Assembly: GCA_014825775.1 (NCBI GenBank)
Contig: MVAQ01000145.1
Location: forward strand, 1-53,785
Direction of reading: 5' to 3'
Source of the DNA: Krasilnikovozyma curviuscula
Taxonomy: Eukaryota > Basidiomycota > Tremellomycetes > Cystofilobasidiales > Mrakiaceae
DNA: 53,785 nucleotides
Shown: positions 1-53,785 of the stretch, piece after piece
How the letters are laid out: each line of letters starts with the position of its first letter
Position numbering within the stretch: position 1 is the first letter of the stretch
Notes under the pieces: generated by a model
What the model saw: the letters and a program-made list of their open reading frames with translations, nothing else
Told to the model about the DNA's origin: nothing
Database searches by the model: none
Made by a program: the position numbers and the translations under genes

Positions 1-567
1 TCGTCTTTCAGCACGCTACCTTCTAACTTCACACTCCGCTATCAGGACATGTAGAGTCTGGAAGAAGGAAGGGTACTGAAGAGTCGAGTAAAATTATTTC
101 TGGTTTTGTTATGACAACAGCCAGTCAGATAAAAATAAAACTATACACAATAGGAGCGGAGAGAACGGAAACCCCTGCTGTTCTAAGAAAATTCAGAAAA
201 GTCTTCTCTCTTCATCTTTTTCTTTCATTCTTTAAATTTTCTCATTTATCCTTTGATCATACTGTCTTTGCTTGTACGATAGAAGGGATTGCGCATCAAC
301 AATGCGGTATGTCAATACGTATAGACAGAACCACCACGATCAATGCCTCTTAAATCAGAGATACAGAGATGGAAAACACCCGTTCTTTTACTCATTTGGA
401 AAGACTATCTAAGATCGAAGAGATGAAAACCCTGAAATTGAAGAATTCGACGTGATCGATGTCGCCTCTCAAAATTCTGTGGCCAGACGCTGTTCTCATT
501 TCCACCCAGCCAGCTCGTTTTCGCACTGAAACTTTGGTGCCTCGTCCCTTCCCAGCTTCATGAACTG
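1..567. other. upstream region of CNOT11, no supported gene
   Basis: I see no convincing gene here. The stretch is AT-rich around positions 90-260 and probably holds the promoter and 5' leader of the gene that starts at 568. A short minus-strand open frame (392-583) overlaps the CNOT11 start and has no recognisable family. The CNOT11 frame stays open back to about 439 without an ATG, so the true first exon could lie slightly upstream. Confidence 0.4.
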
Positions 568-2233
568 TTGGAAGTAGCATCATCCTGTATTCCCTCTCCA
601 GAACCCCGTTTGGTCGTTGCTATCTCGCCAACTAGCAATTTACTCGGCCCAAGAGGAAAAAAAGACTCTTGGATGGCTCCAGTCCTGTTTCCTACGTTGC
701 ACACCACCGTCCTTGGAATCCTCAGCTCTAATCTGGAGCTGAAAGTGGCCCATCATAGATTCTGTGGGCTAGTATCGGAGTCTAACCTCTTTTCGTTATG
801 TCTCGAGAGTGTCCTGCCAGTTTTCTGTGACCAAAAGTCATCCGTGAGTCTTGCTCTGAAACCTCAGTTGTACATATCATTTCTCAAAACTTGATATACA
901 TTTCCCTTCTCAGCCCTCCTCCAGGATCACAGCTGCGTTCATCCTTTACAACCTTTACGCAGACTTTCCAATCGACCTCAACCCGTTCCTGTCCCTAATG
1001 AGGCAAACTTCGGAGCAATCAGTGAGTTTTGAGGTTGTTCGTGGTGCATTGATATAGACACTGATAGGAAGACAACTTTAGAATACGCCTCCCTTTTCAA
1101 CAGCACTCAATACGATTTTGAGCGGTGGTGGAAGCACGGTTTGTAACTTCTTCTCGAGCTCTAATAGTTGCGCCGTAGTCTAACCTATGTTGTTACCATT
1201 ATACAGCTTGGACACGCATCACCACCGACGCTTTCTCAGGACACAAGTCATTACTCTCATTCAGAAACCATTGAAGACTGGGAAGTGGATTCGGACGAAG
1301 AGGATTTCCTGACAACCTCTCATGCGCCGCCCAGTAAACCAGATAAGCAAATAGGGATATCCAAAGTCAATTACAAACGTAGGAGCCTTTCTACTCTCAA
1401 GTTCATTTGCGTAAATGTGCCTCTTACGCCATTCCCATATTTTAATCAGAGCAGCCGCTTTCCCCAAGACACCAACAGCTAGGAATACAACTTCTGTGTG
1501 AAGCTAGCACCAGGGTTCTCAATTTTCAGGAACTCAAGGTTTGTTAACTTAGCAAATTGATGATCCATACACCCTCTGACAGCAGTCCCATCTCAACAGA
1601 TCGTGAAGCAATTTGTTTGCTCTCCTCCAAACCAACCTTCAGCTCGGAGCGAGCTACCCTTACATCGCATACCTGCACTGACGAACACAAATCCTGATCT
1701 GGCATATGTTGTTATAGAGACACTGTTTCTCTCGTCAGTTTCACCTCGCCCTCTTGCTGAAGCTTGTTTGACAGTGTTGGGAGCTCTTCCTCCCACACTG
1801 TCAACTTTCAACACGTTCACTACCCTCCTTAAATCCCAGAAACCATCTTTTGATTCTACCCGCTCGATTGGTGTATTGCTTCGGGAAGAGCTCGTCGGTA
1901 GCTTCATTGCGAATGTGGGAAGATGGGCAGAAGGTGTGGGGAAGCAAACTGGGGAAGGGTTAGATGCGACAGATCGGATACAACAAGCTGTCCGTCTGGT
2001 GAGTATTTGCTTCAAGCTGAATTGAGTCCGTTCATGAGCTGATGTACTGGTCTTTCCCTAATCGGCAGGTGTGCTTATTCTGTCGATCTCTACTAAAGGA
2101 CGTGTACAAACCCCAACAGAGTGATATTGTTTTACTTGAAATGACTTCGTTTGCTCTCCACTTTTCAAGATTTTCAGACGCCCATTTGTTGTATCAGACG
2201 ATCGTAGGTAGTAGCAGTCAGCACAAGCTGTAA
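568..2233 (+). CDS. CNOT11: CCR4-NOT complex subunit 11 homologue
   Basis: Predicted subunit of the CCR4-NOT deadenylation complex, which shortens mRNA poly(A) tails. I join seven exons (568-843, 914-1021, 1082-1138, 1207-1378, 1450-1538, 1600-1998, 2069-2233) with GT-AG junctions that keep frame, giving about 421 residues. Similarity to animal CNOT11 is seen in three blocks: the N-terminal helices with SSRITAAFILYNLYADFP then NPF; the QPLSPRHQQL block before the C-terminal domain; and the C-terminal NPDLAYVVIETL block followed by LVCLFCRSLLKDVY and EMTSFALHFSRFSDAHLLY, which align with the CNOT11 signature (family DUF2363). An acidic linker with EDWEVDSDEEDF lies in exon 4. The start is the first ATG in frame and is the least certain part. 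Its stop is 43 bp from the end of the convergent PAK kinase gene, so the 3' UTRs must overlap or be very short. Confidence 0.82.
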
Positions 2234-2276
2234 TATGTCAAAACAATGTATCTATATGTCATTATGATCGTAAATC

Positions 2277-4835
2277 TCATTCCTTTCTGAATTGTAATAG
2301 CGGAGCTAAGCTGGAAACTGGGCAAGCTTTGGCCAGGAAGTCGTGCTGTGACAAGAACGGATAACGTCAGCCTGAGAGAACCCTGAGATACATTCGAGTC
2401 GTTTCACATACTTGGAGCAGCTCTAAAGCAGTGGCACGAGACTTCACATCGACGCAGAGACAGACTGCAAGGAAACTTTTTAGCTCACCACTGAGTTTGT
2501 CAGGTCGTTTCAAGGTGGGAGTTCCGTTGGTGGCAATTAGATACAGGGCTTTGAGGGGCTCCTCGTCCAGATAGGGTGGTTCACTCTCGATCATCTCGAT
2601 AGCCATAATTCCCAAGGACCAGATGTCTACTTTAGCTCCATACTCCTTTTGTTTGACTACTTCAGGAGCCATCCAGTAGGGAGTTCCTACCATAGTTGCT
2701 CTCTTCGACTTTTCAGATGACAACTTGGCACAGAAACCGAAATCGGCTAGACGATAGTTGTCAAAAATCACGAATGACACAAGCGATACGAGAACTGAAA
2801 GAGCTCACTGATCTTCACTTCTCCAGCAGCATTTAGCAACACATTGTCACTTTTGATATCTCGATGAATGATGCTTCTCTGGTGAAGATGCTCCAAGCCT
2901 TTGCAGGTCTGAAAATAGACATTTTGAGGGAGGTCAGCAAAGAATAACATTGATGGAACCATCCGCACTCACTTCCAGACAAATACTGGCGATTTGATCT
3001 TCAGCCAGCTTGTTATTTTCGATAACATCAGTCAAAGCACCTCCTTCCATGAATTCCATCACAACCCATAGCTCAGAATTTTTGATCAAAAAAGCTTCGA
3101 TGAAGTTGACTACATTTTCATGATGCGATTCCTTCATGACGACGATCTCATTAACAATGAGCTCCTTTCGAGGTTGCTGAGCGAGATCCATTTGCTTGAT
3201 GGCAACTTTACTCCCCTTCTCCAAGGATTTCGCAACAAAGACAGACCCAGAGGCACTATAAAGCAATGATAAGCAAGCAACTTCCAGAGCGGTGTTGTAT
3301 AGTGCTTACCCTTGACCAACTTTCTTGATCTTCGTATATAGAGCTCCAGGATCATTGGGGCTGACAACAGCTCTCAGCTTATCCATGATTTGAGCTTCGT
3401 TCATTGTACTGATTCGCCGTTCGATTTGTTTCGCTGGCGCAGCCACTGATTCTGGGGTGACTACTTTTGTAGAAACAGGTTTCGGGACTGAAGGTGGAGC
3501 GGGCGACGTAGAGCTCTTGGCGGAATTTTGAGTGGCACTTGATTGAGGAACTGGGGGCTGCATTGGCTTGGGAGGAGCTGGGCGATGTTCAGACAGTTGC
3601 AGTGATTGGGAAGAAGCTAGCATGGTAGTAGTTTGCAAGCTGTTGGGATGGTCCGACATAGGATACTGCTACATATAAAGCATCAGAAACAGCATTGGAG
3701 TTCGAGGGGAAAGACGCATATGGTGGAGATACTCACCGAGGTTGGAGCGGCAGATCTAGTGGGAGGTGGGCCCGGCGCTGGACGATGTGGCGCTGTTAAA
3801 GAAGATTTGAAACCGTTTTGCTGCACAGGTGGTCTTGAACCAGTCATATCTGAGCGAGATTGAGAAGGGCTGGGTGTTATGTAAGCTGAAGCTGGGCTGG
3901 AAGGAGGTTGAGTGCTTGCACCACCTAGCCCAGTTCCTGCCCCAAATCTGGCAGCTGGCGGTGTCACACCGGAGGAGACCGATGAAAGAGGCTTCAAGGA
4001 AGAGCCAGATCCATTTATTCCAGGCCGAGCAAGTCCCAGATCGTCGTATTCTCCTGCTCGCTTTTGGATATCTGTATAGAACTCAAGAACCTCCAACACC
4101 GCCTGCGGATCTTTAGCATAGTCCTCTTTGGTGATCGCAGATGAGGTGAGAAGTCTTGTCCATTGCTCCGGAAGACCCTGTAAAGGCGTTCAGCCAACGT
4201 CAGCATCACAATGTCATACTTCACGACCAGGGACGCAGACTTACTGTGAATGCTCCGCTGATGGGGTCAAAACCGACATGAACCTGATGAACAAAGTCAG
4301 TTGGATTACTGACTCCCAGAGGACTTCTATTATATATGTCGTCCATCCATCCATAAAGCTCCTCGTCACTTTTCAGCGCGATGAAGAAAGACTTGTCACG
4401 CGTTGTGATTTCAATACAATAGGGCTTCAGATCCGTTCTCTGGACATTACTGATGTCTTTGAGATATAGGAGAGTGGTCGCTTGTGGAGCAACCTGTATT
4501 CAAGAGAAGAAGCCGTAAGTCAAGAGGCACCGAGAAGACTGGCGCGAGGGCGCGAGCAGATTTCTCACCTCAGACTTTCGAACTACCATCATTTGATCGT
4601 CCAGAACCAACCATTTCTTACTCCACAACAGGAAGCTATCCTTCATGCTCACATATCCTGTTCGGTTGCTATTTGCTCTCTGTTGAGGAGTACTAATAAT
4701 GTTGATTCGTGACGAAAGAGGACTGACGGATTGTTGAGGCACGAGGCGAGAAGAGGATGAGTAGGACGAGGAATAAGACGAGGTACCTGGGGGAGGCGGA
4801 GCAGCTCTGGAAGGTGTCAATGATGGAGCAGCCAT
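2277..4835 (-). CDS. STE20: PAK-family Ser/Thr kinase, STE20/CLA4 type
   Basis: p21-activated kinase acting downstream of Cdc42/Rac in pheromone response, polarity and cytokinesis. Order from the N-terminus: Ser/Pro-rich leader; PH domain (starts near [21 protein letters not shown], ends near [14 protein letters not shown]); CRIB motif with [20 protein letters not shown]; a Pro/Ser-rich linker; then the kinase. The kinase shows [12 protein letters not shown], the Lys in [22 protein letters not shown] in the segment TDFGFCAKL, and the PAK-type activation segment [11 protein letters not shown]. Exon 1 is 4569-4835. The last exon adds [12 protein letters not shown] after a 3' intron and stops at 2277-2279. 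About 650 residues in total. The PH plus CRIB layout fits yeast Cla4. As I recall, the mating-type-linked Ste20 of Cryptococcus also has a PH domain, so the symbol is a best guess between STE20 and CLA4. A STE3 receptor and a pheromone gene lie about 26-33 kb away. Confidence 0.9.
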
Positions 4836-5384
4836 CTGAGTAGAGCGGGTGTTCTGCGGGAACGGGATGAGACGAGAGGGCCCATCAACAAGGAGGTGTC
4901 AGATGGCCAGTCCCCTCTTCTACAGAGCAAAAACTTACCTCAAATCTCAGAAAGATGACAGTTTTCAGTTTGGTGCTATCTGATGATATGGATTGGTTTG
5001 AGAAGCTGCAAGGTGCGTGTTTGTTTCGAGCAGAAAGGGCTGAATGGCTGGAAAAGCTTCAGGGGGCCGAGCAACGATCTTGGACGGAAAAGTCTACTAA
5101 GCTACTACTCCCCTTTGGTTGATGTTCCTTCAGTCTTGTTCAAATACTTCAGGCTGGAGAATGAGGCTGGTTGAACTCAACCAGTAGGGTGTGCTCGATG
5201 AAAGTAGAGGCAGACAATAACTGTGCTCGTAATGGCCAACGCGAAACGCGCAACTCAATAAAGGGAGATTTTGCGAACAAGATTTTTCTTGTCGTAATGT
5301 ATGCAACGAGAGCCACATTATCCTTGCGCTATCTCTCGAATACAGGTTTAGGCCGGAAGCTAAGCAGACTCCCGAGCAACAAAA
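4836..5384. other. intergenic: PAK promoter and PMS1 3' flank
   Basis: Both neighbours are on the minus strand, so this 549-bp gap should hold the PMS1 3' UTR and the PAK promoter and leader. Short open frames here match no family I know. I see no repeat or RNA gene. Confidence 0.4.
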
Positions 5385-8300
5385 TTACATTATTGTGCTC
5401 CACGATAAATTCTCTCTGTTTGACCTCCTTTTCAGCGTAAAATCAGCAGCTGTTTTCAGGCTAGTCAGATGGCGTAGAGTTGGTCGACCATGCGGGCAGT
5501 TCTGGGGCAGTGAGTGAAAGACGATGATGAAGAGATGAAATTTAGAGTTCGAATTTCTTGTGACCTTCTTCCAAAGCACACCACTCACCCATGGCTGATC
5601 TAACTCTCCCAAGTTTTGTACAACCTAAACAAACCGAGGATGGTCGAGCGGGTGAGCTTTTTTTCTCTTGCCATCGAGAATGTGAACAGTGACCTGCACA
5701 AGACTTACAGATTTCATTTGGTTCTGCGTGAGAGCTTTCCCGATCATGACACTTCGTCGACATGCTCTCATTGCAAACATAGTACGAGCTTTGGAGCATC
5801 TTACCATCTTGCCCTTTGGTTGATCTTTCATCAGATGTAGTAGCTCCTCAAAATCTAGACAAGCGTGGTAAATTGAATCAATCTAGTGCCCGACAGGATG
5901 TAAAATAGGATCATTTACCTTTAAAATCGAACGTCGTTTCTTTGCTTACAGGTTGGGCAAGAAGAGAGACCCTCGAGCCGTGAGCGCCTAGGTTACCTTC
6001 ACCTCGAACTGAGACCTCAAAACCGTTTTTCTCTAAGACATCTTTATTTTCTTCTGCAGTGATCTCATCAGCTGGGTTGAGCTCTAACACACGCGGCCTA
6101 GTGATCGCATATGGTATGTATTAGTAGGAGCTACTGAAGTGGAGCCAAGATGTGGTAAAGCGCACCTGATCAGCTTTTGAGACTGAATCTTCGTATTCCG
6201 TTGCAGCGTTTCAAAATTGTACTTTTCGTCGGCTGCGTGCTGATCAATAATGAAAAGATCATCCAATGGGAAGGGTGAATTCTTGAGCTGGCAGTCCGTT
6301 TTGCGAACGATGATGAACCCCAGATTATACTGGCCAATAATGCCCAACCTGCCGAAGTCGGACTTCTTAAGTATGCGGTTCAGAACCTCTTCCGCTTTGA
6401 TACTATCCAAAGATCCGAGTCCAGCCACAGAAATATCTTGTCGATATTGGGACACCTGTGGTAGATGAGCTGGATGTACTTTTTGGGACCACAAGCTCTC
6501 AAGTCGGTTACAGTCCAAGTAGATTGGGCGGTTGCTACCATAACGCCGCTTCTTCGATCTCCTCCTCTCGTCAGTAAGAAGGACTTCACGTTTCACAGGG
6601 GTGGAATGTGTCGAGACTGGGCGATTGGATGAAGCTGAGGAGTCGGCGAACTGAAGGTTCACAGGACTGGAGAGAGACGTATGCGATTGCTGCTGCAAAG
6701 TCATGAAGCGTTCCAACTCAGTTGTCGGCCTAGGACTCACTGGTGGTAGATAAGAGGAGTAATCGTTTTTGAAAAAAGTTAGATTCGCCGCCTCGGAATC
6801 CTCCAGGATGGGAGCGTCAACTAAGACCTGGTCCGACTGATTGTTCCTCTCTGTGAAGGGCGAAGGCGAGCTAGCCCTAGCAACAACCAGGCCTGTCAGC
6901 TTTCCTTGAGTGTATACTGTTGGGCCATTGACCGGAAAGACTGTCTGCGATGTGGAGTAAATATCTTGCAGAGCAATCTGGAAGAAGAGAGAGGTAAACT
7001 TGAAAGCACGACACGAAGATAAAAGCAAATCTCACCTTGAGAGCATCTATGAGTTCATTCTCATACTCCAGGAATATGGTGCGTTTGTCTGGGCTCACAT
7101 TGATGTCGCAGACATCTAAAACGTTCCTCTTCGATCAGAAGGCAATCTACTCACTCTCAGTTGAAAGCTGACCTACCAGTGGGCATTTCAAAATTAAGAA
7201 TGCTGACGGGATACTGATTCAAGTGAAGCGTTTTGTAGGCTTCATTAATGACCTTTTGTACCTGATTTGGAAGTTAAGAACTACACGTTTGATCAGAAGT
7301 ATTAACGAACGTACCTTAGGTAAATTGCACGGTCTGCAATTGATGTAGCAATACTGACGATCAGTTGAAGATCTCCCAGATCCTGCCGATGGGGAAGACA
7401 TGACACCCGACACTTCAACCTCAATAGGGCTACACATGAGGTAAGATTAGTCTTAGCGGAGGTCCGTCATTGTCGATTTGAAAGTACATTATTCATTGGC
7501 CACGAACTTACTTTTTATGAGCCTGCTTTTTGTTGATATTGAGATTCAAAGTGTGTTTGATGTCCATGAGAGATTCTATCGCTTTCGGACCCCAAAGCGT
7601 TGATAGAGAAGATCGCAAAAGGGGTTGACCCTCAGTCTGAAGGTGAGTCAATTTCTTTCTAAAGAAATAAAAGAGAAAAATAGGCACAGATTTGGGGACA
7701 CATTTTAGAAAAACCTGCTCAGTCTCGCTCACCCTTTTTTAGAGATGGATACCACTTTCAACCTCACACCAGGAACAGTTGCAGCGGGTACAAGAGCATA
7801 CGCACAAAGGAGGCTCAAAGCTTTACTAAATTCTCTCTTGGCGTTGGTTTCAAATTCCTTTCTTCGCACCGCCGTTGGAACGAACAGGCCACGAAGCAGT
7901 ATTGTCGTTCCTCGCTACGGAGCCAAATCAAGATCAGTCAATGAGGCAGAATAGAATAAATTATATTAGGAAACACAGAACTCACAGTCCTTGCTGCTTT
8001 TTCAGAGCTGCTAATCATCTCACCTTTCCTATTGAACTGTAATACAGTACCCATCGGAGCCTCTTCCTTCGTAGCGGTGGTCACGATGACACTCTCACAT
8101 AGAGCACACAGGGAGGAGAGAGCTTCACCCCTAAACCCGAGAGTTCTTACTGAAGTGAGATCAGCGAAAGTGGAAAGTTTCGAGGTGTGGTGTCTGAGTG
8201 CTGTTGAGAGAGTAAGCATAGTTTCCATACATCGGTATGCTTAATGAGATTTGTACTTACCAACGCTAGCGTAATCAGATCGAGATATTCCAGAACCATT

Positions 8301-8542
8301 GTCAATCACTTCAAGCGATTCTGTGCCATTGTCCTTAAAACGAATTTCTGAGAGAGCGCAAGGCGTTCAGTGCCCTTGTCTCTGAGAGCTTTACCTGTCG
8401 GCACATACTCACCAATGTTCGTAGCACCAGCATCTATCGAATTCTCTACCAGTTCCTTAACGGCACTCTGTAAATCTATCACGACTTGGCCTGAGGTGAT
8501 ACGGTGGACTGAGCCATTGTCGATTCTGTTGATGTGAGCCAT
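5385..8542 (-). CDS. PMS1: DNA mismatch repair endonuclease PMS1 (MutL homologue)
   Basis: MutL-alpha subunit orthologous to yeast Pms1 and human PMS2; nicks DNA in mismatch repair in the nucleus. The start at 8542 reads [24 protein letters not shown] ATPase motifs are all visible: [22 protein letters not shown] and [12 protein letters not shown]. The C-terminal endonuclease motif DQHA-x2-E-x4-E is intact as [12 protein letters not shown] near 6200. The zinc-binding parts ACRRSVMIG and [12 protein letters not shown] are both present near the C-terminus, so the nuclease is probably active. The gene has many short introns; the last one splits GELDQPW from NCPHGRP (donor near 5590, acceptor near 5507). 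It stops at 5385-5387. A Ser/Thr-rich linker of several hundred residues, usual for the family, joins the two halves. Divergent to the small membrane-protein gene at 8943. Confidence 0.93.
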
Positions 8543-8942
8543 GGCTGGAAGAGCTAGACCCAGGGCCTACTGACATCAGTTGGGACGAGGCAGTTACAGT
8601 GAGAAGATGCTCGTGGCTATAGATGTGACGAAGACTTTTGTGGCCAGTGTGGGAACTGTAAGTGACGGAATCGCTTCAAGAGAGCTGCCTGACAACAGGA
8701 ATATGATCGACCCCTGAGTATACGACCTACAGCTGTGATGATACCCGCGACAGGAGACTTCAAAGCCAAGAGGATTTCATTAATGTGAGGTTTTAGACTG
8801 ATGAGGGACAAGGGCTCACTCAACCGAGACGCGAAAGATTCACGCCTTCATGTAATAACCACGTTGAATCCCCTTGAAATATCGTAATGGGCCTAAAGCC
8901 TCAAAACCTCCCAAAGAAAGCTTTAGGTCCCAAAGTTATTGA
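8543..8942. other. divergent promoter region, PMS1 / small membrane protein
   Basis: Four hundred bases between two divergent start codons. No coding sequence I can support; it most likely serves both promoters. Confidence 0.4.
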
Positions 8943-9552
8943 TTGCCCCAGATCGAAATGAAAGACTCTTGTCCTTCAGATTTGCTCCTTCGAAGTTTAG
9001 CCTTAATCTCAGCTTCTCCCTCTCCGTCTCCACTTTTCCAAGCCCCAGCCGCTGATACATCAAGCGAAAATAGTACACGATCGGTGGGCTTCAGCTATTT
9101 CCAACTTATTTCAGACATGCACTGACGTTACACTGGTTGAAACTGGCAGGCTGTTCGATGGGCCGTACCCGTCGCGATCTTCGTGCTCGTATTTGGGGTT
9201 GGAGGTGTCGTCTTGAGGTGAGACTTGCCATCTGCTCATGGTAATCCACTGATCTCTGAGAATTTTATATTCTTGCGGTAGAATTCAACAGGTTCGCCGT
9301 CGACGCTCTGCCATAGCGCAAGGGTCTGCTATCCCTATGACATACCCACGCTCTCGTCCAACCTACGCCGACTTCAATCCTGATGAGACCTCTGAAGCTA
9401 TCGCAGCTGTACTTCCACGATCTGGCACTCGAGGCGATAGTGTCCTCCCTACTGGTCAAAGGGTGGGTGCAAACGGCCACGACGGTCTCCCAGCGTACGA
9501 ATCAACGAGGAGGACAGGCCTGCCTACATATTATGAATTGGGAACTACTTGA
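8943..9552 (+). CDS. small single-pass membrane protein with LPxY motifs
   Basis: Function unknown. Three exons (8943-9083, 9150-9217, 9282-9552) join in frame to about 159 residues. Residues 1-47 are Ser/Pro-rich. They are followed by one hydrophobic segment (AVRWAVPVAIFVLVFGVGG) of membrane-spanning length and then a basic stop-transfer run (RIQQVRRRR), which predicts a short N-terminal lumenal or extracellular part and a cytosolic tail. The tail carries LPAYES and LPTYYE near the C-terminus, resembling LPxY/PPxY motifs bound by WW domains of Rsp5/Nedd4 ubiquitin ligases. An adaptor or cargo role for ubiquitin sorting is inference from these motifs only. The exon structure is convincing because the frame is open only after splicing and the membrane segment falls in one exon. 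Confidence 0.62.
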
Positions 9553-10154
9553 GCCTTAGTTTCTTCCACCGTGTAAGTGCCAGCGCATCTGATAATTTGG
9601 TCGATCTTCGATATCCTGTTGCACCTACCTAACTGATCATTTCTTGTCTCGTACCTTCTTGCTCCGTCCTCTTACACGAATTCTTCTCTCTGATTATTGA
9701 CCTTCTTCATTACAGCTCTCGGGAGTTTCCGCCCAGGCAGTCGAATTAACTTTGAGAAGCCAAAAAAAAATGCATGATTTTGACATTGACGACCACTCTG
9801 TTCCGCCCATCAACATTCACAAACGTTACTCTCGGAAGTAAACGGGCAGTCGCGCGTTCCAGCCTTGATCATATGTTTCCGACAGCTGGTTCTATCTGAC
9901 ATCTAGCATCATCGCTTTTGGTCGGATATACACTTAAACCTTTGACGGTTCATCCACTGCACTTCGATATTGCGCTATACTAGGAGTGTTTTCTTCATAT
10001 GTATGACTTAATGCAGCTGTCTTTGCGGTGACTTACTGTCGGCGAGGTGGCATCTGAATGACTTAGTAAATCTGGAAACGCTCTCCAGCAGCGCGACGCG
10101 GGTAGAGTAATTGCACTCACGCAACTGCCGCAGAGGAAAAATGGTCCAAAAAAG
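9553..10154. other. intergenic, no gene seen
   Basis: Pyrimidine-rich sequence with an A-run near 9762. It should contain the 3' UTR of the small membrane protein gene and distal GAPDH promoter. I see no gene or repeat. Confidence 0.35.
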
Positions 10155-10161
10155 TATAAAA
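10155..10161 (+). promoter_or_regulatory. TATA box of the GAPDH gene
   Basis: TATAAAA followed by further A residues, then a CT-rich stretch (10190-10220) typical of strongly expressed fungal genes. It lies about 290 bp before the ATG. That distance is explained if the 5' leader carries an intron (GTAAGC donor at 10344, GGTAG acceptor ending 10428), which I infer. Confidence 0.55.
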
Positions 10162-10331
10162 AAGGCAACTTCTTCTAGAGCCGTCATCCCTTTCCTCCTT
10201 CTAACCATCTGCTCCTCCTGTGAGTTTCCATCCCCTATTGGCCTATTGCTCAAACCCATCTCCAGATCACCGGTTGAATAGTTGTCACTGACATCAACCT
10301 TTCTCTTGTTCAATTACTCCAGACCCCTTGA

Positions 10332-12416
<2,085 letters not shown>

Positions 12417-13053
12417 GCTGCCATGACTTAACCTATAATAATCACTCTGGACAACCGTGAACGCGAATCGAATTAACACGCAAGAACATCCATTTAAAAA
12501 AACAATAATACCTTGCATGCTACGAAAGGTTTCTTCCAAGCCAGAGTTACTCAGGTAATGAATCAGGACGTGACCTGTTCGATCCGAGCCAGGGACGGGG
12601 CTGAAAGCTAGGCTGGTGCCCAATCTGGTCTCACGCACTAGCCCAGTACCGACCTACGCACCTCAGTCCAAGACGCTGTGATGGTGTCCTAGTCCTACAC
12701 AGAGAGTCGCACATGACAATAGTCCTGAAGTCGTAGTGCGACACGTCCAGGTAGCAAGTAATTTCGCGACCTAGCAGCTTGTGACACTTTACTTTCATTC
12801 GGTTTCTTGATAAGCCTTTTTCATAGCAAAGCACTAAAAGCATTAACCCAACCGCTTCAGCACCCTTCCACCAACAAGGTTTTACATGGTACTGAGAGCA
12901 GAGTGTGATGTTACTAAGTAGAGTGATAAAAGACAGAGCGGACTGAGATAAATATTGAGATTGGGATGAGATTGATTAGTTAGGATGGAGAAGAGGCCAG
13001 CAGAAAGCAAATCAGCCGAAAAGGTGCTTGTAGCTATTATACTCCACTGGAAT
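12417..13053. other. GAPDH 3' flank running into a transposon remnant
   Basis: 12417 to about 12850 has no gene I can support. From about 13053 leftward on the minus strand, the open frame continues the interrupted gag-like frame seen at 13843-14203 (it reads TFQWSIIATSTFSADLL once the inverted-repeat element is removed). The left end of that outer element therefore extends into here and fades out around 12880. Confidence 0.4.
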
Positions 13054-13839
13054 TGTTCTGCCCTGCTCGCGAGAAAGCTCAAATTCGCGAAGGGTGCAGC
13101 GACACCCCGCCCTCCTCGCGAGAATATGTCTTATTTATTTTGTAATTTAATTTCATTTCATTTGACATTAAATGAACCAGTTTGGACCATAGTGTCAACT
13201 GTGGTGTACTCAGTCAAAGTAAGTATTAAAGAACAATATTTTCCATTGTACATAGTCGCATTGGGGTAAAGGGAAAAAAGTACAGATGTGTTCTGCCCTA
13301 GTCGCGAGAAGTCGCCGCTCGCGAGGACGGGTTAGCGTCCCACTGCCCAGTCGCGAATTTTCGCCACTGGACTAAGTCTGTTAAACTCTTATGCCTTCCC
13401 GCTTTCGAGGAGGACACTACTTCATATGCAGTATTGAGACCTATCTGACGTTACGACGCTCCTCCTGTTGTCCAACCATTCTCAGAAAGCTTTGGCGTTG
13501 AATTTCTGGCATGGAAGGGCATTCAACCTGCTTAGAATCAGTGGTTTCGGACGCAGGCAGAACACGCTCAACTTTTGAGGATTCTTTTGTCACAATACCC
13601 CTGAAATTTCAAACTGCCCTTTCCCTATTCAATCTTGAGAGAACCTTTCACCAATTCCTTTCAAGCCCCTCTCTAAGGGAGTCAGCTCACGAACTGCTAA
13701 AACATGAAGCTGGATTAGAGGTGAATGACAAACCGAAGTTAGATAATAAATTAATAAAATGGTGGTTGTACTCCTCGCGACGTAGCTGCCCTCGGCCCCT
13801 CCTCGCCAATTTGAGCCTTCTCGCGACTGGGGCAGAACA
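13054..13839. mobile_element. non-autonomous inverted-repeat element (MITE-like), 786 bp
   Basis: The ends are imperfect terminal inverted repeats of about 40 bp. The left end reads TGTTCTGCCCTGCTCGCGAG; the right end, reverse-complemented, reads TGTTCTGCCCCAGTCGCGAG. Both continue into a GCTCAAATT block. A 3-bp AAT flanks both sides (13051-13053 and 13840-13842). Removing the element plus one AAT restores a minus-strand reading frame across the junction. There is no transposase. A further copy of the terminal motif lies inside at 13290 and several CGCGAG boxes are scattered within, suggesting a composite or nested structure. I cannot assign a superfamily. Confidence 0.65.
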
Positions 13840-13842
13840 AAT

Positions 13843-14203
13843 GTAACATCGCTTGCTGGAATCGATTGATAGAAGTCGGAATCGGAATTCATCACACCAG
13901 CAGTAGCGGCAGTCTCCTTCGTCTCCTTGACCTTCTCTCTATTGGTCTCCCATATCTCTAAGGACTCATGCCCATGTGGTATAGTGTTGCTGAATTGGCC
14001 ACGACAGTTAATCTTTTGGTGGCCAAATTTCAAGCACTTGAAGCATCTTTTGGAACCGGGAAGGTTGAGGTTGGTACGATCGTTGGGGCCGGCTTTGGTG
14101 CTATGGAAGAACTTTGTTCTTCTGCCTCCATCTTCTCCTCCTAAATCCATGCTCACAAACCGAGCAGCGAATGCAGCATCTTTCTTTTCGTTCTCCTCCC
14201 CAT
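13843..14203 (-). pseudogene. copia-type gag fragment with CCHC zinc knuckle (outer element, downstream half)
   Basis: This is the C-terminal half of a retrotransposon gag. It carries a zinc knuckle CFKCLKFGHQKINC (C-x2-C-x4-H-x4-C) preceded by a basic stretch. Its upstream half lies on the far side of the 4.8-kb inserted element, at 19015 to about 19371. Reading across the insertion with a single copy of the 5-bp duplication gives a continuous frame (QIAHG joined to EENEK). It is interrupted on the other side by the inverted-repeat element. Confidence 0.75.
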
Positions 14204-14379
14204 CTTGAGAACTGGATGGACAGAACTCTTAAGTGACCCACGTTCAAGGAAAGCAGATGGGGTTCTGGCCACCTCAGGTGAAAAATCTAATTTATTTACG
14301 GCGGATAAAATATCAGGCGCTCTGACCTTTTGGATCGGAGGCGCAATCGAGTCACTTTCAACCTCCCCTTGTTCTGACG
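14204..14379 (-). repeat. 3' LTR of the copia element
   Basis: 176 bp, same sequence as 18839-19014 by eye. The pol frame reads into and through it. It contains the palindrome CACCTCAGGTG. Confidence 0.9.
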
Positions 14380-14390
14380 TTCCCCCTTGA
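14380..14390 (-). other. polypurine tract
   Basis: On the element strand the sequence CAAGGGGGAA sits directly before the 3' LTR, the expected place for plus-strand priming. Confidence 0.65.
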
Positions 14391-15735
14391 CTAGGATGCG
14401 CCTCGAGACCAAGAGTGTGGCGAAGATGGAGGAAAGGCTCTTTGGGAAGAGGCTTGGTGAGGATGTCGGCAGAGTTGTTGGCAGAGGGAACATGCAGGAC
14501 TTCGATCTTGTTTTCTGCCACATATTCCCGAATGAGAAACTCCCGGAGCTCCATGTGTTTGTTGCTGTCATGTTTGACAGGATTCTTGGAGAGTGCTATG
14601 GCGCCCATATTGTCGTTGTAGATGGGTGTTGGACCAGGATGAAGAAGTCGAAGACCCTTCAAGAGTCGTCGAAGAAAGATACCCTCGCGAGCAGCATCAG
14701 AGGTAGCCATTGTCTCTGCTTGGGCAGTGGACATAGCAATGGTAGCCTGGCGACGAGACTTCCACCCAGCCAAACCACCAAAGGACTTGAAGACGTAACC
14801 AGTAGTGGACCGAGGAGTATCCAAGCAGCCACCCCAGTCCGCATCCGCGTAACCAAGAAGAATCTGGTTACCAGCAGCAGCATCGTAACAAAGAGTGAGA
14901 TCCGACGTGCCACGAATGTAGCGAAGACAATGCTTCGCCGCATCATAATGAGTTTGGGACCACTTGCTGAGGTACCGAGAGAGGATGGAAGCAGCGTAGG
15001 CAAGATCGGGCCGAGTGATGGAGGCTGGATAGAGGATCGACCCGACAATCTCGGCATAGTTGAGGTGTTTGACAATGGCAAACTCGGCATCAGTCGCTGG
15101 AATAGGTTGGAACTTGGGGGGAAGAGTTGTTTTGGCAATGTTGCAGTCCTGCATCCCAAATCCAGCGAGCTTAGCATTCATGTAATGCTCCTGCGACAAC
15201 CAGAGTTTCCGATTAGGCCGGTCTCTGAAGATGTTGATGCCGAGGAAGTATGAAGCTGGACCGTTGTCCTTGATCTCAAACTTGGAATTGAGAAGTGTTT
15301 TGAAAGAGTCGAGAGCGAGGCGAGAGTTGCTGGAGATGAGTTGATCATCGACGTGAAGGGAGATGTAGATGAGCTCATCATTCCAAAGGCGGGCGTAGAT
15401 ACAAGGATCGGCGTCGGTGGGAGGGAAGCCAACAGATCGAAGCCAAGTGTCAAGTGCTCTGTTGAAGATGCGAGGAGATTGACGAAAACCGTAAAGAGAC
15501 TTGAGACACTTGACGACAGAACCGTAGGGGATATTGCTGCCTTCGGGTGGATAGACGTAGATGTCTTCTTCAAGGTCAGCGTTGAGGAAAGCAGCTTTGA
15601 TATCAACCGAATCGCATTCAAGGTCGAAGTAGTTGATGATCGAGAACATAACCCGCAGACTATCCTTATGCGCCACCGATGCGAAGAGCTCGTTGAAGTC
15701 GCGACCAGAAATTTGACGGGAGCCATCAGCGACCC
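14380..15735 (-). pseudogene. copia reverse transcriptase and RNase H region
   Basis: The RVT_2-type polymerase reads VDIKAAFLNADLEEDIYVYPPEG and LYGFRQSPR; the catalytic pair is in ISLHVDDQL. Typical copia RNase H follows: LGYADADWGGCLDTPRSTTGY, then YNDNMGAIALSKNPVKHDSNKH, and the tail HVPSANNSADILTKPLPKEPF. The frame is broken near 15735, relative both to the integrase frame and to a short third frame carrying the MKPLRGMWVFTKKIDGDTG segment, so small indels have disrupted this part. Downstream the frame stays open through the whole 3' LTR and ends at 14153, outside the element. Confidence 0.9.
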
Positions 15736-15739
15736 ATAA

Positions 15740-17632
15740 TCAGTAGCGATGCCAGTATCGCCATCGATCTTCTTGGTGAACACCCACATGCCTCGCAGAG
15801 GCTTCATCCATCCTTCCTTTTTCACAGGCGCCATACTTCTTCTGCTTCGCCAGTTCCTTCTCGACAGCTGGCATCCACCCCGATTCCCATTGTGGCGAGT
15901 TGCGGGCCTCAGTCAAGCTTCGAGGATTTGTGGTGGAAGACATGAGGGCTTGTGCGAGTAGAGCAGAAGAAGCTGTGGTGGCGTCAATGTTCAGTGCGTA
16001 GGCGAGTAGCGCAAGAGGATCGTCCGATTCGTAATCAGATTCATCAGGAAATCTAATTTGATCGTTGAGAATTTCTGGTTCAGATTCATCTTGTAAGGAC
16101 TTCTGTTCCGGCCTTGGTGAATAACTGAGTGGAGATTCAGTGTGCCTGCCGCGCCGTTCCCGCACTGGCTCTTCGGATGCTGTTGGTCTATCTAAACCTG
16201 CGTCTGGCCGATGACTGTTTTTCCGTACTCCCTCTCCAACAGTATTCCGAGAGAGCGTAGGGCCAAGGTGTAGTTCGTCGCTCGACTCCGATGACTGAGA
16301 GGAAGAGCGTCTGTGTAAGCCTAACCGATTCAGCCTTGGTTGAGAAGAGAGAGAAGACTCAGCTTCTGGGGTTGGTGAGAGGGACCGCCCGCCCTCTCGA
16401 CTTACGTTCCCTACTTCATGCGGCTCGACTGAAGTAGTTGGGGCGTCTTCCTCGTCACCATCAACCGCTTGCAGCTTGTTGAATGGATCCTCAAACGCTT
16501 TGTTGATCTTGAGCGCGTCTGCATCTTTTGCGAAGATGACGTCTCTGGTGATGTAGAATTTTCGCCGTTCATTGTCGTACACTCTATAACAGTGTGCAGT
16601 GCCTTCAACGTAGCCCATCAGCTTAGCTTTAGCGTAGCGGGGACGAAGCTTGTTGGATTCTGAATGAAGACGATAGTAGCACTGAGCGTTGAATCGTTCG
16701 AGATGATTATAGTTTGACTTGATGCCACCACGGAAGACCTCCTCGGGTATCTCTCCAGTTGCTGATGTTGGGACGCGATTGCGCGAATACTCGACATAGG
16801 AAGCCGCCTCCGCCCAGAAAGTTGCCGGTCGTCCTGATGCGACGAGGAGAGTGCGGACGCCGTTGAGAATGGTGAGCATCATCACACGCTCAATACGAGC
16901 GTTTTGGTTGTGAGCGTCTGGTGGAGAACGAGTGTGCTGAATACCCTTTGAGTCACAAAACTGTTGAAAAGCGTTGTTCGAGAACTCTCCACCGAGATCA
17001 GAGTGAAGATGTTTGACCTTGAGACCAGTGGATGTTTCAACCAAATTGACGTATGCCTTGAACCGATCGAGCGCCGCATCCTTCGAGCGCAGAAAGTAGA
17101 GTTTGATCTTCCTCGAATGGTCGTCCATAAACGCCGCAAAGTACAACGCCCCTGAAGCAGATGGGGTCCGGACTGGGCCAAAGAGGTCGGCCCAGATCAA
17201 TGCTCCAGTTTCGGTCGCGCGAGAAGAAGCTGATCTTGACGGGAGACGAACGCTCTTGCCTAGAATACAAGACTCGCAAGCAAAAGCATTTATATCACTC
17301 TAAGTGAACACAACACCCTCCCCCAACCGACCCAGCTTCGCTAGTCTATCAACATCTCTCACGTTCAAATGACCAAGTCTATGGTGCCATTCAAAGAGAA
17401 GAGTTGAGTTAGATGACGTCGAAGAGGTTGCAAGAGCTGAAGAAGGTTGTGACGAACGGGATAAGGGATCGTCAAGGATGTATAATTTGTTGTGAACTGA
17501 GGCGTGTGCCAGTGGGTTGTTGTAGCGATCGAGGATGGTGCAAGCAGTCGAGGTGAAGTTGCAATGAAACCCGTCCTTGGTAAGAGCGGAGACTGACAAG
17601 AGGTTTCGACCGAGGCGAGGAACGTACAGCAC
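15740..17632 (-). pseudogene. copia GAG-pre-integrase and integrase region
   Basis: The pre-integrase zinc-binding part reads LLFEWHHRLGHLNVRDVDRL and ends with CESCILGK. The integrase core follows: the first Asp in LIWADLFGPV, DDHSRKIKLYFLRSKD, LHSDLGGEFSNNAFQQFC and NARIERVM. One in-frame TAG (17300-17302) replaces what looks like a Leu codon between GVVFT and SDINAFAC. The C-terminal half is a long acidic/Ser-rich linker. The frame is lost after MPAVEKELAKQKKYGA. Confidence 0.9.
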
Positions 17633-17652
17633 CTCCTTGAGTAAAAGAGAGC

Positions 17653-18195
17653 CTACACGTACGTCACCGACATGGGTTGCTGGAATGACGGTGTTGTTGG
17701 CAACTCGAACAGACCGACTGGTAGGTTAGCGTTGATGAGGAAGTGCATGTCATTGACCATGTTTTCTGAAGCACCGGTATCAACAACGATAGAAGCCTCT
17801 CCGTCTGAAGCGGCGTACGTAGCGAGCTCGGTGGTGACAGCACAGTTGAATGCCTCGGACTCCTCGTACGGTGCCAATGACTCGGTGTTGGCGAAGGAAG
17901 AGTTGTTGGAAGAGCTGATATCAGGTGACGAGATGGTGGTGAGATGAGCTGTTGCTGGTGTGGATAGACCCATAGCTTTGAACCTCTTTACTGCTTCGCA
18001 CTCTTCTGTGGTATGATTGGTGGAGTTGACGTGGAAAGAACATTTCTTTGGTGGTCCTTCGTATCTTCTGCTTCCACTTCCACCTTCACTGATCCCCTCC
18101 TTCCTTCCATGCCCAGCACCACTCCTCCCTCCAGCCGAAGCGACCAAGGCAGCAGCCTGACCCGCTGCGGAAATTGACTGCTCCCCCTCCAACCT
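17653..18195 (-). pseudogene. copia nucleocapsid/protease region
   Basis: A zinc-knuckle-like stretch (CSFHVNSTNHTTEEC) comes before the aspartic protease active site IVVDTGASENMVND. After NANLP the true continuation (SVRVANNTVIPATHVGDVRV) is in another frame, so a one-base indel lies near 17715. An amber codon (18196-18198) separates this frame from gag without a frame change. Confidence 0.85.
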
Positions 18196-18804
18196 CTACC
18201 ACTCCATCGTCACTGCTGAAATAACATCCTCACTCTTCAAGGTTGATTGCTGGTAAATGTTTTGAACGATAGTGGTGAAGGATGGTGGAAGGGAGATGAG
18301 AAGCAGGATGGAAAAGACGTGGTCGCTCAGCGGCGGTGTCGGAGTGGAACCGCAGAGACTGCTGTATGTTGACCTCATAGTGGAGAGGTGTGACACAGGG
18401 TTGGTACCCTCTGCAAGCTTGTTGGTGACCAGAGAAGTGACAAGAAAAGCTTGTTGCTGACCAGAGGGGGTGCCATACGTGGCAGTGAGATGCAGCCAGA
18501 GCTCTTTTGAGTCGAGGGAGTTGATGACTGAGTCAGGGATGAAAGGATGAAGTGCATCTGATATGGATTGGAGAATGAAGCCGAAAGCTTGTCTGTTCTT
18601 CTTCTTGAAGTCGTCGACGGTTGTCTGGTTGGTTCGACCCTCGTTCAGGGCTGGTTTGGTAAAATTTTCCTCCAACACCTCTTCGCAGTCTTTGATGAGC
18701 AGCGTGGTGAGAATACTGCGTCTCCATGGCTGATAGTTACTGGATCCTGTAAGGAGAGGTTTGGATGGGTTGAATGTGTGAGAATTTTCGTCGCTGGAAG
18801 CCAT
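18196..18804 (-). pseudogene. copia gag region
   Basis: It starts at the ATG giving MASSDEN (18804), just after the primer-binding site. It contains the copia gag pattern: LTGSSNYQPWRRSILTTLL, then SKELWLHLTATYGTPSGQQ and ILLLISLPPSFTTIV. It ends at an amber codon directly followed in frame by the protease part. Confidence 0.85.
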
Positions 18805-18826
18805 GGTCGACGTGAAAATTTGCTTT

Positions 18827-18838
18827 GGGCTCATAACC
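18827..18838 (-). other. primer-binding site matching the tRNA-iMet anticodon arm
   Basis: The plus strand reads GGGCTCATAACC directly beside the 5' LTR. This is the anticodon stem-loop sequence of eukaryotic initiator tRNA-Met, so the element strand is complementary to an internal tRNA segment. Copia of Drosophila and some fungal elements prime from such a half-tRNA. Confidence 0.75.
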
Positions 18839-19014
18839 CTTGAGAACTGGATGGACAGAACTCTTAAGTGACCCACGTTCAAGGAAAGCAGATGGGGTTC
18901 TGGCCACCTCAGGTGAAAAATCTAATTTATTTACGGCGGATAAAATATCAGGCGCTCTGACCTTTTGGATCGGAGGCGCAATCGAGTCACTTTCAACCTC
19001 CCCTTGTTCTGACG
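18839..19014 (-). repeat. 5' LTR of the copia element
   Basis: 176 bp, same sequence as 14204-14379 by eye. In the element orientation it begins CGTCAGAAC and ends GTTCTCAAG, so it lacks the usual TG...CA ends. Confidence 0.9.
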
Positions 19015-19371
19015 CCCATGAGCTATTTGCAGTAGTAACTTTTCGGCCAGTTGATAAGTGAAATCCTCTGGGGTTCTAATGAGTAATTTCTCCATATCAA
19101 GCCTAACGTTGTTGTATGAAGTTTCTTTGAGACCACGGAGGATAGACATGGCGTGTTTACTGTCGTCAATAATTTCACCCAAGTTAACAAGGACGTCTTT
19201 GAAGTCGTTCATTTCACGAAGGTAGTCAATGATGCCTCCCTCTGAGCAACGATGAGTAATGTACTGGTCGTTGATAGTGAGGACGTCGGCGATGGTTCTG
19301 CCGGAGTAGAGGGATTTAAGGTGATCGATAAGAATAATAGGGTGGGTGGTGTAGGTGGAGCTGATATGGAT
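19015..19371 (-). pseudogene. copia-type gag fragment (outer element, upstream half)
   Basis: The frame reads SLYSGRTIADVLTINDQYIT, then RCSEGGIIDYLREMNDFKD, NLGEIIDDSKHAMSILRGLK and a Leu-rich end. This is the UBN2-like core of copia gag. It continues in frame at 14203 once the inserted element is removed. Upstream it is cut off at about 19372 where the GCGC-box repeat begins, so its own N-terminus is missing. Confidence 0.75.
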
Positions 19372-19494
19372 TGTTGATATTGCGCCGCGACTCGTTAAGC
19401 GCCAAAGCGCGCCTCCTATATCGTAGTTTCATTTGCCTACGAGACTTGCACCTCGAACTACTTCTGATACTAGTTCCTGGTGCAGTTAAACAAT
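19372..19494 (+). repeat. GCGC-box repeat, copy 1 (LTR-like)
   Basis: Begins TGTTGATATTGCGCC and contains GCGCCAAAGCGCGCC, a TATATCGTAG box and a tail ending CTGGTGCAG. Related copies lie at about 20197, 20639 and 20703. Copy 2 directly follows a copia pol tail, so the family is probably an LTR. Confidence 0.6.
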
Positions 19495-19727
19495 AAATCG
19501 ATGGCCGTACTCTTTCTTCATCCGGTACGTCAGACCTTTGAGAAGGCTGTGAGAGCTTCCAGGAAAGAAAGCTGATCCCCAAATTGTCCGGGTATGAGTG
19601 AATTACAGGCGGTTGAGGTACTGAGTGTTGAACAGAACAAGATACACTACGCAAACTGATAAGTACGATCCGGATCTTCTATATCATAATGAGAACATAG
19701 ACTTACCTCAGTAACTACCACACTAAC

Positions 19728-19866
19728 TGTGAAGTTGACTGAGGTAAACGGCGTCTGTGACTCGTGTTGCGAATTAAATAAACAACTAAACAAAAATCTG
19801 CAGGACAAATAGAAAATTCCAGTCCTCGCCAAAAGTCAACTCAGAGAGGTTTCTACGACGACATTT
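19728..19866 (+). repeat. left arm of a ~140-bp inverted repeat
   Basis: Pairs with 20378-20519 on the other strand with clear but imperfect identity. Shared landmarks are GTTGACTGAGGTAAACGG, CTGCAGGACAAAT and GCCAAAAGTCAAC. Probably internal retrotransposon sequence present twice in opposite orientation. Confidence 0.6.
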
Positions 19867-19869
19867 TCA

Positions 19870-20050
19870 ACGCTCTTCACCTCAGGTGAAAAATCTAACT
19901 CTATTTGCGCTAAAATATCAGGCGCCTTTAATTCTTTTGCGGCGCAACCAGATTCACTACAACTACCATGCTCCCCTTTCTCTGAGGAGAACCCCATCTG
20001 CTTTCCTTGAACGTGGGTCATTTAAGGGTTCTGTCCATCCAGTTCTCAAG
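19870..20050. repeat. rearranged fragment of the copia-type LTR
   Basis: 19990-20050 matches the first ~60 bp of the LTR (14204-14264) in inverted orientation. 19873-19925 matches the LTR middle (CACCTCAGGTGAAAAATC, then AAAATATCAGGCGC) in direct orientation. The piece is therefore an LTR with its first third inverted, and is diverged from the intact pair. Confidence 0.65.
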
Positions 20051-20051
20051 G

Positions 20052-20202
20052 AAATATAATCACTTCAGTCGTGATGAAGTTGCGAATGGAACATTTAAGA
20101 TTCTCCCTGTTGGAACGAAGGAGATGGTCGCAGATATAGGCACGAAGGTCTTGCCGAGAGATGTTCATCTTGGGCATTGTAGAAGCTTGGGTCTGTTGTT
20201 AT
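20052..20202 (+). pseudogene. copia pol C-terminal fragment (plus strand)
   Basis: Reads YNHFSRDEVANGTFKILPVG, then TKEMVADIGTKVLPRDVH and a final CRSLGLL. This is the usual end of copia RNase H. It stops right at the start of GCGC-box copy 2, giving the layout pol tail then LTR. It belongs to a different element from the intact one and has the opposite orientation. Confidence 0.75.
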
Positions 20203-20370
20203 AGCGCCGCGACTTGCTTAGCGCCAAAGCGCGCCTCCTATATCGTAGTTTCATTTGCGTACGAGACTTGCACCTCGAACTACTTCTGACACTTAGTGGT
20301 GCAGGTTAGTAGCATATTGGTATTATTATCTATGAACCACTTCTGATACTTAGTTCCTGGTGCAGCTAAG
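20197..20370 (+). repeat. GCGC-box repeat, copy 2 (LTR-like)
   Basis: Begins TGTTATAGCGCCGCG and shares GCGCCAAAGCGCGCC, TATATCGTAG and ACTTGCACCTCGAAC with copy 1. The motif ACTTCTGA(T/C)AC followed by a GGTGCAG end occurs twice, as if the tail were duplicated. Confidence 0.6.
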
Positions 20371-20377
20371 TCTAACA

Positions 20378-20519
20378 AAAATGTCGTGGTGGAAACCTCT
20401 CTAAGTTGACTTTTGGCGGTGATGGGATTTTTCCATTTGTCCTGCAGAGTTTTTTGTTTATTTGTTTAGTTGATCCGCAATGCAAGTCGCAGACACCGTT
20501 TACTTCAGTCAACTTTAAC
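20378..20519 (-). repeat. right arm of the ~140-bp inverted repeat
   Basis: Reverse complement of 19728-19866 with substitutions and small indels. It lies just beyond GCGC-box copy 2. Confidence 0.6.
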
Positions 20520-20638
20520 GTAACTGCAATCGGAACTAAAAGTATCAGAAGTAGTTCGCTTTGAATCTCTGGATGAAGAGACCCTTGCTTAGTCAATCCA
20601 CAATGCTGAATGTAGATGAGGTTCTCTTTGTTGGTATT

Positions 20639-20699
20639 GTTGGTATTGCGCCGCAACTCGCTAAGCGCCAAAGCGCGTCTCCTATATAGTAGCTTCATT
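20639..20699 (+). repeat. GCGC-box repeat, copy 3 (truncated)
   Basis: About 60 bp with GCGCCAAAGCGCGTC and TATATAGTAG, without the CTTGCACC tail. Copy 4 follows almost immediately, in tandem. Confidence 0.6.
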
Positions 20700-20702
20700 T
20701 TG

Positions 20703-20816
20703 TTAATATTGCGCCGCGACTCGTTAAGCGCCAAAGCGCGCCTCCTATATAGGTGTACCTTCTGTGCACAAGACTTGCACCTCGAACTACTTCTGATACT
20801 TAGTTCATGATGCAGT
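20703..20816 (+). repeat. GCGC-box repeat, copy 4
   Basis: Includes GCGCCAAAGCGCGCC, TATATAGG and the full tail ACTTGCACCTCGAAC through a TGCAG end. Confidence 0.6.
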
Positions 20817-20830
20817 CATCTAGTCATTTC

Positions 20831-22585
20831 AATAACTCCGAAGCTTGCTGAAAAGGCTGAGTAGGAGGAGTTAGTTGTGACACCAAATTTGGGTCATTGT
20901 TGCATTTGTAGCTTCCCCTGCGAGTGGGATGATGGCATAGAAAATTAAAAAATCGCCCCAGTGGCAAATAATCTCGACTGGGACGCTGACCCGTCCCTTT
21001 CGCGAGCGGCAGTATCTTGCTACTTAGATAAGAACAGCTCTTATCAAACTGGAGCCCGAGAATCAAAACCTTCGAGGATATTGTAGTGGAACGCTCTAAA
21101 ATTGTGGGCAGCTCTCCCGATGTGGTTACAAGCTGTAGCTTGACCCCTGTGAGAAACAAGGTAGTTATTTAAGTAAGGGACAGCGGAAGGGAGGGAGTAG
21201 AAGCGCGGTAAACATACAGATGTCACACTATAGTTGTTACATTGCGGCTTGATCCTAAATGTAACAATGCACACGAAGACGCTGGACGTTGATGAGATAG
21301 GTGAAGTTTACAATCATTACTCAGACAACCCAGCACACCATGTTTGTACATCTGGCTTTGAAGTGCGTCGCTCGAGAGGAGGGCAAGGACTTTAGCAACT
21401 AGCTGAATCCCTGCTAGACGTCGTCGTGCATGGTGAAATCAAATCTTGCGGGAGGAGACGCAACTGATGCTTGGTAGTGACTGAGTTGGTAGCAAGATGT
21501 CATTGAGGGTGTCTTTGGACATGCAACCCTTTTAAAAAAGGGTCAGTATCACACTGGAAAGCTAGGTCACGCATGACCTACGGATCACTGTAGAGAACAG
21601 GGCGGCTTCAAACACCACAGCCCCGGCTATTTGTCTCATTGAACTAACTCCTGCCCCTTTTCTACTCTACCATCATTCTAAAGCAAAGGACACGTACTGA
21701 GGTCATCTCAGCTAGGGTCTTGCTAAAATCCCAATTATCAAAAGACTCGTTAGACCAGCTGATAGACACCGCGCACTGCTTACAGGCTGTATGTAAGCTT
21801 GCAGAGCGTCAAATGAGGATTCTGTCGCTCCCGAATACCACTCTTATTGATGTTTTTCATTTTTGTTTCAAGTTGAGAGACAGAGCAAATAGGAAAAGCG
21901 TGGTGCCAGCTCAGTGTTGAACCATCCATCGCAACAGATTCTATTACTATCGCTGGTTGGTGCACAGCTTGTATTATCCCAAGTATGTAACCATGATCTA
22001 ACCATAATTTGTATGGCCCCTATTTGTGACTTATTGGTAGGTACTATCTAGTGCGATTATGCGATAGTAAACACATTGAATCATTCACACAGCAGCTATG
22101 GTTCTGTTAATCGTGATCATATCTGCAGGGGATCTTCTTCGGGCTGTATAAGAAGATTGAGAGACAATGCCTTCTGAATTCAGGGTTCTGCACGCCCTGT
22201 TGTGCTGCTGGAAGAGACATCGATTACAGCGTCGAGCTAATTTGCGGTGAACTTTGCAATGCTATGCTAATCACCGTAAGAGGCAGAGAAATTGCTTTCT
22301 TTTTCAAAATTTACTTTTGAAAATAGAAGGAATGCTCCCATAGGTAAAGTGGGAAAATGCACAAAAATATGCCTTTATTGGCTTTTTTTTTGGGCCATCG
22401 TCAGGCTGTCGCGCGTGCGAGAGTAACAATCTCCTGAATTCCATCCACAATTGGTTCAGCAGGCAAGAGTAAGGCAGGCATTTTAATTTGTTGGATGTCT
22501 TAGAGACATCAAAATCAGCACTGACTTCGAGCTTTCTCTTTTCTGACGGCAGCTAGTCAAGTCTTCCTAACTTTTGTCTTCCGAT
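20831..22585. other. intergenic, KAP95 upstream region with no recognised gene
   Basis: About 1.75 kb. Open frames here (for example 21720-21920 plus, 20824-21159 minus) match no family I know. A CGCGAG box near 21000 resembles boxes in the 13-kb inverted-repeat element. Probably degenerate transposon sequence plus the KAP95 promoter. Confidence 0.35.
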
Positions 22586-25500
22586 ATGAGTGACATCTCT
22601 GTACTGCTGGTCAACTCGCTCTCTCCTGGTAAGCTTTATCTGTGCGTGGAATCCATAGCACTGATCAATTACTGACTTGTTCTGTCTTATGTTGCTCTGC
22701 TTTATTAGATGCTCATGCTCGACAACACGCAACAGAGCAGTTGGAAATCTTCTCAAGCACCAACTTCGTATGTTTCTTGTTCTACATACACTCGCAATGC
22801 CGCTGAGAACGCTACCTCTAACCTCAATGGTGAACATTCCATTTAGCCTGGTTATGTTCAAGCACTTTCAATTGAGCTGGCAAAGGAGGATGCTCCATTG
22901 GACACAAGAAACGCTGCAGGTTTGGCACTGAAAAACGCTTTGAGTGCAAGAGTGAGCAGAACGGACAGTTCTCTTTAGACCTATAACTATCAACATTTTG
23001 TTGACAGATTTTGTTCAACAGGATTTCACTCGTCAAACTGAATTCACCCAGAGGTGGCTCTCCCTCGACCTCAGCGTCAAGCTTCAAGTCAAGCAGAACA
23101 CCATGGTTACTCTTGGCTCTCCAACAGTCAGAGCTGGTTCTGTAGCTGCCCAAGCTGTGTCTGCAATCGCTGCCATTGAGTTGCCTGCCGGTGATTGGCC
23201 TGAGCTTATTGGATTGCTTCTCCAGTTTGTGAGCAATCAGGAAAATACTGGCTTGAGGATTGCCACTCTGCAGGCCCTTGGTTTCATCTGTGAAGTCATC
23301 GTAAGTATCTGCATCACTACTATGACGATAAAGTCGCTACGTATAGTACCCATTCTCACCCTAACCTCTTTCACCGTGCATAGCGACCAGAGGTTCTTGC
23401 TAGTAGATCAAATGAGATTCTCACCACGGTCGTGCAAGGCGCTCGGAAGGAAGAGCCAAGTTCAGAGGTCCAAATTGCGGCTATCAACGCTTTGTACAAC
23501 TCGCTGGAGTTCATTAGAGAGAATTTCGAACGAGAGGTCAGCAACTTGTTGGATTTGCCAGTACAATACCAGTGCTGACTTTGAACTATACTAACACAGG
23601 GCGAGCGAAACTATATCATGCAGATTATCTGCGAAGCAACACAAAATGCTTCTGTCCCCGTCGTGGTGGGAGCTTTCGAATGTCTCGTTAAAATTATGCA
23701 GCTTTACTACGACAAGATGGGATTCTATATGGAGCGAGCTTTGTTTGGGGTAAGTTCGTTAACACTTTGGGTCTCGCTCTATTGATGTTGATTGATTGTT
23801 CATGGATTCGGTGTTGCTTAGCTTACCGTCCTCGGTATGAAACACAACGAAGAAACGGTCGCGCTACAAGCTATTGAGTTCTGGTCCACCGTATGTGACG
23901 AAGAGGTCGAACTTGCCGTCGAGGCTGCCGAGGTGATTGGGCCATAATGTTCATTGGCGAAGTGGTTCTCTTACGCTGACCTTCCCTTTGCCTCCAGGCC
24001 GCTGAATTTGGTGAAACTCCTGAGCACGAGAGCAAAAACTTCGCCAAGATTGCCTTACCTGAAATCTTACCAGTTCTTCTTCAACTCCTCACTCAGCAGG
24101 AAGAAGATGCTGAAGATGATGAGTGGAATGTTTCGATGGCTTCTGGAACATGTCTCGCTCTGTTGGCTCAGACGGTCGGAGATGACATCGTCTCTCCTGT
24201 CATCCCGTTTGTGGAAACCAACATTAAGGATCAGAGCTCTGATGGCTGGCACAAGCGTGAAGCTGCTGTAATGGCATTTGGCTCAATTCTTGATGGCCCT
24301 GACCCTAAAGTTCTCGCTGCACTTGTTGCCCAAGCCCTCCCAACACTGATCGAGATGATGAGGGATCCAAACGATCACGTCAAGGATACTACCGCCTGGA
24401 CACTTGGAAGGATATCCGACATCCTCATTGATACTATCAAGCCAGACGTTCATCTTCCTCAGCTGATATCTTCCTTAGTGTTTGGTCTTAACGACAGCTC
24501 CAGAATTATCGCCAACTGCTGCTGGTCCCTCATGAACTTGGCTGAACAACTGGGATGTCCACCATCTGAAAATCCGCCGCTCCCTACAAGCAGTCTTTCG
24601 CCTTTCTATGACGGTATCGTCTCTGCTCTTATGCAAGTCACCGAAAAATACAAGTAGGTCTATTCGTGACTTGGCTTCGGCTAAGGTTCCTCTCTTCACC
24701 AAGACTCATTGTTCCCTTGCTCCTCAGGAATGCGAACGAGTCCAACGCAAGGACATCTGCATATGAAGCATTGTCAACTTATGTTTCTCAAAGTGCCGCC
24801 GATACCCTTCCCACGGTCTCGCATATCGCACTTGCGGTTCTGGCCAGAATGGAAAGCTTAATCTCATTACAGGTTAGACCTTTCTAATTTGACTTCTTTT
24901 CAGGTCGTATGTATGCTGATACACACACCTCCGTCTTTAGAACCAGATCGTTGGCTCTGATGACAGAAACAATTGGAATGAGTTGCAAGGAAACCTATGT
25001 AGCGTTGTCACCGTACGTCGCCCTTTTGTCTTGTCGTTTTTGGTTGGCTGAGTTTAGGTTTTTTTCTGCAGAGCATCATCCGCAAACTTGGCAACGAGAT
25101 ACGTCCTTTAGCAGATCGTATTATGACCGTTCTGCTTCAACTCTGCCAGGGAGCTGGCAAGCAAGCGACTGTTTTTGAAGATGCTCTTCTCGCCATCGGT
25201 TCTCTTTCTTCCGGTATGCTTGACCTATTCTCATTAGCTGCACTAACTTTAATTGCTCACAAATTGGCCATATTCACAGCCCTGGACCACGAATTTAGTC
25301 CCTACCTTGAAGCGTTCCTTCCCTTCCTGTTCACAGCTTTGCAGGCTCAAGAAGAACCACAACTCTGTTCTATTGCTGTAGGCTTGATTGGAGATATCTG
25401 TCGTGCTTTGGGAGATCAGAGTGCACAGTACTGCAATCAATTCATGACCGCGCTTTTGACCAACCTTCAAAGCCCAGTTTTGAACCGAAGTGTCAAACCT

Positions 25501-26172
25501 CCGATCCTTTCTTGCTTTGGTGATATTGCTCTCTCAATCGGTCCAGCGTTCCAGCCCTATCTAGACACGACTATGACAGTGCTCCAGCAGGCAGGCCAGA
25601 TGACTCCTGATCCAGTAAGTCTATCTCATGTTTCCAACACCAAGTTCTTGAAACATTAAAACATGCTCAATTTTCATGGGTTTTAAGACCTCTTACGATC
25701 TTGTAGAGTATGTCATGAGTCTTCGTGAGGGCATCATCGAGGCGTACGTTGGTATTGTGTCGGCCTTCAGACAGAGTGGACAAAGTGAGTATGCATTCAT
25801 ACCCATGTATAATGGTGTAGGCACTGACTGGATTGATCAAATATTCAGATCAGATTCTTCCCTATGTTCCTGGCATGCTGGCATTTTTGCAGCTAGTGAT
25901 GGAGGACGAGGACCGCAGCGAAGCCATCATACGTGGCTCTCTTGGGCTCATTGGTGATCTCAGTGAAACCTTCTCTCATGGTGAAATTAAGACACTGCTC
26001 CTAGCGGAATGGATTTCTTCGGCATTGAAGTTAGGTCGTCGAAAGGGAGTTAGTCCTGAAACACGTCAAACTGCCAAATGGACGAAAGAGGTGAGTAAAC
26101 GTTGGCTCACATTGATTTAAGACCTGGCTAACCCTCGGACCTTTCTAGCTCCTTAAGCAGGCTACTGTTTAA
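22586..26172 (+). CDS. KAP95: importin subunit beta-1 (karyopherin beta, Kap95)
   Basis: Nuclear import receptor for importin-alpha/NLS cargo, built of HEAT repeats. About 15 exons join to about 865 residues, the normal length. Sequence tracks yeast Kap95 throughout: LKNALSAR then [58 protein letters not shown]; the acidic loop [46 protein letters not shown]; and [19 protein letters not shown]. The exon 3/4 junction needs the acceptor in TTCAACAG (not the nearer GACAG) to keep frame. The last exon encodes LLKQATV and stops at 26170-26172. KAP95 is a recorded neighbour of STE3 in P/R regions of some basidiomycetes. Upstream lies the transposon island; downstream it converges with MRD1. Confidence 0.96.
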
Positions 26173-26349
26173 GCTAGAAATGACACTATTCTTGGGCCGA
26201 GCTTATTTGTGTTTTCTCATTCTAATCTGCATTTTATTTACTTCGCACGTTACAACAACTCATCAATACCACCTTTCCTTTCCTGGTCCTTCACCATGGA
26301 TTGCATGTAACATTTGAGATTAAAATAACATTTACTAACCTACGACACG

Positions 26350-29018
26350 TCATGACAAGGTCACTCCCGTCTTTCGCAAGAGCTTGCTGTCTCCCTGCGA
26401 CATGCTGACCTTTTCCCTCATCTTCGCTATGTCTGTGTCGTCCCCATCCGCCCACTCTAAAACCAAATGACGTCCAAGCAAATGAGTGTGCTTCAAAGCA
26501 CTGAATGCCGCTTCAGCGTCTCGGCGAGACACGAACTCCAGGAAAGCAAACCCTCGAGCCTTAGTATCAAACTTTCGTGGCAATCTCACAGATTTTACTT
26601 GTCCGTAAGCACTGAGCGAAAAGAATTTCCTGTTAGGAATCGTCTTAATCAGCGAGTGAAGTCAAAATGGACTAACTTGAACAAATCTTGAATGTCCTTC
26701 TTTGTGGCCTCAAAAGGAATATTTTTAACCATGATCTTAGAGCTTTTCCCTTGAGATATGGTATCCCCTGTAGCATAGTTTAAGTCTCCATTTCGTTGCG
26801 AGAATTGTACCTCCAGCTTGTGCCCGTCCAGCAAAAACCCATCCATCGTTTTCAAAGCACTTTCGGCAGCTTCAGTATTCTTGAATCCTACAAAGCCAAA
26901 TCCAAGACTCAACCTTCCTGAAGACTTCATATCTGGTTTGGTCTGAACCTGGGCGAATGTGAAGAATGGAAGATGGCTGAAAGCATCCGAAAGGCGCTGC
27001 GTCGTAGTGGAGAAGTTTAGATTTTTTACAAAGAGCGTCGTTCCAGTCGCTGGACGGGTGTCTGAAAGTGAAGATGTGGTTTTTGTGGTCGTTGAAGTAG
27101 AGTTCAAAGTCGGTTTGTCGTTGTGAATTGGTCGAGTCGTCTTTGAATGGGGGAGCGCTGGAGAGAACAGACCGTCAGGAGCCTTTTCGAGGTAGAGAAT
27201 CGAGGTACCTAGTCGTCTGTAAGCTAAAGACTTGAATGCAGATTCAGCAGATTGGTGGTCTGTAAATTCTACCAACGCGATTGTGCCAGCTGGGGGGACC
27301 AAGAGTCGAGATATGTTGCCATGTGCGGAGAACAGTTCTGTTAGTTGCGAAAGTGATGTTCCATAAGACATGTTCTTAACAAGAATAGTAGTTGAAGATC
27401 GAGATCTTGAGGAAAATGCGTCCAGATTGACGCCCTCCTGTAGCATAACTCCAAAGCGATCAGTTATAAAGTAGTTGAGACTGGCCGATTTGATTCGGAA
27501 CTTACTTCCTCTAAGTATCTTTTCGTTTCTTCGATGACATGAGTTTCAGCAAGAGCCAACTTTACAGCAGGGTTATCTGAATCTGCACCAATCAAATCAG
27601 CTTTGCTGAGCTTCATGCGGTCTGCAACAGAATCGACTACCGCATCGCTCTGGAAATATGCAGAAAGGAAGGTCAGTGAATGAGAAACCGGCATCAATTA
27701 GAGTCGCCATGCTTACATTCATATACAGCATGGCCCAGTTAAAATCTTTACCAGCTTCAGTTCTTTTTTTTTGCTCCTTTATCGCCTTCGCACTGACGGC
27801 ACCGCCAGTCGAGGGCATTGATTCCCTTAATTTCTCACGTCCTGGAAGGATGTGTAGAATTCGGCCTTGGAACGTTTGCCCATCAAGGGTGTGTAAAGCC
27901 GATAACGCTTGTGTCGCAGTTTTGAACTGGATGAACGCAGTGCCTAAAGGTTGGCGCGTTTGGACTCCTACTGGGAGGTGGATCTACATGAGGTGGGAGG
28001 CGAATTATTTGATGAAAACAAAAATGGACTTCAAGTGAATAAAAAGTTAGACGAAGTGTACAGTGAGGGCTGACCTCGACAACTTCCCCGAACGGCTCCA
28101 TAAGCGATCGCAACTCCCGCTCTGTGACTGAAAACACAAGATTTCTGAGAAACAACCGAGCAGTGAAGGCAACAATTTGATCCGGCTAGGATTGGTTGTT
28201 CTTCAGAATTAGTACAAGTTACAGACTGAGAGCAATGACCAAACTCACATCTTCCTCTCCCACCTCATTGACAGAGCTGTCCTGATACAAGACCGGATCC
28301 ACTTTACCATCTTCGTCTTCCTTCATGTCTGTCATTTTACTCTTCAACCATTCAGAATCATCGATTGGAGGTGTCGCAGTTTCTGTAACGTTGTCATCTT
28401 CTGATTCTGAATCTCTAAGTGGGTGTGACGTTTCATCACCAGACTTCTTCGCATTCATCACGGACGCGTAAGCTGCAAACGATTCGTCTCCTTTAACCTT
28501 TGACTTGTTCTTGCTCTCTAATTTTATACGCTTGTCCTGATTTTGAGTATCTCGAAAGTCGGATTGCGGGACGGGACGCTTCAGGCTATTTGCCTGAAAG
28601 GATTCAACCGAGATACAATTAGAAAGTGGCTGGTAAAAGGAGCCACCAATGAGACTAAAGATTCTTACTTGATCAACGAGTTCGCAACTGATTCTTCCTC
28701 CCCCTAACCAGGTGCCGTTCCACCAGTGGCATGCTCTGGCGGCGTCGTCTGCAGTTTTGTACCCAACAAAAGCAAATCGTCTCTTGGGATAGATCTTGAG
28801 GTCTGTGATACTACCAATTGGTACCAGTGAGGTCGATGCAGTTGCAGCAGGAGGGGTCGTGAGGTGAGTTCTGAGGGAAATTAGGTCGACGGACGAGGGA
28901 AGGTTCGTGATAATAACTCTGGTAGACCTGCAAATGGAGAAATTATGAACGTCTGCGAGTCAATGTTGTTGTAAATATTGAATAGAGGGGAAGGAGAGAG
29001 AGAGAGTTTCTTTTACAT
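26350..29018 (-). CDS. MRD1: five-RRM pre-rRNA processing factor MRD1
   Basis: Nucleolar RNA-binding protein of the early 90S pre-ribosome, related to yeast Mrd1 and human RBM19. Five RRMs are visible: TRVIITNLPSSVDLISLR; LFLRNLVFSVTERELRSLM; TTILVKNMSYGTSLSQLTEL; TTLFVKNLNFSTTTQRLSDA with LGFGFVGF; and KIMVKNIPFEATKKDIQDLF with RGFAFLEFVSRRDAEAA. The C-terminus after the last RRM (ADGDDTDIAKMREK, then LRKTG) also fits the family. A Ser/Asp/Glu-rich linker with a DSESEDDNVTE stretch lies between RRM1 and RRM2. The first in-frame Met appears only if an intron splits the start codon (AT at 29017-29018, G at 28927). Upstream of this there is no ATG in frame before a stop. Divergent to the gene at 29317. 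Confidence 0.88.
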
Positions 29019-29316
29019 TACTGTGTGGATACGTTGGTTAGAGGATTCGAAGACGGTTCGACCACACCAGCAAATTTCAAGAGTTCCTGGGCAGGAGCGG
29101 TGGCGAAAATGAATTAATCAATCAATCCAGTGTCCCCTCCTGGCAGTCGAATTGCAGTTAGATCCCCTATGGTCCATCACTATCAACGTTGTCCTGAAAT
29201 AAAACAGAGAGAAGCCTCACGGCTCTTGAGCGAGATTCTCCCAATTGATAGAAACGACAGGGGGCCTCCTGGATATATAGGACAAAGTGCCATCAGACTC
29301 ATCGCGTTGAAGCAGC

Positions 29317-30305
29317 ATGGTACTACAAAATAAACACAAACGACAAGCTGGGGCGAGATGGAAAAAGTGAGCAGCAGGGAAGCAGAATCAAGGACGTCTC
29401 TTTACTGACCAAGGGTGTCACATTCTTTACCAGAGCTCACGGAATCGCAACGATCTCTGCGGCAAACCAGCATCAGCCCATATCGTTACACGAAAATGAT
29501 GATAGCCAGTCAAAAGCATCAACATATGAGAATGAGAGTGATGGGTCTCTTCCGGATGAAGAACAAGTTGTGGATGGTTTCGACCAGCTAACCCTCCAGC
29601 CCACACCTCTCGAAGCTGCATCAAACAGCCGTATGCCTTTTTCCCTTGAGGAAACCTCTTCGTAAGTATATGATTATTTCGGGTAATTTGAAAATAACGC
29701 TTAGATTTTGTTGGCCTCTGACAGGTCGTCTTCTGACAGAAAGTTCTCGCGACGGAAACTCGTCAGCAATGCCTCAAGATATGAAGAAGAGGAACCTGTT
29801 CTGGACGATCAAGGTACCTAATAAATTTCTGTGTTTTGGCTAGCTCCTTTGCTTATTGTAACAACTTCTTGTAGGGAAACCCATTCTCGAGCTGGAGGCT
29901 GATATCTCTGCATTCCTCTCCCGTCAGAAGCAGAAGAACCCCGGCCTTATCGGAACACCTCAGGAATCAACGGAAGACGATGATGTAGATACATCTTTTG
30001 CACATTTGAGAAAGACGCCGTCCAAATCAACTTCGTCTCGAAGGAAAGTGTCATTGGCCCCGCAGCAGAGGGCAGAAAACACCAGCTTAGAAGCTATGTT
30101 AGAGGAAAAGAGACAGGCTGATGCTATCAAAGGTAAGACTTGAAGCGTAAATATCTGAAACCTTCGCTGACAAGTCTCTTGTTTCTTGTCAGCGTTGAAA
30201 TTGAAGTTCTCCTCGAAGAACCACGCGACTCCAGTCGGGATTACGCCCAGATCCACAACAGCTTTTATTCAAGACTTAGATGACTTCTTGGATAGTGTAT
30301 CTTGA
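29317..30305 (+). CDS. unrecognised small basic/acidic protein
   Basis: No family recognised. The start MVLQNKHKRQAGARWKK is followed by a 67-nt intron ending TTTACCAG that restores frame into AHGIATISAANQHQ. Three more introns (donors near 29660, 29811 and 30132) keep frame to the stop at 30303-30305. The product is about 260 residues, hydrophilic and probably disordered. It has a basic N-terminus, an acidic centre (DEEQVVDGFDQLTLQP), a SRRKFSRRK-like basic patch, a possible coiled coil (LEAMLEEKRQADAIKALKLK) and an acidic aromatic tail (FIQDLDDFLDSVS). A nuclear role is a guess from composition. Convergent with STE3, 91 bp away. Confidence 0.6.
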
Positions 30306-30396
30306 TGTTTGTAACTGTGGGTTCGCCCCTTACTTTCGGAGGAGCTAGTATCACTGGGCGAAAGTATTTGAAAGAGCAAAGCTACACATCCAACAT

Positions 30397-31771
30397 CTAC
30401 ACTATCTCTCTCTCAACTTTCACGTTGATGCACGTTCCCGGAGACTTGCTCGTATCTCTATCATGAGATTGAGCGGAACTTAGATCTTGGAATAATTCAC
30501 CTTCCTGAAGTCTCTGGTCATGATCTTTTCCGGCGTGGTAAGCAGAAGCGATCGCATATCCTAGATTTGGGATAGGCGCTCTGTTCAAAAAAAAGAAAAA
30601 AAAAAAAGAAAGAAGAAACTCAGCATGCTTGGTTTATTACTATTTTTTATTTTTATTTGATTTTGGTGTTAAAAGAGAGGACTCACGCTACCTTACTGTC
30701 ATTTGCATTCGAGGACTTCGTGACCTTCGCATACACCCAACAGACTAGGAGGTGGTATTGATCTAGTGTTTCTTCTTGGAATCCAAAAAAGACCATATAA
30801 AGGAATGCCGAAAACACGGGGACCCAGCGTGACAGCGAGTAGGACCAGGCGTTGTATTGAGGGAGCCCAAGATCGAAACCAGTAATGTATCTGATGACAG
30901 AGTATTCGTAATGAACTTCATCCCAGGTGTAAATTGGCTGGAGCTTTTTAGCGTAATTGATCAAGAGATATATCGAAACGGCCAAGGTGACAGAAACAGA
31001 GACGGTTGCGAACAACGCGAGACGAATATATTTGTTGTTATTTAGACACTGTGGACTACCTCTGAGCAAAGTCTGGAGTTGTCTGCGTCGAGAAAGGAAG
31101 AAGTAGACAGATCTCCCTTGTTGATGCATAGTTGAGTATCGGAAGGAAGTAAAACGTAGAAAGGGTAATTCACCTCCATAGATCACCGCAGCCAACGCAA
31201 AGAGCACGGGAGGGAGCGCTACTCCGAGCAATGAGGGCACTTCAATCCAGATAGGTTCAGTAGGACCATATCCCTCGACTATGTTGTACCTGTTTGCCTG
31301 GACTAGGTAGGTCACTAACATAAAGAAGATGGTTGTGGGGATGTTGATGGCCAAGTCGATCCAAAAAGCCCAATTCTGTGCTGTCCGACTCACACTGGCA
31401 TTTTTGGAAGACGCGATGATCGATAGTCTTCGGTTGATGGTAAGGCTGGCTAGAATCAAACCGATATTGGCGCCTCTTTGGATTTTGATGGCTTTTTTAA
31501 ATGTAGGAAGAGATCAGTCCTAATCAAGCACGAGTGAGTACGTTGATCATGAGATAAAAAATGTCTCACTGATATCACACCAGACTGTTGCTGTATTATG
31601 ATAATTGTCCCACCAAATTATACTGTTTATGAATCCTTTCATATTGACGGCTTGCAACCACAGGATCATAAAGATAGCTCCAATGTTGCGAGCCCGGAAG
31701 TGAGGGAAGCTGCCACAGAAGAGATACAGAATGCTAAAGCCAGAGAAGACGGTAAAAGCTGTGTCGTGCAT
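30397..31771 (-). CDS. STE3: STE3-type mating pheromone receptor (GPCR)
   Basis: Seven-transmembrane receptor for a farnesylated pheromone, a plasma-membrane determinant of mating type. The start MHDTAFTVFSGFSILYLF leads into family-typical SFPHFRARNIGAIFMILWLQ, then FINSIIWWDNYHNTATVWCD. The first intron must end at TTTAAAAAAG, so that CDI joins TIKIQRGANIGLILA; this reproduces the family spacing before LTINRRLSIIAS. Later blocks include VPSLLGVALPPVLFALAAVI, QQGRSVYFFLSRRRQ, LPQYNAWSYSLSRWVPVFSA and FLYMVFFGFQEE. A last intron adds a hydrophilic cytosolic tail ending VKVEREIV. An ACAAAGGGA box lies 145 bp upstream. The pheromone gene lies 3.5 kb away. It could be a non-mating-type STE3 paralogue, but linkage to a pheromone gene argues against that. 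Confidence 0.93.
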
Positions 31772-32258
31772 ATGCTGAAGAGGGCGAGTGTATGGAGATG
31801 GAAAGGTTGTAGTGAATGTGAAGGTATACTTCGAAGCGAAGTTGTTGGCTTTCTTAGCTTAATTAAGAGGAAAGTAGGACAACAGTCGCTTTTAAGCAGT
31901 TTGTTTGGATTTACAACAAAGGGAGGGGTTTCGGAGCCCATGACAAGACAACACTCTGCCCAGAAAGCGAACAATAGAAAATGTTCCCTAAAACAATAAA
32001 TTTACTTAGTGGCAAAACGCACAATACGAAAGCAGAGCGCAGATCCTCAGCTTATTTGCACGCGGTGTTCTCATCTCATAAACCCAGAGAACGGCTGCTT
32101 TTGTCGATGGAACGCCCCAAGCTCCCCGATCGATGCAAATGGCGCATTGGGTACTGGGTCCCTTCAGCGCTGAAGCGTCCTTGGATGAACAAGAAAGTGT
32201 ACAGGTCCAAGAATTTCAGAACGATTTATCTCTCGTTCCCTTTCGTGGTTAATCTTGA
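31772..32258. other. STE3 promoter region and orphan-exon 3' flank
   Basis: 487 bp upstream of STE3. Besides the ACAAAGGGA box I see no gene. A minus-strand open frame (31666-31974) overlaps the receptor start in another frame and has no family match. Confidence 0.45.
31916..31924 (+). promoter_or_regulatory. pheromone-response-like element ACAAAGGGA
   Basis: Exact match to the 9-bp pheromone response element bound by the HMG-box factor Prf1 in Ustilago maydis. It sits 145 bp before the STE3 start codon. Short motifs occur by chance, so position is the main support. Confidence 0.45.
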
Positions 32259-32504
32259 CTAAACGACCTGGTACTGTCCTTCATTACTCTGCGCGACCCA
32301 TATGTCTCCTCCTTCGCCGCAATCTCTACCATCATCCCACTCAGCATTCTGTAAGGAGGAAATAAGTTTGAAAGGGGGAGTGAAGGGAAGGGTGCTGAGG
32401 TGGTTGTTTACGTGAAGCTTTGGATGCTCATTATGAAGCTGGTTTATCATCAAATCCAAACGTGACTTTGCGAATTCCTCTAACGCTTGGCAATGCTTTA
32501 CATA
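32259..32504 (-). other. orphan 3'-terminal exons (two)
   Basis: Two exon-like blocks with good splice signals: 32412-32504, preceded by a pyrimidine-rich acceptor ending TTTTTGTCAG, and 32259-32348, preceded by TCCTTACAG. They join in frame to 60 residues (YVKHCQALEEFAKSRL at the start, then AEWDDGRDCGEGGDIWVAQ) and a stop. They lie 3' of the DAHP synthase stop. The first block could be reached in frame from the DAHP synthase exon ending LQTLNE by a ~180-nt intron, which would make an alternative C-terminus, but the sequence does not resemble that family. They may instead be the tail of a lost or displaced gene. The second exon has a diverged copy at 35461-35605. Confidence 0.5.
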
Positions 32505-32589
32505 CTGACAAAAATGAGAAAAAGTACAAATGCACCTCATAACCACAAAGTGCAAAAAAGGCAGTATTAACGCTGCTTAGTTGCGTAGT

Positions 32590-34821
<2,232 letters not shown>

Positions 34822-35217
34822 GTTTGCGTGGTAAATGAGACTTCTCTTCGTTTGCTACCACATACGTCAGGCCGTTTATCATTTCAAATCACAAGAAGAG
34901 GATTGGGCAACCAGAGGATAAAGGACACTCACAGTGAGTGAAGAGTTTGGGGGCGCCGTGACTGCTTACCATCTCCCGGATGACTCGTATTTTACTCTAG
35001 TTTTTTGCTGCAAGCAACGCCACGACCTGCGTTTGGGCACTGCATCTATGCGAGAAGGGTCCGCCACTGCCGCACCTTCCTAAAGTCGCTCAAGAAGCTA
35101 AGACGTCTGATTTTTGTTTTCGCAAGACTGTCGTAGTGAATCATTGGTAGGGCTACTTTAAGGAGCAAATCGGGCTTGCAACGCTCTCTTTTCTTTCGTT
35201 TAGTGCAGACAATGGTG
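34822..35217. other. divergent region between DAHP synthase and the pheromone gene
   Basis: No gene seen. Promoter of DAHP synthase on one side and upstream region of the pheromone gene on the other. An ACAATG box, the core of HMG-type mating factors' sites, lies at 35209-35214. Confidence 0.4.
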
Positions 35218-35223
35218 TATATA
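35218..35223 (+). promoter_or_regulatory. TATA box of the pheromone precursor gene
   Basis: TATATA 90 bp before the ATG at 35313, a suitable spacing for a highly expressed short gene. Confidence 0.5.
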
Positions 35224-35312
35224 GAGAAGGTTCAGCCTACTGATCCTATCGTTCTCTTCTTCATATACTCCAAACCCACTCTCACTCCCAAGCCAAGCCT
35301 CACTCTTTTACA

Positions 35313-35417
35313 ATGGAGTCCTTCTGCACCACCTTGTCCGCCTCTGAGCAGACCATCGCTCAGCTCCAGCTTCCACTCGCAATGGCACTGGTGACATCGG
35401 TCTGTGTCATTACTTAG
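35313..35417 (+). CDS. MF1: lipopeptide mating pheromone precursor
   Basis: A 34-residue open frame too short for most gene finders. It begins MESF, close to the MD-x-F starts of other basidiomycete pheromone precursors. It ends SVCVIT followed by a stop: CVIT is a textbook CAAX box (Cys, two aliphatic residues, Thr) for farnesylation, trimming and carboxymethylation. In known precursors the mature pheromone is a short C-terminal peptide ending at that Cys; I see no obvious cleavage signal in this one. It lies between two housekeeping genes, 3.5 kb from the STE3 receptor, with its own TATA box. Only one copy was found in the window. The alternative, a chance CAAX-ending frame, is unlikely given the start motif, length, promoter and linkage. 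Confidence 0.82.
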   Translation: MESFCTTLSASEQTIAQLQLPLAMALVTSVCVIT

Positions 35418-35460
35418 AGCTGAAAACTCAACCGATTGTACTCTCATCGTCATGCTTGAT

Positions 35461-35605
35461 CTCGACTGAACGGCCTTGTACCGTCCTTCTCATCTCCGTC
35501 GCGACCCATATATCTCCTCCATCGCAGCAATTTCTACCATGATCCCACTCAGCGTTCTTTCAGGAGGATATAGGTTTTGAAAGGGGGAACGAGGGGAATG
35601 GGTAT
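35461..35605 (-). pseudogene. diverged duplicate of the orphan last exon
   Basis: About 145 bp, roughly 80% alike by eye to 32258-32400, covering the intron end, the exon and its 3' flank. The exon frame still reads NAEWDHGRNC then GGDIWVA but loses the shared end and stop. It lies between the pheromone gene and CAF1, in the same orientation as the original. Confidence 0.65.
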
Positions 35606-35858
35606 TTGTCTTGCTTCTTACGATAATGGCTTTTCGCGAAACACAACAAACTCTCGAGTCATGGCCTGACATCAAGTGCTCAACATGACCGACTCTACCA
35701 CATAAGTCGAGACGTGCGATTCAACAACAAACTTGCAGTTCTTGAAAAAATATCGATAATATACGCATGACTTGACAAGTACAAAACTGACTACGTAGTA
35801 AGATGAGCGGACTAAACTTATCTTCGATCAAATGTAAACGGCAAAAGAAAGTAAGATA

Positions 35859-37294
35859 TTACTTCGTCGGGCGATATGTAGGGGAGCCTTTTCCGAAGCC
35901 ATATAAGTAGTTCCTGAAAGATGTGATGGCAAGTCAGTTGGAAAAGCAATACGTAACAACAACGTGATGAAACATTGTCACGGGATGACGAAGGGAAAAC
36001 GTACCTGTAGAACTCATCATCGAGTTTGTTCTCGAAGAACTCTTGTCTCATTGCGAAGAAGGTGGATGATGTCAGAAGCGAATCACTTCCTGCCTGATGC
36101 TGAGGGCCGACTCTGGTGACCTAGCAAAAGGAGATAGGAATAAAGATGAAGAACGTATCAGCCTTTTCAGGAGACGTTGGGAAAGGTTTATAAAGACCAC
36201 AACTCATCACGTACCTCCAGGGTATCTGCAACTTCTTGCAAACCACCCTTGAGAGTCTTACAACTTCTCATGATGTGTTTGATGTCGTAAAAGTTCGGGA
36301 ACCAGGTTTCCAACAGGTCAAAGAACTCGGTTTCTGATGGTGGTAATGGAAGGTTTGTGAGAAGCCGTATTAGATATCCGAAATCGTACCCGCTGTCAAG
36401 ATGTGTAAATTGAAATTAGATAGTCGCTCAGATACCATACACACCGAGCTGAGACTGCGGATATCAAGAAAATAATAATAAAAAACAAAGTAAAAAAGAG
36501 ACGACTCACGAGTGGAATGATATCCATTTCACTTCTTTAAACAATACTAGTCCACTCGTAATCAAGTATTCACCGAAGAGTTCCAGATCGATTCCCTCGT
36601 TTTCAAACCTCTTGAAATCAATACCAGATTTTGTCAGAAGGTCTATGGATTCCTGAGAATACATGTCCTCGCTGAGAGGCCAGTTAATGGGTCGAGCGAG
36701 TTGAAGGAGAAGCAGAGACAGTTGCGTCAGTCTTTTGTCTGGTGTCCCGACATTGGTAACAACCAAATCATTTAACACTCACGTCAAACTGAACCTGAAG
36801 TTGAACTGCCAAGTACCATTTTCAGGTACTCTGCCATCCTCATCGGCCAGTGTTACCCCAAGCTGTATTAGCCGCAGGATATCGACGTTAACTCTCATAG
36901 TTTGATAGTGGTAATCAGCTCCATGCCTGAAGGACCCTAGGGGGCGAACGACCACTCCTGGGAACTCAGTATCCTTTAGCAGTAGAAACAGAAGAGCATT
37001 TAATGAAGGAGTAAGTCAGTGACGACCAGCGAGAGTAAAAAAATAGGCAAGCCAAGGAGCTCGGAGTAGAGAAGACGTACCCTTTCATAGAGGAATACAA
37101 AGTATCACAAAGTCAAAAAGAGGAAACAATAAAGATGATCAGTGACCGTTCCAAACAGCTCCCTCTGCTGCAGCGGCGACGTGGGACGAGGCTTACATCG
37201 AGACCATGGGGTACTCCTCTATCATTGCTCTTAAACTCATCAGCTCCTCCTCCAGGTTTGAGGCCCATACTTCTCGAATGCCATGGCCTGCCAT
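35859..37294 (-). CDS. CAF1: CCR4-NOT deadenylase CAF1/POP2
   Basis: DEDD-type 3'-5' exonuclease that removes mRNA poly(A) tails. The start at 37294 reads [18 protein letters not shown]. Catalytic motifs: the D-x-E of [47 protein letters not shown]; and [13 protein letters not shown]. The C-terminal block reads [12 protein letters not shown] joined to NYLYGFGKG, then SPTYRPTK and a stop at 35859-35861. Length about 280 residues, typical of the minimal nuclease. Exon 1 (37197-37294) ends in AT and the next conserved exon begins GATACTGAG (from 36973). The Met codon before the catalytic Asp can only be completed by one G, offered by a 1-nt exon at 37081 flanked by AG and GTACGT. Confidence 0.93.
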
Positions 37295-37781
37295 GGGACG
37301 AGACCGATACCCACTTGAATCAGATGCTCAGGAGGGAGGGCGAGTCAGTCGAGGATATGTCAAGTGAAGTGGGAATGGTAAGATTGCAAGCTGAGTCTGT
37401 GTGGCATGAATAACGAAGGAAGAGAGCAGTCAATTACAGTGTGAGTATTGCGTCTTGGTGTTCACTCACTATGAAAAAGGGAGTGGTGCAGTTTTCTTGT
37501 TATATGAGAAGAATTGGGTTCGACGATACTCTTGCAGCTGCGACCCTCTCGACGGTCACTGCACCAATCGACAAATCAGGGAACAACTCAATCGATAAGA
37601 GTGAGCTTAATCACGTGTCTGTCATCTTGTAGCAAGAAGAGGATCAAGTTCATAATCACTCTCCGTCTTCCGTAGCTCTTCTACTCTTCAACCTCATCTC
37701 GCCCTTCCTCCCTCCTCCTTTTCGTACCCACCTCATTCAACGAGTCCCATTCAGAGCTCGAAACTACTACAACCATCCATA
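37295..37781. other. divergent promoter region, CAF1 / EMC5
   Basis: 487 bp between divergent starts. A CT-rich block (37660-37740) precedes the EMC5 start. No gene supported. Confidence 0.45.
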
Positions 37782-38394
37782 ATGGCTTTCCTGAGGTCGA
37801 TATTAACAGTCTTCTGCACGATATTAGCTGCCCATGGTAAGTCAATATCTGGCGAGCTTCGCTTCTTGGCTTTCACCAGAACACTGACCCCGGTCTCGCG
37901 CCTGCCTCCTACCCGCTGTAGCTGCATATTCATCGTATGAACGTGAGTCGAGTCTGACTATGTGTAAAAATTGCTCGTAGCTGAGCTGACTATTTTCTTT
38001 CTGGCTCATTAGACGTATCCTACCTAAAAGCAACAGGCTCTGAAGAAACCATTCCTCTATCAGTGAGTAGCAGCTCGATTATACCGAAGAAAGATGGTAT
38101 TGAACGCTGCTTGTCATATTTGGACTAGGTTTTGATTGAGTCCCTCACCGCTTTGCTGCTATTCATCGTCGGATTCATCACGACGGGCGAAAGCTTCAAG
38201 GATGTGAGATGGGAAGGTTATATGAAAGAAAGGTCAGCTCTACTAGAAACATACTGGTACCTTACACCTTGTTACATTTTGTGTTGCTAACGGTTTCTGC
38301 TGATCTTAGGAAAATTGACGAGATCGATTCCAAATTGCCGTGGATAACTCTGAGGAACAGAGGCAGTGTGTTGTTTGGTGAACAGCAGCTGTAG
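37782..38394 (+). CDS. EMC5: ER membrane protein complex subunit 5 (MMGT family)
   Basis: Subunit of the EMC insertase in the ER membrane. Five exons (37782-37836, 37922-37942, 38013-38062, 38129-38232, 38310-38394) join in frame to 104 residues, the family length. First membrane segment MAFLRSILTVFCTILAAH, then AAYSSYEHVSYLKATG; second segment LIESLTALLLFIVGFITTG; and the conserved tail FKDVRWEGYMKER joined to KIDEIDSKLPW, then NRG. Exon 2 is only 21 nt. Confidence 0.92.
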
Positions 38395-38677
38395 TATTGA
38401 TATGCAGGACTTAAACATCCGTGTTTGAATTAGAATCACTTGAGAGTTTGCGACGAGAGAGAAAGCTAACCCAGTCTATGGACAGTGCGAGTGTATTGGG
38501 TTCGTCGTCATCGTTAATATGATACAAACATCGGACCACTGTGACAGCCCACCGTTCTTTATCCTGCTATATCATTACCACCCCCGTTGTCGACATTATC
38601 AATCCATCATACACCGTCCTTTCACAGGACATTTTGTCTAAAAACTGCCGACGCCGATGTCGCTTTCCCTTCCCTCC
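38395..38677. other. intergenic 3' region, no gene seen
   Basis: 3' flank of EMC5 and possibly of the convergent small gene. Nothing else noted. Confidence 0.3.
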
Positions 38678-39010
38678 TCACTTCTCTTTAATCATTTTTC
38701 TCAGCTGTTTTGTTGATTTACTCTTCAGCAAATTCCATCTTTCTCTACTGTCGACCCACTGCTGGATCCTCAAGTTCGGAGGGAAGTCTTCGCCCTGCTC
38801 GTCTCGGACTTTGGACAAGTAGTTGATTGGGTTGAGTGCTGCGACCTGGTTGTAAGCAAAGTTTGGAGAAGGCGGTATGTGCAAAGTGATGGGTGATATG
38901 TGGGGTGAGGATGATTGGAGTAGAGGCAGCTGAAAGGATTTGACTCTTTGGACCTCTTTGAACCTCCCAAACGGTAAAGGCGACTGAAGGTGAAGAACTT
39001 TTCGGACCAT
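38678..39010 (-). CDS. possible small protein, unrecognised
   Basis: A 110-codon open frame without introns. It is hydrophilic and basic at the C-terminus (IQQWVDSRERWNLLKSKST, then a Lys-rich end). The N-terminus MVRKVLHLQSPLPFGRF could be a mitochondrial presequence. I recognise no family. It lies between EMC5 and APC1 and would share a promoter region with APC1. Support is only its length and composition; other frames across the same bases are also open, so it may be spurious. Confidence 0.35.
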   Translation of the reverse strand: MVRKVLHLQSPLPFGRFKEVQRVKSFQLPLLQSSSPHISPITLHIPPSPNFAYNQVAALNPINYLSKVRDEQGEDFPPNLRIQQWVDSRERWNLLKSKSTKQLRKMIKEK

Positions 39011-39502
39011 GACGAGACTTTATGAAGAAATCAATAATCTGAGTCAGTGGGCAAGTGACAGACACAAACGACGAGGCTATGTGTTACAATTTTTATTTAG
39101 TTGGAGTCGTCTGAGCAGGAGAAAAGTTATAGAAGAAGACGACGGTGAATATACTCGGTCCATTATAGTAAATGAAGAACCAATGAAATGGACTGACCTC
39201 TGCTTTCTGTTACTCTGTCGATGATTTCTCCTGTACAAGTAGCTCGTCGTGGTCGGTCTCTGGTCTTCTCACCGTTTCCTGCGGCGGACCTGCAACGGAA
39301 AAATCACAGAAAAATGCAAAAAAGGCTCGCTGAGGAAAGCAACGCGACCAAGCTGGCTACTTTTCTTTCAATCTAGCAAGCATATTCTGAAATAACAAAA
39401 GGGCTTAGAAGAGATAGGATAGCATTCAAGGTGGGTCAAGGTGAGTTACAGCAAATCAAGCAGGTCGTTGGAGGGTGATGTCTGACTTGACGTTTCTCCA
39501 GG
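39011..39502. other. APC1 upstream region
   Basis: 492 bp with no supported gene; probable APC1 promoter and leader. Confidence 0.4.
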
Positions 39503-42500
39503 ATGAGGTTGACTTTGTTGTCGGAGGACTCGCCCCCTTCGTTGCATCTATTCAATAGCTACAGGACAGAAGGCGACGATCACGAACCTGCTGTTGACTC
39601 GAATGATTGCCCTCAGCTTGCCTTATTGAGAAACCTGTTCAACCCACCATCAGCATCGTCCACCCCCAAGTCCTCTCCTGCTTACAGCTCGTCATCAGCC
39701 CAAGCTCCTCCTCTCATCCCTCTCAGCGAGTTGCCCATAGATCAAGAAGCATGCACCAAGTCTTCATTCGACCAGCGCGACCACATCGACGAAAAACTCG
39801 CCTGGTTCGATAAAACGGTCGTCTGGTCCAGGGGAAATCAGATTTATAGGACATACTCATTCCACGACGAAGATCTAGGAGGGGTTGTCAGTCAGGCTTG
39901 CTTCGCTTGGTTTATGGTAGGAGCACAGCTGCCTCTCACCCACCAAGACAAATGGCCGAGCGACGACAGAGCAACGACATTCAAGAAACACAATCCGTCG
40001 CCGCCAACACAGTCCAGTACATTCTCAGCTTTCTCATTCTCTTCAACCTCATCATGGCCTTCTCCACCACTTCAGAACAACCAATCATCCCGGAAAACTC
40101 GAATACGAACTCTCTGCATCTTCCTTCCAGCCCTCATTCGAATTTACTTTCCTTCAGGCGAAATCCACACAGTCCACCTGCCATTCAAGTTACTCAAAGC
40201 TTGGCCATTACCTCATTGTGGCCTCCTGATCCAAAGAAAACTTACACCTGCCGATGTTTCATTAGTCTCGGCAGCAGCAGCAGCTGGAAAAAGAGGCAGC
40301 AGTACAGGTAGCGGTGGAGGTGAAACACCGACCGCCATAGTCCCTACAGTCTTCATTCTAGACGATCCGTTTAGCGAGATATTGGTGGTTCAGACTGTCG
40401 ATTTAGAACCTGGTCTTGGTTCTGGAAAGAACAGCGCTAGTGTTTCTTCGAGGTTGTCAGCCGCGACAACGATGAATGAGGAAGACGACGAGATGGAAGA
40501 TGGCAGAGCAGGCACAACTAAACCTAGTGCCAAGAAATCACCGATACCCACGATTGCACCTCCACCTCTTCGACAAGAAGATGAAGTCATCTACGTCTCT
40601 CCTTCAACACCAACCTTTGCAACTTCATCTACATCATCCTTCCCTCAGCCCGACGACTTCAGGTTCTTGGTCACTCTGAGACCATCAAATGGGTCACTAA
40701 CCTTTTACAAGTTCTCCAAGGCCACCGACATTGAAGCAAAAATGACCAATATCAAGAAAAAGATGCTGGCTAGGACGAGCTTGCCTGGTGGGATCGTTCC
40801 AGAGAAGAGGAAGTCGTTGGGAGGTGGAGGAGGCCCAGGAAATAACTCAATGAACGCTTCCAAGAAACGGCAACAACAAATAACTTCCAGCCAACTCGAA
40901 CGAAGACGATCGAATCAAGGAGCCATAGATGTCTCCTCCCATCACCACCAAACCGCACACCACCAGTCCATTTCTAATACAAGCTCATCATCCAACATCA
41001 ACCGACGTTCTTCCAATCCCTTACCACAATCCTCAACGTCCGCTACTTCCTCTCAGCAGCCAATCCTAGGAGAACCGCCTCTGGTCGCTGCCCTTTCCCA
41101 ACATCCCACAACATCAGACCAACAGCGCTCTCGACGTTTAAGTCTATCGAGGACAGACTTGAACGTCAGTATGGACCGGATGGTGCTCAGTGCAGTTGAA
41201 GAACTCGAAAGAGATCTCGCCCAGCAGCAGCAGTCTGGTTTCATTGACGTGGACGATGTTGACGAGCTGATGCTGGCCGCTGGCGGTGGAGAAATGGACC
41301 GAACTGCGTCACTTGGCGCTGGTGTTGGGACAGCTGAAGATGAAGATGTCTCTTGGGGTAGAGGACTAAGAAGCGAAATTGTTCTCGAGAAGATTGGGTG
41401 GGATGTCGGAGTGCGCAGGTGAGTTTCTCACCTCTTTGTGCTGATCGCAATAAATCTAATAGACTCCTTCTTGCTCTTCTTTGGTAGTGCCACTCTCGCT
41501 TCAGATCTCATGATATTCACCACTTCAATAGAGTATCCCTCTATCACACTATTCGTTCACCATCTACCATCTCAAACACTGTCATCTTATACCATTCAAC
41601 ATCCATCACCTTCGCCACCTCCAAGCTCAACCTCCCTCGTTCCTGCTTTTGTGAAACTCACAAAGAGACGATCTGGGGCTGTCTCCGCTGTTCCTATTCT
41701 GGCAACAAGGGGTCTCATTCCAGATGTATTGATCTTGGAAGCACATCGAGACTTCGTTACATCCACGATTTCAAATACTCTCAAGCTGGTCAGTCAAGGA
41801 GGAGAAACTGATGTCACTGTACCAGTCACCACTGAGAATGGATCATCTCAGCAATCACAATCAAGTCTGCATCTTCGTCTGCGCCCATCTGATTCACTGT
41901 CCTTCTCAAACACACCACAATCGGATGAAAATAACATCGTCAAGCTTGAAGAGTCAATTGGCTCACGTGTAATCGTGCATAAATCAAATGGCTTAAAACT
42001 TCAGTTCACATTCAACACAAACCCGCGAACAAGTCTCGTCCGACGCTGTCTTGCCGCGCTCAGTGTGTGCTTAGGCATTGAGGATATGTGGGTTTTGAGA
42101 AGAGAAGTCGGAATGGCGCTTTCGAAGGAAGGAACCTGTCCATCTCAAATCAATGAGAAGCAACGTGAGTGGAGCTTATTTGAAGGGGTTTTGGCAGAGT
42201 TGGCTGGATTGGTACCAGTGGTTCATCAACAACAGCAGGAGACAACAAAGTCCTGGGATCGCATGCGGTCAGATGAAGATCTTTCTAGGGAACAGGATCC
42301 AATCCTTAGCTCTCTTATGAACTTCAACATGCAACCTACAGTACCAACACATCTCTTCGGCATTACATCTTCAACGACAACCTCCAGGTTTTCGTCTCAG
42401 AAAATCCTGTTTCCAATTATCTTGGCTCTCCATTCCATCGCAGAAGACGCAAAAATGAACGTCTCCAGATACGGTGAGGTCACATTGCTGGCTGGTTTCC

Positions 42501-45500
42501 TCATAGAAGGTGCGAGAGCGTGTGGTATGAACGACTGGGTGGACTACTGGTTCAGAGAAGTCCCCTCTTCTGGATTCACTCATGTAAAATATCAAGTCCT
42601 GCCTGGTCAGTGACAGTTTTGACACCTTTTCTTCAAATCATCGTGCTCACATCGTTCTTTTTGTAGACCTGGCCGCTTATGCTCCTCACGCTCCTCTTGG
42701 AGAACCATTCGACGCTTTGAAATACCTTCACTCGATCCTCACTAATCCGTTAAAACCAGTTCCACCCACATTTCACTCTCTGTCTCACATCAGTATCCAA
42801 TTCCAAGTCATCCCATCGTTGGTGTACGGGAAAGTTCAACCCCTATCGAGAATAGACTCACTGGCCAGTATCTACTCCACTCTTAACGGCAGTCATTCCA
42901 GTCGAAGTAAATCTGCAACACTTCAAAAAGCTGTCTTGCTGCTTGTTGCTTATGGATTCACTGAAGAAACTCTCGCATTCCTACCGTTTGGAGTATCGCT
43001 ACCTCTGTATGAGGCGATGAGAAAAGTTGTATATGATCCTCCGAAACAATGGCCTATAGAAGCCTACAAACTAATAGACAGGATGGATATAGCCAATGCT
43101 GGAGATGATGCTCATGGAATGCTCAATGACAGGTCCAAGATGAGAGTCGCGGAAAAGGCGACAAATGAGGTAAGCTGGCGCTTTGATTGGGTTTACTCTT
43201 TCGCATCATCGCACTAAACTTACGTTTCATCTTTGTCTTTCAAGTTCAATGCGGAGAAAGAAACAATTCCAGCGTTAATCAAAAGAGGAAGATCTTCCAA
43301 GGATTCGGCAGAAGCTGCTGCTCGTACTGCTGCTCATCTTGCAACTTCCCTTCCCGGTGAACTGGCTCGATTTAATTCGGATCGACGGTTGGCGGAGGTA
43401 GAGAGGATTCTTCAAACAACACGCCCAGTTTCAATCAAAGTAGAGGATCGCCCTGACAGATCGTAAGTATGAGCTTTGACTTCATAGACATTCATTGCGA
43501 CCGCTGACCAGTGTGTATTTCAACAGCGAACATGACACCGCCGCTGCTCGAAAAGCGGCCTCCATGGCCATCTCATACAGAACATCATCGCTCCCAGTTG
43601 GTCAGGGCATCTTCACGTTTGCTACCTCTCATACTGATGTGAAGCATGCTTGGCCAATACCACCACTCAATCTCAGCGTTCAGATCTTCCCTCAAAACAT
43701 GCTGCTCCATCTTGATCCCACAGTACTCAACAGTGAGGCTAGAGATTGGCCCAACTTCCACAACGGTGTTGCAGCTGGTCTTCGAATTGCAGCAGACTCT
43801 AAATTCATTGACAGTTCCTGGATTATTTTCAACAAGCCTCCGGAACTCAATCCATCTCACGGCGGATTTTTGTTCGGTCTTGGACTGTCAGGACATCTTC
43901 GCACTATGCTACCAATGCATTCCTATCCGTATCTCAACTCCAGGCATGAATTCACTTCTATCGGCTTGCTGCTCGGGTTGGCTGCGTCATACGCTGGGAG
44001 TCAAGATCCGCTCATCACTAAAGTCCTTTCACTTCACATCCCAGCACTGCTTCCATTGGGCTCGAGGGACTTGAATGCGTCTGCTCTAACTCAGGCATCT
44101 GCTCTGCTCTCTATTGGGTTGCTATACATGGGTAGTGGAAATCGCAAATTAGCCGAAACTGCAGTGAACGAGATTGGGCGGAGGGAGATTCCAGGACTGG
44201 ATCAATCAGCAGAATTTGGAGAAGCATACGCCTTTTCTGCGTCAATGTCTTTTGGGATGATCATGGTTGGACGTGGTCGAAACACCAAGGGGACAGAGGA
44301 CGCAAAATTGCTCAATCTACTTCGGTCACATATCTACGGCGACACCTCATCTGCAGCGTCATCTAAAGATCATCTGGACTCATCTTTGACCGCTCCAGGT
44401 GCCACAGCAGCTCTTGGGCTCATGTATCTGAAGTCTGGTAGGGAAGACATTGCCGATATTCTCGCCATCCCTCAATCTGTCTTTGAGCTCAACAGAGTGA
44501 GACCGGATCTACTTCAAGTTCGGATATTCGCTCGGTCACTGATCCTCTGGGACAAAATTGTCCCGACAAAGCAATGGATCAATTCACTGCTGCCACCATT
44601 CCTCGTTGCAAGCATGAAAAAAAGGAAGCGAGACGGCCCTCAGTGCTCCGATCAGCTCAGTGAACTGTCTCAGTTCAACATTATTGCTGGCGCATGCTTT
44701 GCCATCGCACTAAAGTATTCTGGTTCCGCCGCTGATTCGGTCCATCGCTTGCTGCTGGACTTCTATGACCTATTTTCTAAGGCAGCTCGGATGAAGCGTA
44801 AGTCATCGATAATTTCCTTCGTTTCACAAAGCTTTATAAAGCTTCCCTGATTCCATAAAGCTGTTAGATGATTTGTGTGACTGACTTTATACCTCTCTGT
44901 CTCCTCTAGCTTCTACCTTCGAGCAAAGGATCCGCCTGAGTACAGTGAGATCATGTCTGAACGTACTGTCGATATCATGCGCCATCGTGATGGCTGGTAC
45001 AGGAGATCTCAGCATCCTTTCCCGCTTGCGTCAAGCGCATGGTCAAGCATGGTCTGGAAATAACTATGGATCTCATATGATCACCCACATGGCGATCGGT
45101 CTGCTGTTCTTGGGAGGTGGAAACTATACGCTCGGTTCATCAAATGCTGCCATCGCCGCAATGGTTTGCGCCTTCTTCCCCAAATTTGCGCCAGCCCAAA
45201 CAGATAACAGATGGTACCCCCAGGCATATCGACATCTATGGGCACTGGCTGTTGAACCTCGCTGCTTTGTAGCACATGATGTGGAGACTGTTGAGCCTGT
45301 CTATCTCCCAATCAAAGTCAAGATGAAGGAGGGCGACAAATTTGGATCCAACCAGCTCATATCACCCACTCTACTTCCATCGCTTGAGGAGCTTGTCTCC
45401 ATCAGAGTCGATAGCCCCCGGTACTGGCCAGTTACCATGGATGTGGGTCCTTACACTCCCGACCGGCAGATCCTGATCTCCTCTAAAAAGATTGTCGTCA

Positions 45501-46372
45501 AACGTAAAACTGGATTCCTCAGTTACCTTGATGATCCAAGGGGGAACCGTACCATCTTTGTTTGGGCCGGTCTACTGGGCGACATTCCAGATTACGGCGA
45601 TATGACCTTCCCCACAAGTGTCTCGTTCAAGAACTCCCGATACGGCTCAATACACAAAATAATATCTAGTTACACTTCCAACTCCACTCTTATCGCCTTC
45701 GTTGAACGTTTCTGCGTTGAGTCTGCTCCTCTACCACCGAAGATCAAAGCGTTCACATCATCCGTACTCCTGGAGTGCTTAACTCGAGACAACCCCTGCA
45801 TCCTACGAGCTTACATCGAACTTCTCAGATTGGGAACCCTTAGCAGCAACAAGGCCCAATCTCTTCCATCAGCACGAAATCTCAATTTCGCCAAATCTCT
45901 GTACATATCAAAAGACGGAGGTGAAACTCATCTACCAAAACACCTCCGTCATAACGATCGTCCTGAACCAATTATCAGACGTTCTTTGATTACCAATCTT
46001 GCCACTGCTATGTCGAGCAGTAACACTGCCCTAAGCGATCCAGATGTCGACGCAGCATTCAAATTCTACTTGAAGAGCGGTGCAATCCCAGGTGATCCAG
46101 AGTTGTCAAGAAAACTTGCTCTTCATCTCGCTATTTGTTCAGCTCCACCTGTTGCTGTTATGACGGCACTTGCAGAATTAGTCAAGGAAGCCCGGCGACA
46201 ATCAATCCAGCTCGACGTGGCTCATTCTGTCGTTACTGTCTCATCCACCTTTACTGGCAGCATTTTAGCTGTCATGGATGCTGTTCTGTCACAGATTGGA
46301 GATGGGTGCGATCTGTGGGATCATGACTCGAGAAGGAAGGCAGTGACATACTGGCTGCGATCGCCGTCGTAG
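39503..46372 (+). CDS. APC1: anaphase-promoting complex subunit 1
   Basis: Largest scaffold subunit of the APC/C ubiquitin ligase, needed for the metaphase-anaphase transition. Six exons (39503-41418, 41488-42605, 42667-43169, 43245-43462, 43527-44797, 44910-46372) sum to 6489 nt, exactly 2163 codons. The N-terminal WD40-like region begins near WFDKTVVWSRGNQIYRTYSF and holds long Ser/Gln-rich low-complexity loops (residues about 400-560), usual sites of regulatory phosphorylation. The C-terminal half has the proteasome/cyclosome repeats: NFHNGVAAGLRIAADSKFID; HGGFLFGLGLSGHLRTM; EFTSIGLLLGLAASYAGSQD; ASALLSIGLLYMGSGNRKLA; and HMAIGLLFLGGGNYTLGSS. The closing domain has FVERFCVESAP near 45710. 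All splice junctions are GT-AG. Confidence 0.93.
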
Positions 46373-46683
46373 CATACATTCAATTCTTTCGTCGATTGAT
46401 GAAACGGTTCCCAACATGCTACATTGTAAAAACACAGTTAAATGAGCTGAAGCAAGAGATGATATGTAAACAATATGGAAAAGATGAGAATCCAAGTAGC
46501 TCCAGACGAGTGAATCATGCAAACTTTTAACTATGAGAAGCGGATATCGATCGGGTAAAAAGCTGCTGGGTATATGTCCATTTGGAAGAGCAATAAATAA
46601 TCTAGGCAAGAAAGCAAATGTTCGACCTCAGCATGGCTACAGACGAGATTTAAAGGGTATGAATTTAGTTCTTTTCACTTCTG
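46373..46683. other. convergent 3' region between APC1 and the phosphatase gene
   Basis: 311 bp that should hold two converging 3' UTRs. No other feature seen. Confidence 0.4.
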
Positions 46684-49600
46684 TCAAAGCCACCCTTCAC
46701 GACCTGCAATAGGAGTAGCAGGTGAAGTGGGTGAACTAACACCACTGTTCGAAGATGACTCCCACAGCATTGGATATCCACCGTCCGAGCGGCCGACAGT
46801 CTCAAGGCCAGCTTTGCTAACTCGTCGCATCGGTGCTAAACTAGATTCGTCTACCATCGGTCTATAAGAAAGGATCTGTTAGTACCAAAGTAGTAATTTA
46901 GCAGCTTTTAATCGATTGGCTCACTTTCTAGCGTGAACGTATTGGCCGTTCTTCTTAACTTCGGTGTTGTTGGCCGATGAGAATTCTGCTGCTCCATAAG
47001 GACTGCTCCCAAAGTCCAACAGTCCAGCACTCTGAGGCGGAAGGCTCTCTCTTAGATGGCTTCGATTGTTCGGTCGTCCAGTGGCACTGAGAGAATGACC
47101 AGCTGGAGTGACACCATTGGAATTCTTCTCGTCACTGCTGAATACCACATCCTCGTCCGCCTTCCGAGCACCACCCTTCCCACCTAGCTCCGAAGATTCA
47201 AAAAGCATCAGCTCTGCCCAGAATCCAATGTTGGGGCTGATGCCTTTCCGCCTTTCGAAGACGTAGTCATATGCTTTTTGAAGAGGCCAGCGATAGGCGT
47301 GGATGAGATAGCCCAGGACGACAGTCACTGATCTTGATTTCCCAGCTCGGCAGTGAACGTAAATTGGGGCATCGTGAAGCCGTGCGTCGTCTAAAGCGAG
47401 TATTAGAGAAGGAAGGTGAGATCCAATGTCCGTCGCCTCCTTGAGGTATCAGAAACTCACCGAGGATGCTGCATGCTTCTCTGATACCTTTCCCTACACC
47501 TTGCTCCTCAATGTTATCTCTCATAGGCACCCGAACATACTTCTCAAACTTGGTTCTCAAGCCTAGAGAAGGGTCATCTTCACACTCAACTGCCATGTTT
47601 AGGATCCTTTTGATCCCAAACGCTGAAAGCTGATCCACTTCTGAAGAAGTCGTGATTTCGGGCCCAAGGTAAAGGAAGCCAGGGAGAATGGTGGATATAA
47701 CGAACTGTTCATGGCCTGGAGATTCTGACGGGGGTGGATAGCTATCCCTTCGGCTTCGTGTTGGTCTGGAGGTAAGCGGCGTGACTGGTGGTGTTTTCCG
47801 TGAGAACGGGGAGGAAGCGACAGCGTTGCTAGTGGGATGATTGCTGAATGAGGAAGAGCTACTGCCTTCAGAGATGTTTTGAATACCGAACCCAGGAGTA
47901 GGTGGAGGCTGCTGCTGCTGCATGGAAGGTAGCGGCGGCGGTTTCGATTGGTTGTAGGAGTGAGGATGGGCGCTGCCCAAAGAAGCACCAGCTGAAACGG
48001 AGCGATCCCGTCCGAAATTAGTCTGAATGAGCAGCCCCATAGACTTTTTCTTCGGTAGAGCGCTCGGTAACGGTACATCAAGTGTCGCATATCGATGTTG
48101 GGGTCCGCTTGTAGCAATGCTGAGTTTGGGTGCTCGACTCTTGAAGTCTCCTACTGGTGCCGATTTGAGGGCTGGAGATGGATCTTGATAACTAATTTCT
48201 GAAGAAAAAGAGGAACCAGACGTTGAGACTTCTGTCGGCATGGACAGCTTTTTGAGAGGGGGTGGTCTGCGGAAACTAGGTGAAGTGGAAGGTTGAGATG
48301 TCGCAGCGATGAGAGTCGGCGAAAGTAGAGGTTGTGTGATGTGATGTGGAGGTGAGGGGAAAGAGTCAATCGAGAGGCCTCTAGGTATCGACGCTTGAGA
48401 CGAAGGAAATGTTATCGCAGAGTCCAGAGAAAGGGAATGCTTGGGTATGCTGTTACTCTTCTCCTTTTCCCCTTGGACAGGTGTGGTTCCGTCTTCAGTC
48501 CCTTCAACCAACAGAGATGGTTCTTCTCGTCGCAGCCGCGATATGCCTCCCCCTAGAACGAACACTTTAGCATCTGACACGCCAGGCAGTGCAATAATCG
48601 CGCCACGCAGCGACGACGCTAGTTCAGCTTCTAGTCCGTGATCCACAATCACAATGCTGACAGTATTATCTTGAAGACCAAATCCATCTGATCGCATCCT
48701 CTGATTCCAAGTATCTCGACCCTGTTGCGTTGATACAAAGTCACCAAGCGACTTCCAGTCAGAGTGCCATTTACCAACGTTGAGCTGCTCGATGATCAAC
48801 AGGGGAAGTACCAAGTTGAGAGAGGTCGGGATCCGATAGGTGTTGAATGACAGAGCTTCTCTAATGTCCAAGATGAGCGGGTATGAGGAGAGCATGGCAG
48901 AGAGTTCCGAAGGTGAAACGAAGATCGAGGTTGGGACTAAAGATGCAGCGGCCGAGAGATAAGAACCTACGAAACAACAGTTTAATCGACAAATTTCTCT
49001 CTTCTTGAAATGTAAAAAAGAAAACATACCTTCAGACGGCGAGTTCATGTGGATATCCTCATCCATGGTGAGTCGGTGGAAAAAATCCGGAGGTCTCGCC
49101 ATGAGGTTCCCTCTTACCTGGCGTCCCAACCCTTCGAGGGCCATGAGCTCTGCACTCATCTTGTCGTCTGTGAGCGACGACGACGTCGAAGGCGTGGTTG
49201 GGTTAGGTGAAATTGGTAGGTTGAGCCGTCCCAACGACGGCTGCCCTGCGCCTTCACCGCCTAGCGTTTCTGCTGATGTGAGCTCTGTGGGTGAGAGGTT
49301 CAGGGGAGACGGCCTTCTTCTGATGTTTCCTGGTGAGCTTGGAGATGGGTACGGTGCGAGGGAGGACGACCTGAGTTTCTCTGGCGAGGTGAAGAGGCCA
49401 CCAGCAGTGCTGTCAGGCGTGTTGGTACCGCCGGCGCGGCTGTAAGAATAGTGGTGGGTTCTGGGTGGGTAGTGCTGCTGCTTGTTTGCCGTATTGTAAT
49501 GTGTTGATGCTGGGAGGGACATGGATCTGTCGATGGGAGCTTCGAGGACGAGAGGGAGGGATGTGTCACCAGGGTGGCCGCCTGGCGTCGAAGGCGAGTT

Positions 49601-49774
49601 GGACGATTCAGTCGCTGAGGATGAGATAGTCGAACCTGAACGGGCTGATTGAGTAGGGGATCGAGTTCCAAGGACCAATGTGTCCAACAGTCCCCTGCTG
49701 CTTCCCCCACCACTGCTCATCCTATTCACTCCTGCCCTGCCCTCTGCAGCACCCTTCGCGGTCGTTTTTGTCAC
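46684..49774 (-). CDS. rhodanese-domain dual-specificity protein phosphatase (MAPK phosphatase-like)
   Basis: Predicted phosphatase of about 960 residues. A long Ser/Pro-rich N-terminus leads to a rhodanese/CDC25-like domain (SAMLSSYPLILDIREALSFN, then VSIVIVDHGLEAE), as in MAPK phosphatases, where it binds the kinase. A second disordered region follows, then the catalytic domain: ILPGFLYLGPEITTSSEVDQ, RILNMAVECED, and the active-site loop VHCRAGKSRSVTVVLGYL (near 47350) with the Cys and Arg intact. Next is GISPNIGFWAELMLFE, typical of fungal Msg5/Pmp1-like enzymes. One intron interrupts the region before the rhodanese domain (48968-49029), one lies just before DDARLHDAPIYVHC, and one near the end adds a tail ending GREGWL. 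Its MAPK substrate is unknown; a role in damping pheromone or cell-wall signalling is inference from the family. Confidence 0.85.
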
Positions 49775-50356
49775 CGTCTTTTTTTCGCTGGTCGGATGGA
49801 ATAGAGAATCCGTGGGATGGAATGAAGGGGTGGTGATGGACTTGAAGGAGGCTACTTCATTGAGTTCAACAAAAGAGTGAAGGATAGGTCACGATTCGAG
49901 GCTGAGGAGAGCCCACAGAGCAAAACGCTGTGCCTCACTAGGGTTGACCGCAGTGGCGGAGAGTTTCATTTGAAACAGGGGGCGGCCAGAGCAGCTGAGC
50001 AATTTGTTGTACTACTTCTTGCAGATGGGCGGTAATGAAGAGAGAGAAAGAGAGGTAGGGAAGAAGTTTTATCACATTTTGTTTTAGCACAAACATAGAA
50101 GGAATTTTCGGATTGAGAAAGTAACAAGAGGAAGAAATGTACGAGAAAAAACTACCGATTGTGTTGCGATCTGTTTTCGTTCAAATGTGCGAGGAGAGAG
50201 AAAAAGGAAGAAGAGGCAGACGGATTCCAATGCAAGAGATGAGATGAGAACCGCAGGGAGGTTGTCCCAGAGATGGAGATGGCAAAGGCGACACGGTTTT
50301 ATTTTGGATGGACAAACGCGCGCTAACTTTTCTAGGGCTAGTAATCGTGACCGCTT
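49775..50356. other. phosphatase upstream region / DEF1 3' flank
   Basis: 582 bp of purine-rich sequence (GAGAGAAAGAGAGG-type tracts around 50040-50200). Probable promoter and long leader of the phosphatase gene. No gene supported. Confidence 0.4.
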
Positions 50357-53300
50357 TTAAGACCAGTACTGGCGTTGTTGGTTACCATAGAATCCACCGT
50401 ATGGATCCTGCTGGGACTGATAGGCAGCTGGAGCCTGTTGCTGTTGCTGCTGCTGCTGCTGCTGCTGTTGTGGCTGCTGAGATTGTGGGTAGCCTCTGGC
50501 GGCGTACTGCTGTTGCTGAGGGGCAGCGGTTTGTCCCTGTGGTCTACCACCTTGACCTGGTTGTTGGCCATTGGAAACGGACTTGTCTGGAGCACCGTAT
50601 CCCTTGAAGGAAGTCTCTGGCGAGCCTCCTTGTTGTTGCCCTGGTCGACCTTGAGCACCTCCAACTTGGTTGCCTCCAAGGAACGATTGGATTCCGTTCC
50701 CGCCGTATTGGCCTAGACCGCTCTGACCTAGCTGAGAGCTATTGGTAGAGGCGTATCCACCAGCACCGAGGGAAGAAGAGTCATCGAACCCGCTTTGACT
50801 GCCAAAGCTGGCACCGCCATAAACTGGAGTAGATGGCTTAGCACCGCCGAGCGTAGATGGATTGGCTGGTGCTGGCTGAGGTGGGTAGCGACCCCATTGC
50901 TGGGGTTGGTTCCATCCACCTGGGCTGGCTTGATAGCCGTAGCCAGCGTAAGCTGTGAGAGCAAAATCGATTCAATTAGCAATGGAAACTAACAGCAGCG
51001 AAGATTGATATCGACTCACGATTCTGGAAGTACGCTGGGTGGTGGTGGTATGGTGGCATATAGTATCCATTAGCAGCTGGCTGTTGGCTGAGTGGTGCCT
51101 GGGGCTGGGATGGAGGAGGTGCTCCAGAGTTCACAGATTGAGTTTGAGAAGCAGGGGTCTTGACAGATTCAGAAGATTGCTCGGTTCTCTGTCCGAACGA
51201 AGCGTAAGGATCGTAGAAGTTTCCCTTATAATTGAAAGGAAGAAATGTTAGACCATTTGTACGATCGTAAGCAAACGCGATCAAAACGTACTCTGTCGGA
51301 GCTGTAAGCAGAGAAGTCGCTTGGAGCACCATAACCACCCATGTTTCCAACGTGTCCAAAGGGAGAGTTGTATTGACCGTGGATGTCACCTTGAGGTTGC
51401 TGTGGTTGTTGCTGATGTCCAGTTGGTGGGTAAGATGACGCGGAAGCTTCTTGTCTGAAGTAGTTTCCTTGTGGGGAAAGGGAGGATGGGTAACCAGACT
51501 GGACGTCGAGAGATTGTTGAGGGTATTGATGTTGTTGAGGATATTGAGACACGTGCTGTTGTTGTTGCTGTTGTTGCTGAGGAGCTGCTGGAGCCTGTTG
51601 AGGAATCTGGGGCTGAGCTGTGGCCTGCTGCTGGAAGAAGTTGGCAGAGTTGGAGTGGGCTTGTTGCTGGTGGTGTTGAGAAACTTCAACAGCAGCTGGC
51701 TGTGGCTCAGCAGCTGGAGGAGCTTGTTCGTATTGTTGTTCCGGAACATGGCTGTGACAGGGAAAGAGAAACTGTAAGATACCGCAAAGGAAAGAAAGTC
51801 TCCAGATTGAGATACTCACGCAGGCTCAGCTTCCTTGAACGCACCATCGGACATCAAGTTCAAGCTTCCGAATTGTACACCTACTCTGTCGACGTTTCCA
51901 CCGCCTGGCATAACGACAGCCTGGTCGGTGCCGTTTCTGAATCTCGTTGGTGCCTTATTAGAAGTTGAAGTTGATCTTGCAGCTGGTGGTGAGACTGGCT
52001 TCAACGGTTCCTGGGAGACTTGGTTGAGTCCAGGAGGAGGGGCTTGAGAGTACGACTGAGCTGGAACTGGGGCTTCAGACTGTTGAACCTCTGGAGTCTG
52101 CTCGAAAGCTGGAGCTTCTTGAGGAACTTCGTTGACTTCTTCCCATCCAGAAGCAATTGGCTCAACCTCTGGTTCAACAGGTGCTGGTGGAGCAGCTTCT
52201 TCGACAACAGGTGCTGGAGCCGCAACTGGTGCCTTAACCCAAGTTGGAACGACGGGCGCTGGCTCTGATACAGCAGGTACTTCTTCCGCCGCAGGTGCTG
52301 GAGTTGGTTTTGAGACAGCAACAGGAGCAGGAGCTGCCTTTGGTACAACAGGAGCAGGAACTGGTTTTGGTTTTTCTTGAGGTCTGGAAAGGCAATGGAA
52401 ATAGAATTGAACGAGTCAGCATGGAGAGAACTAAACAAGCGTAAAAAGCAGCCATTAATTAGCCAACATACTTAGCAATCTGAGCCCAGCTCATCTTCGT
52501 TCCCTTAGGTATCACACCACCAGTCTTTGCCTTGGCAGCGGCGGCTGGTGTAGAAGCAGGAGCAGCTCCATTCGCCTTAGCAGAGGAAGCATCGCCCCAA
52601 CCAGAAGTCTCCGGCGCCAGAGTAGAAGTAGTTGGAGCAGCTGCAGCTGGCTCATCCACCCATCCACCTGAAACATCTGCAGCGGGCTCTGCAGGAGCTG
52701 GAGCCTCTGTCACAGAAGGCTCGTCGCTCCAAGCACCAGTAGGAGCTGTCTTCGAAGCTTCAGCGTCAGCAACTTGATCAGCCCAGCTGGAAGTCGAAGC
52801 TGGAGTAGGTGGCTCTTTTGATGAAGCAAGAGCAGCGTGTCCGTTGGTTGACCTAGTAAATCCTCCACGACCACCTCGGAAATCGCCTCTGCCTCTTCCA
52901 CCACGACCACCACGAGCAGACTCAGCTGTAAACAAGCAAGGAAGGAAGAAAGAAAGAAAGCGTCAGTATCAAGCTATCCCATTGAAGTGTACATAGGAGG
53001 GCAGAATACGTGAAGGGAGGGAGCGAGTTTTTTTTCAGCTGTCGCTTGTCCTCCGCCTCAGCAAGGATTCCACTCCCATCCTCTAAAAGAATGTGAACCA
53101 ATAAATTCTACAGATTGAAAGTAGACTTACCACCTCCACGGCCCCTTCCTCGGCCCCTGAAGCTATCACCACCACGCTCTTGAGCTGAATTCGTTCCACC
53201 GGATTCCTTGGAACTTGGAGCTGGTTTCTTTTCCTTCTTTCTGCTGACAGCGGTGGAGAACTGAGATGCGTGACCTGTTCGTATGGTTGGGAGTAAGAAA

Positions 53301-53783
53301 CAGGTGGACGAGGGAGAAAACGGGGCGTTAGTATCTGGTCAAACCAGGCGGTGGGTAACTTTGAAAGGCAGGAAAAAAGTGCTGCTGATGGTGAAAAAAA
53401 GGGCAATCGAGCTTCCCAGCAAAGTAAGACCTATATCTATCTTCAGCACACCTCGTTCTCCTGTCCTGGGGCCAAGGAGATCCATCTGTCCCTTTAATTT
53501 TTACACCTCGACGACTTTTTTTCCTCTGACGGGGCGTGTGACCCTGTCTCTCCAGCCAACCCAACCTTTTTGTCACAGCAGGACCCCACAGCGAGAAAGC
53601 AAACGGGCCGTAGTACTGACCTTCTGTGATCCTTGTCACTGCGGTTTCGAGACCACCGTTGCAGTCGTCCAGCACGAGCAGCAGGTCCTCATCTGTCCAG
53701 GAGGGAAAGATGCTTCGAAGGGTGCCGAGGGAGGATGAGAACTTCTTTTTGAGCGCTGACAGTTCGGGAGCTTGGGATGCCAT
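50357..53783 (-). CDS. DEF1: RNA polymerase II degradation factor, Def1-like (CUE domain, Gln-rich)
   Basis: Def1 promotes ubiquitylation and degradation of stalled RNA polymerase II and acts in DNA damage and telomere biology. The N-terminal CUE domain binds ubiquitin: LKKKFSSSLGTLRSIFPSW, DEDLLLVLDDCNGGLETAV. It is followed by an RGG-rich stretch (FRGRGRGRGG, ARGGRGGRGRGDFRGGRGG), an Ala/Pro-rich region, and a long Gln-rich tail containing a run of 11-12 Gln, ending NQQRQYWS and a stop at 50357-50359. Roughly 850-900 residues from about eight exons. The start codon lies two bases from the window edge, so the promoter is outside. Low-complexity composition makes exact orthology to yeast Def1 less certain than the CUE-plus-Gln architecture. 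Confidence 0.8.
50435..50475 (-). repeat. CAG/CTG trinucleotide repeat encoding poly-Gln
   Basis: An interrupted CTG run on the plus strand encodes about 12 Gln near the C-terminus of the Def1-like protein. Likely polymorphic in length. A second shorter run lies at about 51555-51585 in the same gene. Confidence 0.8.
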
Positions 53784-53785
53784 CG

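Follow-up and report, generated by a model that had tools for sequence, protein, structure and literature searches.

A probable pheromone/receptor mating-type locus with STE3, a candidate pheromone gene, a PAK kinase gene and KAP95 on one contig

Gene content of the window

We analysed one whole contig of about 54 kb (53,785 nucleotides, C50; hereafter the window) of an assembly of 22.4 Mb in 387 contigs. Domains were named by Pfam profiles, except for KAP95, which was named by a protein identity search. The following features were recognised:

2277..4835, minus strand: PH-CRIB PAK kinase of the STE20/CLA4 type, 700-aa model (Pfam PBD 82.8, kinase 246.8 and PH 28.6 bits)
5465..8542, minus strand: MutL-type mismatch-repair protein (Pfam DNA_mis_repair, HATPase and MutL_C; start placed by eye, C-terminal part uncertain)
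10446..12416, plus strand: GAPDH (Pfam Gp_dh_N and Gp_dh_C; start placed by eye)
14204..19014, minus strand: Ty1/Copia-type element with interrupted frames (integrase core, RVT_2, identical 176-bp ends, 4-5-bp flanking duplication (C)CCAT)
19358..20804, no strand: shorter repeats adjoining the Copia element (repeat families D1/D2)
22586..26172, plus strand: KAP95 importin beta (protein identity search)
26350..29018, minus strand: protein with four RRM stretches (Pfam RRM_1)
29317..30305, plus strand: gene model without Pfam match (gene prediction)
30397..31771, minus strand: STE3 pheromone receptor, 377 aa (Pfam PF02076, three-intron model)
31916..31924, plus strand: pheromone response element ACAAAGGGA, exact 9-mer, 145 bp upstream of the STE3 start
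32243..32392, plus strand: repeat copy B, between DAHP synthase and STE3
32590..34821, minus strand: DAHP synthase (Pfam DAHP_synth_1, 302.9 bits; start placed by eye), between STE3 and the candidate pheromone ORF
35313..35417, plus strand: candidate pheromone precursor, 34 codons, MESF...CVIT-stop (CAAX ORF scan)
35450..35601, plus strand: repeat copy A, about 150 bp, just 3' of the candidate pheromone ORF
35859..37294, minus strand: CAF1/POP2 deadenylase (Pfam CAF1; upstream exon read from the sequence)
39503..46372, strand not given: APC1 (Pfam)

These assignments bear out the gene set of a preliminary description of this DNA, with the PH-PBD-kinase, MutL-type, GAPDH, RRM, CAF1, STE3, DAHP synthase and APC1 genes found by Pfam and KAP95 by identity. 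That description had placed all of them within 2277-37294, which holds for every gene except APC1. We take the MutL-type gene to be PMS1 and the four-RRM gene is presumably MRD1; the Pfam matches give neither name. No tRNA genes were found in the window by a scan with the bacterial code, and an Rfam scan of the window gave no match.

A single, intact-looking STE3 gene

The STE3 model comprises exons at 31771-31570, 31491-31174, 31116-30687 and 30580-30397. Its splicing was chosen by hand and requires two introns with AAG acceptors, which counts against the model, as such acceptors make up only 6 of 95 in the models of nine other genes of the window. Removal of an in-frame 57-nt intron raised the Pfam score from 211 to 233 bits (E = 4.7e-69), and residues 9-294 now cover positions 2-292 of the 292 of PF02076, nearly its full length. 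A simple hydropathy scan found seven hydrophobic segments, the number of a seven-helix receptor, and the gene looks intact as far as its sequence can tell.

This gene is the only match to the STE3 family in the 22.4-Mb assembly, and neither a second STE3 nor a second copy of 30300-37400 was found in this one genome. A 396-aa draft of the protein, still holding an intron, gave three matches in a protein search (best identity 31%) and none in a PDB sequence search. A profile search returned 152 matches at 1e-10; identities among the 120 listed were 26-33%, those recognised by name were Agaricomycetes, and many carried no name. Allele typing as a1 or a2 was dropped, because matches at this level (120 of 152 listed) tell nothing about type.

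The motif ACAAAGGGA upstream of STE3 is the pheromone response element (PRE) of the smut P/R locus (PMC3248468, partial text). One exact copy is present in the window, where 0.54 are expected and 43 of 100 shuffled sequences held at least one, so that the noteworthy point is where it lies, not that it occurs. No exact PRE was found upstream of the candidate pheromone ORF. Some pheromone-receptor-like proteins are non-mating paralogues (CPR2 of Cryptococcus is one), and with 387 contigs the assembly may lack some sequence, the true mating receptor possibly included. We consider it most improbable that the STE3 described here is such a paralogue, given that it is the sole family match in the genome, has a PRE upstream and is linked to a CAAX ORF.

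A probable pheromone gene 3.5 kb from STE3

Under a strict definition (25-60 codons ending in C[VIT][VIT][ASTC]-stop), the ORF at 35313-35417 was the sole match in the window. Simulated sequence of equal composition yielded 0.07 such ORFs per stretch (any in 14 of 200 runs), and none of 200 runs yielded one that also began with M[DE]xF, a start motif applied post hoc, with the match already seen. A loose definition gave one ORF in the window against 1.4 by chance (any in 150 of 200 runs) and so proves nothing by itself; a still looser scan (20-150 codons) gave six. By eye, a TATA-like element and a CT-rich leader precede the ORF. The first 18 codons show GAPDH-like codon use (index 0.658), and the value of codons 3-14 was reached by 1.7% of 5000 random windows. 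We regard the CAAX ORF near STE3 as a probable pheromone gene.

The active peptide is uncertain, because the predicted product has no adjacent charged residues, the usual N-terminal processing site thus being missing, and because, over its last third, the ORF scores far better on codon use when read in a different frame. Codons 19-30 have an index of 0.142 as read, which 97% of random windows exceed, while the same span in another frame has 0.58, which 6% reach. These poor codons would also fit an ORF that is not a working pheromone gene (a chance ORF, a frame-damaged relic or a product of assembly errors), the real gene having been missed. The product matched no Pfam family, and genome searches with the ORF gave no second match by protein, while at the DNA level only the repeat 3' of it was matched elsewhere; such searches reach close relatives only, and an unrelated pheromone gene elsewhere would escape them. 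We nevertheless regard this explanation as unlikely: few strict CAAX ORFs are expected by chance, the CAAX motif and stop are intact in frame with the MESF start, and the TATA-like promoter, the linkage to STE3 and a flanking repeat like those around Rhodotorula pheromone genes all argue for a pheromone gene.

Repeat copies A and B share 81% identity over 152 columns; both lie on this contig, and no other copies were found in the genome. In Sporidiobolales, short repeats go with pheromone genes and one has been interpreted as what remains of a lost copy (PMC3236058, partial text). Copy B may likewise mark the site of a second pheromone gene since lost. A second gene still present at copy B was rejected, as no CAAX ORF and no homology beyond the repeat were found there. 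The repeat contains no exact PRE.

HD and STE12 genes elsewhere in the assembly

One divergent HD1/HD2 pair was found in the assembly, on contig C181. The HD and STE3 contigs, of 27 and 54 kb, are separate and too short to show linkage or its absence. HD1/HD2, STE3 and the putative pheromone gene would together make the mating-type set of a haploid basidiomycete, for which we infer a tetrapolar-type arrangement.

In Cystofilobasidium capitatum, too, a single STE3 and a single HD1/HD2 pair lie on different scaffolds and the precursor has no N-terminal processing site, but two identical 41-aa pheromone genes flank its STE3 (PMC8545103, partial text), whereas one 34-aa gene was found here. For that species, described with the same genotype, homothallism or a receptor independent of processed pheromone has been proposed (PMC8545103, partial text). 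The single STE3, the single HD pair and the 34-codon ORF without an adjacent charged pair would suit either condition here too. We give this little credence, since a heterothallic haploid would show the identical gene set and the unusual codons point to a mature part that may have been misread rather than lost.

One STE12-type gene (PF02200) was found, near 100 kb on contig C319, and none on the STE3 contig (54 kb around the locus). By comparison, the inferred ancestral P/R core of Cryptococcus and Kwoniella includes STE12 (PMC12510652, partial text).

Neighbouring genes and the Copia element

The PAK gene lies 26 kb from STE3. A PH-CRIB paralogue is encoded on contig C343, and either of the two may be the counterpart of the mating-type STE20 of other fungi. 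C343 was rejected as a second P/R region, as only the PAK paralogue was in common over the approximately 20 kb examined. The KAP95 search scored 8000 candidates and gave 3174 matches; the 120 listed have 59-63% identity, and many are named importin-95. In a FastTree phylogeny with 24 of these 120, picked by hand, the KAP95 of the window fell between Agaricomycetes on one side and Wallemia with Microbotryomycetes on the other; the tree was built without an ascomycete outgroup, and none of its sequences was recognised as belonging to Tremellomycetes, Dacrymycetes or Ustilaginomycotina. By a tree so limited in sampling, we would call the lineage isolated and go no further. A simple positional estimate puts the joint chance of a PH-PAK and KAP95 both lying within 30 kb of STE3 at about 1.4e-5, for genes picked post hoc.

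The Copia insertion looks recent, judging by its identical ends and by contig C261, where the sequences of its two sides adjoin each other, with about 95% identity. The preliminary description had read the transposon island as a sign of low recombination; this argument is weak, as a recent-looking insertion is evidence neither way. C261 was also considered as the other mating-type allele and rejected, because the similarity between the window and the first 6 kb of that contig is confined to the repeat region. A Copia locus would fall in a given 35 kb with a chance of about 1% if the genome has eight such loci, a number assumed from RVT_2 matches on six contigs (a lower bound).

The mating-type-specific segment would span at least about 5 kb, from STE3 to the candidate pheromone ORF. 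In the wider reading, one block of low recombination may take in all of 2-37 kb. The segment may instead consist of the core only (30.4-35.4 kb), with PAK, PMS1, GAPDH, KAP95, MRD1 and CAF1 as ordinary neighbours that recombine freely and the Copia element as an unrelated insertion, a reading that we hold to be only a little short of even. The recent look of the insertion and the location of the sole STE12-type match on another contig are in line with it, and the P/R locus of C. capitatum may be confined to the pheromone/receptor core (PMC8545103, partial text). Against it stand PAK and KAP95, both known from other P/R loci and jointly improbable within 30 kb by the above estimate, and the low chance, under the assumed eight loci, that any one stretch of 35 kb holds a Copia locus.

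A probable P/R locus that looks new in detail

The claim of a P/R mating-type region, made in the preliminary description, is well supported at its core by the single STE3, the linked strict CAAX ORF without second match in the genome and the HD1/HD2 pair on another contig. Adding the near full length of STE3, the codon use of the early part of the ORF, the PRE 145 bp before STE3 and the nearby PAK and KAP95 genes, we conclude from the sequence that the contig very probably holds the P/R locus of a haploid-like genome, with genes for a receptor and, probably, a lipopeptide pheromone. Points that weigh against this conclusion are the chance level of loosely defined CAAX ORFs, the missing charged residues and poor late codons of the ORF, the lack of an exact PRE before it, the STE12-type gene on another contig, the second PH-PAK gene and the two AAG acceptors of STE3.

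Gene functions and compatibility rules are inferred as follows. STE3 would encode the receptor and the CAAX ORF a lipopeptide pheromone aimed at partners of the other type. In the standard pathway the precursor is farnesylated at the CAAX cysteine, trimmed and exported; here the farnesyl group would be attached to the cysteine of CVIT before trimming and export. STE3 would detect partner pheromone and activate a G protein and, through it, a PAK/MAPK cascade acting on an HMG factor; this factor could increase STE3 expression via the upstream PRE.

P/R gene order varies among lineages. The P/R loci of Sporidiobolales (Sporobolomyces salmonicolor, Rhodotorula graminis) resemble the window in having STE3 and CAAX pheromone genes (a candidate one here), a region of about 50 kb and short repeats by pheromone genes (PMC3236058, partial text). 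In S. salmonicolor the RHA2 pheromone gene is situated between STE20 and KAP95, and STE3 of Sporidiobolales adjoins RibL18ae, RibL6 or LSm7 (same source). In the window, by contrast, 18 kb with PMS1, GAPDH and the Copia element separates PAK from KAP95, and DAHP synthase stands between STE3 and the candidate pheromone ORF. Cryptococcus and Kwoniella, whose tetrapolar species have HD separate, also have linked STE3, CAAX pheromone and STE20-type PAK genes, to which the candidate pheromone ORF and the PAK gene of the window may correspond; KAP95, PMS1, GAPDH, MRD1, DAHP synthase and CAF1 were not seen named for their P/R loci in the available part of the source (PMC12510652). The Ustilaginales a locus shares the PRE but differs in its border genes (PMC3248468, partial text), the window having one exact copy, before STE3.

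The layout had been proposed as undescribed. Indeed it was not found in the literature searched, in which the neighbours sought were KAP95/karyopherin/importin, STE20 and DAHP synthase only, but linkage of STE20, KAP95 and pheromone is known from S. salmonicolor (PMC3236058, partial text). The neighbourhood looks new in detail and ordinary in kind. Since S. salmonicolor, a yeast of the Pucciniomycotina, has STE20 and KAP95 on the two sides of a pheromone gene, part of the neighbourhood may be ancient. Tentatively, and with more doubt than confidence, we suggest that this isolated lineage has kept part of an ancestral arrangement, in common with the Pucciniomycotina red yeasts, in which a STE20-type PAK gene and KAP95 neighboured the receptor and pheromone genes. 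Such linkage would be older than the separation of the basidiomycete subphyla and would have been lost or reshuffled elsewhere, DAHP synthase would have been gained between STE3 and the pheromone gene, and a second pheromone copy would have been lost with the repeat as its footprint.

The locus presents a case of doubtful pheromone processing or reading frame. P/R gene order serves to infer the growth and fusion of fungal sex-determining regions, and the joint occurrence of PAK, KAP95, STE3 and the pheromone ORF in a lineage in which no listed KAP95 relative exceeds 63% identity would help to separate ancestral P/R genes from later captures by inversion.

Gene content of the window

A pheromone/receptor (P/R) mating-type region had been proposed at 2277..37294, and the window, one entire contig (C50) of the 22.4-Mb, 387-contig assembly, likely does hold such a locus, as judged from a STE3 pheromone receptor gene, a linked open reading frame (ORF) with a strict CAAX end and an HD1/HD2 pair on another contig, C181. 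Gene models came from a simple gene finder, for which long open frames served as the training set, and were checked by Pfam and protein search; the list below omits smaller models without Pfam support. The gene calls of the preliminary description are correct, except that APC1 falls outside the interval that it had given.

Genes and repeats of the window, from left to right
Leftmost, plus strand: CNOT11 (Pfam, 26.5 bits, cut-off 25.9)
2277-4835, minus strand: PH-CRIB PAK kinase, STE20/CLA4 type (Pfam)
Next, minus strand: MutL-type gene (Pfam), presumably PMS1
Next, plus strand: GAPDH (Pfam)
About 14.2-20.8 kb: Copia element and further repeats, between GAPDH and KAP95
Next, plus strand: KAP95 (protein search)
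Next, minus strand: four-RRM gene (Pfam), which we take to be MRD1
Between the four-RRM gene and STE3, plus strand: gene of no assigned family (gene model)
30397-31771, minus strand: STE3 (Pfam)
Between STE3 and the CAAX ORF, minus strand: DAHP synthase (Pfam)
35313-35417, plus strand: CAAX ORF, 34 codons, between DAHP synthase and CAF1
Next, minus strand: CAF1 (Pfam)
Next, plus strand: MMgT-type gene
Next, plus strand: APC1 (Pfam)
Rightmost, minus strand: dual-specificity phosphatase

A gene model at 8958-9552, between PMS1 and GAPDH, predicts a small membrane protein that has one helix and, in its tail, motifs containing tyrosine (judged by eye), and a minus-strand model at 38287-39010, between the MMgT-type gene and APC1, has no Pfam match.

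Receptor gene

The initial STE3 model (396 aa) included an in-frame 57-nt stretch; with this stretch spliced out as an intron, the Pfam score rose from 211 to 233 bits, and the revised model of 377 aa has near full-length Pfam coverage and seven hydrophobic segments. At the first splice junction the spliced protein reads CDITIKIQ, compared with CDIVIRIQ in the relative P0003. Two of the three introns (31117-31173 and 31492-31569) use an AAG acceptor, which is unusual but not unknown here, since 6 of 95 acceptors across the models of nine other window genes are AAG. STE3 was the only family match in the genome search. Its sequence is divergent, with 31% identity to the best listed relatives in the first protein search and up to 33% among the best 120 of 152 relatives in a profile search. 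The 9-mer ACAAAGGGA, a pheromone response element according to excerpts of PMC3248468, has a single exact occurrence in the window, where it precedes the STE3 start by 145 bp. By chance a window would hold 0.54 copies, and at least one turned up in 43 of 100 shuffles, so only its position is notable. No exact copy precedes the pheromone ORF.

Candidate pheromone precursor

The pheromone ORF translates as MESFCTTLSASEQTIAQLQLPLAMALVTSVCVIT, followed by a stop, and is the sole window ORF of 25-60 codons to end in a strict CAAX motif. In simulations that kept the composition, 0.07 such ORFs arose per window (any in 14 of 200 runs). None of the 200 runs gave such an ORF with an M[DE]xF start as well, a criterion applied post hoc, once the ORF had been seen. 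A loose CAAX definition gave one ORF in the window versus 1.4 by simulation, and the case therefore rests on the strict CAAX end and linkage. A TATA-like stretch and a CT-rich leader lie upstream (judged by eye). The search of the organism's own genome gave no second protein match to the ORF, and in a DNA search with the ORF region the flanking repeat alone recurred.

Two points argue against accepting this ORF as it stands. It contains no neighbouring charged residues, which according to excerpts of PMC8545103 usually form the pheromone processing site, and its codon index, a rough measure examined post hoc with GAPDH alone as reference, is 0.658 over codons 1-18 and drops to 0.142 over codons 19-30, below 97% of 5000 random windows. 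Another frame of the latter span has an index of 0.58 and reads PASTRNGTGDIG; this value is not striking by itself, as 6% of random windows attain it, as do 3-14% of those taken from four coding genes. In the mature-peptide part (35367-35402), codon use is far better in another frame than in the ATG-to-CVIT-stop frame. Old compensating shifts, assembly error and chance are all possible sources of this oddity.

Just downstream lies a 150-bp repeat (35450-35601), of which a second copy with 81% identity (32243-32392) is located between DAHP synthase and STE3. A third copy did not turn up in the genome search, and no pheromone-like ORF was found beside the second. This orphan copy resembles an orphan repeat of Rhodotorula graminis, which PMC3236058, in its account of MAT structure, interprets as the trace left by a pheromone gene that was lost.

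Mating genes on other contigs

Contig C181 (stretch L010:30-5322) carries a divergently transcribed HD1/HD2 pair (Homeobox_KN 54.6 bits, Homeodomain 31.7 bits), the starts of which are approximate because the models overlap there by 29 bases. We take the adjoining gene to resemble a proteasome lid subunit. A genome search with PF05920 matched HD1 only; that with PF00046, which is not exhaustive because HD2 with its split homeodomain went unreported, gave four matches, and these represent four further homeodomain genes on C173, C224, C330 and C355. One STE12-type gene was found (C319). Besides the window kinase, three PBD genes were found: a PH-CRIB kinase on C343 (about 43-46 kb; PH 32.2, PBD 81.2, kinase 192 bits), a PBD kinase on C43 with no PH domain seen by eye in the examined part, and a gene with WH1 and PBD domains on C333. 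The C343 kinase shares 62% identity with that of the window in the PH-PBD part and 50% in the kinase part, and about 20 kb around it has no match to any window gene except the kinase. A haploid basidiomycete would be expected to show this set of one STE3, one HD pair and a single pheromone match.

Extent and layout of the locus

The wide block proposed in the preliminary description was built on transposon accumulation and neighbour genes. The two 176-bp ends of the Copia element are identical, a duplication of 4-5 bp flanks it, and the adjoining sequences (13828-14203, 19016-19362) directly follow one another on contig C261 (L009:1972-2689), with about 95% identity; on these grounds it seems to be a recent insertion into an older dispersed repeat. 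The 176-bp end recurs on several further contigs, and RVT_2 has at least 11 matches on at least six contigs. If eight genomic loci are assumed, a stretch of 35 kb would contain one with a chance of ~1%, and the element is at most mild support for a wide block. For KAP95 and one of the two PH-PAKs within 30 kb of STE3, simple positions give a chance near 1.4e-5, which overstates the surprise because both were picked after having been named as neighbours. A wide block and a core of 5 kb are about equally likely.

Excerpts of the cited papers report STE20 within or at the P/R locus in Tremellales, Trichosporonales, Leucosporidium and red yeasts (PMC6730849) and likewise in tetrapolar Cryptococcus and Kwoniella (PMC12510652), report a CLA4-type kinase there in Naematelia (PMC13085929), and place the S. 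salmonicolor pheromone gene RHA2 between KAP95 and STE20 (PMC3236058). In the literature searched, with few subscription journals, PMC3236058 was the only paper found on KAP95/karyopherin/importin or DAHP synthase together with STE3 or a pheromone receptor and mating. The suggestion of an undescribed layout thus holds within the literature on KAP95/karyopherin/importin and DAHP synthase: as far as searched, the layout is new in detail and ordinary in kind.
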